A stretch of DNA of 64,000 bases. It comes from Candidatus Proruminimicrobium quisquiliarum. GTDB lineage: Bacteria; Elusimicrobiota; Endomicrobiia; Endomicrobiales; Endomicrobiaceae. The stretch covers positions 186,001 to 250,000 of the forward strand of contig JAHDRN010000007.1 in NCBI GenBank assembly GCA_018433245.1, read 5' to 3'. Below, piece by piece: positions 1-64,000 of this stretch; position 1 is the first letter of the stretch, and each line of letters starts with the position of its first letter. Made by a program: the position numbers and the translations under genes. The notes below the pieces were generated by a model. The model was given only the letters and a program-made list of their open reading frames with translations. It did no database searches and was not told where the DNA came from.

Positions 1-3000
1 ATTTTATTTTTGTTTTCATTTATCGCATCCTGAATAAATTTCTGCTCTTTTTCCAACCTTTCAAACTTTTTAATGCTTTCTTCTTTTCTGTTTTCGTTTA
101 ACTCGGTTATTTTATTTTCTTCATTTTCTATTGATTTTTTTATTTCATTCAACCGTTTTGCTTTTTGCCTTAAATTTTCAAGTTTTTTTTGAGCCTGTAC
201 TTTTTCTTTTAAACTTCTGTTTGTCGATTCAAGCTGCGTAAGAAGTTCTTTTTGTTCCCGGTTAATTTGAATTTGTTCAGTTTCCAATGCGTTTTTTTCT
301 TTTTCAAGTTCATTCATATTCTTTCTGATGTCAAAATCACTCGTTTTGTCAATTTTATATTCATTTAAGTCCGCGCGTTTGTCATTATTTATCATATTTT
401 CAAAAGAACGTTTTTTTTGATTTTCAAGAATATTTTGAAAATCATCTTTCGCATCTTCAAAATCCGTTGTTGCTTGTTTCTCCAAATTTTCCGTATTTTC
501 CTGCAAATACTGTTTATTTTTTATTAAATCTTCTTTAATTTTATTGTCTTTTTCTTTTATTATTGCGTCTTCCAGCAATTGCATCTGCCGCTTATTGTTT
601 TCAATTTGTTTTTCAATAAGCCTTTTTTCCTCATTTTTAGCTTTTGCAAGTTTCATATCAATATTTTCATTGAATTTTTTTTCGGCAAGATTTTGTTTGT
701 CAGATATTTTTTTCAAATCTTCCTGATTAGCGTCTTTGTTTAAAATCGTTTTTTCAAGTTCATATTTATTGTCTTGAACCTGCTCCGATTTTTTTTCATC
801 GGTTTTTTGCTGTAAAATATTTTCCAACTCTTTCGTTTTTTGCTGCAATTTTTCATTCAACTCATTCTGACGCCGCAAACTTTCCGTATTACGGTTATAT
901 TCTTTCGCCATTTCGTCTTTGAAATCTTTCATACCTTTCTTAATCTTTTGAATAAGTTCATGCCTTTGCGATTCTATATTATATTTATCTTTTTCAATGG
1001 ATTTTTCCTGGATTATTAATTCATTGATTTTTTCATTCTTACTCTGTTCGTCAGGCATTTTTTCAATAGACTTCCTTTGAGAATTCAATTTCATTTGCTT
1101 ATTCAAAACTTCATCATAAGCTGCTTCCAACTCTTTTTTTTGTCCGCTCAAAGAAACGGATTCCTGTTGTTTTTTTAATATATTATCTATTTGAGAGTCA
1201 ATTTGCCGCCTGTATTTTTCAATCTCGTTTTTTTGTATTAAATTTTGTTTTTCAAGGAGGGACAATACATCGTTCTCTATTTTAACTTTTGATTTCTCAT
1301 CCAATAATTCGCGGAATTTTTCAACATTTTCTTTTTGTTTTTCGTTTAGTTGATTCTGCATATCAAGTTTATTTTTTTCGCCGGATAATATTTCATCGTA
1401 CTCTTGCATTGTTTTATCTCCGGCTATATTATCCAATTCGACTGCATTATTTTTTAAAACTTCCAATTGTTTGTTATAATTTTTATTCAGCAGTTGTTTT
1501 TTATCCGCTGCCATTTTCTGTATCAATGCGTTATTGTCAATCTGTTGTTCGTATCTGAGCATTTGAGGAATATTTTTATTGATATTTTCATAATTTTTCT
1601 GCTTTAAAATATCGTCGTGCTTTATATATGTATCATTTAATTCTTTCGAAGCGTCTTCCATTTTTTTTGCAGTTTCCAGTCGGTGGGTTACAAAATTTTC
1701 CTTTATATCAAGTATATTTTTTTCAAATTCGTTTTTTATATTTATACGCTGTTTCTGCAGCGACTCTATATTATTTTCAAGTCTGTCGATTTCCTGTTGT
1801 TTTAAAAGTTTTTTATTTAACATATCGTTTAATTCGTTTTGCAGATTGTTTTTTGCCGCAATCTCCTGAACAGAATTAATTTTATTTTCAATATCAGTTT
1901 TCTCAGCATCCATTTGGTTAAGAGAATTTACCGCTTCCTGCCTTTGCCGCATAAGCTGTTTTTCGTCATTAATATTTTTTTGCAAAATATTTTTATTAAT
2001 CTCGGATATTTCCTTTAAAATATCGGATTGTTCATTGCTTGAATTTTCAAGTATTTTTTGCTTCTGTAAATTTATCTGTTCAAAGGCATTACGGACATAC
2101 GAATTGTTTTTTTGCTGATTCTGATATTCAATAATATCTTCATGTTCATACACATATTTTGATTTTTTATTAATGTCTCCCTCTAAAGGAGGCATATTAT
2201 AAACTATCTGTTTCTTTTCCTCTTTTTTTTCTATATCGGCATAATCAATCTGGTTTAAATTGCGGTATATTACCTCTTTTTCTTCTTCTATTAAAAATTT
2301 TTTATCATCGGCATAACTCGGAGCGAAATATCCCTCAATAATTTTTTTCGGATTTATTACTTTTTCGGGTCTTACGACTTCCTGAAACAAATCGTCTTCC
2401 AGTTTTTCAAGCATATTAACTTTATTATTTGATTTTTTTAAATTTTCTTTAAGTTTCATTTCCAGATTTTTTTTCTGTTCTTGAAGTTTTAAATTTTCGG
2501 ATGCTTTTTCTTCGCTTAAACCGCTGCCGGAAGTTTGTTCCTGCATGCCGGAAATTGCCTTTTCCAAATCATTTTTTTGAGATAAAAGAGTTTGCCGTTC
2601 CTGCAATAAATAATCCAAATCGTTTTTTATATATTCGACGTTAATTTTATTTTTTTCTTCGGTATCCTTATCTATTTTTTGAAACTGTTCGTTTTTAATC
2701 TGTTTTTGTATTTTTGTTTCTTTTAAAACATCGTCAACTTTCAATTCTTCGCCGTTTATTTTATTTTTATGTTCTGTTAAATCTTTCTTAAAAGCTTCTG
2801 TCATTTTTTCTATTTCTTCATTTTTTCTAATTAAATTTAAAATATACTCGGTATTATATATTGCATCCGTATCTTTGGGATTAAGAAACAACGAATGTTT
2901 ATAATATTCCAGCGCTTTATCATAATCATCATAAATAAAATAAATATTGCCTATGTTGTAATATATCTCGGATTTTACCGTGTTATTTATCTCGTATTCC

Positions 3001-3263
3001 CTCAACATTTTTTCATATATATCCAATGATTCTTCATAATCAGAATTTTTATATTTCAAATTGCCGTAATTAAATTTCAATATATAATTATCCTTGTTTT
3101 TTTTAAGTAATTTTTCAAACTCGGTTTCGGAATCTTTAAAATTCCCTCTTTTTAATTCATCCGCAATTCTGTTGTTTATCTTTTTTATGCTTATAAAATA
3201 ATTATACGCCCCTATCATAAAAACCGTTGACAGAATAAATATAAATATTTTTAATTTATTCAT
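1..3263 (-). CDS. TPR plus giant coiled-coil protein of the Bat operon (3' end beyond left edge)
   Basis: An open frame starts at ATG 3263 and runs through at least 1087 codons without a stop to the left edge, so the C-terminus is missing. Residues about 5-20 are a hydrophobic anchor (KIFIFILSTVFMIGAYNYF). Residues about 30-130 hold TPR-like repeats, including a typical YDKALEYYKHSLFLNP unit. From about residue 140 onward the protein is almost entirely Lys/Glu/Gln/Asn-rich coiled coil. The start overlaps the end of batB by 8 bases. In Bat operons a TPR protein (BatC/BatE) usually follows BatB, and this gene sits in that slot, but known ones are a few hundred residues long. I infer a membrane-anchored periplasmic scaffold; no enzymatic motif was seen. 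Confidence 0.8.
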   Translation of the reverse strand, partial: MNKLKIFIFILSTVFMIGAYNYFISIKKINNRIADELKRGNFKDSETEFEKLLKKNKDNYILKFNYGNLKYKNSDYEESLDIYEKMLREYEINNTVKSEIYYNIGNIYFIYDDYDKALEYYKHSLFLNPKDTDAIYNTEYILNLIRKNEEIEKMTEAFKKDLTEHKNKINGEELKVDDVLKETKIQKQIKNEQFQKIDKDTEEKNKINVEYIKNDLDYLLQERQTLLSQKNDLEKAISGMQEQTSGSGLSEEKASENLKLQEQKKNLEMKLKENLKKSNNKVNMLEKLEDDLFQEVVRPEKVINPKKIIEGYFAPSYADDKKFLIEEEKEVIYRNLNQIDYADIEKKEEKKQIVYNMPPLEGDINKKSKYVYEHEDIIEYQNQQKNNSYVRNAFEQINLQKQKILENSSNEQSDILKEISEINKNILQKNINDEKQLMRQRQEAVNSLNQMDAEKTDIENKINSVQEIAAKNNLQNELNDMLNKKLLKQQEIDRLENNIESLQKQRINIKNEFEKNILDIKENFVTHRLETAKKMEDASKELNDTYIKHDDILKQKNYENINKNIPQMLRYEQQIDNNALIQKMAADKKQLLNKNYNKQLEVLKNNAVELDNIAGDKTMQEYDEILSGEKNKLDMQNQLNEKQKENVEKFRELLDEKSKVKIENDVLSLLEKQNLIQKNEIEKYRRQIDSQIDNILKKQQESVSLSGQKKELEAAYDEVLNKQMKLNSQRKSIEKMPDEQSKNEKINELIIQEKSIEKDKYNIESQRHELIQKIKKGMKDFKDEMAKEYNRNTESLRRQNELNEKLQQKTKELENILQQKTDEKKSEQVQDNKYELEKTILNKDANQEDLKKISDKQNLAEKKFNENIDMKLAKAKNEEKRLIEKQIENNKRQMQLLEDAIIKEKDNKIKEDLIKNKQYLQENTENLEKQATTDFEDAKDDFQNILENQKKRSFENMINNDKRADLNEYKIDKTSDFDIRKNMNELEKEKNALETEQIQINREQKELLTQLESTNRSLKEKVQAQKKLENLRQKAKRLNEIKKSIENEENKITELNENRKEESIKKFERLEKEQKFIQDAINENKNK

Positions 3264-4248
3264 TTTTCCCCTCTCTTCTGAAAATCGATAAATAAAAAGA
3301 AACACAAAACAGAATAAAAGCTAAAAACAAAAATATCTGGTATTGTTCTTCTCTTTTTACTTCTTTGCTGATTTCATCTTTTGATTTATCAAGAGAATCG
3401 GCGATCTGCAATATCTTGTAAATACTGTCACGGGTTTCCGATAGATTTATGTATTTCCCGCCGGTTGCATCGGAAATATACTGTAATGTTTCTTCGTCGA
3501 GCCTGGTTATTACGATATTGCCGTCTTTATCCTTCATAAATTCGCCGTTATTTAAAGGAATTTTGCTTCCTTCTGCATTTCCTATTCCGATTGTGTATAT
3601 TTTTGTTCTGTATTTTTTTGCTTTTTCTATCAACACATGCAAACCGCTGTCATCATCCTCTCCGTCCGTAACCAAAAGAACCGCTTTTGCTCCTTCCGGA
3701 ATGTCGGCCGTGCTGTCCAAAGCCAAATCCAAAGCTTTTGATATTTTTGTCCCCGGCAACGGAACATCGTCAACGCTTACGGTGTTTAAAAAATTATTTG
3801 CCGCTGCTATGTCTGCCGTAATCGGACATTTCCAAAAAGCGGAACCGGCAAATACTATTATTCCTATTTTATTTCCTTTAAAACCTGCCGTTAAATTTGA
3901 CAGCGAGATTTTTGCAATTTCAAGCCTGCTTGGTTTTAAATCTTCGGCAAGCATGCTTTTTGAAACATCCATAACTATCACTATTGTCGCGGCTTTTTTT
4001 GAAATGACGGTGGTTTTTACTCCAAATTGAGGATTTGCAAGCGCAATTATTACAAAAAACAGGCTTATCAGCATGAGAATATTTTTTAATTTATATATGT
4101 TAATATTTATTCCCGCAGTTTCGTTAAACATTTTAAAAGTCATAAACTTTAAAATATCTTTTTTTCTTTTATGAAAAAAATAGAACATAAAAAATGCCGT
4201 TAAAGGAATCAGCAGTAATAAAATCAAATATTCTTTATCCGTAAACAT
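3256..4248 (-). CDS. batB: BatB-like von Willebrand factor A membrane protein
   Basis: This 330-residue protein has two N-terminal membrane segments (about 7-25 and 57-72), a VWA domain (about 85-280) and a C-terminal membrane segment (about 303-322). The MIDAS metal site is visible as D94-V-S96-K-S98, with a further DGEDDD motif near the middle of the domain. This architecture is that of BatA/BatB proteins, which occur next to MoxR ATPases and are linked in some bacteria to envelope stress tolerance. The gene lies 1 base after batA and overlaps the downstream TPR/coiled-coil gene by 8 bases, so the set is probably translated together. The precise function of the family is not settled. Confidence 0.9.
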   Translation of the reverse strand: MFTDKEYLILLLLIPLTAFFMFYFFHKRKKDILKFMTFKMFNETAGININIYKLKNILMLISLFFVIIALANPQFGVKTTVISKKAATIVIVMDVSKSMLAEDLKPSRLEIAKISLSNLTAGFKGNKIGIIVFAGSAFWKCPITADIAAANNFLNTVSVDDVPLPGTKISKALDLALDSTADIPEGAKAVLLVTDGEDDDSGLHVLIEKAKKYRTKIYTIGIGNAEGSKIPLNNGEFMKDKDGNIVITRLDEETLQYISDATGGKYINLSETRDSIYKILQIADSLDKSKDEISKEVKREEQYQIFLFLAFILFCVSFYLSIFRREGKNE

Positions 4249-4249
4249 T

Positions 4250-5251
4250 TTATGTTAATTTCCTCAAATAAATATTTTCCAAAAATATTTTTAAAAACAT
4301 CAATAAAAGCAATAAAACTATAAATTTATTATAAATATCGTTGTATAAATTAAATTTCAATGATTTAAGTTCTGTTTTTTCCATTTTGTCTATAACGGCA
4401 ATAATATCTTTAAGCATTTTTGTGTTATCGGCTCTAAAATAATGTCCGTCGGTAATTGACGCTATTTCTTTAAGAGTATTTTCATCAAGATTCTGCTCTT
4501 CCATTTTTACAAACATCATGCCTTTAACAGGGTCCATAACCTGATAATAAGCCCCCTGCGGATCTCCGGCTCCTATGGCGTATATCTTTATATTAAATTG
4601 TTTTGCAATCTCGGCAGCCGTTATAGGGTCTATTTCTCCGATATTGTTTGATCCGTCGGTTATAAGAATGATGACTTTGCTTTTGGCTTCGCTGTCTTTC
4701 AGTCTGTTGCAGGCGGTCGCTATTGCCGAACCTATCGCCGTTCCGTCTATTGAACTCATTCCGATTTTTGCCGACATCAGCATATTGGCAACAGAAACAA
4801 TATCATTAGTAAGAGGCGCCTGAGTAAAAGCAAGTCCGGCAAATAAAACTATTCCAACTCTGTCGTATTTTCTTGTCCTTACAAAATCAACCGCTATTTT
4901 CTTGGCCGCTTCCAGTCTGTTTATAGGTTTAAAATCCAAAGCATCCATGCTTGAAGATATATCAAGAGCAATTATTATGTCTGTCCCCTGATTTAAAACT
5001 TCATCCGTTTTTTCGCCTATTTGAGGTCTTGCCAAAGCAACAATAAAAAGAATTATTATAAGATAATTAACTATTGCCAACAGTCTAGAGTATATCTTTA
5101 TTTTATACGACAATCTTGTTTGTTTAACTATATCGTATCTTGAAAAATTTATTAATTTTTTATTTTTTTGCCTGTTTTTAAAATGATTGTAAATTCCGAC
5201 TGCAATCATCAAAGGAAACAGCATTAAAAATAGAGGCGAGGCAAAATGCAA
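4250..5251 (-). CDS. batA: BatA-like von Willebrand factor A membrane protein
   Basis: The 333-residue product has the same plan as its neighbour: membrane segments near residues 5-22 and 58-74, a VWA domain from about 88 to 290, and a C-terminal membrane helix near 308-325. The MIDAS motif D97-I-S99-S-S101 is intact and a TDGSNN loop supplies the later metal ligand. The conserved ALARPQ segment after the second helix is typical of BatA. It lies 12 bases after the upstream DUF4381-like gene and 1 base before batB. Two adjacent VWA proteins of this kind usually form a heteromeric membrane complex; that is family knowledge, not visible here. Confidence 0.9.
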   Translation of the reverse strand: MHFASPLFLMLFPLMIAVGIYNHFKNRQKNKKLINFSRYDIVKQTRLSYKIKIYSRLLAIVNYLIIILFIVALARPQIGEKTDEVLNQGTDIIIALDISSSMDALDFKPINRLEAAKKIAVDFVRTRKYDRVGIVLFAGLAFTQAPLTNDIVSVANMLMSAKIGMSSIDGTAIGSAIATACNRLKDSEAKSKVIILITDGSNNIGEIDPITAAEIAKQFNIKIYAIGAGDPQGAYYQVMDPVKGMMFVKMEEQNLDENTLKEIASITDGHYFRADNTKMLKDIIAVIDKMEKTELKSLKFNLYNDIYNKFIVLLLLLMFLKIFLENIYLRKLT

Positions 5252-5263
5252 TCTGTTACTCCG

Positions 5264-6187
5264 TTAAATCTGAATTTTTTCTATCAAATCTCTTGTCCGT
5301 ATAAAATTTTCAAAAAATTCTCTGCCGTCAGAATCCGTTTTACCGGTATATTTTATACTATCGTATTTTTCAAACAACGGCAAAATTTCATCAGCGTATT
5401 TATTAAATTTATTGTTTTCATTTTTTATCAAATTCAATAATTCACCGTCAGGAACTTCCTTTCCAATCTCAAGAGAATCGGAAATAAAATTATTTAAAAT
5501 ACCGCTTAATTCAAAATAATATTCCCTGATTGGCGCGTCCGCCGCAAGATACTTCATATATAATTTGTTCATATTTTTTACGGCTTTTTCTCTGTTTGAA
5601 AACGAATACCTGATTTTTATATATTTTTCGGTCTTATAAATTATGACGTTTCTATAAATAAAAAATATTATAAACAATCCGTATAATAAGGCAACATAAT
5701 AATAAACCGAGGGAATATTCATTTTTTTAGCCTGTTTAATATCTCTTATTTCCGAAAAATCGCTGTCTTTAAATATATTTTTTACGCTTACCGGCAGGGA
5801 ATTACTGAAAAAATAAAAAACTTTGCGTTCAATTCCTGCCGCATCGTCTTTATTAACATACGAAAATCTTACAGGCGGTATTTCTTTAATTCTTCCGTCA
5901 AAAGTGGTTATTTTAAGTTTAACTTTGTATTTCCCTTCCTCAGTTAAATCTTTTCTTATTATTAATTCCTGTATATCCCATCCGGGAATTGAAACATAAT
6001 CATCTGTCTGCAGCAAGTTAACAAAATCAGGAACAAAAAGCTCAATATCGGCTTGTATTGATTCTCCCGTGGTTATTTCTGTTTTGTCGGATGTTAATAC
6101 AGCTTCCGGAAACGTTACAAAAGCAAATACGCCCTCGGCTGACAAAAACAGAAAACTTAATAAAATTATTATTTTATATTTATTCAA
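5264..6187 (-). CDS. Bat-operon exported membrane protein (BatD/DUF4381-like)
   Basis: About 307 residues. The best start is probably TTG at 6187, just after the stop of the DUF58 gene: it gives a compact signal peptide with a basic NKYK start, a hydrophobic core and a small-residue end (EGVFA). An upstream TTG at 6226 would overlap DUF58 by 35 bases; neither has a good ribosome site. The mature part begins with a beta-rich periplasmic domain (about 25-130) with a cluster resembling BatD/oxygen-tolerance proteins (TTGESIQADIELFVP). One membrane helix lies near the middle (VYYYVALLYGLFIIFFIY) and a helical cytoplasmic tail follows. Position between DUF58 and batA fits a DUF4381 or short BatD protein. 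Assignment rests on context and topology. Confidence 0.7.
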   Translation of the reverse strand: MNKYKIIILLSFLFLSAEGVFAFVTFPEAVLTSDKTEITTGESIQADIELFVPDFVNLLQTDDYVSIPGWDIQELIIRKDLTEEGKYKVKLKITTFDGRIKEIPPVRFSYVNKDDAAGIERKVFYFFSNSLPVSVKNIFKDSDFSEIRDIKQAKKMNIPSVYYYVALLYGLFIIFFIYRNVIIYKTEKYIKIRYSFSNREKAVKNMNKLYMKYLAADAPIREYYFELSGILNNFISDSLEIGKEVPDGELLNLIKNENNKFNKYADEILPLFEKYDSIKYTGKTDSDGREFFENFIRTRDLIEKIQI

Positions 6188-6191
6188 TTTA

Positions 6192-7079
6192 TCAACCCAA
6201 AACCGTTTTTCTCTGTCTGTTTGCAAAAAATTTTGTAAGCTGAGGCATATAAACAGAACCTGTCATTATATTTATTACATCAACGGAACTCTTTGAAAAC
6301 ATTTTTTTTCTCTGTTGGTCAATATACTGTATTTTACCGTAATAATCCGTTATCATTCTTTTATCGGAAGAATCTATTGTAAAAACTTTACCTTTTTCAG
6401 GATCATAAAAATCTATAAGCCCTATTTTAGGTATTCCCTTTTCTTTCGGATCAGAAATATTTACGCATATTAAATCATGTCTTTGCGCTGTTAATTTTAA
6501 ATCTTTTTCATACCCGCTGTCCTGAAAATCAGAAACTAAAAAGACGACGGCTTTTCTCTGCCATATTTCATTTATCGCTTTCAGTCCCACTGATATTGAC
6601 GTCTTCGTTCCCTGCGGTTTGAAATATAAAAGTTCCCTTATCATTCTCAGAATGTTATTTTTCCCTTTTTTAGGTCTTAAAACTTGTTCAATTTTATCGG
6701 TAAACGACAACATTCCGACTCTGTCGTTATTTTTGATTGCGGAAAAAGCAAGGACAGACACAATTTCTGCGGCAAGCGACATTTTTGTCTGGTCTATGCT
6801 TCCGAAAGATAAAGACGCCGACATATCTATCAGGAATATAACCGTCATTTCTCTTTCTTCGGTAAAAACTTTAATATAAGGTTTCTGGTGTTTTGCGGTA
6901 ACGTTCCAGTCTATATTTCGTATATCATCGCCGTACTGGTATTCTCTGACCGAGTCAAATTCCATACCTCTGCCTTTAAATGTACTGTGATATTTTCCGG
7001 CAAGACCGCTGTTGACAAGACGGTTTGATTTTATTTCTATCTGCTTTATCTTTTTTTTAAGAATATCTTTTTTGTCCAT
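6192..7079 (-). CDS. DUF58 family protein
   Basis: The 295-residue product carries the DUF58 signature (YQYGDDIRNIDWNVTAKH, about residues 47-64) followed by a VWA-like fold with a FLIDMSASL segment (D, S and S matching a MIDAS site). DUF58 proteins are almost always encoded immediately after a MoxR ATPase, as here (21 bases downstream). They are thought to be MoxR partners, perhaps folding or metal-inserting cofactors. There is no membrane segment, which is common for the short form. The start ATG at 7079 is the first in frame. Confidence 0.92.
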   Translation of the reverse strand: MDKKDILKKKIKQIEIKSNRLVNSGLAGKYHSTFKGRGMEFDSVREYQYGDDIRNIDWNVTAKHQKPYIKVFTEEREMTVIFLIDMSASLSFGSIDQTKMSLAAEIVSVLAFSAIKNNDRVGMLSFTDKIEQVLRPKKGKNNILRMIRELLYFKPQGTKTSISVGLKAINEIWQRKAVVFLVSDFQDSGYEKDLKLTAQRHDLICVNISDPKEKGIPKIGLIDFYDPEKGKVFTIDSSDKRMITDYYGKIQYIDQQRKKMFSKSSVDVINIMTGSVYMPQLTKFFANRQRKTVLG

Positions 7080-7100
7080 TTGATATATATCCGTTAAAGT

Positions 7101-8096
7101 TTATGGTATTGGAATTTCAGAAAATATCTGTTTTATGATATCATCGGATTTTAATGATTCTGCTTCTGCCTCATAAGTTATAATTATTCTGTGCCTTAAA
7201 ACGTCCATCCCTATTGTTTTTATATCTTCCGGTATAACAAAACTTCTGCCCTGCAAGAATGCATACGCTTTAGACGCCAGAGTCAAATTTATGGTTGCTC
7301 TTGGAGAAGAACCTATAGAAATAAGCGGTTTTATATTATCTAAACCGTATTTTTCAGGCTGTCTTGTAGCAAAAACAATATCAACTATGTAATCTTTAAC
7401 TTTTTGGTCAATATAGACTTCATGAACGAGATCTTTGGCTTTTTGAATATCATCCAACGTTAAAACGGGTTTTGTTTTTATTTTTTCTTTTGACGTCATT
7501 CTGTCCAAAATAATTTTTTCGTCTTCTATGCCGGGATACACTATTTGAAGTTTAAGCATAAATCTGTCAAGCTGGGCTTCCGGTAAAGCATAAGTTCCTT
7601 CCTGTTCTATGGGATTTTGTGTCGCCATAACAAGAAACGGAGACGGAAGCTGATACGTAGTATCTCCTATCGTTACCTGTTTTTCCGCCATGGCTTCAAG
7701 TAAAGCGCTCTGCACCTTTGCGGGCGCTCTGTTAATTTCGTCGGCAAGAATAATATTCGTAAAAACCGGTCCCTTTTTTACGTTAAAATCCGATTTCTGC
7801 GGATTATATATCATCGTTCCTATAAGATCGGCAGGCAGCAAATCCGGCGTAAATTGTATTCTTTTAAAACCGGCCTGAATAGCATTAGCCAAAGAATTTA
7901 CGGATAATGTTTTGGCAAGACCGGGAACGCCTTCCAATAAAATATGCCCGTCGGCCAATAAACCGATAAGCATTCTTTCTATTACATATTTTTGGCCGAC
8001 TACTACATTTGAAATTTCGTCCGCAATTTTTTTTATTTGAAGGCCTTCTTTATGTATCCTTTCATCAAGTTCTTCAACATTGATTTTCTCTTCCAT
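7101..8096 (-). CDS. moxR: MoxR-type AAA+ ATPase
   Basis: A 331-residue AAA+ protein. The Walker A loop EGVPGLAKT spans residues 55-63 and the Walker B region ILADEINRAP lies near 115-124. The MATQNPIEQEGTYALPEAQLDRF block containing sensor 1 is typical of the MoxR family; the tail holds the helical lid with SPRA (sensor 2 arginine). MoxR ATPases act with DUF58 and VWA proteins as chaperone-like complexes. Gene order MoxR, DUF58, Bat membrane protein, BatA, BatB, TPR protein is complete in this window. It lies 16 bases after proA, so it is probably transcribed with proA and aconitase. Confidence 0.95.
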   Translation of the reverse strand: MEEKINVEELDERIHKEGLQIKKIADEISNVVVGQKYVIERMLIGLLADGHILLEGVPGLAKTLSVNSLANAIQAGFKRIQFTPDLLPADLIGTMIYNPQKSDFNVKKGPVFTNIILADEINRAPAKVQSALLEAMAEKQVTIGDTTYQLPSPFLVMATQNPIEQEGTYALPEAQLDRFMLKLQIVYPGIEDEKIILDRMTSKEKIKTKPVLTLDDIQKAKDLVHEVYIDQKVKDYIVDIVFATRQPEKYGLDNIKPLISIGSSPRATINLTLASKAYAFLQGRSFVIPEDIKTIGMDVLRHRIIITYEAEAESLKSDDIIKQIFSEIPIP

Positions 8097-8112
8097 TTAA
8101 TTTCCTCCAAAT

Positions 8113-9378
8113 TTAATTTCTTATATGTCCTTTACCTCTTACTATAAACTTTGTAGTCGTTAATTCTCTGGCTCCCATAGCCCCTCTGGCGTGCAATTTG
8201 TTTGTAGCAATGCCTATTTCAGCGCCGATTCCGAAAACTCCGCCGTCATGAAGTCTTGTTGAAACGTTATGGAATACGGCGGCGCTGTCAACTTCTTTTA
8301 TAAATTTTTCAGCCCTTTCTTTATTTTCCGTAATTATTGAATCGGAATGTTTAGAACCGTATCTGTTTATATGAGCTATAGCTTCTTCAAGAGAATTGAC
8401 AACCTTAATTGATATTATCAAACAATGGTATTCCGTGCTCCAGTCTTCTTCCTTTGCGTTAACAACAGTCGGAACTATTGCTTTTGTCAAGGGGCATCCT
8501 CTTATTTCCGTGCCTAATTCACCGTATTTAGAGCAGAGTTCAGGCAATATTTTATCGGCGATATCCCTGTGTACCAGCAATGTTTCCGTAGCGTTGCAGA
8601 CTCCGGGTCTCTGGCATTTTGCATTGACCGCAACCTTCACTGCCATTTTTATATCCGCTTCTTTATCTACATAGGTATGGCATAATCCTTTTCCGTGCGA
8701 CAATACGGGAATTGTAGAGTGCTTTTTTATAAAATTGATAAATTCTTCTCCGCCTCTGGGGATTAATAAATCTATCAATTTATCAAGTACTATCAATTCG
8801 GAAATAGCCGTTCTGTCCGTGATATCAATAAAAGCAATCGCGCCGGCCGGCATTCCGGCTGCCTCCGCTGCTCCGGAAATTATTTTTGAAAGTATTTTAT
8901 TGGAATTAATCGCCTCAGACCCGCCTCTTAAAATAACCGCATTGCCCGATTTAATGCATAACGCCGCAGCGTCAACGGTTACGTTCGGTCTTGATTCATA
9001 TATCATCGCTATTGTACCCAAAGGAACTCTTATCTTTTGTATATTCAAACCGTCATTTAATGTTCTTTCTTCAATTATTTCGCCTACGGGATCTTTTTGG
9101 TTAACGATATCCCTGATGCCTTTTACCATCTCTTTTACTCTTTTTTCGTTAAGCGTAAGCCTGTCTGTCAAAGCATTGTCAAATCCCTGCGATTTTGCTA
9201 CGTCTACGTCAATTTTATTATGAAAAATAATATCTTCGGAGTTTTTTTCAAGAGCTTGCGCCATAGCCAGCAAAACGGCGTTTTTCTGCTCGGAGCTTAA
9301 TAAACCGAGTTTTTGCGAAGCAATTTTGGCCGCGGAAACTTTTTGCAAAACCAAATTTCTGATTTCGGCATTTTCCAT
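8113..9378 (-). CDS. proA: Gamma-glutamyl phosphate reductase
   Basis: Reduces gamma-glutamyl phosphate to glutamate semialdehyde with NADPH, the second step of proline synthesis. The 421-residue length is typical. Visible hallmarks are the ESRPNVTVDAAALCIKSGNA block, ILRGGSEA, and the catalytic-cysteine region CQRPGVCNATETLL, followed by the C-terminal GAEIGIATNKLHARGAMG signature. It starts 1 base after the aconitase stop. proC is found 19 kb away in another operon, and proB (glutamate 5-kinase) is not in the window. Pairing with aconitase may reflect supply of glutamate from citrate, which is an inference. Confidence 0.96.
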   Translation of the reverse strand: MENAEIRNLVLQKVSAAKIASQKLGLLSSEQKNAVLLAMAQALEKNSEDIIFHNKIDVDVAKSQGFDNALTDRLTLNEKRVKEMVKGIRDIVNQKDPVGEIIEERTLNDGLNIQKIRVPLGTIAMIYESRPNVTVDAAALCIKSGNAVILRGGSEAINSNKILSKIISGAAEAAGMPAGAIAFIDITDRTAISELIVLDKLIDLLIPRGGEEFINFIKKHSTIPVLSHGKGLCHTYVDKEADIKMAVKVAVNAKCQRPGVCNATETLLVHRDIADKILPELCSKYGELGTEIRGCPLTKAIVPTVVNAKEEDWSTEYHCLIISIKVVNSLEEAIAHINRYGSKHSDSIITENKERAEKFIKEVDSAAVFHNVSTRLHDGGVFGIGAEIGIATNKLHARGAMGARELTTTKFIVRGKGHIRN

Positions 9379-9379
9379 T

Positions 9380-11299
9380 TTATTTTATCCCCTCTTTTAT
9401 CCAGTTTAACAAACCGCCGGCAAAAATAATTTCTTTCTGTCTGTCGGTAAAATTGTAATTAAGCTTTATATTTTTGCCGTCAATTTTTATTATTAACTCT
9501 TTATTATTTTTAATAATATTTTTTATATCCGAAAATTCTATTTTGTCTCCCAATTTTACTTTATCGTAATCAAGCGGATCGGCAAAAGTAAGAGGTATTA
9601 TTCCGAAATTTATAAGATTTGCAAGATGAATTCTGGCAAAAGATTTTACAAGAACGGCTTTTATCCCCAAATATCTCGGAGCAAGCGCGGCATGTTCTCT
9701 GGAAGAACCCTGTCCGTAATTGTCGGCTCCGATTATAACGCCGTTTGAGGATAATTTTGCCCTTGAAACAAAATCCTTATCAACGCTTGCAAACGTATAT
9801 TCCGATATTGCCGGGAGATTTGATCTCAAAGGAAGAATTTTTGCGCCGGCAGGCAGAATATGATCCGTGGAAATATTATCTCCGACTTTTAAAACAACGT
9901 CAGCTTTTATGGTATCATTCAATTTTTCAAATATCGGAAGAGGTTTTATGTTCGGACCTCTGACAATTTCAACTTTTAAAGAATCTTTTGCAGGCATCTG
10001 AAAATGTCCGTCGTTAACGTAAAATTTCTCCGGCAGTTTTATTTCAGGTTTCTGCTGAAAATATACGCACGGATCTGTTATTTCGCCGGTCAAAGCCGCG
10101 GCAAGCGCGACTTCCGGAGAACAAAGGTAAACCTGGGCGTCTTTTGTTCCGCTTCTGCCTTCAAAATTCCTGTTAAAAGTTCTAAGAGAAACAGCTTTTG
10201 TTTTAGGAGCCTGACCCATACCTATGCACGGGCCGCATGCGCATTCAAGAATTCTTGCACCGGCGTCTATTATGTCAAACAAGTCGCCTGAAGCCGCAAG
10301 CATTGACATAACCTGCCTTGAACCAGGCGAAATTACAAGACTTGTATCCTTACTTATTTTTTTCCCTTTTAAAACTTTTGCGCAAAGCATCATATCCGCA
10401 AGAGAAGAATTTGTGCATGAACCTATTCCGACCTGATCAACTTTTGTTCCTTTGAGTTCTTTTACTTTCTTTACGTTATCAGGACTGTGAGGCATTGCGA
10501 TTAACGGATCTAACGTATTTAAATCTATGTTTATTTCTTCGTCATATTGAGCGTCTTTATCAGCCGCCAGTTCAATCCATACCGTTTCTCTTGATTGTTT
10601 TTTCAGAAAATCTTTCGTTATTTCATCAGACGGAAATATTGTAGTGGTGGCGCCGAGTTCCGTTCCCATATTCGTTATGGTCGCTCTTTCCGGAACAGAT
10701 AAAGTTTTTACGCCTTCTCCGGCGAATTCAAATATTTTTCCTCTTCCGCCTTTAACCGATAATAATCTCAGCAGTTCCAGTATAATATCTTTTGCGCTGA
10801 CCCACGGTCTTAATTTCCCGGTAAGATTTACTTTTACTATTTTAGGCATTGTTATATAAAAAGGCTGGCCGGCCATCGCGCAGGCAACGTCTAAGCCGCC
10901 GGCTCCGAATGAAAGCATTCCTATTCCTCCGCCTGTGGGAGTATGAGAGTCTGATCCTATAAGAGTTTTTCCGGGTATCCCAAATCTTTCAAGATGAACC
11001 TGATGGCATATTCCGGTTCCGGCAGGAGAAAATATGATTCCGTATTTTGCGGCTATAGTCTGTAAAAATTTGTGATCGTCGGCATTTTCAAAACCCGACT
11101 GAAGAGTATTATGGTCTATATAACTGACGGAAAGTTCTGTTTTTACATTCGGAACGCCCATCGCCTCAAACTGCAGATATGCCATTGTTCCAGTAGCGTC
11201 CTGCGTCAACGTCTGGTCTATTTTTAAACCTATTTCCTGCCCGACTTCCATTACGCCCGAAACCAAATGCCGTTTAATAATTTTTTTTGATAAATTCAT
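9380..11299 (-). CDS. acn: Aconitate hydratase
   Basis: A 639-residue aconitase interconverting citrate and isocitrate through a [4Fe-4S] cluster. Cluster ligands are seen in GIGSCTNSS and CACGPCIGMGQAP. The swivel domain near the C-terminus has the substrate-binding GSSREHAALAPRYLG motif. The length fits the short, mitochondrial-like aconitase class rather than the ~900-residue AcnA. I chose ATG 11299 because AAGGA lies at 11311-11307, 7 bases upstream. A longer frame from 11359 would add 20 residues without homology character and has no ribosome site. First gene of the proA-moxR-bat run and divergent from thrC. Confidence 0.94.
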   Translation of the reverse strand: MNLSKKIIKRHLVSGVMEVGQEIGLKIDQTLTQDATGTMAYLQFEAMGVPNVKTELSVSYIDHNTLQSGFENADDHKFLQTIAAKYGIIFSPAGTGICHQVHLERFGIPGKTLIGSDSHTPTGGGIGMLSFGAGGLDVACAMAGQPFYITMPKIVKVNLTGKLRPWVSAKDIILELLRLLSVKGGRGKIFEFAGEGVKTLSVPERATITNMGTELGATTTIFPSDEITKDFLKKQSRETVWIELAADKDAQYDEEINIDLNTLDPLIAMPHSPDNVKKVKELKGTKVDQVGIGSCTNSSLADMMLCAKVLKGKKISKDTSLVISPGSRQVMSMLAASGDLFDIIDAGARILECACGPCIGMGQAPKTKAVSLRTFNRNFEGRSGTKDAQVYLCSPEVALAAALTGEITDPCVYFQQKPEIKLPEKFYVNDGHFQMPAKDSLKVEIVRGPNIKPLPIFEKLNDTIKADVVLKVGDNISTDHILPAGAKILPLRSNLPAISEYTFASVDKDFVSRAKLSSNGVIIGADNYGQGSSREHAALAPRYLGIKAVLVKSFARIHLANLINFGIIPLTFADPLDYDKVKLGDKIEFSDIKNIIKNNKELIIKIDGKNIKLNYNFTDRQKEIIFAGGLLNWIKEGIK

Positions 11300-11390
11300 A
11301 TTTCGATCCTTGTAAAATATTTTTGATATTTTACCAAATTTAAACATTTTTTTCATCATAATAAACCGCTTTTAAAATTACATCCGGAAG

Positions 11391-11410
11391 TTTGACACTT
11401 ATGTGTTAAA
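11391..11410. promoter_or_regulatory. Imperfect palindrome overlapping the thrC -35 box (possible operator)
   Basis: Arms TTTGACAC (11391-11398) and GTGTTAAA (11403-11410) are inverted copies with one mismatch around a 4-base spacer. The left arm contains the whole -35 hexamer of the thrC promoter, so a dimeric repressor bound here would block RNA polymerase. No regulator gene is adjacent. The site could also be a chance feature. Confidence 0.35.
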
Positions 11411-11420
11411 AAGATAAAAT
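11392..11420 (+). promoter_or_regulatory. Sigma-70 type promoter of the thrC operon
   Basis: A perfect -35 TTGACA (11392-11397) is followed by a 17-base spacer and the -10 box TAAAAT (11415-11420, five of six consensus bases). It lies 34 bases before the thrC start, with the ribosome site AGGAAG 5 bases from the ATG. Confidence 0.8.
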
Positions 11421-11454
11421 TTTAAGATAAAAAATTACAAAAAAGGAAGATTTT

Positions 11455-12516
11455 ATGTACACAGGATTAATAGTAAAGTATAAGAAATATTTGCCGGTCA
11501 GCGAAAAAACTCCGGTAATTACTCTGCATGAAGGAAATACTCCGCTTATTCCGGCAAGGAATTTATCGGAAAAGATAGGCTTTCCGGGAACTATATATTT
11601 TAAATATGAAGGATTAAACCCGACAGGTTCTTTTAAAGACAGAGGCATGACCATGGCCGTCTCAAAAGCCGTTGAAGAAGGCAGCAAAGCCGTTATATGC
11701 GCTTCAACCGGAAACACCTCCGCTTCGGCGGCTGCTTATGCGGCAAGAGCCGGTATAAAATGCGTAGTTTTGATACCGGAAGGTAAAATTGCCCTCGGGA
11801 AACTTTCACAGGCCGTAATGCACGGAGCAACAGTTCTTGCAATAGACGGAAATTTTGACGTAGCGCTTGAGCTTGTAAAAGATTTGAGCAAGAATTATCC
11901 TCTTACTCTCGTCAATTCCGTTAACCCTTACAGAATTGAAGGACAAAAAACCGGTTCATTTGAAATTTGCGAGGCGCTTGAACAGGCTCCGGATTATCAG
12001 TTTATGCCTGTAGGCAACGCAGGAAATATAACTGCTTACTGGAAAGGATATAAAGAATATAATTCATTGTTTCCCGAAAAATATAAACTGCCTAAAATAA
12101 TGGGATTTCAGGCTGAAGGTTCGGCTCCCATAGTAAAAGGACATCCTATAGAAAAACCTGAAACGCTTGCTACGGCTATCAGAATAGGAAATCCAGCTTC
12201 ATGGAAAACGGCAGTTGAAGCCAGAGACGAATCAAAAGGAGTAATAGACATTGTAAGTGACGAAGATATAATTGAAGCTTATAAAATGATTGCTTCAAAC
12301 GAAGGCGTTTTTGCCGAACCGGCTTCTGCCGCCTCTTTTGCGGGACTGTTAAAATATACAAGAAAAGGATATTTTAATAATCAAAAAAATATAAAAGCCG
12401 TATGTATTTTGACGGGACACGGATTAAAAGATCCGGACAGAGCTGTCATCTGCTCGCAAAAACCTCATCAGGTCAAAGCAAACATGCAGGATATAATAAA
12501 AGCAATAGGATTATAG
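11455..12516 (+). CDS. thrC: Threonine synthase
   Basis: Converts O-phosphohomoserine to threonine using PLP. The 353-residue protein has the PLP lysine K61 in [11 protein letters not shown], the [17 protein letters not shown] loop that binds the cofactor phosphate region, and [17 protein letters not shown]. The length matches the short, archaeal/Gram-positive-like threonine synthase class rather than the ~430-residue E. coli type. It is the first gene after a strong promoter and has a good ribosome site (AGGAAG). The following DUF3467 gene starts 8 bases downstream. Confidence 0.95.
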
Positions 12517-12524
12517 GAGATTTT

Positions 12525-12821
12525 ATGGCTGAAGAATTGAAAAAACAGGAAATAAAAATTGAAATAGACGAGCAAACGGCAAACGGAACTTATTCAAATT
12601 CGGCATTGATAGCTCATTCTGAAACAGAGTTTATTATAGATTTTATCTTTGTCCAACCTCAAAATGCCAAGGCAAAAGTAAGAAGCAGAATCCTTTTATC
12701 GCCTCTGCACGCAAAAAGACTGTCGGAAGCTCTTAAAGAAAATATTATGAAATATGAAATGAGATTTGGGCAGGTAAAAAATCCGGTTGTATCGCAGGAA
12801 AAATCGGAATTTTACAATTAG
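12525..12821 (+). CDS. DUF3467 family small protein
   Basis: A 98-residue protein with the DUF3467 pattern: YSNSALIAHSETEFIIDF near the N-terminus, then RILLSPLHAKRLSEALKENI. The family is of unknown function and widespread in bacteria. ATG 12525 is preceded by AGGAGA at 12515-12520 (4-base gap), which favours it over an upstream frame extension from 12402 that overlaps thrC. It sits between thrC and cinA in the same operon. No membrane segment or catalytic motif is visible. Confidence 0.85.
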   Translation: MAEELKKQEIKIEIDEQTANGTYSNSALIAHSETEFIIDFIFVQPQNAKAKVRSRILLSPLHAKRLSEALKENIMKYEMRFGQVKNPVVSQEKSEFYN

Positions 12822-12828
12822 GGTTAAA

Positions 12829-14127
12829 ATGAAAATTGAACTTATATGTACCGGTTCTGAGTTATTAACCGGCAAATTAAACACAAACGCGTCGTTTATA
12901 GGTCAAAAACTGGCCTTACTCGGTTTGGATTTGTCGCTGATAACAACAGTGTCCGACAGAAAACAGGAATTATCGGAAGTATTAAAACTGGCAAAAGAAA
13001 GAAGTTCGGTAATAATAATAACAGGCGGTCTCGGTCCGACATTTGACGACATAACCGTAGAAACGGTAGCCGATATTCTGAAATTGAAAACGTACAAGGA
13101 CGATAATGTCATTAAATCAATAGCTCTGTATTTTGAAAAACGCGGAATTATTCCCTCGCAAAACAACGAAAGACAGTCTTACGTAATAAAAAATGCAAAA
13201 GTTTTGGAAAACAGATTCGGCACGGCTCCGGGAGAAATGCTGCATTTTGAATATTTAAAAGAAGACGGTAAAAAAATAAGAAAAACAATATTTTTGCTGC
13301 CGGGGCCTCCGAGAGAAATGCAGCCTATGTTTGACGAGAATCTGATGCCTTTTTTTAAAAGCTACCAAACAGTTATGAAAAAAACTTTCGTTCTTCATGT
13401 ATGCGATATGCCGGAATCTTTGGTGGATGAAAAAATAAAACCCGTTCTTAATATTTACCGTGACAATAAAGACGTTGAATTTGCAATACTCGCCCATCAG
13501 TTTATTATTACGGTAAAAGCATTTGTTAAAGGCGAGGACGAGATGCTTATTGACGAAACAATAACAAACATAAAAGGCGAATTCATTAATATTCTCGGCG
13601 AAAATATTTTTGGTTACGATAATGAAACGATCGAAAGTTCAGTGCATAAACTGTTAATTGAAAATAAAAAAACTCTTTCAACCGCCGAATCGTGTACCGG
13701 CGGACTAATAGCAAGCAAATTAATATCAATACCCGGCAGTTCAATATGCATAAAAGAAGGATTAATTACATATTCAAACGAATCAAAAATAAGTTTACTC
13801 GGAGTTAAAAAAGAAACTATTGACGAATTCGGCGCAGTAAGCGAACAAGTCGCAAAAGAAATGCTTGAAGGCGTGCTGAATTTATCAAAATCAGACTGCG
13901 GTATCTCTATAACCGGCATTGCAGGTCCTTCCGGAGCAACCGGGACAAAACCGGTAGGACTGGTTTATATAGGAACCGGCTGCGGAGGCGAATCTGAAAT
14001 TTCAAAATATATTTTTACCGGAACAAGAACCGATATTATAGAAAAAGCCTCAAACGTAGCGTTGAATTTACTTAGAGTCAAATTATTAAATTTAAAAAAT
14101 AAAACAAAAAAGAAAAAGGACAAATAA
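12829..14127 (+). CDS. cinA: CinA family protein (NMN amidohydrolase/competence-damage type)
   Basis: The 432-residue protein has the two classic domains: an N-terminal molybdopterin-binding-like domain (about 1-170, ICTGSELLTGKLNTN and TGGLGPTFDD) and a C-terminal CinA domain (about 275-425, STAESCTGGLIASKLISIPG and GIAGPSGATGTKPVGLVY). The C-terminal domain of this family deamidates nicotinamide mononucleotide, and the N-terminal one has ADP-ribose pyrophosphatase activity in characterised members. ATG 12829 follows the DUF3467 stop by 7 bases. An upstream start at 12787 would overlap that gene and add non-conserved residues. The stop overlaps the ruvX start (TAATG). Confidence 0.94.
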   Translation: MKIELICTGSELLTGKLNTNASFIGQKLALLGLDLSLITTVSDRKQELSEVLKLAKERSSVIIITGGLGPTFDDITVETVADILKLKTYKDDNVIKSIALYFEKRGIIPSQNNERQSYVIKNAKVLENRFGTAPGEMLHFEYLKEDGKKIRKTIFLLPGPPREMQPMFDENLMPFFKSYQTVMKKTFVLHVCDMPESLVDEKIKPVLNIYRDNKDVEFAILAHQFIITVKAFVKGEDEMLIDETITNIKGEFINILGENIFGYDNETIESSVHKLLIENKKTLSTAESCTGGLIASKLISIPGSSICIKEGLITYSNESKISLLGVKKETIDEFGAVSEQVAKEMLEGVLNLSKSDCGISITGIAGPSGATGTKPVGLVYIGTGCGGESEISKYIFTGTRTDIIEKASNVALNLLRVKLLNLKNKTKKKKDK

Positions 14128-14552
14128 TGGGCAGAATACTGGGCATAGATTACGGTAAAAAAAGAATAGGACTTGCCTTATCCGACATAATGGGTATAGT
14201 CGCGCAGCCTTTTAACGTCATTGAAAGCAAAGGGATTAAAAATGACGTTTTGTCCGTTTTGCAAATATCAAAAGAAAATAATGTTTCCTGCATAGTTATA
14301 GGCCTGCCGGTAAGGCTTGACACAAGCGAAGGAGAAATGACGGAATTCACAAAAGAATTTATAGAAGAACTTAAAAAACAGGCGAACGGCATAAAAATAG
14401 ATTCAATAGACGAAAGGCTGTCAACTCTTCAGGCTGAACGAATGCTGACCGAAGAAGCAAACGTATCAAGAGAAAAAAGAAAAAATATAAGAGATAAAAT
14501 AGCCGCAACTTTTATTTTGCAGACATACTTGGATATAAACACGGCTTGCTAA
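14127..14552 (+). CDS. ruvX: Putative pre-16S rRNA nuclease/Holliday junction resolvase YqgF
   Basis: A 141-residue RNase H-fold nuclease of the YqgF/RuvX family. GIDYGKKRIGLALSD at the N-terminus carries the first catalytic aspartate. IGLPVRLD and SIDERLSTLQAERML follow in the expected order, with a C-terminal D near DKIAATFIL. E. coli YqgF processes the 5' end of 16S rRNA. Its start overlaps the cinA stop by one base, suggesting coupled translation. Confidence 0.94.
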   Translation: MGRILGIDYGKKRIGLALSDIMGIVAQPFNVIESKGIKNDVLSVLQISKENNVSCIVIGLPVRLDTSEGEMTEFTKEFIEELKKQANGIKIDSIDERLSTLQAERMLTEEANVSREKRKNIRDKIAATFILQTYLDINTAC

Positions 14553-14557
14553 ATTGT

Positions 14558-15055
14558 ATGGAATACATAATTGACGGGTACAATGTTATAAAAAATGATA
14601 AATATGCTCATTTGTTTGAGACAACAACTCTGGAAAAATCCAGAAATAATTTATTAAATTTTATTTATTCAAACCGGCCTCAGGGCGAAAATCCCGTAAC
14701 AATAGTATTTGACTGCAGAAACAAAAATCCGTATGAATTCGACGGATATAATATCTCAAATATAATAGGAATGCGGATAATTTTCAGTGACGGCCAAATG
14801 CGCGCTGACGATGTGATAGTAGAACTTGTTGAAAATTCAAAAAATCCGGCCGATATAACTGTGGTTACAAATGACAAAGGCATAAAAAGAAGAATAGGCG
14901 GAAGTTGCGCAAAAATAAGCTCGGTTGAAGATTTTATAATTAAAGGGTTAAAAAAAAACATAAAAAAACCGGATAATACCGCCAAAATGGCGGAAAAAGA
15001 CACTAATGACCGGATAAATAAAGAGTTTGCGGAAAAATGGTTAAACAAAAAATAA
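14558..15055 (+). CDS. NYN-domain ribonuclease-like protein (YacP/Rae1 family)
   Basis: A 165-residue protein with a PIN-like NYN fold: YIIDGYNVIKND at the start (first acidic residue), IVFDCRN in the middle, RADDVIVELVENS and ITVVTNDKGI further on. These acidic residues match the metal site of the YacP family, whose Bacillus member Rae1 cleaves mRNA on the ribosome. ATG 14558 was chosen over TTG 14546, which overlaps ruvX. The gene ends inside mltG (19-base overlap). Confidence 0.88.
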   Translation: MEYIIDGYNVIKNDKYAHLFETTTLEKSRNNLLNFIYSNRPQGENPVTIVFDCRNKNPYEFDGYNISNIIGMRIIFSDGQMRADDVIVELVENSKNPADITVVTNDKGIKRRIGGSCAKISSVEDFIIKGLKKNIKKPDNTAKMAEKDTNDRINKEFAEKWLNKK

Positions 15056-16008
15056 CTTCATTTATTATAATGTTTGCACTATCATTAAATTTGTTTTCAT
15101 GTTCAAACGAAAACGAAACCATTGAAATATTTTTTCAGAAAGGAATATCTCCGAAATCAATGGCAGTCAAATTGAAAGAAGCCGATTTGATACAATCAAC
15201 GGGGGTATTTGTCGCAATAGTAAAATTATTCGGATGGTCAAAAGAACTTAAAGCCGGAAGATACGAATTTAATAAAAAAGACGGTATTTTAAAAATATTA
15301 AAAAAAATAAAAAACGGTCAGAGCTTAAACGTAAAAATAACAATTCCCGAAGGATTCGACATTGACAAAATAGGCAAATTACTGGAAGATAAATATATAG
15401 GCAGCCGCATTGTTTTTGTCGAAACGGCAAAAAAGCAAAATATGGAAGGTTTTCTTCTTCCTGAAACTTACTTCATAGATCCTGCGGCGACGGAAAAAGA
15501 CATCATTAAAATAATGAATGATGAATTTAACAAATTCTGGACAAAAAAATTAGAAATAAGAGCAGAAGAACTTAATATGACAAAAAAAGATATAATAACT
15601 TTGGCGTCGATTGTTGAAAAAGAAGCCGTATCCGCAAACGAAAGACCGGTAATAGCAGGTATTTTTTACAACAGACTTGCAAAAAAAATGAGACTTGAAT
15701 CATGTTCAACCGTTTTATATGCTATGGGAATAAATAAAGAACGTCTTACGTTTGACGATTTGAAATTTAATTCGCCGTATAATACGTATAAACATGCCGG
15801 ACTTCCTCCGGGCCCTATATGCAATCCGGGAAAAGAAACGATTATGTCGGTATTGTTTCCGAAAAAAACGTCTTATTTGTATTTTGTTTCAAAGGGAGAC
15901 GGAACACATTTGTTCGCGACTACTTTAAATGAGCACGTTAGTCAAAAAAATGATACAAAAAAAATGATAAAGAAGGCAAAAAATGAAAAAAAGAAAAGTT
16001 TATCTTGA
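15037..16008 (+). CDS. mltG: Endolytic murein transglycosylase MltG (lipoprotein form)
   Basis: The 323-residue protein cleaves nascent glycan strands and so sets their length. The N-terminus is basic then hydrophobic and ends in a lipobox-like LFSC with Cys22, so it is probably an acylated lipoprotein rather than the usual membrane-anchored form. A LysM-like part follows. The YceG catalytic block has LASIVEKEA (catalytic glutamate), VIAGIFYNRL, and SPYNTYKHAGLPPGPICNPG. The start lies inside the preceding gene and the stop overlaps the next gene by 26 bases. Confidence 0.93.
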   Translation: MVKQKITSFIIMFALSLNLFSCSNENETIEIFFQKGISPKSMAVKLKEADLIQSTGVFVAIVKLFGWSKELKAGRYEFNKKDGILKILKKIKNGQSLNVKITIPEGFDIDKIGKLLEDKYIGSRIVFVETAKKQNMEGFLLPETYFIDPAATEKDIIKIMNDEFNKFWTKKLEIRAEELNMTKKDIITLASIVEKEAVSANERPVIAGIFYNRLAKKMRLESCSTVLYAMGINKERLTFDDLKFNSPYNTYKHAGLPPGPICNPGKETIMSVLFPKKTSYLYFVSKGDGTHLFATTLNEHVSQKNDTKKMIKKAKNEKKKSLS

Positions 16009-17173
16009 TAACAGCGCAACAACTTATACGAGAAAAGAAGCCGTAGATGCGATGATGCCTTATTTTTACGATATTTACGGCAATGCTTCTTCGGTTCATA
16101 AATTCGGTCAGGATGCTAAAAACGCTCTCACTGACGCACGAATTAAATTCGCCGAACTTATAAATGCACAGTATCCCGATGAAATAATTTTTACAAGCTG
16201 CGGAACCGAATCGGACAACATGGCCATCATGGGTGTTTTAAAATCATCCGAAGGAAAACATATTATAATAAGTTCTATAGAACATCACGCCGTTCTTCAT
16301 ACATGCGGATATCTTGAAAAAAACGGTTATAAGGTAGATTATATTCCTGTTGATTCATCAGGAAAAGTCATGCTTAACGTATTAAAAGAAAAAATAACGG
16401 ATGAAACCGCCGTTATAAGCATAATGCACGCAAACAACGAAATAGGAGTTATTGAACCTATAGAAGAAATTTCGCAAATAGTATCAGAATGCAATAAAAA
16501 CAGAAAATTTCCCGTAATTTTTCATACGGACGCAGTACAAACAGCCGGCAAAATAAAACTAGACGTTCAAAAACTCGGAGTTGATTTGCTGTCCGTATCG
16601 GCACATAAATTTTACGGTCCCAAAGGAATAGGTATTTTATACGTAAAAAAAGGAACAAAAATATCTCCTATTCTTCACGGCGGCCATCATGAACACGGAT
16701 TAAAACCCGGCACGGAAAACATTGCAAGCATCATAGGCATGACAAAAGCTCTTGAACTTGCAAACGGAGAAATTGAAAAGGAAAATCAAAAATACAATAA
16801 ACTAAGAGAAAAATTAAAAAACGGAATTATTGCAAAGATTCCCCAATCAATAATAAATACCGATTTTTCAAATTCAGTGCCGAATGTGCTCAATGTAAGT
16901 TTTAAGTCGATAGAGGGTGAATCTCTTCTTTTAATGCTTGATATGGAAGGAATAGCCGTGTCAACCGGTTCGGCATGTGCATCAGGTTCAACAGAACCGT
17001 CTCATGTTTTGCAGGCGATAGGACTTGATCCTGTTACCGCTCAGGGCGCGATAAGATTTTCTCTCGGCAAACAAAATACCGAAGAAGATATTGACTACGT
17101 TCTTGAAGTTCTTCCTAAAATGGTTGAAAAAGTAAGAAAAATGTCTCCGGTATGGAATAACAGGCAGGATTGA
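15983..17173 (+). CDS. iscS: Cysteine desulfurase (IscS/NifS type)
   Basis: A PLP enzyme of 396 residues that takes sulfur from cysteine. Visible are LDNSATTYT at the N-terminus, SIEHHAVLHTC, HTDAVQTAGK, the PLP lysine in SAHKFYGPKG, and the flexible Cys loop STGSACASGS. Its position directly before mnmA (stop and start regions only 2 bases apart) suggests that it supplies sulfur for tRNA 2-thiouridine. It may also serve Fe-S assembly, since no isc or suf scaffold genes are in the window. Confidence 0.95.
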   Translation: MKKRKVYLDNSATTYTRKEAVDAMMPYFYDIYGNASSVHKFGQDAKNALTDARIKFAELINAQYPDEIIFTSCGTESDNMAIMGVLKSSEGKHIIISSIEHHAVLHTCGYLEKNGYKVDYIPVDSSGKVMLNVLKEKITDETAVISIMHANNEIGVIEPIEEISQIVSECNKNRKFPVIFHTDAVQTAGKIKLDVQKLGVDLLSVSAHKFYGPKGIGILYVKKGTKISPILHGGHHEHGLKPGTENIASIIGMTKALELANGEIEKENQKYNKLREKLKNGIIAKIPQSIINTDFSNSVPNVLNVSFKSIEGESLLLMLDMEGIAVSTGSACASGSTEPSHVLQAIGLDPVTAQGAIRFSLGKQNTEEDIDYVLEVLPKMVEKVRKMSPVWNNRQD

Positions 17174-17175
17174 CG

Positions 17176-18207
17176 ATGAAAGTTACGGTTGCTATGTCCG
17201 GAGGAGTAGATTCCTCGGTATGCGCTTACATTCTTAAAGAACAGGGTTTTGACGTTTCCGGAATAACATTAAATCTTTATAAACCAAATTCCCCTTCATG
17301 CGGATCTTTACAAAACATAAAAGACGCGAAAAATGTCTGCGATATGTTGGGGATTAAACACGAAGTCATTGACATGCAGAATGATTTTGCAAAAGAAATA
17401 ATAGATAACTTTACCGGCTCTTATATGTCGGCAAAAACTCCAAATCCCTGCATACTCTGCAATGAAAAAATAAAACTCGGATTGTTGCTGGAACACACGA
17501 AAAAAAACGGCATAGATTATCTGGCAACCGGACATTATGCGGCTATAGAGAAAACCGCAGGCGAATTTAAATTAAAAATTCCTAAAGACAAATCCAAAGA
17601 CCAGACTTATTTTTTATACAGGCTGTCGCAGAAAAAACTCTCACAACTGCTTTTCCCCCTCGGAGATTACACTAAGAATGAAATAAGAAACATTGCGGCA
17701 AAGGCAAAACTTGAAGTCGCAAAAAAACCGGACAGTCAGGAAATATGTTTTATAAATACGACATACGGGGATTTTCTTGAAAAAAACATAAAAGATTTTC
17801 AAAAAAGAGTGCTGCCGGGTTTAATAGTCGACAGTAAAGGCAAAAAACTCGGACGTCATAAAGGACTTATTTATTATACAATAGGGCAAAGAAGCGGCTT
17901 GGGAATAACAACTCCCGAACCGGTATATGTTTTAAGGCTTGACGTTGCTACCAATACGGTTGTAGTCGGGCCAAAAAAAGAAATTTATTCAAGAACCGCG
18001 CAGATAACAGACATTAATTTTATATCGGATAAACACAGCAAAGAATTCAGGGCATACGTAAAAATAAGAAGAATGCACGAACCCGCTCTTGCAACCGTAA
18101 ATAATGATATAATACTGTTTGACCAGCCGCAGGCTTCCATAACGCCCGGGCAGTCGGCTGTTTTTTATGACGGAGATTATGTTCTCGGCGGAGGATTTAT
18201 AGAATGA
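17176..18207 (+). CDS. mnmA: tRNA-uridine 2-sulfurtransferase MnmA
   Basis: Thiolates U34 of Lys, Glu and Gln tRNAs. The 343-residue protein has the PP-loop MSGGVDSSV, the first catalytic cysteine in TPNPCILCNEKIKLG, TGHYAAIE, KDQTYFLYRL and the second catalytic cysteine in DSQEICFI. The C-terminal beta-barrel follows. I use ATG 17176 rather than TTG 17170, which overlaps the desulfurase. Its end overlaps the ftsB-like start (ATGA). Confidence 0.96.
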   Translation: MKVTVAMSGGVDSSVCAYILKEQGFDVSGITLNLYKPNSPSCGSLQNIKDAKNVCDMLGIKHEVIDMQNDFAKEIIDNFTGSYMSAKTPNPCILCNEKIKLGLLLEHTKKNGIDYLATGHYAAIEKTAGEFKLKIPKDKSKDQTYFLYRLSQKKLSQLLFPLGDYTKNEIRNIAAKAKLEVAKKPDSQEICFINTTYGDFLEKNIKDFQKRVLPGLIVDSKGKKLGRHKGLIYYTIGQRSGLGITTPEPVYVLRLDVATNTVVVGPKKEIYSRTAQITDINFISDKHSKEFRAYVKIRRMHEPALATVNNDIILFDQPQASITPGQSAVFYDGDYVLGGGFIE

Positions 18208-18473
18208 TGAAATATTTTAAGATAAGATATTCTGTTCCGGCTATAGCAGTTTTATTTCTGTTATTTAACGGCATCGCATTAAAGATATATTCAAACTACA
18301 AAGAAAAATGCCATCTTATTTCAAAAATACAGTCGCTTAAACAGGAAAATGAAAAATATAAAAAAAGCCTGTATTATTTAGAAACGAAAAACTCTTATTT
18401 GGAAATAATGGTAAAATCTGAATTAGGAGTTATCGCCGAAGGTGAAATCGAATACAGATTCATAAAATCATAA
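18204..18473 (+). CDS. ftsB: FtsB/DivIC-like septum formation initiator
   Basis: An 89-residue bitopic protein with one N-terminal membrane helix (about 9-30), a coiled coil (about 33-66, SKIQSLKQENEKYKKSL) and a short tail ending EGEIEYRFIK, the usual end of the DivIC/FtsB family. It would act in the divisome with FtsL and FtsQ. The start overlaps the mnmA stop by 4 bases; a second ATG three bases on is possible. Confidence 0.8.
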   Translation: MMKYFKIRYSVPAIAVLFLLFNGIALKIYSNYKEKCHLISKIQSLKQENEKYKKSLYYLETKNSYLEIMVKSELGVIAEGEIEYRFIKS

Positions 18474-18490
18474 AATTAAGGGTTCAATAA

Positions 18491-19294
18491 ATGAAATTGA
18501 AATTTTTATTGTTTTTTATTTGTTTTTGCGTAATTTTTCCGGTAAACTCTTTTGCCGGAGTTCATAAGAAACTAAAAGTTTCAGTCACCACCTCCCACCT
18601 GTCAAGCCTTATACGCGAAATATGCGGAGATAAAATAGACGTTATAACGATACTTGAGCCGACTGCATGCCCGAGCAATAACGACATTGATGCAAAAAAA
18701 ATGAAAGACATATCCCAAAGCAATATAGTTTTATACCACAGCTGGCAGCCGTGGGTAAAAGATCTTAAATACAAAATAGCCAGACTCGAAATATTGTATA
18801 AGGAATTCAAAACCGAAGGAAATTTAATGATTCCTTACATAAACATAAGAGGGGCCGAAGAGATAAAAGAAATGTTTTGTATTCTGGATTCCGACAATAA
18901 AAAATTTTATGAGAAAAACTTTGTAAAATACGTTTTTAAAATAAACAGACTTTCCGAAGAAATAGAGAGAACCGGCCAAAGATATCATAATAAAAAAATA
19001 GTATGTAACAACATGATAGCAGATTTTATGAAATGGCTCGGTTTTGACGTAGTAGCCGTATATCCGAAACCCGAAAAAATATCAACAGCCGACATGTCGG
19101 CTTTAATCAAAAAAGCAAAAAGAGAAAAAGCCGTATGCGTTGTAGATAATTTACAGCTGGGAACGGACGTAGGCAGAATGTTAAATAAAGATTTAAATTT
19201 GAAATACACGGCTATAAGCAATTTTCCTCTGGCAGACTCATACGTGTATACGCTTAAGGATAACGTGGCTAAAATTGACAAGGTTGTAAACTGA
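18491..19294 (+). CDS. znuA: Metal ABC transporter substrate-binding protein (ZnuA/TroA-like) with altered ligands
   Basis: A 267-residue exported protein: signal peptide of about 22 residues ending NSFA, then a cluster A-I (TroA/ZnuA) fold starting LKVSVTTSHLSSLIREICG. It precedes an ATPase and a permease of the same transporter class. The first metal-ligand histidine, normally in a PHxYE or CPxHxD-like stretch, is not seen; the place reads EPTACPSNNDID, with Asn and Cys. A later HSWQPW histidine is present. The substrate may be zinc, manganese or another metal; the family is clear, the metal is not. Confidence 0.8.
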   Translation: MKLKFLLFFICFCVIFPVNSFAGVHKKLKVSVTTSHLSSLIREICGDKIDVITILEPTACPSNNDIDAKKMKDISQSNIVLYHSWQPWVKDLKYKIARLEILYKEFKTEGNLMIPYINIRGAEEIKEMFCILDSDNKKFYEKNFVKYVFKINRLSEEIERTGQRYHNKKIVCNNMIADFMKWLGFDVVAVYPKPEKISTADMSALIKKAKREKAVCVVDNLQLGTDVGRMLNKDLNLKYTAISNFPLADSYVYTLKDNVAKIDKVVN

Positions 19295-20010
19295 TGACAA
19301 ATATTGTTTCAGTTAAAAATCTGACCGCAATAAAAAATAAACGCGCCGTATTAAAAGAGATAAACGTTGAAATAGAACACGGAGACTGCGTTGCCGTAAT
19401 AGGTCCTAACGGCGCAGGCAAAACTACTTTTATAAAAACGATAAACGGATTAACTGCGTATTCGCAGGGGTCCGTCAATATATTCGGAAACGCACTAAAC
19501 CAAGAAATAAAAAGAAAAATAGGATACATACCGCAAAATAATAATTTTGACGCTTTAATGCCTATTTCGGTAAGAGAAGTAATATCAATAGGGTTTACGT
19601 CTCAATTTGGAATATTCAAAAAATTTACAGACTTTGATAAAAAAACGGTTGAAGATATTTCAAAAGGACTGAATATCTTCAATCTTATAGATAAACCGGT
19701 CGGACAACTTTCCGGAGGAGAAAGCCAGAAAGTTTCCATAGCAAGAGTCCTTGCGCAGAATCCGAAATTAATACTTATGGACGAACCTCTTTCAAATCTG
19801 GATAAAAAAACACAAACTGACATTTTAAATTTAATAGATTTTATATACCACGAGCAAAACATAACTATGCTTATAGTGGTTCATAATCTTTCGCAGATGC
19901 CTAAATGCTGCAATAAGGTAATTCTGATGGCAGACGGCAAAATAATTGATTACGGTAAAAAAGAATCTGTTTTTGCAAATAAAGAATTCAGGAATTTTTA
20001 TAATTTATGA
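19294..20010 (+). CDS. znuC: Metal ABC transporter ATP-binding protein
   Basis: The 238-residue ATPase has Walker A GPNGAGKTT (about 36-44), signature LSGGESQKVSIARVLAQNP, Walker B LILMDEP and the switch histidine in IVVHNL. It resembles ZnuC/MntB-type ATPases that energise zinc or manganese import. It overlaps the preceding substrate-binding gene by one base (TGATG) and the following permease gene by 4 bases, so the three form a unit. Confidence 0.94.
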   Translation: MTNIVSVKNLTAIKNKRAVLKEINVEIEHGDCVAVIGPNGAGKTTFIKTINGLTAYSQGSVNIFGNALNQEIKRKIGYIPQNNNFDALMPISVREVISIGFTSQFGIFKKFTDFDKKTVEDISKGLNIFNLIDKPVGQLSGGESQKVSIARVLAQNPKLILMDEPLSNLDKKTQTDILNLIDFIYHEQNITMLIVVHNLSQMPKCCNKVILMADGKIIDYGKKESVFANKEFRNFYNL

Positions 20011-20825
20011 CGGAATTTTTAGATTTTTTTAATTTTTCATTTTTTAACAGAGCCCTTATAATGTCGGTTCTCGGCGGAATTTCATGCGGCGTAATAGGCG
20101 TTTGGATTCTGCTTCTTAACATTCCGTTTATCGGCGTGACAATGGCTCATTCGGCATTTGCCGGAGCAATAGTCGGAATCGCTTTCGGAATAAATCCTCT
20201 TTTGGCGGGTTTTATATTTTGCATATTATCCGCTTTCATAATAGGCCCTCTTTCGGATAAAACCAAACTGAATAACAATATGAGCATAAGCCTTTTATTT
20301 TCTTTTACTCTGGGCGTAGCTTTTTTGTTTATAGGGCTGCAACAAAATTCAAACTCGGAAATTCTGTCTTTCATATGGGGCAATATTCTGATGACCTCGT
20401 GGCTGGACATAAAACTCTCGGCTACAATGATAGTTTTTCTTCTGGCATTTGCGTTTTTATTTCACAGAGGGATAGTAGCGGTTTTGTTTAACAGAGAAAT
20501 TGCACGCTCATGCGGCATATCAGAAAAATATATTTTTTACGCGCTTTTAATATTTTCGTCAATTACTGTAAGCCTTAATCTGCATGCAATAGGAGGCCTT
20601 TTAATTTACAGCTTAATAGCCCTTCCTTCTTCAACCGCTTACCAGATTACTCATAAAATAAAAACAATGTATATCCTGTCGTCTCTGTTTGCCGTAGGGG
20701 CGTGCGTTTCGGGGCTTTTCGCTTCAAGCATTTTTCACCTGCCTGTCGGAGCTACGATAATAATAATATCTTGCGTAATATTCGGCGTTTCAATGTTGTT
20801 TTCAAAAAAATATGTTGCCAAATAA
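20007..20825 (+). CDS. znuB: Metal ABC transporter permease
   Basis: A 272-residue ABC-3 family membrane protein with about eight hydrophobic segments. It has the early GVIGVWILLLNIPFIG and MAHSAFAGAIVGIAFG stretches and the later NLHAIGGLLIYSLIALPSSTAY loop typical of ZnuB/TroC permeases. It completes the transporter begun by the two preceding genes. The promoter of gpmA lies across its last codons and stop. Confidence 0.93.
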   Translation: MTEFLDFFNFSFFNRALIMSVLGGISCGVIGVWILLLNIPFIGVTMAHSAFAGAIVGIAFGINPLLAGFIFCILSAFIIGPLSDKTKLNNNMSISLLFSFTLGVAFLFIGLQQNSNSEILSFIWGNILMTSWLDIKLSATMIVFLLAFAFLFHRGIVAVLFNREIARSCGISEKYIFYALLIFSSITVSLNLHAIGGLLIYSLIALPSSTAYQITHKIKTMYILSSLFAVGACVSGLFASSIFHLPVGATIIIISCVIFGVSMLFSKKYVAK

Positions 20826-20843
20826 ATAAGATATAAATATAAT
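20815..20843 (+). promoter_or_regulatory. Sigma-70 type promoter of gpmA
   Basis: TTGCCA (20815-20820, five of six consensus bases) lies 17 bases before a perfect TATAAT (20838-20843). The -35 box is inside the last codons of the permease gene. The gpmA start at 20883 has a strong GGGAGG ribosome site, so gpmA can be expressed separately from the upstream operon. Confidence 0.75.
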
Positions 20844-20882
20844 ATCTGCTGATATAAAATTAAAATCGGGAGGAGTAAAAGG

Positions 20883-21629
20883 ATGTATAAGATTGTTTTA
20901 ATACGACACGGCGAAAGCACATGGAACAAAGAAAACAGATTTACCGGATGGACCGACGTTGATTTATCCGAAAAAGGAGTACAGGAAGCAATAACTGCCG
21001 GACAACAATTGAAAAAAGACGGTTTTGATTTTGATTTGGCGTATACTTCTGTTTTAAAGAGAGCCATTAAAACTTTAAATAATGTTTTAGAACAAATGGA
21101 TCTTTTATGGATACCCGTAAAAAAATCATGGACTCTTAATGAAAGACACTACGGTATATTGCAGGGGCTAAATAAATCAGAAATGGCAAAGCAATACGGT
21201 GAAGAAAAAGTAAAAATGTGGAGAAGAAGTTACGATATTCCTCCGGAACCGCTTGCAGAATCCGATCCGAGATACGCCGGAAACGATAAAAGATACAAAG
21301 ATTTGGATAAAAAAGACATCCCCCTTACGGAATGTCTCAAAGACACCGTCGCCAGAGTTCTTCCTTTTTGGAATTCGGAAATTGTGCCCAACATAAAAGC
21401 AGGCAAAAAAATAATTATAGCAGCTCACGGCAACAGCCTTAGAGCATTGATAAAATATCTTGACAATATAAGCGATGGCGATATCGTAAATCTTAATCTT
21501 CCTACGGCGATGCCTTTGGTTTACGAATTGGATGAAAATCTTAAACCTGTAAAAAGTTATTATGTAGGCGATCCTGAAGCCGTAAAAAAAGCTATGGATG
21601 CTGTCGCAAACCAGGGAAAAGCAAAATAA
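20883..21629 (+). CDS. gpmA: 2,3-bisphosphoglycerate-dependent phosphoglycerate mutase
   Basis: Interconverts 3- and 2-phosphoglycerate in glycolysis. The 248-residue protein has the phosphohistidine H9 in [10 protein letters not shown], then [14 protein letters not shown], the [16 protein letters not shown] block with the catalytic glutamate, and the second histidine in [10 protein letters not shown]. Length and motifs match the GpmA type. It has its own promoter and ribosome site and ends just before a bidirectional terminator. Confidence 0.96.
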
Positions 21630-21646
21630 TTTCAAAATAAAAACAC

Positions 21647-21686
21647 ATAAAAGACACTTGACCGCGCAAAGGCAAGTGTCTTTTAT
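21647..21686. terminator. Bidirectional intrinsic terminator
   Basis: A perfect 14-bp stem (left arm 21647-21660, right arm 21673-21686) surrounds a 12-base loop. The stem ends in four A-T pairs followed by TATTTTA on the plus strand and by T-rich sequence on the minus strand. It lies between the convergent gpmA and SulP genes and can stop transcription from both sides. Confidence 0.85.
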
Positions 21687-21710
21687 ATTTTAAGAACATT
21701 AAAAATTAAT

Positions 21711-23390
21711 TTATTTTTTAGCAAGAGATTTTACGTATTTATCCGCTTGTATAAGCGCCGAATTAAGATTCAAGCATATATTTTCTCTTCCTATGTCGTT
21801 TATAAAATTATATTTTGTAAGTAATTTTAACGGTTGCTTTTCAATACCGCAGAGAATAAGCCTGGTGTTTGTTTTTTTGCATCTTTTATGTATTTTATAT
21901 AAAGCGTTGTATCCGGTGGCATCCATAACCGGAACCTTTCTCATTCTTATTATTATAACCTTGCATTGCTTTATATTCTCCATATATTCAACAAAAGTGC
22001 TTGCCGCGCCGAAAAAAAACGCGCCTGTGATTTCATGAACGACCACGTCTTTAACAAATATTTTTTTGTCTATCTCTCCGCCTGCCTCTTCTATTTCGTC
22101 TTCAAGTTCGTTTTCCTGGTCAATAGCCGTTATATTTGTTATATCGGACATTCTCTTCATAAAAAGAACCGAAGCAAGAATAACTCCGATTTCTATGGCA
22201 TAAACAAGATTTACAAAAACCGTTAAAAGGAAAGTAGTTATTAAAACAATTGAATCGCTCAACGGAGCTTTGTTTATTTCTGAAAACGCCCTGAAATCAA
22301 CCATTCTGTACGCCACGTTAAAAAGAATAACAGCCAAAACAACCATCGGAATAAGCTGAACGTATTTCATAAACAAAATCATAGCTATAAAAATAAAAAA
22401 AGCGTTTGCAATTCCGGCAACCGGAGTTTTTGCGCCGTTTGTTATTCCGGCGGAAGTTCTGGCGATAGCGCCCGTAGCGGGAATTCCTCCAAAAATTGAA
22501 GAAGCAACATTTGCCATGCCCTGTGCTATAACTTCCGTGTTTGACCTGTGTTTTTTTTCAATCATACCGTCTGCGACAACAGCCGAAAGCAGCGATTCTA
22601 TGGCAGCCAGAAAAGCTATTATAAGCGCCGAAGGCAGCAGTGCCAAGAACATATCAACCGTAACAGAAGGAATTTTGGGAGCAAATGAAATATTTTTAGA
22701 TATATCTCCGAAATGAGTATATATGGTATCAACGTTAAAATTAAAAACTTTTACTGCAATAGTAGTTATTATTATAACGGCAAGACTTGCCGGTAAAAAC
22801 TTAAATTTTTTGGGATAAAAAGCAATAAACAGGAGCGAGCCTATTCCTAAGGCGATGGTTTGAAAATTTATATTCGTTATATTTTCAAAATAAAGTTTCC
22901 ACTGCGGTATAAATTCGCTTGGAATATTTCTGAGATTTAATCCTAAAAAATCGTTTATCTGCGTAGAAAACAATACAACCGCTATGCCGCTTGTAAAACC
23001 TATAACCAAAGGATCCGGAATATATTTTAAAACGCTGCCGAATTTTAAAAATCCCATAACTACAAGAATTATTCCTGCCATCGCGGTAGCGACTATAAGC
23101 CCGTCCACGCCGAATTTTTGAACTATTCCGTACACAATTACCACAAAAGCGCCGGTAGGTCCGGCAATCTGCACGCGGCTTCCTCCGAAAACAGAAACTA
23201 TGATGCCGGCGACAACGCCGGTTATCAATCCTTTTTCAATGCTTACTCCCGAAGCGATTGCAAGAGCGATAGACAAAGGAATGGAAATAAAAGATATTAT
23301 AAGACCGACCATAATCTCTCTCATTATATTTTGAATTTTAAATTCTTCCGGTCTGTTTTTCAACAACGTAAATAACTTAGGTCTGAACAT
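21711..23390 (-). CDS. SulP family anion transporter with STAS domain
   Basis: A 559-residue membrane protein. Residues about 25-420 hold 10-12 hydrophobic segments with SulP hallmarks: SIPLSIALAIASGVSIEKGLITG reduced in length, IAGPTGAF and GIPATGAIARTSAG. Residues about 445-545 form a STAS domain (VHEITGAFFFGAA, VPVMDATGYNAL). Family members carry sulfate, bicarbonate or dicarboxylates; the substrate cannot be told from sequence. It is 28 bases downstream of lspA and is likely the last gene of the ileS-lspA transcript. Confidence 0.92.
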   Translation of the reverse strand: MFRPKLFTLLKNRPEEFKIQNIMREIMVGLIISFISIPLSIALAIASGVSIEKGLITGVVAGIIVSVFGGSRVQIAGPTGAFVVIVYGIVQKFGVDGLIVATAMAGIILVVMGFLKFGSVLKYIPDPLVIGFTSGIAVVLFSTQINDFLGLNLRNIPSEFIPQWKLYFENITNINFQTIALGIGSLLFIAFYPKKFKFLPASLAVIIITTIAVKVFNFNVDTIYTHFGDISKNISFAPKIPSVTVDMFLALLPSALIIAFLAAIESLLSAVVADGMIEKKHRSNTEVIAQGMANVASSIFGGIPATGAIARTSAGITNGAKTPVAGIANAFFIFIAMILFMKYVQLIPMVVLAVILFNVAYRMVDFRAFSEINKAPLSDSIVLITTFLLTVFVNLVYAIEIGVILASVLFMKRMSDITNITAIDQENELEDEIEEAGGEIDKKIFVKDVVVHEITGAFFFGAASTFVEYMENIKQCKVIIIRMRKVPVMDATGYNALYKIHKRCKKTNTRLILCGIEKQPLKLLTKYNFINDIGRENICLNLNSALIQADKYVKSLAKK

Positions 23391-23418
23391 GATTTGTGAT
23401 TTATCCTTTTTTGATTTG

Positions 23419-23877
23419 TTATGATTTATTGTTTTTTTGGAACAACATTGAGAAAAGAAAAAGAAATACTCCTATAAAAACGCATGAATCGGCCACGTTA
23501 AATGCCGGCCACCTGTAAACAGTTTTATATCCGACGTCTATAAAATCTACCACGGCGCCTCTGAAAATTCTGTCAATTAAATTGCCTATTCCTCCTGAAA
23601 TTATAAGAACCATCGCATGAATCTGCAATTTAGTCAATTCATTTTTATATTTTGATATAAACAATAACACGCCGGCCACAACCGATGCTGTAATTACCGT
23701 GAAAACAAAATTCGCCCCCTGAAACATGCTGAAAGCGACTCCGGTATTTGTTATATGAATTATATTCAAATAATCAAATGTGCGCACTCCCGAACCAAGT
23801 GGAATGTTGGTCACAATCAGAAATTTTGTTATCTGATCGGCAAAAACATAAATAAACGTTAAAATTAAATATATCAT
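23419..23877 (-). CDS. lspA: Lipoprotein signal peptidase (signal peptidase II)
   Basis: Cleaves the signal peptide of acylated prolipoproteins. The 152-residue protein has four membrane segments and the two catalytic aspartates in GNLIDRIFRGAVVDFID and FNVADSCVFIG. The early DQITKFLIV is also typical. It is separated from ileS by 86 bases holding a stem-loop. The ileS-lspA order is common in bacteria. Confidence 0.95.
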   Translation of the reverse strand: MIYLILTFIYVFADQITKFLIVTNIPLGSGVRTFDYLNIIHITNTGVAFSMFQGANFVFTVITASVVAGVLLFISKYKNELTKLQIHAMVLIISGGIGNLIDRIFRGAVVDFIDVGYKTVYRWPAFNVADSCVFIGVFLFLFSMLFQKNNKS

Positions 23878-23899
23878 TTGTCTTCCGCTATTTAATAGA

Positions 23900-23935
23900 G
23901 CCGTTGATTTTCAAAAAATCATGAAAACCAACGGC
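23900..23935. other. Stem-loop between ileS and lspA
   Basis: Arms GCCGTTGATTTT (23900-23911) and AAAACCAACGGC (23924-23935) pair with one mismatch around a 12-base loop. It may be a weak terminator or an RNA-processing site after ileS. No clear U-run follows on either strand. Confidence 0.5.
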
Positions 23936-23963
23936 ATTATAATATATCATTTAAAATCCGAAA

Positions 23964-26744
23964 TTACTTCAAAACTGCTGCGCATCTTTTGCAAAGCCCG
24001 TCTGAAACGTCGTCAATATGTCTCCAGCATCTTTCGCATTTTGAAAAATCCGATTTTTTTGAAATTATTTCCAAAACATTTTCATCGCCGGATTTTTCAA
24101 ATTTTATATCCCAGCTGCCCATAACGACTTTTACAAGATTTTCGTTTTCCAAAGCAGATTCATACTTTTTGCCGTATTTAACCGTCAGGCCGGCTTCAAG
24201 ATTTGAACCTATTATTTTCTGTTGTCTCAACTTTTCGTTTTCAGCCAAAACTTTTTGTTTTATTAAAACAAGATTTTCCCATTTTGCAAGTTTTTCGCCG
24301 TCAAGCTTATACAAAGGGTTTTCTTTGGGATATTCGGATAATATTACAAATTCCGGAAGCCCTTTGTTTATTTTTATTATTTCATTCCATGATTCCTGCA
24401 TAGTAAACGACAATACCGGCGCCAAAAGTTCGGTCAAAACTGTCACGATTTCAAGCATCGCCGTCTGGGCGCTTCTTCTGTCTTTGCTGTTAAGCTTGTC
24501 GCAGTACATTATGTCTTTTAAAGCGTCAAGATAAAAACCGCTTAAAAATACGGTGCAGAAATTATTTACGGCGTTTACTGTTTTATGAAATTCATAATTC
24601 TCAAAACCAAGCGTCGCCTGTTTGATAACGTCATTTAAACAATGCAGGGCATATTTATCTATCTCGTTTAAATCTTTATAATCAAGTTTGTCGCAATAAG
24701 ACATATCGCCTATATTGCCAAGCAAAAATCTTATAGTATTTCTTATTTTTCTGTAAGCGTCTATATGTCCTTTTAATATTTCTTCGGAAACTCTTACGTC
24801 TTCTCGGTAGTCGCAGCTTGCTACCCAAAGCCTTAAAACGTCGGCGCCGTATTTGTTTATTATCTGTTCGGGTTCCATTCCGTTCTTTAAGGATTTTGAC
24901 ATCTTTTTACCTTGTCCGTCAACCAAAAAACCGTGCGTCAAAACTGTTTTATACGGAGCTTTTCCTTTTAATGCCACAGCCGGAAGAAGAGAAGTCTGAA
25001 ACCAGCCTCTGTGCTGGTCGCTTCCTTCAAGATACATATCTGCGGGAAATTGCAAATCTTCATAATTGCCGCTTGATAAAACAGCCTCTGATGAAACGCC
25101 TGAATCAAACCATACGTCAAGTATATCTTCTTCTTTTTTGAATTCTTTTTTACCGCATGAAGGGCATTTTACGTCAAAACCTTCCAAAAGTTCTTCGGCT
25201 GTTTTTTCAAACCATATCGTTGCGCCGTGCTGCTCAAATAATTGCGCGACTTTATCTATAATTTTTTTATCAACTATCGCTTCTCCGCACTCTTTGCAGT
25301 AAAATACAGGAAGAGGAACGCCCCACAGCCTTTGCCTGCTTAAACACCAGTCAGGTCTTGTTTCTATCATTGAAGTGATTCTGTTTTCGCCGTATTTCGG
25401 TATCCAGCTTACATTTTTTATTTCCGATAAAAGATTTTTTCTTAAATCATTATGTTCAACGCTCATAAACCACTGCGGCGTCGCTCTGAATATGACCGGT
25501 TTTTTGCATCTCCAGCAGTGCGGGTACGAATGGTCTATTTTCAAACTTGCAAGAACTTTCCCCTCTTTTTGCAGTTTTTCTATTATTAGAGGATTTGCTT
25601 TAAAAACGTTTATTCCCTCAAATTCAGGAACCTGGTTTGTAAACTGGCCTCTGTCGTTTAAAGGAGAAACTATTTCAAGATTATAAGCTATTCCGGCCTG
25701 ATAATCTTCCTGTCCGTGTCCCGGAGCTATGTGGACTATTCCCGTGCCGTCTTCCATACTTACGAAATCGGCCAAAATACCGGTTGACAATCTGTCAACT
25801 ACCGGATTTTTGCATTTTATATATTCAAGGGTTATCCCTGAAAACTCATCATTGATTTTATATGAGTCTGCGTTTATTTTATTTTTTACGTTTTCTATAA
25901 GATCTTTAGCCACTATCAGTTTTTCCGTTTTATCGCCCGTTTTAAACTCGGCTGAAACATAAACGGCATTAGGAGAAAACGCCAATGCAACGTTTGAGGG
26001 AAGCGTCCAAGGAGTTGTAGTCCATATTAAAACAGAATAATCTGATAAATTCTTGCCTTTTAAACCGGCGTTTAATTCAATTATTTGGAATTTTACAAAT
26101 ATTGAATCGGAACTATGGTCTGCATATTCAACTTCGGCGTCGGCAAGAGCAGTTTCGCATGAAGCGCACCAGTAAACGGGTTTTTTCTTTCTGAAAAGGA
26201 AACCTTTCTCTGCAAGCTCTCCAAACACTTTCACTATGGAAGCCTCATATTTATGATCAAGCGTAAGATACGGTTTTTCCCAATCTGCAAAAACACCCAG
26301 TCGTATAAAACCGTCTCTTTGTATATTTACAAATCTTTTCGCAAAATCAGAAGCCTGTTTTCTGAATATTTTTTTATCAACGTTATTTTTATCGGTTTTT
26401 AATTCTTTCAGACACTGCGTTTCTATCGGAAGCCCGTGGCAGTCCCACCCGGGTGTAAAAGGAGTGTCAAAACCTTTCATATTTTTATATTTTACTACGA
26501 GATCTTTTAAAACCTTGTTCAGAGCATGCCCCAAATGAAGGTTGCCGTTGGCGTAAGGCGGACCGTCATGCAAAATAAATTTTTCTTTTCCTTTATTTTT
26601 TGCTCTCATTTTTTGATAAATTTTTGCGTCCTGCCATTTTTTTATAAACTCAGGTTCACGCTGAGGCAGATTTGCCTTCATGGCAAAATCCGTTTTAGGC
26701 AGATTTACAGTTTTAGAATAATCTTTTTTATCGTTGTTTTCCAT
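23964..26744 (-). CDS. ileS: Isoleucyl-tRNA synthetase
   Basis: A 926-residue class I synthetase. The HIGH-type motif appears as GNLHLGHALNK after PYAN, the editing domain lies between, and the second signature is KKMSKSLKNG. The C-terminal zinc-binding module has two Cys pairs, CERCW and CKRC, close to the end. Length and zinc tail fit the bacterial (IleS1) type. It lies 2 bases after a VOC-family gene on the same strand. No T-box leader is present, as expected outside Gram-positives. Confidence 0.97.
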   Translation of the reverse strand: MENNDKKDYSKTVNLPKTDFAMKANLPQREPEFIKKWQDAKIYQKMRAKNKGKEKFILHDGPPYANGNLHLGHALNKVLKDLVVKYKNMKGFDTPFTPGWDCHGLPIETQCLKELKTDKNNVDKKIFRKQASDFAKRFVNIQRDGFIRLGVFADWEKPYLTLDHKYEASIVKVFGELAEKGFLFRKKKPVYWCASCETALADAEVEYADHSSDSIFVKFQIIELNAGLKGKNLSDYSVLIWTTTPWTLPSNVALAFSPNAVYVSAEFKTGDKTEKLIVAKDLIENVKNKINADSYKINDEFSGITLEYIKCKNPVVDRLSTGILADFVSMEDGTGIVHIAPGHGQEDYQAGIAYNLEIVSPLNDRGQFTNQVPEFEGINVFKANPLIIEKLQKEGKVLASLKIDHSYPHCWRCKKPVIFRATPQWFMSVEHNDLRKNLLSEIKNVSWIPKYGENRITSMIETRPDWCLSRQRLWGVPLPVFYCKECGEAIVDKKIIDKVAQLFEQHGATIWFEKTAEELLEGFDVKCPSCGKKEFKKEEDILDVWFDSGVSSEAVLSSGNYEDLQFPADMYLEGSDQHRGWFQTSLLPAVALKGKAPYKTVLTHGFLVDGQGKKMSKSLKNGMEPEQIINKYGADVLRLWVASCDYREDVRVSEEILKGHIDAYRKIRNTIRFLLGNIGDMSYCDKLDYKDLNEIDKYALHCLNDVIKQATLGFENYEFHKTVNAVNNFCTVFLSGFYLDALKDIMYCDKLNSKDRRSAQTAMLEIVTVLTELLAPVLSFTMQESWNEIIKINKGLPEFVILSEYPKENPLYKLDGEKLAKWENLVLIKQKVLAENEKLRQQKIIGSNLEAGLTVKYGKKYESALENENLVKVVMGSWDIKFEKSGDENVLEIISKKSDFSKCERCWRHIDDVSDGLCKRCAAVLK

Positions 26745-26746
26745 TT

Positions 26747-27187
26747 TTATTTAACCTTCTCCCCGAATCCGATTATATATCCGTTGCAATCTTCAATATG
26801 AAATTCTTTCATACGGTATATCGTATTTTCAATATCTTTTACTATTTTTACTTCTTTTTCAAAAAAATCGTTTCTTAGTTCTTCAACTCCGCCGTCAATA
26901 TCACAATACAAAGTTCCGGATAAACCTTTTTTAACGTTTTTTAAAGCTTTTATATCTTTTTTATAAGTCTTTCCGTGCATAAACATTACAAAAACTTCAT
27001 CACGCGCAACCATCGCGTAAGTATACTTTTTATTGTTTTCAATAACAATATCGGCAGTTTTTCCGTTATCGTCAACAAGCATTTTCAATTTAAAGCCGAG
27101 TTTTTCAGTATAAAATTTAACCGTTTCGGCAACGTCAGATACCATCAAATCAGGAGTAAGTTTTTCAAACTTAATTTCTTTCCTCAT
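26747..27187 (-). CDS. VOC superfamily (glyoxalase/bleomycin-resistance-like) protein
   Basis: A 146-residue protein with paired beta-alpha-beta-beta-beta modules: KLTPDLMVSDVAETVKFYTEKLGFKL at positions about 8-33, here cited by extent only, and a C-terminal FHIEDCNGYIIGFGE that contains the usual acidic metal ligand. The overall pattern is that of VOC proteins that lack a clear substrate. It overlaps mtnA by 4 bases. The role is unknown; a link to the sulfur salvage step next door is only contextual. Confidence 0.8.
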   Translation of the reverse strand: MRKEIKFEKLTPDLMVSDVAETVKFYTEKLGFKLKMLVDDNGKTADIVIENNKKYTYAMVARDEVFVMFMHGKTYKKDIKALKNVKKGLSGTLYCDIDGGVEELRNDFFEKEVKIVKDIENTIYRMKEFHIEDCNGYIIGFGEKVK

Positions 27188-28227
27188 TTAATCTTTTTTA
27201 AAGTTGAAATTTTGTTTGGTTTAAAAACGCCTTTTTCAGTTATTATCATAGTAATATTTGATGCCGGCGTTACGTCAAATCCCGGGTGTCTTACAGTTGT
27301 GCCTTTCGGAGCTATTTCTTTGCCGTTTATTTTTAAAACTTCATCGGCCGATCTTTCTTCTATTACTATTTTTGAACCGTACGTCGTATTAAAATCTATT
27401 GTTGACACCGGAGCAACTACATAAAACGGTATCTTATGATATTTTGCAAGAATGGATAAAGAATATGTCCCTATCTTATTTGCAACGTCTCCGTTTAAAG
27501 CAATTCTGTCGGCTCCCACTATAACGGCGTCTATCCTGTTTGTTTTCATAATATATCCGGCCATATTGTCAGTTATAAGGGTATACGGTATTTTTTCCTG
27601 CTGCAACTCCCACGCCGTAAGCCTTGCTCCCTGCAAATAAGGCCTTGTTTCATCCACAAAGACATTTTTTATTTTTCCGTCTTTATAAGCGGTTCTTATA
27701 ACTCCAAGCGCCGTTCCGTAACCGGCAGTTGCCAGAGCTCCGGCGTTACAATGAGTAAGAACAACGGAATCTTTTTTCAGAAGCCTTGCACCCAACTCGC
27801 CCATTTTTTTATTTACGGCAATATCCTCGTCATATATTTCAAAAGCGGCATCAGTTAAAACATTTATATAATTCTGAGGATTAAGATTAACCGATTTTTC
27901 GGCTACTTTTACCATTCTTTCAACAGCCCACTTAAGATTAACCGCCGTAGGTCTTGAAGAAATCAAAAGTATTGACGCTTTTTTTATATAGGAAAGTTTT
28001 TCAAGCGGAGAAAATCTTGACGCTTTTATTCCGGCAAGAACTATGCCAAAAGCACCGGCAACGCCTATCGCCGGAGCGCCTCTTATTATCATATTTTTTA
28101 TAGCCTCGGAAACATCTTTATAGGTTTTACACTTTTTATATAAAACTTTTCCGGGCAAAACAAGCTGATCAAGTAAATAAAGAGTATTTGCCTGCCAAAA
28201 TAAGGTTTTAGCTATATTTTTTTGCAT
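27184..28227 (-). CDS. mtnA: S-methyl-5-thioribose-1-phosphate isomerase
   Basis: The 347-residue protein has the MtnA/eIF2B-like signature: IRGAPAIGVAGAFG, LTHCNAGALATAGYGTA (catalytic Cys), VDETRPYLQGARLTAWEL and the catalytic Asp region VIVGADRIALNGDVANKIG. It isomerises methylthioribose-1-phosphate to methylthioribulose-1-phosphate in methionine salvage. No other mtn gene is in the window. Related enzymes in some bacteria also act on 5-deoxyribose-1-phosphate, so that alternative pathway is possible. Confidence 0.92.
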   Translation of the reverse strand: MQKNIAKTLFWQANTLYLLDQLVLPGKVLYKKCKTYKDVSEAIKNMIIRGAPAIGVAGAFGIVLAGIKASRFSPLEKLSYIKKASILLISSRPTAVNLKWAVERMVKVAEKSVNLNPQNYINVLTDAAFEIYDEDIAVNKKMGELGARLLKKDSVVLTHCNAGALATAGYGTALGVIRTAYKDGKIKNVFVDETRPYLQGARLTAWELQQEKIPYTLITDNMAGYIMKTNRIDAVIVGADRIALNGDVANKIGTYSLSILAKYHKIPFYVVAPVSTIDFNTTYGSKIVIEERSADEVLKINGKEIAPKGTTVRHPGFDVTPASNITMIITEKGVFKPNKISTLKKIK

Positions 28228-28249
28228 TTAAGTTTCTCTGAATTTAAGT

Positions 28250-28513
28250 TTACGGGATTGTACCCAACACTTCTTCAAGTTCTTCTTCTGTTCTGCCTGT
28301 AATTTCTATAGTTTTTTCTCTGCCGCGTTCGCCTTTTCTAAGTAAAACATTAGACCTTCCTACATCAAAAAAATCCGATAAATAATCACATAACTCTTCA
28401 TTTGCTTTACCTTCAACGGCAGGAGCTGCTATTTTAACTCTCAGAATTGACCCTATTCTGCTTACAACGTCATTTCTTTTTGAATTAGGAATAACTCTAA
28501 CTTTAATGATCAT
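28250..28513 (-). CDS. DUF167 (YggU) family small protein
   Basis: An 87-residue protein with the family pattern KVRVIPNSKRNDV, IKVAAPAVEGKANEE-like (here VKIAAPAVEGKANEEL) and LRKGERGREKTIEI. Function unknown. ATG 28513 is preceded by AGAGGTG with a 6-base gap, whereas the alternative GTG at 28522 is part of that ribosome site. It lies downstream of proC and yggS, a gene neighbourhood common in bacteria. Confidence 0.88.
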   Translation of the reverse strand: MIIKVRVIPNSKRNDVVSRIGSILRVKIAAPAVEGKANEELCDYLSDFFDVGRSNVLLRKGERGREKTIEITGRTEEELEEVLGTIP

Positions 28514-28546
28514 TTTTGGCACCTCTTTTTTAATACTAGAATATAT

Positions 28547-29362
28547 CTAAAGTTCTTCTGCTCTTGTTTTAGCTTTTTCCACAGCCGAGAGAACGATTTG
28601 TTTAAAGTTATTTTTTTCGAAATCTTCTATTGCTTTTTCCGTAGTTCCGCCCGGAGACGTAACATGTTTTCTTAATACGGTGTCATCCAATCCGCTTTCT
28701 ATAAGCATTTTCCCGGCGCCGTATATAGTCTGATATACCAGATGTTTGGCGACATCTGCCGGAATATCAAATTGTTCTGCGGCATTACGCATCATTTCCG
28801 ACAGATAAAAAACATAAGCAGGGCCTGAACCTGAAACGGCGGTTATGGCATTCATTATTTTTTCTTCCACGCATTCAACTCTGCCTATAACTGAAAAAAT
28901 ATCGGCTATATCCTGTATATTTTCTTTGTCTGCATTTTTTCCGCCGCAAACCGCTATGGCGCCTTTACCGACTAATGCCGGAGTATTAGGCATAGCTCTG
29001 ACAATAATATTGTCGGGCAAAAATTTTTCAATAAAAGCCGTTGTTATACCGGCCGCTACTGACACTATTATTTTTGCCTTTTTCAATTCACTTGCATGTT
29101 CTTTTAAAATATTGTTAAACTGCTGAGGTTTAGTTGAAAGAAAAACAATTTCCGCATTTTCAAGCGCCTGAGATTTATCCTGCTGGATTGAAACCGCATA
29201 TTTATGAGCAAGAATATTTAATCTCTCTTCAGAGATATCATTGCATACGATATTAGAACTTTTTACTATATCATTTTTTATAAACCCGGAAATTATTGCT
29301 TCAGCCATATTACCGGACCCTATAAAAACAACTTTTTTATCATAAAATTTTTTATTTATCAT
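28547..29362 (-). CDS. proC: Pyrroline-5-carboxylate reductase
   Basis: Last step of proline synthesis. Beginning at ATG 29362 (GGAG 9 bases upstream) the protein is 271 residues. It has the NAD(P)-binding loop FIGSGNMAEAIISG, VRAMPNTPALVGKGA, and the family signature in AITAVSGSGPAYVFYLSE and HVTSPGGTTEKAIE. It overlaps the yggS end by 11 bases, so the two are translationally coupled. proA is in the distant operon at 8-9 kb. Confidence 0.95.
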   Translation of the reverse strand: MINKKFYDKKVVFIGSGNMAEAIISGFIKNDIVKSSNIVCNDISEERLNILAHKYAVSIQQDKSQALENAEIVFLSTKPQQFNNILKEHASELKKAKIIVSVAAGITTAFIEKFLPDNIIVRAMPNTPALVGKGAIAVCGGKNADKENIQDIADIFSVIGRVECVEEKIMNAITAVSGSGPAYVFYLSEMMRNAAEQFDIPADVAKHLVYQTIYGAGKMLIESGLDDTVLRKHVTSPGGTTEKAIEDFEKNNFKQIVLSAVEKAKTRAEEL

Positions 29363-30050
29363 ATATTCTTTCTCCAAATAAAGCTGAACCTATTCTGACC
29401 ATATTTGACCCTTCCTGCACGGCTACCTCAAAATCATCTGACATTCCCATTGATAAAATTAAAAAATCTTTATTATCAAATTGATTCTTTAAATCCGTAA
29501 AAATGTTATAAGCCGCTTTAAAATACGGTCTGACCTTTTCCTTATTATCAAAATAAGGCGCAATCGTCATAATTCCGCAAATTTTTATATTTTTACACTT
29601 TTCAATACAATAAATATATAAATCTTCTATATATTCTTTAGAAACGCCGTGTTTTGTTACTTCCTGAGAAATCTTTAATTCAAGCAAACAATCCTGAATT
29701 TTATCTATATTTTCAGCATGTCTGTTAATGTTTTCCGCCAATTCCTTACTGTCTAAAGATTGTATTAAATCAAAATTCAATACGGCTTTTTTAGCTTTAT
29801 TAGACTGCAGATGCCCTATAAAATGCTTTTTGATATTTTTAAAAATTCCTTTATTAGAAAGAACATCAAATTTAGGCAAAGCTTCCTGAATCTTGCTTTC
29901 TCCTATGTCATTTATACCGCATAACAATGCAGATTCTATACAATCTGCTCCAAAAGTTTTAGTAACAGCAACTATAGAAACATTCTTACCGTTTGATGTT
30001 TCTTTTATTTTGTTGCGGATTTGTTCTATATTTTTGCTTATATCTGCCAC
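29352..30050 (-). CDS. yggS: PLP homeostasis protein (YggS/PLPBP family)
   Basis: A 232-residue alanine-racemase-fold protein binding PLP through the lysine of VAVTKTFG. HFIGHLQSNKAKK and the C-terminal LSMGMSDDFEVAVQEGSNMVRIGSALFG region are family signatures. It helps keep free PLP and amino-acid pools balanced. The start is GTG at 30050 with no visible ribosome site; an extended -10 box lies 9 bases upstream, so the message may have almost no leader. It overlaps proC at its end. Confidence 0.93.
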   Translation of the reverse strand: MADISKNIEQIRNKIKETSNGKNVSIVAVTKTFGADCIESALLCGINDIGESKIQEALPKFDVLSNKGIFKNIKKHFIGHLQSNKAKKAVLNFDLIQSLDSKELAENINRHAENIDKIQDCLLELKISQEVTKHGVSKEYIEDLYIYCIEKCKNIKICGIMTIAPYFDNKEKVRPYFKAAYNIFTDLKNQFDNKDFLILSMGMSDDFEVAVQEGSNMVRIGSALFGERIYDK

Positions 30051-30059
30051 TGTTTTATT

Positions 30060-30068
30060 ATTATAGCA
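30060..30068 (-). promoter_or_regulatory. Extended -10 promoter element before yggS
   Basis: On the minus strand the 9 bases read TGC followed by a perfect TATAAT. The -35 region is poor, as expected for a TGn extended -10 promoter. The TATAAT ends 9 bases before the yggS GTG. Confidence 0.5.
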
Positions 30069-30104
30069 TATTTTGGATGGTTTTTTAAATACATTTGTAT
30101 GTAT

Positions 30105-32288
30105 CTAAACGACTTCTGCCGTTTTATTGATTTGTTCGTTAATATTTTTTGACATAGGCAATGTTATTAAAAAGGTAGTGCCTTGCCTGTATTTTGAATT
30201 AAAAACAATTTTACCCTTATGATTTTCTTCTATCATCCTTTTTGTTACATATGCTCCTATGCCTGAACCCGACTTGCTTGACGGTTTTGTAGTAAAAAAA
30301 GCCGAAAAAATCTTGGCTTCGTTTTCTTTTTTTATGCCGATTCCGTTGTCTTTTATTGCTATATTTACAAATCCGTCAATAAATTGCAAACTTACGTTTA
30401 TTTCCGGTTTAAAATCAGTATCAATATTTTCCAATTTGTTTAACTGCTGTTTTTCAAGAACCGCTTCATAGGCATTATCCAAACAATTATAGACTACTTC
30501 CTGTATCTGGGACCTGACTCCGTAAATTTTATCTTCTTTGGGGATTGATAATGTTATGGGAATATTATCGGCTCTATGTTTTACTTTCATTAAATCAACC
30601 GACTGTTCAACTATTTCTTTAAATACAAAATATCCGAAATATGTATCTTTTTCTGTTGTTTTGGCAAAATTCAATATGCCTTTTACTATAGTATCGGTTT
30701 TTTTAACGTTTTCTTCCATTTTAGAAATAGTAGATTTTATTTCTTGAAGCATATTTTTTATCTGCGGTTTTGTATCAATAAGCTCTTTATTTGCTTCTTC
30801 AAAATCTTTTATTTCAAAATCTATATTTGTGTGTCCCATTAAAAAAACATTTAATCTGTTTTTTATCTGATGCGCCATACCGTCAGCCATTCCTCCGATT
30901 GAAGCCAATTTTTCTGCATCATAAAGCCTTTTTTGCTGTTTTTGAGTTTCAGCCAAAAAATTACAATTTTCTATTGCAAGCCCCGCCTGATTAGACAAGG
31001 TTTTAAAAACTTCTATATCCTGCGATGAATAAACGGTTTTGTTAGTTTTTTCTCCAAGCACTAAAAAAGCTATCAGTTTGTCTCTTAACATTGAAGGAAC
31101 TATTAAATTTATATCTTTTGCTATATTTGAAAATGAATCTTTCAAACTTTTTCTTAAATTAAAAAATAAAAACGGATCTTTTACAGACTTCATATACTCG
31201 CAGATTTTGCTGTCTTCCGAAAAATTTATATCCAAATTTTTATTTACTTCACCTCTTGCGCCTAAACATACGTATTTATTTTTTTCATGGTCTAATATAA
31301 ATAAATACACAAAATTAACTTTCACAGATCTTTTAATAATTCTAACCGTCAGTTGTGCCAATTTAGGCAACTGTTGTTGTTCAATCATGCCTTTTGATGC
31401 CTGAACCAATAACTGCTGATATGCATTTTGCTCGGCTAATAGTATTCTTTCTGCTTTTCTTTGCAGATATTTTAAAACCATAGGACCTATTGTAGATAAA
31501 GCAAATAACATTAATGAAGCAAGAAACCATTCCCCGGTTCCCAATCCTATATAAAACGGTATACCTAAAACCATAGCATACAAAACAACTAAAATTCCTG
31601 TTTGAGTCAAAGCTAATTTTATATCCATCAAATTAGTCTTAATTATACTTAATGCAATAATACCACTAAAAAATATGACTACGATATATGCAAAAGGATA
31701 AAAATTAATAAACGGATACTTTATAATATAGTCGCCTGAACCCAGAACGGCTATAGAAAAAGCAACTGCTAAATACTTTGTTTGTTGCTGTTTTATTGCG
31801 CTAAATTTAGGATTATTTAAATTTCCAAAAAGCATATAAGCACATGTAGAAAATGTCAGTGTAAATTGTATAAGAGGTATAAAATATAAAATACCTGCTA
31901 TCGGATAATAACCCCAGAAATTATTACTTAATCCTCTATAAATTAAATGAGAAGTAAAATTTATAATTATAACCGGTATTGTTGAAATGTAAATATAGGG
32001 TATATACTTTTTATATGGGCTGTTTAAAAATTCTAAAATAAAATGCAGTGCGCAAACTGGAGTTAAAATAACACCTACAAAACCGATTTTTGCAAAAATA
32101 TAAGCAATATTGTAATATCCTGCAAACCAATACATCAAAGAAAAATCCATAAGCCACAAAAATAATGCAAATGACAAAAAAGAATAAGTAATACTTAATA
32201 TATTCCTTCTATTTTTATAAAGCACAAAAAAACCCATCAGTGCAATTAATACTGCTGTTATAGATGGGAATAAAGCATAGTAATTCAT
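30105..32288 (-). CDS. Membrane sensor histidine kinase with GAF domain
   Basis: A 727-residue kinase. About nine hydrophobic segments fill residues 1-275, resembling the histidine-kinase N-terminal 7TM type. A GAF domain follows at about 296-445, then a dimerisation helix with phospho-acceptor H473 (MADGMAHQIKNRLN) and an ATPase domain at about 575-715 with N box NCLDNAYEA, DNGIGI and GSGIGAYVTKRM. No response regulator gene is adjacent, so its partner is elsewhere. It starts 5 bases after the aldehyde dehydrogenase stop, suggesting the two work together or share expression. The signal is unknown. Confidence 0.9.
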   Translation of the reverse strand: MNYYALFPSITAVLIALMGFFVLYKNRRNILSITYSFLSFALFLWLMDFSLMYWFAGYYNIAYIFAKIGFVGVILTPVCALHFILEFLNSPYKKYIPYIYISTIPVIIINFTSHLIYRGLSNNFWGYYPIAGILYFIPLIQFTLTFSTCAYMLFGNLNNPKFSAIKQQQTKYLAVAFSIAVLGSGDYIIKYPFINFYPFAYIVVIFFSGIIALSIIKTNLMDIKLALTQTGILVVLYAMVLGIPFYIGLGTGEWFLASLMLFALSTIGPMVLKYLQRKAERILLAEQNAYQQLLVQASKGMIEQQQLPKLAQLTVRIIKRSVKVNFVYLFILDHEKNKYVCLGARGEVNKNLDINFSEDSKICEYMKSVKDPFLFFNLRKSLKDSFSNIAKDINLIVPSMLRDKLIAFLVLGEKTNKTVYSSQDIEVFKTLSNQAGLAIENCNFLAETQKQQKRLYDAEKLASIGGMADGMAHQIKNRLNVFLMGHTNIDFEIKDFEEANKELIDTKPQIKNMLQEIKSTISKMEENVKKTDTIVKGILNFAKTTEKDTYFGYFVFKEIVEQSVDLMKVKHRADNIPITLSIPKEDKIYGVRSQIQEVVYNCLDNAYEAVLEKQQLNKLENIDTDFKPEINVSLQFIDGFVNIAIKDNGIGIKKENEAKIFSAFFTTKPSSKSGSGIGAYVTKRMIEENHKGKIVFNSKYRQGTTFLITLPMSKNINEQINKTAEVV

Positions 32289-32293
32289 TTTTA

Positions 32294-33868
32294 TTATTCT
32301 CTTGTAAGACTTATGCCTTGTAAATGAGTTGTTTTTTCAACAAGATAGCTGGCCTCACCAAAAGGACCGCCTGTTTTACCCACCCCGCCCTGGCCTGGCA
32401 AATATAAAGAATATGCAACATGTTTTGAATTTATTCTTAACAATGCGCTATTGTCTATATATTTCATGAATTGTCTTGTATAATAAGCTGATTTAACCCA
32501 TACGGATGCTCTAAGCCCATATTCATTGATTTCTGCAATTTTTAACATATTTGCAAAAATTTCTTCATCAGCTTCTTTTTTTTCTTTTTTCTTTGATGTA
32601 ACTTTAATAATTGGTATTACCGGGAAAAAATTTTCTTCCTTAACAATTTTCATATTAAATATTTCAGTATTATCAGTATTTATTTCTACTAAAGTTGGTT
32701 GAAAATACAAGCCTCTGTCATTTTCAACACCATTATAATCAACTCTTTTACCACCACATAGTAATTTCGCTCCTTTCAATAAAGCATCCTGTAAAAATTC
32801 TTGACATTCTTTCATCTTAACAACAGGAGTAAAATAAGTTTCTTTATTGGACGGTAATCCGAATTTCAGTTTATAAACTTTTTCTAACAATTTATCTCTA
32901 AATTTATCATAAATTTTTTCATGCACTATTAAATTTTTTGGCAACATACATATTTGCGTTGACCCTAAAAAACAATCTACGGCAGATGTTGCCGCTCCCT
33001 CCACATCACACCCATCCCATACAAATAAATTATCATTACCTGAAAGTTCAAGAATCGCTTTTTTTCCATTAATATATGCTTGTCTGCCTATCTCTAAACC
33101 ATTTTCACTTTCTCCAAAGAAAAATATATCATTAACTTTAGGATTTTTTAACCATTCATCCATAATAATTTTTGAATTACCAACAACTATATTCATTAAA
33201 CCGTCAGGTGCATTATTTTCTTTTAATGCTTTTCCAACTACATTTTTCCAAATAAAAAGAGTAGCTATTGGAGCTTTCAATGGAGCTTTTATTATTAGAG
33301 AATCTCCACCTAAAAAAACATACGCTGCTGATAGAGAATTACTTGCTGAAGCATTTTTTGGCGGTACAAGAACTACAACGCCATCAGGTTTTCTAACAAG
33401 ATAAACTTTTTCATTTCCGATCGTTCCTTTTTCTTCCCAAACCCCGTCTTTAAAAAGATCTAAAGTAGTTTTACAAAAAGCATTATCCATTGCATAAAAT
33501 TCCCATTCTGCAAGTTTTAATGGGTGCCCTTCTATAGCCAATAATTTTATAATTGTATCCTTATTTGCTATTAAATATTTATGTACATCATATAGCATTT
33601 TCTTCCTTTTAGCGACCGGTATATTTTTCATAATTTTACTTGCTCTATATGCAGCTTCTATCGCCTGCTTATTAAGTTCATTATCGCCTACACAATATCT
33701 CGCATAAATATATTTATCAACATCTTCGGGAATTTCGCCTTTTTTTAATTTTGTGATAGTCTGGTAAGTTTTTTTAAAATCAAGAATAACCTGGTCAGCA
33801 TAAGGGAAATATTCATACTTACCTGTGTCGACATCTTTGCCGTCAACAAATAATGTAAACTCTCTCAT
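32294..33868 (-). CDS. Divergent aldehyde dehydrogenase family protein
   Basis: The 524-residue protein has the ALDH fold order but altered motifs. The catalytic set appears intact: N172 (PPKNASASN), K194 (LIIKAP), E274 (LELSG) and C307 (STQICML). However, the usual FTGST glycine loop reads FFGESENG, and ELGGK reads ELSGN. I infer an active NAD(P)-dependent dehydrogenase or acyl-CoA-linked reductase with an unusual substrate. It sits between prfB and the histidine kinase, with 21- and 5-base gaps. A more specific function cannot be given. Confidence 0.8.
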   Translation of the reverse strand: MREFTLFVDGKDVDTGKYEYFPYADQVILDFKKTYQTITKLKKGEIPEDVDKYIYARYCVGDNELNKQAIEAAYRASKIMKNIPVAKRKKMLYDVHKYLIANKDTIIKLLAIEGHPLKLAEWEFYAMDNAFCKTTLDLFKDGVWEEKGTIGNEKVYLVRKPDGVVVLVPPKNASASNSLSAAYVFLGGDSLIIKAPLKAPIATLFIWKNVVGKALKENNAPDGLMNIVVGNSKIIMDEWLKNPKVNDIFFFGESENGLEIGRQAYINGKKAILELSGNDNLFVWDGCDVEGAATSAVDCFLGSTQICMLPKNLIVHEKIYDKFRDKLLEKVYKLKFGLPSNKETYFTPVVKMKECQEFLQDALLKGAKLLCGGKRVDYNGVENDRGLYFQPTLVEINTDNTEIFNMKIVKEENFFPVIPIIKVTSKKKEKKEADEEIFANMLKIAEINEYGLRASVWVKSAYYTRQFMKYIDNSALLRINSKHVAYSLYLPGQGGVGKTGGPFGEASYLVEKTTHLQGISLTRE

Positions 33869-33889
33869 TTGCTTTCCTCTTTTTTATAA

Positions 33890-34976
33890 TTATTTTTTCT
33901 GCATTAATTTCCAGTTTAAATATTCGTTTATAAAATCATCAATATCTCCGTCCATAACTTTTGCAACCTGAGAAGTTTCGTACTCTGTACGGTGATCTTT
34001 AACAAGCTGATAGGGCATAAAAACATAAGAACGGATTTGACTGCCCCATGCAATCAATCCTTTTTCGTCATAATGTTTTTCATAAGCCTGTCTGTTTTTT
34101 TCCTGTTCATATTCATATAACTTGGCCTTTAACAGCCTCATCGCAGTAACTCTGTTTTTTATCTGGGATCTTTCCGTCTGGGACTGCGCCACAATATTAG
34201 TAGGTAAATGCGTAATTCTGACGGCTGAATCCGTCTTATTGACATATTGTCCTCCGGCTCCGCCGGCTCTGTATGTATCAATTCTTATATCTTTCTCATC
34301 AATTACTATATCTATTTCATCTTCTACTTCCGGTATAACATCAACCGAACAAAAAGATGTATGTCTTCTTTTATTAGCGTCAAACGGCGAGATTCTTACA
34401 AGTCTGTGAACTCCTATTTCAGATTGTAAAAGGCCGTAAGCATACTCGCCTTTAACGATAAAAGTTATATTTTTTATTCCGGCTTCGTCTCCGCTCAGCA
34501 TATCAACCGTATTTAAAGCAAACCCTTTGTCTTCAGCCCACATCGTGTACATTCTGAAAACCATTGAAACCCAATCGCATGATTCTGTTCCGCCGGCGCC
34601 GGCATTTATTGAAACAATCGCATTATTTTTGTCATGCTGTCCGGATAATTTTGTTTTTATATCTAGTTTTTTTATTTCTGTTTCTAATTTTTTAGTATCC
34701 TTTTGCAATTGTTCGCTCAATTCTTCGTCAGTCTCTGTTTCTAAAAGCTGTTCTATTTCAGATAATTCGTTTGCTTTTTCATTTAAATTCTGCCACTGGA
34801 AAACCAAATTTTTCAATCCGTCCAACTTTGACATAATCGTTTTAGCATTATTCTGGTCAGACCAAAAATCCTGCGCCGAAATAACCTTATCCAAATCAGA
34901 AATCTCTTTTATTTTACGGTCTATATCAAAGAGACCCCCTTAACGTATTTATTTTTTCTTTAAATTCTTTAAGCAT
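33890..34976 (-). CDS. prfB: Peptide chain release factor 2, expressed by programmed +1 frameshift
   Basis: Recognises UAA and UGA stops. The first frame starts at ATG 34976 (AAGGGG ribosome site upstream) and reaches an in-frame TGA as codon 17 (34928-34926). Shifting +1 at the CTT before it enters the long frame that encodes the rest, giving about 361 residues, the normal RF2 length. The catalytic GGQ loop is seen in RAGGAGGQYVNKTDSAV, and the stop-recognition region contains SPFD. A reading that starts only at TTG 34894 would miss 27 residues. The gene is downstream of lnt by 12 bases. Confidence 0.96.
34926..34940 (-). promoter_or_regulatory. RF2 programmed frameshift element
   Basis: On the minus strand the codons are AGG GGG TCT CTT TGA followed by T. 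The internal Shine-Dalgarno-like AGGGGG, a 3-base spacer, the slippery CTT and the UGA match the classic autoregulatory RF2 site: low RF2 slows termination at UGA and favours the +1 shift. Confidence 0.95.
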
Positions 34977-34988
34977 TATTTGGCCCCT

Positions 34989-36482
34989 TTATATTATAAA
35001 AATTATTACTAAAATAAATAATGTGACAGATATGCACATAACTGCAAAAAAATCGCCGAATTTTGTGTATATTGTAATGTAATCATTTTGATATACTGAC
35101 CCTGAAACATTAATGCTTTGATTTATTTGCGTTTTCAAAACGGTGTTCCCGCTTGAATCTATAATTCCCGATAATCCGGAATTCGCCGATATTATTATGT
35201 TCTTTCTGTTTTCTACCGCCCTGAAAATGTTCATTACAAAATGCTGATACGGGGCAAAAGTGTCAAAAAACCACGCGTCATTCGTATGATTTGTTAAAAT
35301 TTTAGCGCCGTTTAAAACTAGATTTCTTGATAATGACGGAAAGAAATTTTCAGAACATATAGTAGGACCGACAACTATTTTACCGCAGCTGTAAACCTGC
35401 ATTACGCTGCCTTTTGAAAAATCGCCGAGCGAATTTAAAACGCCGAAAAATTTAGACAATAATTTTTTAAACGGTATATATTCGCCGAAAACAACCAAAT
35501 GATTTTTATCGTGTATATTTATGACTTCTTTACTGCTGACCGCAAACACGGAATTGTATATTTTATTTTTTGTCAGACTCGGCGCGCCTATTAAACTGAT
35601 ATTTTGCGAATTTGAAATATTTTTTATCATATTTTGTATATCAGTTTCGTCATTATTTTGCAAAAATCCCGGCAATGCCGTTTCGGGATAAACTATTATA
35701 TCTCGTTCTTTGTCTTCAAAAAATTTTGCGCTTTCTTCCAATGTCTTTATTATTTCAATTTTATAATCATTGTTCCATTTTTTATACTGGTCAATATTAG
35801 GTTGAACAATCCCTGCATTTAATTTTTCACCGTACGAAGAATTGAATCTGCTCATACGTATTAAGCCGTAACCTATTAAAACGGTAATGATAAGCGCCGA
35901 TATCAATAAATATCTTCGTCTGTTGGCTTTTGAATATAACCAATAATACAGCAGCATATTAACGCAAATTATTGCAAATGATATTCCGTATGAACCTAAA
36001 ACATCGGCTATCTGAATTATTTGAAGAAAAGGACTCTGCGTATATCCCAACAAATTCCAAGGAAAACCTGTTAAAAAATATGTTCTTAAAAATTCAAGAG
36101 CAATCCATGAGCATGCGGCAAAAATTATTGATAAAAAAGGATACAAATGCCTTCTTGTAAAACTTAAAAAACCTGACCATAAAGAAAAATACAACGCCAA
36201 ATATGACCATAATAAAACCGATACGATTATTGACTGGCTTATTGAATCGGTGTTGTACAGCATAAACGGAAATATCCAATATAATGCCGCCGCATTACAG
36301 ACAAATCCCGCTAAAAAACCATATATTAATGAATTTTTTACGCAATTTCTGAGAGCAGAATATATAAGAGGCACAAATGCAATCCAAGTTAAATAAAAAG
36401 CATTTAGTTTTGGGAATGACAACGCTACAAGGAATCCTGTTAATATAGACAACAAAAAGTATTTTAACCTAAATTGTCTCAC
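34989..36482 (-). CDS. lnt: Apolipoprotein N-acyltransferase
   Basis: Adds the third acyl chain to lipoproteins in the inner membrane. The 497-residue protein has about six N-terminal membrane segments (1-210), a nitrilase-like domain (about 220-460) and a last membrane helix. The catalytic triad is visible: E267 in YPETALPGF, K326 in HDKNHLVVFGEY and C376 in PTICSEN. Together with lspA it shows a full lipoprotein maturation route, so an outer membrane is likely. Confidence 0.95.
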   Translation of the reverse strand: MRQFRLKYFLLSILTGFLVALSFPKLNAFYLTWIAFVPLIYSALRNCVKNSLIYGFLAGFVCNAAALYWIFPFMLYNTDSISQSIIVSVLLWSYLALYFSLWSGFLSFTRRHLYPFLSIIFAACSWIALEFLRTYFLTGFPWNLLGYTQSPFLQIIQIADVLGSYGISFAIICVNMLLYYWLYSKANRRRYLLISALIITVLIGYGLIRMSRFNSSYGEKLNAGIVQPNIDQYKKWNNDYKIEIIKTLEESAKFFEDKERDIIVYPETALPGFLQNNDETDIQNMIKNISNSQNISLIGAPSLTKNKIYNSVFAVSSKEVINIHDKNHLVVFGEYIPFKKLLSKFFGVLNSLGDFSKGSVMQVYSCGKIVVGPTICSENFFPSLSRNLVLNGAKILTNHTNDAWFFDTFAPYQHFVMNIFRAVENRKNIIISANSGLSGIIDSSGNTVLKTQINQSINVSGSVYQNDYITIYTKFGDFFAVMCISVTLFILVIIFII

Positions 36483-36517
36483 AGCCCACCTTTGTATAGT
36501 TTATTTTTTACTTAAAC

Positions 36518-39154
36518 TTATCTAACATTCGCTCCGCAACATTTTTTATATTTTTTGCCGCTTCCGCACGGACACGGATCGTTCCTGCCTATTTTTTTTA
36601 TATCTTTAGCGCTTATTTTGCCGCCGTTGCCTGCATTGTTTTTTTCTTTTCCTGAATCAGCAGCCGTATCATTTTTTTCTTCAACCATTTTTTGTTGATT
36701 AAAAACAGGTTTGGGAGCAATATTAACCTGTACTTTAAAAACATACTCTATTGTTGCTTCTCTGATTCTTTTCATCATATTATCAAATAAAATAAACGAT
36801 TCTTTTTGATATTCTATTTTCGGATCTTTCTGGGCGTAAGCTCTGAACCCTATGCCTTTTTTCAGCTGATCCAATTCATAAAGATTATCTTTCCATGCCG
36901 TATCTATCATCTGCAAAAGAACCATTCTCTCTATATGTCCCAAAAGTTCAGGAGTAAGCTGCTCTTTTCTTTTTTCATATGCTTCTTTTATTTTTTCAAT
37001 AAGTATTTCTTTTAAAACTTCCTTATTTAAAACGTTTAAATCTTCTGAATTCGGCATTTCAAAATTAATTGAAAATGATCTTGCCATCCAAGCTTTAAAA
37101 TTTGACCATTCCCATTGTTCAGGGTACGCTTTTTCAGGCGCCCACATATCAACTTTTTCTTCAATCGATTCAAGAAGCATATCCTGTATAGTCGCAGAAA
37201 CATCTTCCCCTTCCAATATTTCGTTTCTCAAATTGTAAATAGCTTCTCTTTGCTTGTTCATTACGTTGTCAAAATCAATAAGCTGCTTTCTAACATCAAA
37301 ATTCATAGCTTCAACTTTTTTCTGCGCATTTTCAACCGCTTTTGAAATCCAAGGATGCTGAATATCTTCTCCTTCTTTTAATCCGAGTTTCTGCATTAAC
37401 GAAGACATTCTGTCCGAACCGAAAAGCCTCATGAGTTCATCCTGCATTGAAAGATAAAAACGCGAAGCTCCGGGATCTCCCTGACGTCCGGATCTTCCTC
37501 TTAACTGATTATCAATTCTTCTTGACTCATGTCTTTCCGTACCGATTATATATAAACCGCCCAATTCTTTAACTATAGTATTCTGCCCTTCAACTCCGGC
37601 GCCGAGAACGATATCGGTTCCTCTTCCCGCCATGTTAGTGGCGATAGTAACGGCGTTTTTTGCGCCGGCCTGAGCTATTATTTGCGCTTCAAGTTCGTGA
37701 AATTTAGCGTTCAATACATTGTGCGGTATTCCTTTTTTTCTTAAAATTTCAGAAACTTTTTCCGATTTTTCAATAGAACGCGTACCGACAAGAACTGGCT
37801 GTCCCGCTTTCCAGCATTTTTCAATATCGTCAACTATGGCATTGTATTTTTCTCTTTCGGTTCTGTATATAACATCCGGATAATCTTTTCTTATCATAGG
37901 ATTGTTTGTCGGAACTTCAACTACTTCAAGTTTATAAATTTCCCAAAATTCGGCCGCTTCGGTAAGGGCGGTACCTGTCATACCGGCAATTTTTTTATAC
38001 ATTCTGAAAAAATTTTGGAATGTTATCGTCGCCATAGTCTGGTTTTCTTCAGCTATCTGCATGTTTTCCTTGGCTTCAACGGCCTGATGAAGTCCGTCGG
38101 ACCATCTTCTTCCCGGCATCAGTCTTCCGGTAAATTCATCAACAATAATTACTTCGCCGTCTTTGACAACATAATGAACGTCTCTCTTGTAAAGATTGTG
38201 AGCTCTTACGGCCTGAGTTAAATGATGAACCCATTCAGACTGCATATCATCATAAATATTTTTCAGTCCCAAAACTTTCTCGGCTTTCTGTACGCCTTGT
38301 TCCGTCAAAACTACGGTATGATTTTTTTCGTCTACAAGATAATCATAACCTTTCGCCAAATCAACGCCGTCGTATTTTGCTTTTACTTCCTCCGCTTCCG
38401 TTATAAATCTGCCGTTTAACATCGGAACTATTCTGTTTGCTACGTAATATTTATCTGTTGACTGTTCTCCTGCACCGGAAATTATAAGAGGCGTTCTGGC
38501 CTCGTCAATCAAAATTGAGTCAACTTCGTCTATAATCGCATAATTTAACGGCCTTAAAACTCTCTGTTCTTTTGAAACGACCATATTGTCTCTCAAATAA
38601 TCAAATCCGAGTTCATTATTGGTAACATAAGTAATATCGCATAAATAAGCCTGTTTTCTTTCTTCATTTGAAACGTCATGACAAACATTCCCGACAGTCA
38701 TCCCGAGAGCATTGTATATAGGTTCCATCCATTCTTTATCTCTTTTTGCAAGATAATCATTAACCGTAACTACGTGAACCCCTTTTCCTTCAAGCGCGTT
38801 TAAATATACCGCAAGAGTTGCGACAAGCGTTTTTCCCTCTCCGGTTCTCATTTCTGCGATTTTACCGCTGTGCAGAATACATCCTCCTATCATCTGAACG
38901 TCAAAATGTCTCAGCCCGATTGTTCTTTTTGAAGCTTCTCTTACGCAAGCAAACGCTTCCGGCAAGATACCGTCTAAAGTCTCTCCGTCGGCAAGTCTCT
39001 TTTTAAACTCCTGCGTTTTTGATTTCAATTCTTCGTTGGAAAGTTTTTCTATCTGAGATTCAAACGAATTTATTTTATCCGCTACCGGTTTGATTTTTTT
39101 TATATCTCTTTCGTTTTGCGAACCGAATATCGCGCCCATCAATGCCTTAATCAT
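36518..39154 (-). CDS. secA: Preprotein translocase ATPase SecA
   Basis: The 878-residue motor has Walker A MRTGEGKT near residue 100, the DEVDSILIDEARTPLIISG block, TNMAGRGTDI, and GRSGRQGDPG of the second motor domain. The C-terminal zinc module is complete: GRNDPCPCGSGKKYKKCCG. The zinc tail normally contacts SecB or lipids. It starts the minus-strand run of lnt, prfB and beyond, behind a recognisable promoter. Confidence 0.97.
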   Translation of the reverse strand: MIKALMGAIFGSQNERDIKKIKPVADKINSFESQIEKLSNEELKSKTQEFKKRLADGETLDGILPEAFACVREASKRTIGLRHFDVQMIGGCILHSGKIAEMRTGEGKTLVATLAVYLNALEGKGVHVVTVNDYLAKRDKEWMEPIYNALGMTVGNVCHDVSNEERKQAYLCDITYVTNNELGFDYLRDNMVVSKEQRVLRPLNYAIIDEVDSILIDEARTPLIISGAGEQSTDKYYVANRIVPMLNGRFITEAEEVKAKYDGVDLAKGYDYLVDEKNHTVVLTEQGVQKAEKVLGLKNIYDDMQSEWVHHLTQAVRAHNLYKRDVHYVVKDGEVIIVDEFTGRLMPGRRWSDGLHQAVEAKENMQIAEENQTMATITFQNFFRMYKKIAGMTGTALTEAAEFWEIYKLEVVEVPTNNPMIRKDYPDVIYRTEREKYNAIVDDIEKCWKAGQPVLVGTRSIEKSEKVSEILRKKGIPHNVLNAKFHELEAQIIAQAGAKNAVTIATNMAGRGTDIVLGAGVEGQNTIVKELGGLYIIGTERHESRRIDNQLRGRSGRQGDPGASRFYLSMQDELMRLFGSDRMSSLMQKLGLKEGEDIQHPWISKAVENAQKKVEAMNFDVRKQLIDFDNVMNKQREAIYNLRNEILEGEDVSATIQDMLLESIEEKVDMWAPEKAYPEQWEWSNFKAWMARSFSINFEMPNSEDLNVLNKEVLKEILIEKIKEAYEKRKEQLTPELLGHIERMVLLQMIDTAWKDNLYELDQLKKGIGFRAYAQKDPKIEYQKESFILFDNMMKRIREATIEYVFKVQVNIAPKPVFNQQKMVEEKNDTAADSGKEKNNAGNGGKISAKDIKKIGRNDPCPCGSGKKYKKCCGANVR

Positions 39155-39191
39155 TATATCTCCTCATATTAAATACTGATTTGTGAATAAG

Positions 39192-39220
39192 ATTTTACAT
39201 TTTTTATATATAAAATTCAA
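39192..39220 (-). promoter_or_regulatory. Sigma-70 type promoter of secA
   Basis: On the minus strand TTGAAT (39220-39215) is followed by 17 bases and TAAAAT (39197-39192). It lies about 38 bases before the secA ATG at 39154, which is preceded by AGGAG. The rest of the 223-base gap 39155-39377 holds only the AT-rich inverted repeat listed separately. Confidence 0.6.
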
Positions 39221-39245
39221 TCATTTTTGGTTATTTTTATGATAT

Positions 39246-39270
39246 GTTTTTTATCGGAACAATAAAAAAC
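39246..39270. repeat. AT-rich inverted repeat after the RNase H gene
   Basis: GTTTTTTAT (39246-39254) and ATAAAAAAC (39262-39270) are perfect inverted copies around a 7-base loop. It may act as a weak terminator for the lptF-to-RNase H run. Stability would be low because only the outer pair is G-C. Confidence 0.35.
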
Positions 39271-39377
39271 TTTAAGGTTTGAAAAATATCAGTTGTTTCT
39301 GTGCCGGTATATACTTTAAATATAAACGCATCCGATATTATTTTTAAAAATTTATTCTGCGGAAAAATTTTCATAAA

Positions 39378-40061
39378 TCACAAATTTGCGCCGGCTTTTG
39401 CAAGTTTGTCGGCAATATCATTCTTTATGTTGCCGGTATGACTGTCTATTTTCCGCCATAAAATATCAATACCGGAAGCAACAACAGTTTTCACGTATTC
39501 TACTGCAATAATATTTTTAGGTTTCCATTTTCCAGTTACAAAATATTCTATTCCTAGATAGTCATAATTTATTCTTATTTTTTTTATATTATTTTCTTTA
39601 CACCAGTTTATAACTTCTATAACAGCGCACAATTCTCCTCCGAACTGTCTTGCGGAAGTATCTGCAATATTTTTTGATATTTCTTTTATTTTTTTATCTC
39701 CCAAAAATATAACGGCTCCGCAGCCCGTTTTTCCGTTTATGAAAGAGCCGTCTGCAAACGCTTCATAAATGCCGGTTTCTTCTTTATGAACTTCAAAACC
39801 GTTTATTTGTTCCCACGATTTATTTATAATTTTCACGGCGGTTTCATCTTTTACGTTAAGATTTACAAGAGAATAAGATTTTTTTGACGGTTTATAGTAA
39901 ATGTTTATTTTCCCGAGTTTTACAAGAGAATTTTTAAATGATATCTGAACCATATAATCTCTGAAAGAATCCGAACCATAAGAAGCATCCAATCCTTTTT
40001 CTTTAATAATTTCTATAAATTTTGAGGCGAAAACCGAAAGTTCATTTTTAAATAATGTCAT
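39378..40061 (-). CDS. rnhA: Ribonuclease H family protein with N-terminal extension
   Basis: A 227-residue protein. Residues about 105-227 form an RNase HI domain with the catalytic acids in AFADGSF, GGELCAVIEV, RINYDYLG and the late NDIADKLAK. Residues 1-100 are an extra domain I do not recognise; its SFKNSLVKLGKINIYYK segment is Lys/aromatic-rich and could bind nucleic acid. It abuts queE with no gap, so it is probably cotranscribed with the queuosine genes. Function would be removal of RNA from RNA-DNA hybrids. Confidence 0.85.
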   Translation of the reverse strand: MTLFKNELSVFASKFIEIIKEKGLDASYGSDSFRDYMVQISFKNSLVKLGKINIYYKPSKKSYSLVNLNVKDETAVKIINKSWEQINGFEVHKEETGIYEAFADGSFINGKTGCGAVIFLGDKKIKEISKNIADTSARQFGGELCAVIEVINWCKENNIKKIRINYDYLGIEYFVTGKWKPKNIIAVEYVKTVVASGIDILWRKIDSHTGNIKNDIADKLAKAGANL

Positions 40062-40778
40062 TTATTTTATATCCCATATTTTATGCATCTGCGGCAAAAT
40101 TCTTACGTCTTTTATTTTGGCAGATGCAGCGGCGTAAAATTCCACAATCTTAAAGTACTCTTTTATATTATTTGAATCCGGCTGTAAAACCAGTTTTATA
40201 TTTTTTGAAACAGAGTCAATCATATTTACGGCCTTTATAAATTCTTTTTTTTCGGTATTTTTTGATATGACTATTTTTACAAAAATCTTTTTATACGCTG
40301 TTTTTAAGAATTGCTTATGCCGGCGCAAAAAATTTCTTCCGCAAGCCGATTTTAATTTTATGTCCATTGAAATAACGTCGCACAATTTATATATTTCTTT
40401 AAGTTCTTCCGGTAAAGTGCCGTTAGTTTCAAGATAAACATTTATTTGTTTTTCTTTAATGCGTTTCAGAAAATCTTTCAGAAAGCCTGAATGTATTAGG
40501 GGTTCGCCTCCGGTAACAGAAACCGAAGGTATAAATCCGAAAAAATTTTTTTTATTTTTATTAATTATTTCAATGACCGCGGTGCACAATTCACCAGGCG
40601 AGTAATCGCCGTTTTTATTGTTTACGGTTAAAGAATATTTTGTATCACAGTAAGAACATCTTATATTGCATCCCTCAAACCTTACAAATACCTGCGGGAT
40701 ACCGGCATAAATGCCTTCTCCCTGGTAAGAAAAAAATATTTCATTTACGGGAGCTTTTTTTTGCGATTGCCGGATCAT
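40062..40778 (-). CDS. queE: 7-carboxy-7-deazaguanine synthase (radical SAM)
   Basis: Third enzyme of preQ0 synthesis; it contracts the carboxy-tetrahydropterin ring. The 238-residue protein begins with NEIFFSYQGEGIYAG and has the radical-SAM cysteines C37, C41 and C44 in GCNIRCSYCDT, then VTGGEPLIH. The start ATG overlaps the end of queC by 38 bases; no better in-frame start exists. Forms a queD-queC-queE run. Confidence 0.95.
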   Translation of the reverse strand: MIRQSQKKAPVNEIFFSYQGEGIYAGIPQVFVRFEGCNIRCSYCDTKYSLTVNNKNGDYSPGELCTAVIEIINKNKKNFFGFIPSVSVTGGEPLIHSGFLKDFLKRIKEKQINVYLETNGTLPEELKEIYKLCDVISMDIKLKSACGRNFLRRHKQFLKTAYKKIFVKIVISKNTEKKEFIKAVNMIDSVSKNIKLVLQPDSNNIKEYFKIVEFYAAASAKIKDVRILPQMHKIWDIK

Positions 40779-41406
40779 CTATTCCAACCTCTTCAAAACC
40801 TTTTGCGCGCAGTTTGCAGGAATCGCATGTTCCGCACGGTATTTTTTTTCCGTTATAACAACTCCATGTATATTGATAAGGAACTTTTAGTCTTAAACCG
40901 AGTTTTATTATCCCGTTTTTTGACATTTTTTCTATCGGAGCTATTATTTTAATATTGTTTTTCAAAGCTTTTAAAACGCCGTCCATGGCATTCAAATAAG
41001 ACGGGGTACAATCGGGATATGAAGAAAAATCAACGGCATTTACGCCGAGAAAAATTGCCCGCGCTTTAATTGTTTCGGCATAAGATACGGCGTATGAAAG
41101 AAATATTGTATTTCTGCCGGGCACATAAGTCGTCGGAACATACCCCTCTTTTATTATTTTATGTTCGGGAATTTTGACCGACTTGTCTACAAGAGAACTT
41201 TTGCACCAAGGTATCGTTATTTTGATTATATTGTAATCAAGATTCAATCTTTTTGCGATTTTAGAGGCCGTTTTTATTTCTTTTTTATGTTTTTGTCCGT
41301 AATCAAAAATTAGACAGTGAACTTCGTATCCTTTTGACAACGCGTAATATAAAACAGTCGTTGAATCTAAACCCCCGGAAAATAGAACTACCGCTTTTTT
41401 TTTCAT
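40741..41406 (-). CDS. queC: 7-cyano-7-deazaguanine (preQ0) synthase
   Basis: Converts carboxy-deazaguanine to preQ0 with ATP and ammonia. Starting at ATG 41406 the protein is 221 residues, with the PP-loop FSGGLDSTT (about 9-17), YVPGRNTIFLSYA and the zinc site in which four Cys follow the C-x7-C-x2-C-x2-C pattern near the C-terminus. Its start overlaps the queD stop by 4 bases. An upstream start at 41442 would overlap queD further and adds no conserved residues. Confidence 0.95.
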   Translation of the reverse strand: MKKKAVVLFSGGLDSTTVLYYALSKGYEVHCLIFDYGQKHKKEIKTASKIAKRLNLDYNIIKITIPWCKSSLVDKSVKIPEHKIIKEGYVPTTYVPGRNTIFLSYAVSYAETIKARAIFLGVNAVDFSSYPDCTPSYLNAMDGVLKALKNNIKIIAPIEKMSKNGIIKLGLRLKVPYQYTWSCYNGKKIPCGTCDSCKLRAKGFEEVGIDDPAIAKKSSRK

Positions 41407-41771
41407 TTGCTTACAATTGCCGATGACGTTTCGCTTTCCCATACTTCAACCTCGTAAACTTTTATGTCATCCGTCTCCGATTCTTTCATTTGTTCAAAAA
41501 CAAAAGCCGCTATATTTTCGGCTGTAGGATTTATTTTATCAAAAGGCGGCGTTTCATTTAAACATTTATGATCAAGCGCCGACATTACTGCGGACAAATG
41601 TTTTTTTATGTCCGTAAAATCAATAAGCATTCCGGCAGAATCAAGTTTGCAGCCTGACAGACATACTCTTACTTTCCAATTGTGACCGTGAAGATTTTCA
41701 CACTTTCCTTTATACTCTCTCAGAAAATGAGCAGACGAAAAACTGCCTAAAACAGAAAGTTTATATTGCAT
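41403..41771 (-). CDS. queD: 6-carboxy-tetrahydropterin synthase
   Basis: Makes 6-carboxy-5,6,7,8-tetrahydropterin from dihydroneopterin triphosphate, an early step to preQ0 and queuosine. The 122-residue protein has zinc histidines H15, H28 and H30 and catalytic C24 (GKCENLHGHNW), and a later ALDHKCLNE with the catalytic-dyad His. It abuts murI with no gap, so no preQ1 riboswitch lies between them. GTP cyclohydrolase I and the late Que enzymes are not in the window. Confidence 0.95.
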   Translation of the reverse strand: MQYKLSVLGSFSSAHFLREYKGKCENLHGHNWKVRVCLSGCKLDSAGMLIDFTDIKKHLSAVMSALDHKCLNETPPFDKINPTAENIAAFVFEQMKESETDDIKVYEVEVWESETSSAIVSK

Positions 41772-42575
41772 TTATTTCTCCAACTCAACTTTTTTTACAT
41801 TTTTTATCTTTTTACCGAAAAAAATACTGCCAAGTTTTTCAAATTTTTCCGGGCAGTCGCTTACGTAAAAAACATGTCTGCCTTGTTTCGCGTCATTTTC
41901 AATATTTTTGTCATGTAAAAGATTTTTAACTTCGTTCGCTATAGCTATCGCAGAGTCAATTATTTCAACGTTTCCGCCGATTACTTTCTGTATTGATTTT
42001 TTTAAAAGAGGATAATGCGTGCATCCCAGGATTATAGTATCTGTTTTTTTCTTTAAAATTTCCGTCAAATATTCCTTTATTATATCTTTTGTTATTTTAG
42101 CGTCAAACCAGCCCTCCTCAACAAGAGGAACAAACAGCGGACAGGCTTGCGAAAAAACTTTTACTGACTTATTCTGTTTTTTTATTTCTTTTAAATATGC
42201 TCCGCTTTTTATCGTTCCTTCGGTTCCTATAACGGCAACACGTTTATTCTTTGTATTTTTAACGGCCATTGCCGAACCCGCCGTTATAACGCCTATTACA
42301 GGAACTTTTATTTTCTTTTTCAAATCTGCAAGGCTGAACGCGGACGCAGTATTACAAGCCACAATTATAAGTTTAACATCATGTTTTACAAGAAATTTTG
42401 ATATTGCAAGCGCAAAACCCGTAACAACTTTGTTTGACTTTGAGCCATAGGGAACATGAGCGGTATCCCCGAAATAAATTATATTTTCTTTCGGAAGCAA
42501 TTTAGTAACGGCTGACATTACCGTAAGTCCGCCCAACCCTGAGTCAAAAATTCCTATTGCAGATTTTCTGTTCAT
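41772..42575 (-). CDS. murI: Glutamate racemase
   Basis: Supplies D-glutamate for peptidoglycan. The 267-residue protein has GIFDSGLGGLTV with the first catalytic Asp, VPYGSKS, the first catalytic Cys in VACNTAS and the second in GCTHYPLL. It lies between lptG and queD, 22 bases after lptG. Length is normal. Confidence 0.96.
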   Translation of the reverse strand: MNRKSAIGIFDSGLGGLTVMSAVTKLLPKENIIYFGDTAHVPYGSKSNKVVTGFALAISKFLVKHDVKLIIVACNTASAFSLADLKKKIKVPVIGVITAGSAMAVKNTKNKRVAVIGTEGTIKSGAYLKEIKKQNKSVKVFSQACPLFVPLVEEGWFDAKITKDIIKEYLTEILKKKTDTIILGCTHYPLLKKSIQKVIGGNVEIIDSAIAIANEVKNLLHDKNIENDAKQGRHVFYVSDCPEKFEKLGSIFFGKKIKNVKKVELEK

Positions 42576-42597
42576 CGTATTTCCTTTTGTTATTATA

Positions 42598-43683
42598 CTA
42601 TGTTTTTATACGCGATAAAAGATAAAATCCTATAATACAAAATATCACATTCGGAAGCCATGCCGCCAATCCCGTGCTTAAAACCTGATGTTCGCCCAAA
42701 GTCAACGCAAATCCCTGAAGAGTCCAATATATAAATGAAAATATTAACGCAAAAGTGAAACTGATTATTTTTCCGAATCTTTTGCCGAGTCCCAATGCAA
42801 AAGGAATTCCTATCATCATAACTATTATATGGCTGAATACGCTGGCAAAACGCATATCATATTTTATCTGATCCTTTAAAGTATTTTTCCCTAACATTTG
42901 TTTTTTCTGTATATACTCTCTGAAAGCTTTCAGATTCATTTGTTCATATCTTGTATCTTTGTCGATAAAATCGCCGGGTTTAATATCAATAGTAAAAATT
43001 TTATTTTGAAAATAGTTTTCCCGCCAGCTATTTGAACTGTCAAAAATGCGTTCAACTCCGTTTTTTAGCAGCCATCCGCGATTTTTATAAAACGCTTCTC
43101 CGACTACTATATTCTTTTTAAGATAGAAATTACTGTAATATTCGTCTATTATTACATTTTTCATATATCCGTCGGCCACATTCAAATATCCGACAGACAT
43201 TCTTGTATTGTCTTTAAGAGCAACTATTATATTTTTATATTCTCCTGTTAAATTTTCATCAATATCATTTTTTTCAATTTTGACGTTTCTGACATACGAT
43301 GCGGCCGCTACCGTTTTAGGTATTATAAACTCTCTTGCAGCAAAATCTATTATCCCCAAACAAAAACCCAAAAAAACAAAAAGAGCGATTAAATTCCATA
43401 TATTTATTCCTGAAGCCTTTAAAACCGTTATTTCATTTCTTTTTGCCAAATCACCCAGAGAAAAAAGCAGCGCAAGCAAAACTGACAGCGCAAAAACATC
43501 AATAGTCCACCAAGGCAAATTAAAAAGCAAATATTCAACAATGGTAATAAACGGAGTTTTCTTTTCCATATAAAAATTCATTTCCCTGAATAACTCCGAA
43601 ATTAAAACAATAAATCCGAATGCGAAAGTTATGTAAAACAACGGTTTTAAAAACTGTTTTGATATATAAACGTAAATTTTCAT
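42598..43683 (-). CDS. lptG: LPS export ABC transporter permease LptG-like
   Basis: A 361-residue YjgP/YjgQ family protein: membrane segments near the N-terminus (three within about 1-120), a large periplasmic beta-rich part (about 130-255), then three C-terminal segments. The RNEITVLKASGIN motif after the second helix is diagnostic. It overlaps its partner gene by 4 bases. The LptFG pair with LptB moves lipopolysaccharide out of the inner membrane. LptF and LptG are told apart here by gene order only. Confidence 0.88.
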   Translation of the reverse strand: MKIYVYISKQFLKPLFYITFAFGFIVLISELFREMNFYMEKKTPFITIVEYLLFNLPWWTIDVFALSVLLALLFSLGDLAKRNEITVLKASGINIWNLIALFVFLGFCLGIIDFAAREFIIPKTVAAASYVRNVKIEKNDIDENLTGEYKNIIVALKDNTRMSVGYLNVADGYMKNVIIDEYYSNFYLKKNIVVGEAFYKNRGWLLKNGVERIFDSSNSWRENYFQNKIFTIDIKPGDFIDKDTRYEQMNLKAFREYIQKKQMLGKNTLKDQIKYDMRFASVFSHIIVMMIGIPFALGLGKRFGKIISFTFALIFSFIYWTLQGFALTLGEHQVLSTGLAAWLPNVIFCIIGFYLLSRIKT

Positions 43684-44783
43684 TTTTTACTCATTTTATT
43701 AAATAATATTATTCCGACAGCCAATGTGGCGATATTGGGCAGCCACAATATAATTGCCGAGGGAATATACCCTTTTTCTCCGATATTTAAAGCTACAATC
43801 AAAAGCATGTAAAATACAAAAAGAATACAAAGGCTAAGTCCGAATCCTGCCGCCTTTCCACCTTTTCCTGCCATCATGCCTATCGGTATGGCGACTATGG
43901 CTATAAATATCGGAGCCGCGGCTAAAACCCACCTTGTCCAATATTCATTTTTATATTTATAAATCTGGTTATCATCTTTGTTAAATGTTTTTATTTTTTT
44001 ATTAATCTTTGAAGAGGTAAGCTCTTTTAACGTCATATCCGCCGAATTTATATTGTTCATTACCGATATTTCAAACTGATAAGAAGCAAAATGAATGTGC
44101 AGCATATTTTCAGGCACTTTCGGATCGGTTTTCTGCCAATATCCGTTGAATAATTTAAATTTAACGATTCCTTTTTCAACGCGTACGGTAGCCGAAGACG
44201 ATGCGATTCTCCAAGGAATTATATCCTGATTTGCATCATTATTTGAATATTTATATATATTAACGCCGGTTAACACGTTATTATCAGGATTTACTTTATG
44301 GGCGTATATTTTATATTCTCCGAGCTGCGTAATTGTTTTTTCATTGAATTTTGCCAAAGGCGTCTCAACCAAAATCTGTTTATAAAGGGTTCTGAAATAT
44401 TTGAAGGTTGACGGCGAAAACGAATGATTAAAATAAACAAGCCCGCAGCTTATAATTATCACAAAAATTATAATCGGCATTGACAGGGTTTTGTAATCCG
44501 CTCCGGTTGAACGCATTATCGTAATTTCATTATCCTCCGAAAACCTTCCGTAGGAAAGCAAAACTCCGAATAAAATAGCCATCGGAATCGTCAGAGATAA
44601 AATATTGGGAATAACCAGCAAAAAAAGTTTAAAAACTATCCAAAAGGAAACGCCTTTTGACAAAAACAAATCAATGAGCATAATGACCTGTTCCAGTAAA
44701 ATTGTCACTGAAAAAACAATAAGTCCGAAAATGAACGAACTCAAAAATTCTTTAACGATATATTTATGCAGTATTTTTATCAT
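43680..44783 (-). CDS. lptF: LPS export ABC transporter permease LptF-like
   Basis: The 367-residue partner of the next gene, with the same topology and the EDNEITIMRSTGADYK motif. It is the first of the pair in transcription order, as is lptF in E. coli. The gap to the degraded radical-SAM gene upstream is only 71 bases, and on the minus strand this contains TATAAT at 44803-44798 with a weak -35 region. It may have its own promoter or be read through from the array. Confidence 0.88.
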   Translation of the reverse strand: MIKILHKYIVKEFLSSFIFGLIVFSVTILLEQVIMLIDLFLSKGVSFWIVFKLFLLVIPNILSLTIPMAILFGVLLSYGRFSEDNEITIMRSTGADYKTLSMPIIIFVIIISCGLVYFNHSFSPSTFKYFRTLYKQILVETPLAKFNEKTITQLGEYKIYAHKVNPDNNVLTGVNIYKYSNNDANQDIIPWRIASSSATVRVEKGIVKFKLFNGYWQKTDPKVPENMLHIHFASYQFEISVMNNINSADMTLKELTSSKINKKIKTFNKDDNQIYKYKNEYWTRWVLAAAPIFIAIVAIPIGMMAGKGGKAAGFGLSLCILFVFYMLLIVALNIGEKGYIPSAIILWLPNIATLAVGIILFNKMSKK

Positions 44784-44854
44784 TTTTTATAAATTGGATT
44801 ATATCAAAATGGATATTATAAATAAATATATGAAAGAATTATTATTTAAAATTT

Positions 44855-45725
44855 CTATAGGTAAGTATCAAAAAAACCATATTGGCTGCATTGTTTGCCG
44901 CAATAATGACTAAAACTTCCGTTTTTCATTTCTTTTCTGTATTGCTGCATTATATTTCCATTCCAAAATTTCAATAAACTTGAATATGTATGGTCAAGTT
45001 TATTATTACAACAACAATGTCCTTTTATAGAACCATCAGAATCCAAATATAATGAAATCCATGGAACCCTGCATTTTTTTTTGTTACATTCAGATTTAAT
45101 ATTTTTATCACTAATATTAACATGTTCTGTTTTGTTTTTTATTCTTCTCGGTAAATCATATATAAGCATAACATTATTTTGTGCTGCAACATCAATAATA
45201 TGCTCTTCATTTTCATAAAGTTTATCAATGATCGGATTAATATCAAGAATTTCCCTCGCACCAACAAAATATTTTTCACTATTTGGCAAATAAAATTCTC
45301 CATCATTAGCCAAACGTAAATAAAAAAGCTTATATTTGTTTGCCAGTATTATGAATTTTTCGATTTCAACATAATTTAATTGTGATATAACTACATTTAG
45401 AGTTAATTTATTTGATGTTCCATATTTCATTTTTATATTTTTCTGAAAGCTGCCATTTTGGGAATTGATTACAACAACACATAATACTCTGTAAATTACA
45501 TTTATTTGTAAGTGTAACTTTTAATACTCTTGGTTTTGATTGTAAAATTATAGCACCTGTTGCAATTTCATATTCGTTGAGAAGAATGTTATAAAAACGT
45601 TTATCCTTGTATAATCAATCATCTTTATTCTTATTAAAAAATTTTATGACTTCACTTCTTGGTTTTGTTTTTAATTCTTTCAATAAATTCAACATTTCTG
45701 AATAATTCAAAAATATCTCCAACAT
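44855..45725 (-). pseudogene. Decayed radical-SAM/SPASM array member
   Basis: Three pieces of one gene can be read. An ATG at 45725 opens a short 36-codon frame ending in TGA. A second stretch (about 45600-45420) retains the array linker (LLNEYEIA, then LQSKPR) and the core motif, but as CNLQSIMC, so the middle cluster cysteine is Ser. The third part (ATG 45430 to 44855, 191 codons open) resumes in another frame late in the core and keeps the SPASM-like end (CRVPW, GHCCC, CGKQC). About 110 residues carrying WQGGEV, TNGLLLNE and SVDG are missing. The frame breaks and the deletion imply loss of function. The last 191 codons could still be translated. Confidence 0.8.
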
Positions 45726-45735
45726 ATAAAATCTT

Positions 45736-47127
45736 TTATATATTATTAGAGTAATGCCGCATTGGCTCAACTATTTTAATTGAAGTTTTAGATAATCTCT
45801 CATCCAATCTTTTCAATCTGGATTCCCTAATATCATATGTATTTTGCATATCTTTTGAATTCCAATGATGAGCTTCATAATAATTCAAATCAACAGTATC
45901 AAAGAAACGTAATCTGGCAACATCATGAGTAATAGAACAAAAATTCATATAAATATCCAAAACGTAAGGCGAAATCCTTTCAAGAAAATTCATCGTATCA
46001 TTCCAATCTTTCTCCGTTTCTCCTGGAAATCCAACTATCATGGTAATTACCGTATCTATACCCAAATCCGAAGCATTTTTCAATAAATTTTCTGCTTCTG
46101 CAGATTTAAACGGTTTTGACATTAACTTTAAAACATTATCAGAACCACTTTCTATCCCGAATCTTAAATGTGTAAAACCTGCTTTCTTAATTTTCTTTAA
46201 AAATTCATAATCCATATCTTGTGTAACTTTTGCATTTGCCTTAAAACTAATTTCATTCTTTGTTAAATTTAATGCAATTATTTTATCACATAAATCGGAT
46301 AAAATTTGAGTATCTTGATTACATGCACAATCGTACAATTGGAATTTATATTCTTTTCTATAATATTGTTTAAGTCTCAGTAATATTTCTTCAAATATGT
46401 TATCTGCTGTTCTAGTTCTAAATTTATCCCAGTTATAAAAAACTGTACAAAATTTACATCTCCAACTACATCCTCTGCTAAATAATAAAGGTATTTCTTT
46501 AGAGGTATAATCAAATAAATTTAAATCAGATAAATCAGGGAAATTAATTTTATCAATATCCATTATTTCTTCACGCTGAAAATTATCTATAATTTCACCC
46601 TTATCATTGAAAGAAGTTGTTCCTTTTATATTACACATTGCTTTATTTCTGACTAAATTATCAAAAATTTCCAGTATCGTATTTTCACCTTCTCCCTTTA
46701 CAATAATATCAACTGTATCTTTTGCCAATAATTTATGTAATTTAGGATCACCTGGACCGCCACATATAATGAAAACATCACGTTTTTTTTGTTTTATTAA
46801 TTTTGACAATTTTTTAATTATATTTAAGTTTGACATCCATACAGTAAATCCTATAACATTGATATTATCTTTTATAATATAATCATCTATCCATTTTAAG
46901 AAATATTCAATATGATTATTATAAAATTCTAATTGATTTTCCTCATTATCCATATATTTCATATATTCTTCTTTCAAATTATTTGTTTTTTGGTTTAGAT
47001 CTTCTATTTTAACTGAATAACCTTCTTTTTTTAATGTTGAAGATATATATGGTAATCCTATAGATGGCAATTCTATAGGCATAAAAGGTGCTACTACCAA
47101 CAAACATTTTAATTTAGATTTGTCCAT
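45736..47127 (-). CDS. B12-binding-type radical SAM enzyme at the end of the array
   Basis: The 463-residue protein has an N-terminal Rossmann-like cobalamin-binding-type domain (about 1-160: SIGLPYISSTLKKEGYSV, VIGFTVW, ICGGPGD, VKGEGENT) and a radical-SAM core with C220, C224 and C227 in SRGCSWRCKFC. RFGIESGSDNVLKLMSKPF and IVGFPGET follow. The classic DxHxxG cobalamin ligand is absent (EDLNQ), as in many members of this class. Such enzymes methylate, cyclise or rearrange diverse substrates. It is unrelated in architecture to the SPASM paralogues but lies 8 bases after one, with a strong GGAGAG ribosome site, so it probably acts in the same pathway. Confidence 0.88.
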   Translation of the reverse strand: MDKSKLKCLLVVAPFMPIELPSIGLPYISSTLKKEGYSVKIEDLNQKTNNLKEEYMKYMDNEENQLEFYNNHIEYFLKWIDDYIIKDNINVIGFTVWMSNLNIIKKLSKLIKQKKRDVFIICGGPGDPKLHKLLAKDTVDIIVKGEGENTILEIFDNLVRNKAMCNIKGTTSFNDKGEIIDNFQREEIMDIDKINFPDLSDLNLFDYTSKEIPLLFSRGCSWRCKFCTVFYNWDKFRTRTADNIFEEILLRLKQYYRKEYKFQLYDCACNQDTQILSDLCDKIIALNLTKNEISFKANAKVTQDMDYEFLKKIKKAGFTHLRFGIESGSDNVLKLMSKPFKSAEAENLLKNASDLGIDTVITMIVGFPGETEKDWNDTMNFLERISPYVLDIYMNFCSITHDVARLRFFDTVDLNYYEAHHWNSKDMQNTYDIRESRLKRLDERLSKTSIKIVEPMRHYSNNI

Positions 47128-47135
47128 ACTCTCTC

Positions 47136-48455
47136 CTATAGGTTATTGCTCCACCAAAATAAATTAGGGTTTATTATATTTTTTAAAGATTTACTGTGAG
47201 TTATTCCGGTGATGCAATTTTTAGCACATCTTGAATGGTAAGAATTATCTGATATTACTTTTCTGTATTCCTGCATAACTTTGCCATTCCAAACATCTGG
47301 AAGTTTATCTCTGTCTATATTGCCAGCAGATTTATTTCTGTCGCAAAAACATTCCGGATTTATTGTACCATCCGAATCTATAAAAATTTTCTGCCACGGG
47401 ATATGGCATAAGAGACGATTTTCAGAAATATTTTCAATTTGAGAATTTTTTGTTTCATTTGCGCCGTTTGAAACGACATTATCCGAAACTGTTATGCATT
47501 CGCTTTCAGAGTTAAAACACGGCAGACAATCAAAAAGTTCTATTCCGAAATTCTTACATTTTGCGGCCAATTTTCCTTTTATATCAGTTATTTTTCTTTC
47601 AAATTCAATATTTTTATTATAATGAAATATATTTTCATCGGAAATAAAATCAGGGCCGAAGGCATTAACGCACAATTTCGTAAATCCATATTCCCTTGCA
47701 AATTCCGGAAAAAATTCTATTTGTTCAATATTTTTTTTCATAACCAAAACATTTAATCCCAAATTTGTAAAATTACCGAAAAATTCTGATCTTATCCGTT
47801 TTAAGATATTGAGATTATTAATAAGAGTTTCAAACTTTCCTCCTATTCTGACAGATTCGTAAATTTCTTTAGTAATTCCTTCTACGGATATATAAAGGTC
47901 AACATTATATTTAACAAGTTTAGTTATGATGTTTTCGTTTAAAAGAAGCCCATTCGTAACTATTTCCTGACAAACGTTGTTTCTTCCTGCATGGTCCATA
48001 AGTTCTTCAAAGCGTTTATAAAGAAATACTTCTCCGCCTTGCCATTTTACAGTTTCCAAATAAGGCATAAGTTCAACAATTTCATCAATTGCATGTTCCG
48101 GCAATTCCCATTGATTTTTTATTATCCTGCACATTATGCACTTAACATTACACAGAGTTGTCACAACACAATAGAGTACTCTTGCTTTTGATTTTAAGAT
48201 TGTTTTTCTTTCTGCTATTTCAGATTCATTTAATAGAATATTGTCAAATCGCTTTTTTATCTCTAACGGTACTTCTATTGTCTTAACGTTATCAATTATA
48301 CTAATAACTTTTTGGACATCACCTTCTATATTTCTTTTCTGTATATCTACAATTATTTTATTTATTAGTTTTTGCAAGGATTTTTCATAATCTTTAGCTG
48401 TTTTATATCCTTTTTCTAAATCACTCTTCAAATTCAAGTATTCATTATAATACAC
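47136..48455 (-). CDS. Radical SAM/SPASM-like array protein J
   Basis: A 439-residue paralogue starting at GTG 48455 (CGGAG 7 bases upstream). Residues 1-75 are helical without clear TPR units. The linker LLNESEIAERKTILKSK leads to cluster cysteines C102, C106, C109 (CNVKCIMC). VKWQGGEVFLYKRF, EIVTNGLLLNE and YISVEGITKEIYE follow. The C-terminal Cys module reads C, 12 residues, G, 5 residues, CxC, then CxxxC, a reduced SPASM pattern for an extra Fe-S cluster. A short polar insert precedes it. It is closely related to the next gene upstream (same spacing residue by residue around the core), so the two come from a recent duplication. Substrate unknown. Confidence 0.88.
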   Translation of the reverse strand: MYYNEYLNLKSDLEKGYKTAKDYEKSLQKLINKIIVDIQKRNIEGDVQKVISIIDNVKTIEVPLEIKKRFDNILLNESEIAERKTILKSKARVLYCVVTTLCNVKCIMCRIIKNQWELPEHAIDEIVELMPYLETVKWQGGEVFLYKRFEELMDHAGRNNVCQEIVTNGLLLNENIITKLVKYNVDLYISVEGITKEIYESVRIGGKFETLINNLNILKRIRSEFFGNFTNLGLNVLVMKKNIEQIEFFPEFAREYGFTKLCVNAFGPDFISDENIFHYNKNIEFERKITDIKGKLAAKCKNFGIELFDCLPCFNSESECITVSDNVVSNGANETKNSQIENISENRLLCHIPWQKIFIDSDGTINPECFCDRNKSAGNIDRDKLPDVWNGKVMQEYRKVISDNSYHSRCAKNCITGITHSKSLKNIINPNLFWWSNNL

Positions 48456-48479
48456 AATTAAACTCCGAAAATTTTATTC

Positions 48480-49787
48480 TCAAAATTCCCACCAAAATAA
48501 GTTTGTATTAATTACATCCTTTAAAACTTTAGACGGAATTCTTCCTTCAGTACAGTCGCTTTTACAAATTACATACTGATCACCATTTATTATTTTTTGT
48601 CTATATGCCTGCATATTATCATTATTCCATATTTCGTCAATTTTATTTTTTGAGATATTACCTATTGAATATTCTCTTTTACATAAACACTCAGGCATTA
48701 TCGTACCATCTGAGTCTATAAAAATTTTTCTCCACGGAGCGTGACAAAGAAGTAATGTTTTTGTAACATTTTCAACTTCACCTTTTGTATCTTCTTTTTT
48801 TACACTCTCCTCTTTTTTGTCCGATGGAATTTCATTCATTATTCTATAACTAGGCAAACTATCAACAAGTTCTATATTCATATATTTACATTTTTCGAAT
48901 AATTTTTCTTTTATATTCATTATTTTGTATTTAAATTTATCGCTTTTGTTATAGTGAAAAATATTTTCTTGAGAAACAAAATCAGGACCAAATGGATTTA
49001 CACATAATCTTGTAAATCCATATTCAGCTGCAAATTCCGGAAAAAACTCTATTTGTTCTATATTGCTTTTCATTACCAGAACATTCAATCTCAAATGTGA
49101 TTTTCTTAATCTATTGTTTAATTTAATTTTTTTTAGCAATTTTATATTATCAATTAATTTATCAAAATTTGCACCAACTCTTATGTATTCATATACATCT
49201 TTGGTAAGACCGTCAATAGAAATGCCCAAATCAACATTATACTCCACTAATTTATGAATATTTTTCTCATTTAACAATAATCCGTTTGTAACAATCTCTT
49301 GATTTACTTTATTTAAATTGGCTGAATCCATCAATTTTTCAAAATGTTTGTAAAAAAAAACCTCTCCGCCCTGCCACATTACATTTTCCAAATAAGGCAT
49401 AAGTTCTATAATTTCTTCAATTGCCCGTTCCGGTAACTCCCACTTATGTTTTTCAATATCACACATTATACATTTAATATTACAAAAGCTTGTTACAGCA
49501 CAATAAAGACGTCTGATTTTAGATTTTAAAACTGTTTTTCTTTCGGCTATTTCATATTCATTTAACAAAATATTATCAAAACGTTTTTGTATTCCGGAAG
49601 GGACCTTTATATTTTTAACATCATTAAATATTTCAATTACTCTTTTAGTGTCACTTTCAATATTTTTTTCTTGAATATCAATAATTATTTTGTTCACTAA
49701 TTTTTGCAAATCTCTTTCATAATCATACGGATTTTTATATCCTTTCTCCAAATCTCTTTTTAAATTTATATACTCGTCATGATACAT
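48480..49787 (-). CDS. Radical SAM/SPASM-like array protein I
   Basis: Starting at ATG 49787 it is 435 residues. This start aligns with the N-terminus of the downstream twin (both begin MY, two residues, EY); an upstream GTG at 49826 would add 13 residues inside a small inverted repeat. Cluster cysteines are C102, C106, C109, the same numbers as in the twin. VMWQGGEVFFYKHF, EIVTNGLLLNE and GISIDGLTKDVYE are present. A Lys/Glu-rich insert precedes the SPASM-like CHAPW module with CLC and CKSDC. Likely activates a hydrogen on a peptide or other substrate by the deoxyadenosyl radical. Confidence 0.88.
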   Translation of the reverse strand: MYHDEYINLKRDLEKGYKNPYDYERDLQKLVNKIIIDIQEKNIESDTKRVIEIFNDVKNIKVPSGIQKRFDNILLNEYEIAERKTVLKSKIRRLYCAVTSFCNIKCIMCDIEKHKWELPERAIEEIIELMPYLENVMWQGGEVFFYKHFEKLMDSANLNKVNQEIVTNGLLLNEKNIHKLVEYNVDLGISIDGLTKDVYEYIRVGANFDKLIDNIKLLKKIKLNNRLRKSHLRLNVLVMKSNIEQIEFFPEFAAEYGFTRLCVNPFGPDFVSQENIFHYNKSDKFKYKIMNIKEKLFEKCKYMNIELVDSLPSYRIMNEIPSDKKEESVKKEDTKGEVENVTKTLLLCHAPWRKIFIDSDGTIMPECLCKREYSIGNISKNKIDEIWNNDNMQAYRQKIINGDQYVICKSDCTEGRIPSKVLKDVINTNLFWWEF

Positions 49788-49806
49788 GTTAATATATTTC
49801 TCCTGT

Positions 49807-49826
49807 GTGAACCACAAAAAGTTCAC
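49807..49826. repeat. Short inverted repeat between array genes H and I
   Basis: GTGAAC (49807-49812) and GTTCAC (49821-49826) form perfect 6-base arms around an 8-base loop in the 45-base gap. It may fold in the mRNA just before the ribosome site of gene I and affect its translation. It could equally be chance. Confidence 0.35.
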
Positions 49827-49832
49827 ATTTGT

Positions 49833-51812
49833 TCAACAATTTAATGATTTACATGATCCACACCATTTTTCTGCACAAGCTCCTATTAAATCTTTTCTTA
49901 CATTCTGTATTTTTAAAGAATTCCATATTTTCAATATATCACAAGAATTTATATTACCCAAAAGTAATGGTTGCCCGCACGAAAAACTTGGCATTATCGA
50001 GCCGTTTTCTGTAATTGCTATATATTTCCACGGAGCCTGACAAAAAGTATTTTTAGGTTCAAGAACGTGATTGCAATAATCGTCTTTGAAACATGCACTA
50101 TTAACAGTATTTTTTTTCTCTATTTTGGGCAAATAAGAGATAAATTTAATTTTTGTATTTATTAATTCTTTTGATAAACGTTCAACAGTCTGATTAATTT
50201 TTTTGATTCTATTGTTATATTCAACAAGTTCAATACCATTTTCTTTAAAAAATATATTTTCCTTATAAAAAAAATTATTATCTTTTAATTTTTTTAAAGG
50301 AGAAAGAACAACTTCATCTATTTTATTTTTAATTGCAAATTCAGGAATAATATGCATTTGATTGATATTAGCATTCATAACGGTTGTATACATTTTCAAT
50401 CTATTCTGATTTGTTCTGTGTTTGTTAAACATAGACATAAATTCCTGCATCTTATCAAAACCGTTAACCCCTCTTATATACTCATATGTATCAGCGTCAA
50501 ATCCGTCAGCTGAAACTGCTATATTCATATCGCCATGCATTACTTCTTTAAGCAAATTTTCGTCCCAATTTATCCCGTTTGTTATAATATGTTGGCTGAC
50601 ATTATATTTTCTCGCGATATTGACAAGCTCTCTGAATTTCTTATAAAATCGGACTTCTCCGCCCTGCCATGTAACACTGTCGGAATATTTTAATAGTTTC
50701 GCAATATTATTAAATCCTGTATCAGTTAATTCCCATTTTACATCCTTATTTATACTGCACATTTTACATTGAGAATTACATTCGTTTGTTAATAACACTT
50801 GAATAACTCTAGGTTTTGATTTTAAAGTTATTTTTTTTTCGGTCCATTCCATTTCATTTATTATAGAATTTTTTATATTAAAATTTTTTCTGTCTCTCTG
50901 TTGTTTTAAAATCTTAATATAAATATCATCTTTAATTTTATAATTTTTTTGTCTGGCTGAAACCAATATTTGAAGCAATAAAGAGTTTGTTTTTTTTATA
51001 AAATTAGGATCATTTTTTAAATATTTTATTTTAATAAGTTTAGAATAATATAAAAGCATTGAATCTATATCAAGCCCGTCAAAACTATCTATATTATCTG
51101 TATTTAACCTGATTAAATTATTCACAACATAATCTACAAGATTTCTTTTGTCTTTCAATTCTAACAAACTTATGTTTTTATATGCTTCTTTATATTTTTG
51201 TTGAAAAGTTAAAGAATCTATATACATTTTATTTATTTCCGAATTAAACGGATCCGACAAAATAATATTTTTTAAAAATTTTTCTTCTTTATTTAATTCA
51301 TTTTGTTGTCTGTAGTGTAAACTTATATCTCTGGCTATATTAGTCTTTTCCTCTGTTTCCAATTCATTTATATTATCTATTACAATTTCAAACCATTCTT
51401 TCTTATCATTATCCGTTAATTTTTCATTAAAAATCTTATTATAAAATACTTCTTTCACAATCCATGTAATAGTTTTTTCTTTTTTATCTTTGTTTTTTAA
51501 TATTGTTTTTATCAAATTCATTGTTCTTCTTAATTTAGTAGTTTTATTTAGAAAAATGAAACATTTGCAAAAACCAATCCATGCGTGAATATTGGAATTA
51601 TCAATTTGCAATACTTTTTCAAAATATTCACTTGCCTCAATAAATTTACATTCTCCCGATAAAAGTTGGCCCATTTCTAAGATAACAGATATATTTTGTT
51701 TATATTTTTCATCAGAGAATATTTTAGATAACAATTGCTTTGACATTAAGAATTTGCCTTCTTTATTATATTGTCTTATAATTTCTAATTCTTTTTCTAT
51801 TGTTATTATCAT
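49833..51812 (-). CDS. Helical-repeat radical SAM/SPASM-like array protein H
   Basis: A 659-residue protein. Residues 1-330 are helical with TPR-like units (for example ECKFIEASEYFEKVLQID near 54-71 and KEAYKNISLLEL). The linker NEMEW, then KSKPR leads to C345, C349, C352 (CNSQCKMC). VTWQGGEVRFYKKF, HIITNGINWDE and AVSADGFDADTYEYIRG follow. The C-terminal module begins CQAPW but the first Cys of the CxC pair is Phe (SFSC), and the end has WCGSCKSLNC, so its auxiliary cluster ligands differ from the paralogues. This is one of the most AT-rich genes in the window: line 51001-51060 has only 7 G or C. Confidence 0.86.
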   Translation of the reverse strand: MIITIEKELEIIRQYNKEGKFLMSKQLLSKIFSDEKYKQNISVILEMGQLLSGECKFIEASEYFEKVLQIDNSNIHAWIGFCKCFIFLNKTTKLRRTMNLIKTILKNKDKKEKTITWIVKEVFYNKIFNEKLTDNDKKEWFEIVIDNINELETEEKTNIARDISLHYRQQNELNKEEKFLKNIILSDPFNSEINKMYIDSLTFQQKYKEAYKNISLLELKDKRNLVDYVVNNLIRLNTDNIDSFDGLDIDSMLLYYSKLIKIKYLKNDPNFIKKTNSLLLQILVSARQKNYKIKDDIYIKILKQQRDRKNFNIKNSIINEMEWTEKKITLKSKPRVIQVLLTNECNSQCKMCSINKDVKWELTDTGFNNIAKLLKYSDSVTWQGGEVRFYKKFRELVNIARKYNVSQHIITNGINWDENLLKEVMHGDMNIAVSADGFDADTYEYIRGVNGFDKMQEFMSMFNKHRTNQNRLKMYTTVMNANINQMHIIPEFAIKNKIDEVVLSPLKKLKDNNFFYKENIFFKENGIELVEYNNRIKKINQTVERLSKELINTKIKFISYLPKIEKKNTVNSACFKDDYCNHVLEPKNTFCQAPWKYIAITENGSIMPSFSCGQPLLLGNINSCDILKIWNSLKIQNVRKDLIGACAEKWCGSCKSLNC

Positions 51813-51834
51813 AAATATATTCTACAAAAATTTA

Positions 51835-53325
51835 TTACATATTTTTTAAATAAAGATTTGATATTCTACCATTTTTACAATCCAAAGCGCATTTTTCATC
51901 AAATCCGTTATTAATTATATTTTTTCTTATTTGCACTATTTTATCATTATTCCAGATATCATCTATTTTTTCTTCATTTATATTACCTACTATCAAATTT
52001 TCGCAATTACAATTATTTCTTACAAATCCGCCTATATCAATCTGAAGACTCTGCCAAGGCATATAACAACAAAATTTTTGTTCTTTTCTTTCATTTCTAT
52101 TTTGGTATTCGCAAATACCGGAAACATTTTCAAATTCAGGCAACCAAGCTTCATATGAAATATCCGCTTTTTTAAATTTTTCAGACAATATTTTTGAATT
52201 TTTTATCACATTTTTTAATATATCTGAATCATCATTATGATAAATAAAATTTTCTTCGCTTATAGAATCATGACCTAATGTATTAACATGGACATGATTA
52301 AAACCATATTTTATGACAAAATCATATAAATCACTTAACTGCCTGTAATTACTTTTCATGACTAAAAATTTTAAACCGTATTTAATATAAACGTTAGAAC
52401 TTTTTTGAATATTTTTTATAATTTCCAAATTATTAATTAATTGTTTAAAGTTTCCGCCACAATGAATTAATTCATAAATCTGTTCTGTTAAACCATGAAT
52501 CGAAATATTTAATTCCATACCGTTATTTATTACTTTCTTGATTCTTTCTTCATTTAGAAGAAGACCGTTGGTAGAAACAACTTGGTTAACGTTATATTTG
52601 CCCGCTTCTGCTATTAAATCATCTATCCCTTGGTAAAGGAAGGGTTCTCCGCCGTGCCAAATAACTTTTTGCAATGTTGGGAATAAATGATAAATTTCAT
52701 GTAATTTATCATTTGGAAAATCCCAGTGATTTAAAGGTACTTTACACATTTTACATCTGATATTACATTTACTCGTCATTGAAATTATTAACACTCTTGG
52801 TTTGGATTTTAAGACAAACTCTTTATTTAAAATCTCTAATTCATTAGTAAGAATATTTTTTAATTTACAATCTTCTATACATTCTTTACATATTTCCAAT
52901 ATCTTTACTATTTTGTTTATGTTATATTGATCATCACTTTCTTTATATTTAAATAATTTTCTAAATAAAAAATTTATTAAATCAGACACATCATTTTTAA
53001 ATTTTTCTTTATAAGAAATTATTTTTTTTGCATATAAACCAACCTCATCATAATCTTCAAGATTACATAAAACTCGCAACATTGCCCGTATGGCATATAC
53101 ATTATCTTCATCTATATCTAAAACTTTTTTAAACCATATTTTTGAATCACTGAAATTTTCACTGGCCAAATAAATTTGTCCCATTTCCAAAATAACCATT
53201 TTGTTTTCAGCATTTTCTTTATCTTTTATGATTATATTCATCATATTCAATGCTTTGTCCAAAGATTTATTTTTTATATGTTCTCTTACTTCTTCCACTT
53301 TTTTATTTAATTCATGCAATTCCAT
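51835..53325 (-). CDS. Helical-repeat radical SAM/SPASM-like array protein G
   Basis: The 496-residue product has TPR-like helices over residues 1-155 (EMGQIYLASENFSDSKIWF near 47-65). After NELEI and KSKPR come C187, C191, C194 (CNIRCKMC). It is the only array member with the canonical proline of the GGEP motif (IWHGGEPFLYQG) and with His in place of Gln before it. NISIHGLTEQIYELIHCGG replaces the usual ISVDG segment. SPASM-like cysteines CYMPW, NCNC and CALDC are complete. The start ATG 53325 has AAGGAT upstream. These differences suggest a different substrate or reaction geometry. Confidence 0.87.
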   Translation of the reverse strand: MELHELNKKVEEVREHIKNKSLDKALNMMNIIIKDKENAENKMVILEMGQIYLASENFSDSKIWFKKVLDIDEDNVYAIRAMLRVLCNLEDYDEVGLYAKKIISYKEKFKNDVSDLINFLFRKLFKYKESDDQYNINKIVKILEICKECIEDCKLKNILTNELEILNKEFVLKSKPRVLIISMTSKCNIRCKMCKVPLNHWDFPNDKLHEIYHLFPTLQKVIWHGGEPFLYQGIDDLIAEAGKYNVNQVVSTNGLLLNEERIKKVINNGMELNISIHGLTEQIYELIHCGGNFKQLINNLEIIKNIQKSSNVYIKYGLKFLVMKSNYRQLSDLYDFVIKYGFNHVHVNTLGHDSISEENFIYHNDDSDILKNVIKNSKILSEKFKKADISYEAWLPEFENVSGICEYQNRNERKEQKFCCYMPWQSLQIDIGGFVRNNCNCENLIVGNINEEKIDDIWNNDKIVQIRKNIINNGFDEKCALDCKNGRISNLYLKNM

Positions 53326-53333
53326 AAATATCC

Positions 53334-55196
53334 TTATAATAATTTAAGGTGAAACTCTGTTATTCTCCCTAATATACAATTTTCATTACACAAAGATTCG
53401 CATCTGTTATTTATTATAGTTGTTCTGTAAATTTGCATTTTTTCATTATTCCATAATTTTTCTATTGTTTCATTTCCAAGATGCCCTATATTTTTTTCTA
53501 TAAAACACTGACAATCAGGTCTTACAGAACCGTCAAAATCAAAAGTTAAACTATACCACGGCAGATGACAAAGCATTTTAGAGAAATTTTCCGGCATATT
53601 CTCGTTGTTTTCTTTTATATTATTTTTTTCATTTTGTTTTTTTTCTTTCCCGTTCTCTTCAAAACCTTGAGATTCAACATTCAATTTCTGTTCCGAAAAA
53701 TCTCCGTGTTTGTCGTATAACTTAATATCCTGTTCGGTAAGAGCCGTTGTCTTAATCCGGCTTTCAATTCTGATGCCGAATTGTTTTGCTTTCTTTTCTG
53801 CCAATAACATTTGAAAAGAAAGTTCTTTAATATCATCCGGGAAATTATTGGTAAAAATATCCTGTTCTTTTTTTATATTGTTTTCTTTCTCCGTAGGATT
53901 TTTAGGTATATAATCTATAGGCATAAAACAAATAAAATCAAATCTGTATTTATGGGCAAAATCAACAAACAATGACAAAGTTCTAAAATTTTCATTCATC
54001 ACAACAACATTCATATTTAATATTACTTTATTTTTTATTTTGTCTCGGATTGCATTTAACATATTTATGTTATCCGTCAATCTTTCAAAACTTGCGCCTC
54101 TTCTTATTTTCTCATATATATTTTTTGATACTCCGTCTATTGAAACCGTTACTTCTATATTATTTTGAACTATTAATTCCATTGTTTCGTTATCGGCTAA
54201 CTGCAAATTAGTTATCATACTCTGTCTCATATTAGGATATTGCAAAGCTTTTTTTAATATATCTTTGAAATACGGCAAAAACAAAACTTCTCCGCCCTGC
54301 CACATAATTCTTTCCAAATACGGGAACATTGAAATAATTTCTTCCAATCTTTCTTTCGGAAGCTCCCACTTGCTTTTACTTGTCAAACACATTATGCAGG
54401 AAATATTGCATTTATTTGACAAAACAACCATTAAATTTCTCGGTTTACTTTGTAAAACCGTTTTCTTGGATGCAATTTCATATTCATTTAAAAATTTATT
54501 TTTAAAAAAAAGATCATCTTTCATCTTATCTTTGTTTTGCAAATACAGATTGATTGTTTGGTCATACATACCGAGATAATTATAAACTTGGGCGAGAAAG
54601 GCTAAAACCTGTTTATTATCCGGATGACTATTTAAGGCATTTTTATAAATTGCGATTAAACGGCTGTAATCTCCGCCAAAATCATAATTTCCGGGGAACC
54701 GCTGGTATAATTCGGTATAGATATCTTTTAAGAGTTCATCAATATTGTTTAAACCCGACTGTTTTTTAAATTTATTTAACAGATTGATCGCTTTGTCATA
54801 CTCTAGTAAAAATTTATATATTTTTACTAGGTATTCCAAGACAGCCATTAACAAAACTTCTTCACATTTTGATGATTTTAAAATTTTTTCGAGATACAAA
54901 GCTGCAGTTTGTTTTTGATTGGTAATTTCATATATTTTTGCAATTTCAAAATAAATTTCATTCTTATTATAAACTTCTTCAGAATTCACAATTTTCAAAA
55001 AATATTCAAGTGATTTTTCATAATCTCCCATGGAATAATAAACCTTACCTATTTCTCTATGTATATCAAATTTATTTTCTTCTGATAATAGCTGAAAAAG
55101 AAAATCTAAAGCTTCTTTATATTTTTTAGTTTGTATAAAAAAATTAATTTGTTCAAAAACTTTCATATCAATCCATGATAATAAATTATAATTCAT
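53334..55196 (-). CDS. TPR radical SAM/SPASM-like array protein F
   Basis: A 620-residue protein. Residues 12-225 contain about five TPR-like units (YYSMGDYEKSLEYFLKI, AQVYNYLGMYDQTINLYLQ). NEYEIASKKTVLQSKPR leads to C263, C267, C270 (CNISCIMC), then IMWQGGEVLFLPYF and TVSIDGVSKNIYE. A long charged Glu/Lys/Asn insert (about residues 490-540) lies before the SPASM-like CHLPW, CQC and CESLCNENC. ATG 55196 is the first start but has no ribosome site; ATG 55166, with GGA 5 bases upstream, is an alternative. Substrate unknown. Confidence 0.86.
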   Translation of the reverse strand: MNYNLLSWIDMKVFEQINFFIQTKKYKEALDFLFQLLSEENKFDIHREIGKVYYSMGDYEKSLEYFLKIVNSEEVYNKNEIYFEIAKIYEITNQKQTAALYLEKILKSSKCEEVLLMAVLEYLVKIYKFLLEYDKAINLLNKFKKQSGLNNIDELLKDIYTELYQRFPGNYDFGGDYSRLIAIYKNALNSHPDNKQVLAFLAQVYNYLGMYDQTINLYLQNKDKMKDDLFFKNKFLNEYEIASKKTVLQSKPRNLMVVLSNKCNISCIMCLTSKSKWELPKERLEEIISMFPYLERIMWQGGEVLFLPYFKDILKKALQYPNMRQSMITNLQLADNETMELIVQNNIEVTVSIDGVSKNIYEKIRRGASFERLTDNINMLNAIRDKIKNKVILNMNVVVMNENFRTLSLFVDFAHKYRFDFICFMPIDYIPKNPTEKENNIKKEQDIFTNNFPDDIKELSFQMLLAEKKAKQFGIRIESRIKTTALTEQDIKLYDKHGDFSEQKLNVESQGFEENGKEKKQNEKNNIKENNENMPENFSKMLCHLPWYSLTFDFDGSVRPDCQCFIEKNIGHLGNETIEKLWNNEKMQIYRTTIINNRCESLCNENCILGRITEFHLKLL

Positions 55197-55197
55197 A

Positions 55198-55220
55198 AAA
55201 ATAAAATAATATTTTATTTT
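55198..55220. repeat. All-A/T palindrome between array genes E and F
   Basis: AAAATAAAAT (55198-55207) and ATTTTATTTT (55211-55220) are perfect 10-base inverted copies around 3 bases. Being only A-T it folds weakly; it could mark an RNA cleavage site or be chance in very AT-rich DNA. Confidence 0.3.
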
Positions 55221-55228
55221 TAAAATTA

Positions 55229-57421
55229 TTAATAACTGTATCTGAGTTTTTCTATTGGCAAGACATTTTCTTTACAACTTTCAGAACATTCTTTATAAGT
55301 ATCCTTAATAAGCAAATTATGACGCAAATTAATCATATTATTACTATTCCATATATTCATCAGCGTTTCATTTGATACGTGTCCTACTGTAAGACTGTAT
55401 GCACAATTGCAATTTACCTTAACATAACCGGTACATCCAACAAATAATTTCTGCCACGGAGAATAACAATATATTTTTTTTGCAGCAGCCTCTCTTTCAT
55501 CTCTCTTAACCGGAAAGACTTCAGGCATAGTCGCCATAGCAAAAAAATTAAATTTAAATTTATTATTTTTTTTTAATTCTATATTGTTCATAATAACATT
55601 TTCAGGATATTTATCTCTTAAATTATCCATATGTTTTTGCGTTGGCATACAATTTTCAACCTCAATATTATATTTCTTTGCCCTATTTAAAACTTCTTTC
55701 ATTTTTTCATCCAAATCTTTTCTCTTATAAAAAAATATATCCTTATCATAATAACCTTCATGTGGAGTAAATGTTATGTAATCAAATTCATATTTATGGG
55801 CAAAATCAATGAAATCTGGTATCTGTTCATAATTAGTTTCCATAATCACAACGCATAATCTCTTCTTCATATATTTGTTGACCCGATGTTTCACTTTATT
55901 AAGAAGATTAATTTTTGCTATAAGATTATCAAAGTTTGCGCCAAGTCTTATCTTCTCATAAATTTCTTTTGTCACACCGTCAACTGAAATGGATAATTCA
56001 ACATTATAATCAACCAATTTTTTAATTATATTATCATTCAATAAAAGAGCGTTTGTTGAAATTATTTGTTTAACGTTATGTTTATTGGCGATATCAAATA
56101 ATTCATCAAAATGTTTATATAAAAAAACTTCTCCGCCGAGCCAAAGTACTTGTTCCAAATACGGCATAAGTTCAATAATTTCATTTTTTGTATTTTCAGC
56201 CAATTCCCATGGAACAGATTTAATATTCTCGCACATAATACACTTTAAATTACATCTATTCGTAAGAGTTATTTCTAAAATTCTCGGTTTTGATTCTAAA
56301 AGTTCTTTTTTTTGCAAAATTTCTTTTTCATTAAGTAAAATATTATCGATCATTTGTTTCTTGTCAGGCAATTTCTTTATAATTTTTTGAGCCAATTCTT
56401 CAGCATAACTATAATTATCACTTAATATATACTTTTGCATTTCATCTATTAATTTGTTCGTAATACTGTTTTTAAAATAAGTATAGTTTCTTTTGACCGA
56501 TTGATTCTTTTCTAACTTTATTACAACTTCTAAAGCAACCAATAAATCTATATGAATCTGCAAATTATTTAAATCCAATATTTGCTGTACTATATTTTCA
56601 GGATTATAAATATCCTGTTTAATCATCAGAATATCAAACAATTTATTCATTGCATTTTCTATATTTCCTATCCCTTCATAACATTTTGATAAATAAAAAT
56701 ACAATTTTGCATCTTCATAACAATAGGATAAATATTTAGATAATATTTTTTCAAATTTTTCGTATTTCTTTTCTTTTAAATATAAATCCGCAACCTCATG
56801 AACAATATTAATATCATCATATGTATTAAGCAATGTATCTGCGATATTTAATGCTTCTTGTGTTTGTTCTGATAGAAGATAAACCCTAAATAATTCAAGC
56901 AAATAATTTTTATTTTTATTATTCTTTATTCTTAGCAAAACTTTTTTTGCGTTGTTAATATCTTTATTTTCCAAATATAACTTGGCCAATAATACTGCAA
57001 CATCAATGTTTTCATAATGATTTTTATTTACATAGTGTTCAAAATAAAATATTGCTCTTGTTCTGTCTATATTGATAAAAAATTTTGCAATCTCAAGATA
57101 TATCTGAATTTCATTGGGAAATTGTTTGTCAATTATTTTAATAAGTTTATTAACATAATCAATGTCATTACCATTATAAATTTTAAAAAATAGATCAAAA
57201 ACATAAACGTCTGTTATTACGCCAGTATTTATTATATTTTTTAAGATTTTAAGTGTTTCATTAATTTGGCCCAATTCAGAATATACTTTTGCCAATTCAA
57301 AGTTGACATAAAAATCGTTTTTATCATCTTTTGACACAATAATCAATAACTCCAATGCCTTTTTATAATTGGCGTTTTGAATATAATTCTTTGCCATATT
57401 AAACATTTCTTTATTTATCAT
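55229..57421 (-). CDS. TPR radical SAM/SPASM-like array protein E
   Basis: A 730-residue protein with the longest N-terminal repeat part: about 350 residues of TPR-like helices (ELAKVYSELGQINETLKIL, LFRVYLLSEQTQEALNIAD). NEKEILQKKELLESKPR precedes C390, C394, C397 (CNLKCIMC). The SAM-binding motif is LWLGGEVFLYKHF (Leu instead of Gln), then ISTNALLLND and SISVDGVTKEIYEKIR. The C-terminal cysteines are CYSPW, NCNC and CSESC. Its start lies inside the stop region of the preceding gene (11-base overlap). The large repeat domain probably binds a protein or peptide partner. Confidence 0.87.
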   Translation of the reverse strand: MINKEMFNMAKNYIQNANYKKALELLIIVSKDDKNDFYVNFELAKVYSELGQINETLKILKNIINTGVITDVYVFDLFFKIYNGNDIDYVNKLIKIIDKQFPNEIQIYLEIAKFFINIDRTRAIFYFEHYVNKNHYENIDVAVLLAKLYLENKDINNAKKVLLRIKNNKNKNYLLELFRVYLLSEQTQEALNIADTLLNTYDDINIVHEVADLYLKEKKYEKFEKILSKYLSYCYEDAKLYFYLSKCYEGIGNIENAMNKLFDILMIKQDIYNPENIVQQILDLNNLQIHIDLLVALEVVIKLEKNQSVKRNYTYFKNSITNKLIDEMQKYILSDNYSYAEELAQKIIKKLPDKKQMIDNILLNEKEILQKKELLESKPRILEITLTNRCNLKCIMCENIKSVPWELAENTKNEIIELMPYLEQVLWLGGEVFLYKHFDELFDIANKHNVKQIISTNALLLNDNIIKKLVDYNVELSISVDGVTKEIYEKIRLGANFDNLIAKINLLNKVKHRVNKYMKKRLCVVIMETNYEQIPDFIDFAHKYEFDYITFTPHEGYYDKDIFFYKRKDLDEKMKEVLNRAKKYNIEVENCMPTQKHMDNLRDKYPENVIMNNIELKKNNKFKFNFFAMATMPEVFPVKRDEREAAAKKIYCYSPWQKLFVGCTGYVKVNCNCAYSLTVGHVSNETLMNIWNSNNMINLRHNLLIKDTYKECSESCKENVLPIEKLRYSY

Positions 57422-60284
57422 TTAAATAATCCATAAATTTTAAATACAACAAATCGTAATCAGAGTTTTTAATATTTTCTAACAAATATTCTATTTTATA
57501 CAGTGATTTATTTATTGGTTTTTCAAGAGTTTTAACGGCTTTTTCAATTTCCCCGTTGTTGGCATAAATTCTTGCTAAATCAATATAAACTTTTATATCC
57601 GTTAAATTCATATTTATTGCATTTAATAAAATTTTTTCGGCATGAGTAAAAAGATTGCACTCATAATATAAAACACCTGCAAATTCAAGATATATATCTG
57701 TATTCATAATATCAATTTCTAGGATTGATTGGTATATATTAACAGCTTCTTTTAACATTCTTTTTTTGATGCAGTATCTCGCTAAATTTAAAAATGAATC
57801 TTTATTTTCTTTCTTTAATCCTATTAAATATGCCACTAAATCTTCAACTCTAAAATCTTTTTTATTATCTTCAATATAATTAAATAATAAATCATCAGTT
57901 ATACTCTTTTTATTTTTCATCATAATACAAATTTGTATAAAATGTTTTTTTATAATATTGTCATCATTACGGCTATTTTTTATAAAATAAAAAATATTAA
58001 TTAAAATTTCTTGCCTTTTTTCTTTATTGTACAACAAGAGCAATCTTTTTATTATAGAATTATATGTCATTGTATTTCTGTCATAATATTGTTCTGAAAA
58101 ATCAGAGAATTGCAAATCCAAATCTTTAACTTGCGTATCAAAATCAAATAATTTTTTATAATATATTTTTCTTTTTTCATAGCTATCAATATTGTTAATA
58201 AAAAATATAACTTTATTCAGTGCTTGATCATCTTTTACACTCAAATCCAAAAGCAAAGTTAATGTTTTTTCATGTCCATAGACAACTGAACATTCATCCG
58301 CTGTAACATTTACAAAATCAAAGTTTGAAATTGAAAATTTGCTCGATTTTTCAATTAACCTTACAAATCTGTCAAGTCTGTTTGATGCTATCAGATTACG
58401 GGCATATTGAAACAAAAATCTTTCATCCTGTATATTTAGGTCATACATACGATCAAAATAAAGATCTTTTTGGCTGTCGTTGCAAAAATTTTTAATAAAA
58501 TACAAAATATCCAGCATTATATTTTTGGTATCCTTTGATTTTTGGGCATTCATTATCATATCATCTATACTGAAATAATTGTCGCATATCTTTCCGTCAC
58601 GGCAATGTTCCTTGCATAAAGTTTTATATAAATCCTTTGTTATTATATCTCTATAAACAATCATTTCTTTTGAATTCCAAATATCTGTTAAAGAAATATT
58701 TTCCTTAAACTTAATAATATTATTATTTTTATCGCATCTGCACTGACAATCGGGCCAAAAAGTACCGTCATAATCAAGTATTAACTGCTGCCAAGGTATA
58801 TGACACATTAAGTTATTAAAATTATATTTTTTTTGATCTATATCGCGGGCGCCGATCTGAGCCGGCCTGTGTTGACTTGGCATTTCAAGCATGTATTCTA
58901 ATCTTGTTTTTTTATTCTTGGCTGTAATATTTTGTTTTTCAAAGCCAATCCATTCATTTATATCAACTTTTAGCGGAATATCTTTGACTAAAGCATCTTC
59001 CAGCAAAATCACTCTGTTTTCAACTTGTATATTATATTCCGCACTTCTCTTCTTAATTTCATTAATTTGTTTTGTAACTGAATTATTATCATATATTTCA
59101 GTCATTACTCCGTATCTCAACGGCATAATGCAAAAAAAATCGGCATTATATCTGCGGGCAATCTCAAATAATGACAATAACTGGTCATCATTGTGTTCGC
59201 AAACAACAAAATTAATACCCCATGTAAAATTTTTATTATTTTTATTTCTGACACCTGAAATATATTGCATATTTCGGACAAGTTTTTCAAAACTGGCGTT
59301 TTTTCTTATGGTTTCATATGTCTTTTTATTTACTCCGTCAACAGAAATAGTTAATTCTAAATTCATGTCAACCAATAAATCTATAATTTGTTCGTTAAGC
59401 AGCTGTCCGTTTGTAATTATCCCCTGCTGTATATTTGGATATTTTGCGGATTCCGCCAGTAAATCAAAAAAATATTCCAATGCAAAAACTTCGCCGCCCT
59501 GCCACATCATCTTTTCCAAATACGGAAAAAATTCTTTTATTTCATTTATTTTTTCTTTAGGATATTCCCATTTAAAATCTTTAACATAACACATTATGCA
59601 TCTGAGATTGCATGCATTTGACAAATTAATTCCGAGTCTTAAAGGTTTCGACGTAAGTTCGGTTTTGCCTTGTGCCGTTTCTAAAAAATTTACAAGTTTA
59701 TTCCTGAAAAATATTTCATTTTCCGGTATATTCTCTATTTTATCCGCAACAAGTTTAACTACTTCTTTATATTTTCTTGCAGTTAAATACAATTCCGCCA
59801 AATTAACTATGGCAGTCTGATTATTTTTATTGACATTTAAAGCTTCCGTATATTTTTTTTCAAGTCTTTCATATATTGCACTATCTAATTGTTTCGGAAT
59901 TTTCTCATAAAATAAAAAATTTATGTCGTTTATTTCATTGTATAATTCATCTGAATTTTTTTCATCCGGCATACAAGTTTTAGCTTGTTCGCACATTGAA
60001 AGGGCTTTTCTGAAATAACCGGTTATTTTGTATATTTTTGCAAGAAATAAAAAAGCATAATACGCTATATGATTCTGTATATCCTTTTGCCGCAAATATA
60101 AATTAAAATATTTTTCAGAATCGTTATATTCATTTAAATAAAAATAATTTTTACCTATCTCAAAATAAATATAGAAATCATCTTTACATAGCAAAGCCTG
60201 ATTATACAATTCATTAGATTTTATAAAATTGCCCGAATTTGATGTTTTTTTTGCTTCTTCAATTAATTCATCAAATCTATCCAT
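57411..60284 (-). CDS. Radical SAM/SPASM-like array protein D with repeats on both sides
   Basis: At 957 residues the largest complete array member. TPR-like helices fill 1-195. The linker is degenerate (NFLETAQ, TSKPLR), then C225, C229, C232 (CNLRCIMC), WQGGEV at 261-266 and TISVDGVNKKTYE at 312-324. SPASM-like cysteines are C494, C513, C515, C517 and CKEHC. Residues about 580-957 are a second helical-repeat region ending in clear TPR units (EAVNIYQSILEIDIMNTDIY, cited to 20 residues). No other copy has this tail; it may come from fusion with the repeat part of a neighbouring copy. It follows gene C by 4 bases. Confidence 0.87.
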   Translation of the reverse strand: MDRFDELIEEAKKTSNSGNFIKSNELYNQALLCKDDFYIYFEIGKNYFYLNEYNDSEKYFNLYLRQKDIQNHIAYYAFLFLAKIYKITGYFRKALSMCEQAKTCMPDEKNSDELYNEINDINFLFYEKIPKQLDSAIYERLEKKYTEALNVNKNNQTAIVNLAELYLTARKYKEVVKLVADKIENIPENEIFFRNKLVNFLETAQGKTELTSKPLRLGINLSNACNLRCIMCYVKDFKWEYPKEKINEIKEFFPYLEKMMWQGGEVFALEYFFDLLAESAKYPNIQQGIITNGQLLNEQIIDLLVDMNLELTISVDGVNKKTYETIRKNASFEKLVRNMQYISGVRNKNNKNFTWGINFVVCEHNDDQLLSLFEIARRYNADFFCIMPLRYGVMTEIYDNNSVTKQINEIKKRSAEYNIQVENRVILLEDALVKDIPLKVDINEWIGFEKQNITAKNKKTRLEYMLEMPSQHRPAQIGARDIDQKKYNFNNLMCHIPWQQLILDYDGTFWPDCQCRCDKNNNIIKFKENISLTDIWNSKEMIVYRDIITKDLYKTLCKEHCRDGKICDNYFSIDDMIMNAQKSKDTKNIMLDILYFIKNFCNDSQKDLYFDRMYDLNIQDERFLFQYARNLIASNRLDRFVRLIEKSSKFSISNFDFVNVTADECSVVYGHEKTLTLLLDLSVKDDQALNKVIFFINNIDSYEKRKIYYKKLFDFDTQVKDLDLQFSDFSEQYYDRNTMTYNSIIKRLLLLYNKEKRQEILINIFYFIKNSRNDDNIIKKHFIQICIMMKNKKSITDDLLFNYIEDNKKDFRVEDLVAYLIGLKKENKDSFLNLARYCIKKRMLKEAVNIYQSILEIDIMNTDIYLEFAGVLYYECNLFTHAEKILLNAINMNLTDIKVYIDLARIYANNGEIEKAVKTLEKPINKSLYKIEYLLENIKNSDYDLLYLKFMDYLNDK

Positions 60285-60288
60285 TATT

Positions 60289-61917
60289 TTATTTATCCTC
60301 TACAGGTCTGCATAATTTATATCTTATCTGTCCTGAAATACACTCCGGCTGACATAAATCATGAAAATCATTTTCCGCCAGTTTTTTTCTGTATATTTGC
60401 ATATTTTTGCTGTTCCATAATTCAGCTAAAGAGAAATGTTCCGTACTGCCAAGCCATTTAGTGCACATTGCATAAGGTCTTGTCTGCCCCATATTATCAA
60501 GCAACAGCCTCTGCCAAGGAGCATAACATATCATTCTGTTATTGGCTTTTTTATTTTTTTCTTCATTTTCATGTTTTTTTTCGGTTTTTTCCTGTTTCTG
60601 CACAGATGACTGAACACTTTCATTGCCTACAAAATCATCAACAAGCTCATGTTTAAAATTAATTTCTTTGCATCCGCAGTCTACCGGCATCCAGTTATTA
60701 AATCTTATTCCATATTCTTTTGCCTTTACTTCAGCTGAAGGAATTGTTTTTCTCATATATTCAAAAGCTTTCTCATCTATAGGCTGAAAAATGTTTTCTT
60801 CAGGGTATCCTCTTATGGGATTCAAAGTAATTGCCGTAAATTCATATTTTTTTGCAAATTCAACCATTTTTTCTATTTCCTTATAGTTAGTTCGGCATAT
60901 AACAGGATTATAATAAGTGTTAATTTTTGCACCTGTTGATTTTCTTACTTCTTTTATCAATTCCAAAACTTTGCAAAGTTTTTCAAAACTGGCGCCTCTT
61001 CTTATGTATTCATAACTTTCTTTTGTCGCTCCGTCTATTGACAATACAAGTTCGACATTCCCTCTGGCAATGATTTCAAGATTTTTTTCATTCAGCAGCA
61101 ATCCGTTTGTAAAGATTACCTGATTTAAATTTTTACATTTTACACCCTCAGACAGCATATCCTCAAATCCGTTCATCAAAAAAACTTCTCCGCCCTGCCA
61201 GCAGATATCTTCCATATAGGGAAGCAGTTCAACTATTTCTTTAAGTATTCTGTCAGGCTCCTGCCACTTGCCTTCTCTCCATATATCGCATATTCTGCAG
61301 CTTATGTTACATTTGTTCATTATCATGCCTATCATGGCTCTGGGCTTTGACTCTAAAATTTCTTTTCTCATTGAAATTTCATACTCATTAAGGGCTTTAT
61401 TATGAAGATATTTGTCATTTTTTATTCTGCTGTCTCCAATCATTCTTTTGAATATATCTGCTGATTCCTTATCCCTGCCCGCTTCTCTGTATGCAATGCC
61501 AAGTTCAAAATTTGTCATTATATCGTCTTTTGCAAGCTGGTAAGCCTTATCAATATTCAATAAAGCCTGGTCTAAATCTCCCATAGCTTCGTGAAGCCTG
61601 CCTATTTCTTTAAATACTGAAACATCATTTTTTATTTTATCCGTAAATTTTCCGTAATATTCCATAGCAAGTTCGTTACGTCTTTGTCTGTGGTAAATTC
61701 TTGCCAGTTCCAAATCCGCTTCATGCATATTAGAATCGTTTACCAAAACTTTTTTATACATTTTTTCAGCTTCATGGTCATTGCCCTGTATTATTTTTAT
61801 TTTGGCAAGTTCAAAAACAGCATACTTATCCTTTATGCTTTCAAGTATTTTTTCGGCTTCTTTTAATCTATTCTCGTTTATTAATTGTTTGGCCTCTTCT
61901 ATTCTTTCACGTGTCAT
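60289..61917 (-). CDS. TPR radical SAM/SPASM-like array protein C
   Basis: Starting at ATG 61917 (GAGGAG 6 bases upstream, TAATG overlap with gene B) it is 542 residues; a frame extension to 61971 has no support. Residues 1-165 carry about four good TPR units (ARIYHRQRRNELAMEYYGK, GRLHEAMGDLDQALLNIDKA). NEYEISMRKEILESKPR leads to C203, C207, C210 (CNISCRIC). WQGGEVFLMNGF, IFTNGLLLNE and LSIDGATKESYEYIRRGASF follow. A Lys/Glu/Asn-rich insert precedes CYAPW; the first Cys of the CxC pair is Ala here (YAMC), and CQPEC is at the end. Its base composition is close to that of the housekeeping genes, unlike genes G and H. Confidence 0.88.
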   Translation of the reverse strand: MTRERIEEAKQLINENRLKEAEKILESIKDKYAVFELAKIKIIQGNDHEAEKMYKKVLVNDSNMHEADLELARIYHRQRRNELAMEYYGKFTDKIKNDVSVFKEIGRLHEAMGDLDQALLNIDKAYQLAKDDIMTNFELGIAYREAGRDKESADIFKRMIGDSRIKNDKYLHNKALNEYEISMRKEILESKPRAMIGMIMNKCNISCRICDIWREGKWQEPDRILKEIVELLPYMEDICWQGGEVFLMNGFEDMLSEGVKCKNLNQVIFTNGLLLNEKNLEIIARGNVELVLSIDGATKESYEYIRRGASFEKLCKVLELIKEVRKSTGAKINTYYNPVICRTNYKEIEKMVEFAKKYEFTAITLNPIRGYPEENIFQPIDEKAFEYMRKTIPSAEVKAKEYGIRFNNWMPVDCGCKEINFKHELVDDFVGNESVQSSVQKQEKTEKKHENEEKNKKANNRMICYAPWQRLLLDNMGQTRPYAMCTKWLGSTEHFSLAELWNSKNMQIYRKKLAENDFHDLCQPECISGQIRYKLCRPVEDK

Positions 61918-62987
61918 TAAATTCTCCTCATATTTTCGGGCACATTCCCTTTTGCGCATTCGGCACTGCATATATTAAGATTGCCACTTAAAATTTTATC
62001 GCGGTATTCCTGCATTTTTGGACTGTTCCATATATCAAGTATTGAATTTTCCATAACTGAACCGACTTTTGTCATACATAAACAGCCCGGCCTTACATCT
62101 CCGTCGGGATCAATATTTAACTGTTTCCATGGCAAATAACAAAATATATCTTTATTTTTTTCCTGTTTTTCATCTTCATTTGTGCGTTCACATTTTCTTT
62201 CGTCTAAACAGCCGGATTCCCGCATTTTTTCAGGTTCGTCCTTTTGAAGAGGCAGCGAATGCATAAATTTTATTCCGTATTCGGCGCTCTTATCAACAGT
62301 CTTTTGTAACTCGCCGGAGAAATTTTTTAAAATACAATTTTCGTTTTTTATAAAAATATTCTCCGGAATATCCTGTCCGCCGTATATAGGCATCATATAA
62401 ACAGAATCAAATCCGTATTGTTTTGCAAAATCAATAAATTGCTCAAGATTTTTATAATTTGACCGCATAACAACCGTATGCATTTTCAGAATAAGTTTTG
62501 ATTTTTTTTTCTTTCTCACTTCATTTAATTTTTCAAGATTTTTTATAAGAATATCAAATTTTGAACCGTATCTTATTTTTTCATATGTCTCTTTATCAAA
62601 TCCGTCAACCGAAACCGTAAGCTCCATATTCGCTTCCGTAAGCAGATCAATCCATTTATCGTTTAAAAGCATTCCGTTTGTAACTATAGTCTGCATAAGA
62701 TTTTTATTATTTAAAGATTCAATAAACAGTTTTTCAAAATAATCAAGAATTAAAACTTCGCCGCCTTGCCAGTTTACACTGGTCATAAAAGGAAGCAAAA
62801 ATTTTATTTCATCAACGACTCTCAAAGGTATATCCCACGGTTTTTTAACAACTTCGCACATAATGCATCTGGAATTACACTTCGTAGACAAAGTAACAAT
62901 CATTCTTTGCGGATAAGATTGTAAAACAATTTTTTTGTCTTTAATCTCTTGTGTGTTTAAATCTAAATTATTTTTAACTTTATTCAT
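61917..62987 (-). CDS. Radical SAM/SPASM-like array protein B without repeats
   Basis: A compact 356-residue form with no repeat domain: the linker is at the very N-terminus (QEIKDKKIVLQSYPQR) and the cluster cysteines are C37, C41, C44 (CNSRCIMC). VNWQGGEVLILDYF, TIVTNGMLLND and TVSVDGFDKETYEKIRYG follow. A Glu/Lys-rich insert precedes CYLPW, CLC and CSAEC. It shows the minimal catalytic unit of the family. It ends on the start of gene C by a one-base overlap and begins 12 bases after gene A. Confidence 0.88.
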   Translation of the reverse strand: MNKVKNNLDLNTQEIKDKKIVLQSYPQRMIVTLSTKCNSRCIMCEVVKKPWDIPLRVVDEIKFLLPFMTSVNWQGGEVLILDYFEKLFIESLNNKNLMQTIVTNGMLLNDKWIDLLTEANMELTVSVDGFDKETYEKIRYGSKFDILIKNLEKLNEVRKKKKSKLILKMHTVVMRSNYKNLEQFIDFAKQYGFDSVYMMPIYGGQDIPENIFIKNENCILKNFSGELQKTVDKSAEYGIKFMHSLPLQKDEPEKMRESGCLDERKCERTNEDEKQEKNKDIFCYLPWKQLNIDPDGDVRPGCLCMTKVGSVMENSILDIWNSPKMQEYRDKILSGNLNICSAECAKGNVPENMRRI

Positions 62988-62999
62988 ATTTTTATTATT

Positions 63000-64000
63000 T
63001 TATATGCAAACAAATTTTTTATGTTCATCAGAAACGGTATTATTTATACATTCTTTGCAACACCATGACTTATCTAAATTTATCAATTTTTTCCTATACT
63101 CCTGCATATTTTTATTATTCCAAATTTCCTCAAAATTTTCACATTCATAAGTTTTTTCAATATTTTCTAAACATAAGCATTCAGGTCTTATTTCTCTGTG
63201 CACTGTTGTGGCAAGCTGTCTCCAAGGGCGTAAACAGAAGGGAACTTTAAAATATTCAGTTTCACATTCTTTAATTTTTTCCGCATTGCAAGAATCGGTT
63301 TTATCGCAATTGTTATTATATGCAACATTATTATCGCATTTAACATTAAAACTATCCAATATAGGTGTTATATCCGGCAATAAATCAATAACTTTTATGT
63401 TGTTTTTTTTTGATTTCGTTAAAATTTGTATTTTTAATTCATTAATCTTTTTAAGGTCTTCCTCTGACTTATCATGAAAGTTATACTTTTTATGATTATG
63501 CTGTTCTATATCCAGTGGAGACAAAATAACGATATCAAATTTGTACTCTATCGCAAAATCCATAATTTTATCTAAATTATAAATATTTTCATCAGATATG
63601 GTTATTCTCATAGTTAAACTTATATTAGTTTTTTCTCTTTGTCTTTCTTCTCTTAAATATTTCAAATTTTCCAATAGAGTTTCAAATTTTGCCCCGCGTC
63701 TTATTTTTTCATATGATTCTTTTTCTATATTATCTATAGATATAGTAATGTCAAGATTCTTTGCTTTAAACAACAAATTTATCCAGTGTTCATTTAACAA
63801 CAAGCCGTTTGTTATAATAATTTGTTTTAAATATTTATTCTTACTAGCTTCTAAAAACAACTCTTCAAAGCCTTTATATAAAAAAACTTCTCCGCCCTGC
63901 CAAGTTATAAGTTCTAAAGTCGGTAAATTTTTTAATATATATGTTTTAAAATTTTCTGATATATCCCAACAATTTGCCTGATCTCTTGTGGCACACATCG
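63000..64000 (-). CDS. Radical SAM/SPASM-like array protein A (5' part beyond right edge)
   Basis: The frame is open to the right edge. Its first in-window ATG (63998) is not the start: it is the Met of the core motif (MC of a CxxxCxxMC pattern), so the N-terminus and two cluster cysteines lie outside. ITWQGGEVFLYKGF, IIITNGLLLNE and TISIDNIEKESYEKIRRGAKF are visible (Asn replaces the usual Gly of SVDG). A Cys/Asn/Asp-rich insert precedes CLRPW; the next Gly is replaced by Arg-Glu context (VHREIRPECLC), and CCKEC ends the module. It shows that the array continues upstream of the window. Confidence 0.85.
   Translation of the reverse strand, partial: MCATRDQANCWDISENFKTYILKNLPTLELITWQGGEVFLYKGFEELFLEASKNKYLKQIIITNGLLLNEHWINLLFKAKNLDITISIDNIEKESYEKIRRGAKFETLLENLKYLREERQREKTNISLTMRITISDENIYNLDKIMDFAIEYKFDIVILSPLDIEQHNHKKYNFHDKSEEDLKKINELKIQILTKSKKNNIKVIDLLPDITPILDSFNVKCDNNVAYNNNCDKTDSCNAEKIKECETEYFKVPFCLRPWRQLATTVHREIRPECLCLENIEKTYECENFEEIWNNKNMQEYRKKLINLDKSWCCKECINNTVSDEHKKFVCI

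Follow-up and report, generated by a model that had tools for sequence, protein, structure and literature searches.

A long radical-SAM gene array in Candidatus Proruminimicrobium quisquiliarum, a candidate modification section of a surface-glycan locus

Radical-SAM enzymes usually number one to a few per pathway, and the locus described here raises the question of what an uninterrupted row of 28 such genes could do. We analyzed a window of 64,000 nucleotides (C23:186001-250000, where C23 is one of the 35 contigs of the 1.94 Mb host assembly, G000), together with its flanks, other loci of the same genome and homologous loci in related genomes. The reading that we favor, at a probability of about 0.58, is that the array forms the modification section of a large ABC-exporter-dependent surface-glycan locus of the Endomicrobiales (Elusimicrobiota), the enzymes of which would tailor the glycan before its export.

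The genes of the array that lie in the window are listed below. The term "ext." designates the window numbering carried on beyond 64000 in the same contig, and the percentages refer to orthologues in the nearest named relatives, Endomicrobiaceae bacterium STB_19 (G001, same genus) and Candidatus Praeruminimicrobium purgamenti (G011).

44882..45656, minus strand: decayed family A copy, split over two frames and without its GGE region (many array members match it in tblastn; residual ORF 44855-45430)
45736..47127, minus strand: V, cobalamin-binding radical-SAM gene, last intact array gene (PF02310 and PF04055; G001 orthologue 78%)
47136..48455, minus strand: family A radical-SAM/SPASM-like, short N-terminus (PF04055 and PF13186; G001 orthologue 71%; dN/dS 0.17)
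48480..49826, minus strand: family A radical-SAM/SPASM-like, short N-terminus (alignment; G001 orthologue 80%)
49833..51812, minus strand: family A, long helical/TPR-like N-terminus (PF04055 and PF13186; G001 orthologue 62%)
51835..53325, minus strand: family A, TPR-like N-terminus (alignment; orthologues G001 66%, G011 52%)
53334..55196, minus strand: family A, TPR N-terminus (PF04055, SPASM, TPR; orthologues G001 73%, G011 59%)
55229..57421, minus strand: family A, long TPR-like N-terminus (alignment and orthologue comparison)
57411..60284, minus strand: family A, 957 aa, TPR-like regions at N- and C-terminus (PF04055 and TPR; G001 orthologue 71%)
60289..61971, minus strand: family A, TPR superhelix (AlphaFold model; orthologues in G001, G011, G061 and Omnitrophota G251)
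61917..62987, minus strand: family A without TPR (PF04055 and PF13186; orthologues in G001 and G011)
63000..64000, continuing to ext. 64655, minus strand: family A, TPR-like N-terminus (Omnitrophota G251 orthologue, support 98/99)

The first-pass annotation, made on this window, had described ten consecutive same-strand radical-SAM paralogues followed by a B12-type radical-SAM gene and a decayed copy, and all of these are present: ten family A genes at 47136-64000 (the tenth cut by the window end), the V gene, and a remnant that lacks its middle and aligns with family A in two frames. Its range of gaps, from overlap to about 45-60 bases, was correct as to the overlap and slightly too wide at its upper end, since the spacing among the ten genes runs from -55 to +32 bases. 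The array itself is real, and the main correction concerns its size. The row outruns the window and consists of 28 consecutive, intact radical-SAM genes on the minus strand, from 45736 to ext. 87410 (C23:231736-273410), the far edge lying close to the end of contig C23, with an intergenic spacing of -64 to +62 bases throughout. Read 5' to 3', the array starts with S (86301), H (85302), S (84229), V (82676) and two family A genes (80800 and 79129); continues with five B genes (78245-74439), A (73099), B (72290), A (70173), A (67969) and a B gene with TPR (66440); and ends with eleven family A genes (64625 to 47136) and V (45736), after which comes the decayed copy. The total is thus 16 family A genes (mostly TPR-linked and SPASM-like), 7 family B genes (STM4011-like), 2 V genes of the cobalamin type and 3 SPASM genes (S, H, S). 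Two further radical-SAM genes, together with glycosyltransferase genes, are found on contig C25, which brings the total to ~30.

The catalytic motifs are well conserved. CxxxCxxC is present in 28/28 intact array genes, GGE is invariant in the alignments of families A and B, and family A retains CxxxCxxC, GGE and a C-terminal auxiliary Cys module, which is reduced to mostly 4-5 conserved Cys; a shared CxxxCxxC core and reduced SPASM Cys module had been proposed for the ten window genes, and both occur in every one of them. PF04055 scores above its cut-off in each intact array protein scanned, and PF13186 (SPASM) in most of the scanned A, S and H proteins; among the five family A members scanned against Pfam, Radical_SAM was found in 5/5 and SPASM in 4/5. 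In family B, PF13186 is weak or absent and the likeness to STM4011 is weak. Both V genes (45736 and ext. 82676) combine PF02310 with PF04055, that is, a B12-binding domain N-terminal to the radical-SAM domain. The TPR-like repeats differ in length, as first described: among the ten window genes, seven have a long N-terminus, two a short one (about 70-80 aa) and one, 61917, has no TPR. The AlphaFold model of 60289 (pLDDT 82) comprises a TPR region at 1-200, the radical-SAM core and the auxiliary domain, and the earlier proposal of one catalytic unit joined to variable partner domains agrees with these N-termini, which vary around a shared core.

When the proteins were compared with family databases, as the first-pass annotation had recommended, the scanned members fell outside each characterised radical-SAM family: no curated NCBIfam cut-off was reached by any of the 11 of 28 array genes scanned (top scores lie far below the cut-offs, for example N_Twi_rSAM 96/170, W_rSAM_matur 106/380, rSAM_ocin_1 143/282). 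The nearest solved structures include BtrN, BlsE and DesII; those nearest to H are the sugar/cyclitol enzymes BlsE and BtrN (weak), and the family A auxiliary domain bears a weak likeness to BtrN. Many of the best profile and fold neighbours are peptide maturases, and the neighbours of family A, by sequence and by fold, do not separate sugar from peptide enzymes.

Additional evidence comes from the genes that accompany the array, and first of all from an exporter pair of the Wzm/Wzt type. The pair is located directly after the array in G061 (another family of the same order), inside it in G064, within the locus in G163 (another Elusimicrobiota family) and on the array contig in G062; it is also linked to the locus in Omnitrophota G331 and L059. 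In the host genome the pair lies on another contig, not in the array, yet it is co-inherited with it. In the Endomicrobiaceae the orthologous pair (53-59% identical) sits away from the array and, in well-covered genomes, heads a conserved mini-locus, Wzm-Wzt-B-V-SPASM, followed by GT2 where the contig allows. Among 67 Endomicrobiales genomes, 12 have strong family A genes, and the Wzm clade was detected in 10 of these against 0 of the remaining 55 (Fisher p = 2.7e-10, kinship ignored), with one copy per genome in nearly all array genomes and a patchy presence within genus g9. The two exceptions that lack it are G008 (78% complete) and G065 (no strong S-H-S core found). The carbohydrate-binding domain PF14524 (Wzt_C) is part of Wzt in Omnitrophota L059 and L065 and is absent from the Endomicrobiales Wzt; a Wzt without such a domain is also known from some O-antigen systems. 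The gene downstream of the Wzm-Wzt-B-V mini-locus (L019:10387-11394) is weakly similar to HprK-related kinase A (E 8.6e-4).

Nucleotide-sugar genes are a second type of partner. Family A genes outside the array adjoin genes for a GDP-mannose 4,6-dehydratase and a LegC-like sugar aminotransferase in G011 and G028, and in the host genome three tandem family A genes directly adjoin a dTDP-glucose 4,6-dehydratase gene (L016:6702-11723, C28); both dehydratases pass curated cut-offs, whereas the LegC-like aminotransferase does not. Taken together, the exporter, the glycosyltransferases, Wzt_C and the nucleotide-sugar genes point to an exported glycan.

It should be mentioned that radical-SAM genes are abundant elsewhere in this genome, with 82 Radical_SAM matches in the profile search of its 1.94 Mb. 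L017:5169-12800 (C31) contains a GDP-mannose 4,6-dehydratase, a LegC-like aminotransferase and three cobalamin-type-looking radical-SAM genes, a set that recurs by the family A genes of G011 and G028. Also on C31, L018:1399-18146 contains two NodU-like carbamoyltransferases, a U32-peptidase-like pair and several radical-SAM genes. A second radical-SAM-rich locus (L014-L015, C6:23000-46000) holds several cobalamin-type-looking radical-SAM genes, membrane proteins, two QueC-like genes and a U32-peptidase-like pair. Two family A genes are found within a pst/phoU phosphate-uptake region (L021:5155-9060, C1), with a similar insertion in G001 (L034), and a lone family A gene (L076:8955-10721, C23:73686) adjoins an apparent oligopeptide-type ABC transporter.

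A giant beta-helix repeat protein is encoded upstream of the array. Its nucleotidyltransferase-like C-terminal domain has no Pfam match; a conserved LRRG...GSSDID motif and the predicted fold are similar to those of aminoglycoside nucleotidyltransferases, although the fold match is weak (best E 6.6e-3). Contig C23 ends within the beta-helix repeats and C25 starts within the same repeat type; because both contigs interrupt the same repeats in matching orientation, they probably adjoin, with only about 5-7 residues of one repeat lost between the two as judged by eye. In other genomes with the locus the contigs likewise break in or near the beta-helix gene. After the beta-helix repeat, C25 carries GTx, GT4, two radical-SAM genes and GT2 (PF00535 and PF13692 in the flank), and a flank of this type is kept in G001, G011 and G020, and partly in G028 and G064. 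In the Endomicrobiales the beta-helix protein heads the array wherever the contig extends that far.

For the wider genome search H was used as the query, family A being too divergent for a contig scan. S/H/V/B homologues were found in nine Candidatus Omnitrophota records, strong H homologues occurring in a minority of the 285 Omnitrophota genomes searched. The S-H-S-V-B order is kept in other families and, partly as fused genes, in Omnitrophota, in which fusions are frequent: GT2-GT4-radical-SAM-S (1675-2163 aa), V-H, V-S, B-B and B-B-B. In G331, on one long contig of 1.26 Mb, the locus is led by Wzm, Wzt, a separate Wzt_C, GT2, GT2-GT4-rSAM-S and V-H, and continues with V, B, B-S, B, B-B, B, V, B and more, followed by PMT-like proteins. 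The Omnitrophota locus that is complete has about 17 radical-SAM domains. In G251 a family A array is located behind the B genes. No beta-helix was found at the array head in the Omnitrophota homologues examined.

On the favored reading, GT2 and GT4 glycosyltransferases would assemble a glycan in the cytoplasm, probably on a lipid carrier. The fixed radical-SAM core (S-H-S-V-B1..B7, with V of the cobalamin type) may then install invariant radical-dependent changes on the sugars, epimerisation, dehydrogenation, deoxygenation or C-methylation being candidates, and the variable tail of TPR-linked family A enzymes could add species-specific changes. The TPRs might dock the enzymes to one another, or to a carrier or scaffold, and the dedicated Wzm/Wzt pair would finally export the product. 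Some ~30 radical steps on one glycan would, to our knowledge, be unprecedented, which counts against the glycan reading. So do the position of the host's exporter on a separate contig, the lack of Wzt_C in the Endomicrobiales Wzt, the many peptide maturases among the profile and fold neighbours, the PqqD and S24/S26-like domains of some loci, and the fact that the joining of C23 and C25 is deduced from interrupted repeats. A stronger version, which we hold as tentative and rather doubtful, is a collinear assembly line, in which the ~30 radical-SAM enzymes act in operon order on one carrier-bound glycan while the TPRs hold them together, giving a new kind of surface polymer whose sugars, altered by radical chemistry, are not known from any other source; in Omnitrophota the enzymes are partly fused.

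The main rival is the modification of a peptide or protein, RiPP-like or as surface-protein maturation, possibly of the giant beta-helix protein itself, with the TPRs recognising the substrate. We regard it as unlikely, but the SPASM neighbours keep it in consideration, as do the PqqD and S24/S26-like domains of some homologous loci. Peptide maturases are numerous among the nearest SPASM profiles and folds, and the position of the beta-helix protein at the array head would suit such a substrate; PqqD (PF05402) is encoded stand-alone in G064 and fused to GT2 in G163 (L093:11496-12683), and a signal-peptidase-like S24/S26 domain is present in the loci of G064, G163 and G165. However, neither PqqD nor S24/S26 was found among the loci of the host genome examined, the Omnitrophota homologues examined have no beta-helix at the array head but do have GT2-GT4 fusions and an exporter with Wzt_C, and no scanned member passes a peptide-maturase cut-off. 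The array also has no precursor gene and no precursor-sized gap (gaps <=62 bases), which, together with the maturase cut-offs, led us to reject a strictly defined RiPP cluster.

We consider it quite improbable that the product of the radical-SAM core is a small molecule or lipid (a cofactor, a hopanoid- or tetrapyrrole-like lipid, or a glycolipid) which is glycosylated and exported, the sugar genes then serving for decoration. For the V proteins, the highest-scoring models are indeed those of HpnJ, BchE and C-methyltransferases, all far below their cut-offs, and the nucleotidyltransferase domain at the array head resembles aminoglycoside adenylyltransferases, but the loci examined showed no genes for polyketide, terpene, tetrapyrrole or NRPS pathways, and the exporter belongs to the polysaccharide type and carries Wzt_C in Omnitrophota.

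The history of the array was analyzed by comparison with related genomes, in which, as had been proposed for checking, the array recurs with the same partner genes. In the congener G001, 26/28 array genes have one-to-one collinear orthologues (reciprocal best hits) that are 62-91% identical (core genes 86-92%); family A genes 79129 and 80800 have no orthologue there, and the decayed copy is also absent. In G011 and G061, S-H-S-V-B1-B5-B6-B7 and several following A genes are collinear. The dN/dS ratio of the catalytic core (G000/G001) is 0.02-0.28 in all measurable pairs (core genes 0.02-0.06 where estimable, family A cores 0.03-0.28), which indicates purifying selection, and for most genes the catalytic core has changed more slowly than the TPR part. 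In an orthologue tree of 80 sequences, with the bootstrap nearly settled, family A 64625, 63000 and 60289 form separate orthologue groups, each with a protein of Omnitrophota G251 (support 98-100 / 98-100); G251 is a MAG, though probably not a mis-binned one, given that its GT-rSAM fusion is like the ones found in other Omnitrophota. The array had been called "lineage-expanded"; if this is taken to mean a recent burst, it is not supported: the array paralogues are about 28-40% identical to one another, their collinear orthologues extend across genera and families, and three groups reach Omnitrophota. On these grounds, and given the low dN/dS, a recent tandem amplification was rejected. That the row is a selfish or non-functional set of tandem duplicates, maintained by recombination and without distinct roles, is hardly credible, since the terminal pseudogene and the two genes missing in the congener are set against one-to-one collinear orthologues, purifying selection in each measured pair, intact catalytic motifs in all intact members and orthologue groups common to another phylum. 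That a row of ~30 genes is under purifying selection and keeps its order between families, and in part between two phyla, suggests a distinct job for each.

The first-pass annotation knew of no described system of this layout, and we likewise found none in the open-access literature searched. A surface glycan, if this is the product, would rank with the known biopolymers that depend most on radical chemistry, and the locus would then offer many uncharacterised sugar-modifying enzymes from hardly culturable groups.

The closest known systems each share a part of this layout. OGT and SPINDLY, TPR-fused glycosyltransferases that appeared as fold-search neighbours, also have a TPR superhelix fused to a catalytic domain, but here this domain is radical-SAM and not a glycosyltransferase. 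SPASM peptide-maturase systems (sactipeptides, mycofactocin, and proteusins such as polytheonamide) share SPASM, the cobalamin-type radical-SAM and, in some homologous loci, PqqD; they differ from the array by its lack of a precursor peptide, the absence of a passed curated family and the polysaccharide-type exporter. The sugar-acting BtrN, BlsE, DesII and AprD4 are similar in having a radical-SAM core with or without a twitch-like auxiliary cluster, but they occur singly or a few at a time in antibiotic clusters, whereas here four groups stand in a row and most family A members carry TPR. The Wzm/Wzt-dependent O-antigen and capsule loci share GT2/GT4, the Wzm/Wzt pair, Wzt_C (in Omnitrophota) and, in linked loci, nucleotide-sugar, carbamoyl-, deacetylase- and SGNH-type tailoring genes; they differ in the ~30 radical-SAM genes found here, the exporter that is unlinked in the host genome and the beta-helix/nucleotidyltransferase protein at the head. 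By its partner genes the array comes close to the simple known polysaccharide locus that had been named as the case against novelty, but it is neither simple nor known, and the array is set apart from ABC-transporter-dependent polysaccharide loci because of its radical-SAM content, its gene order and its fusions.
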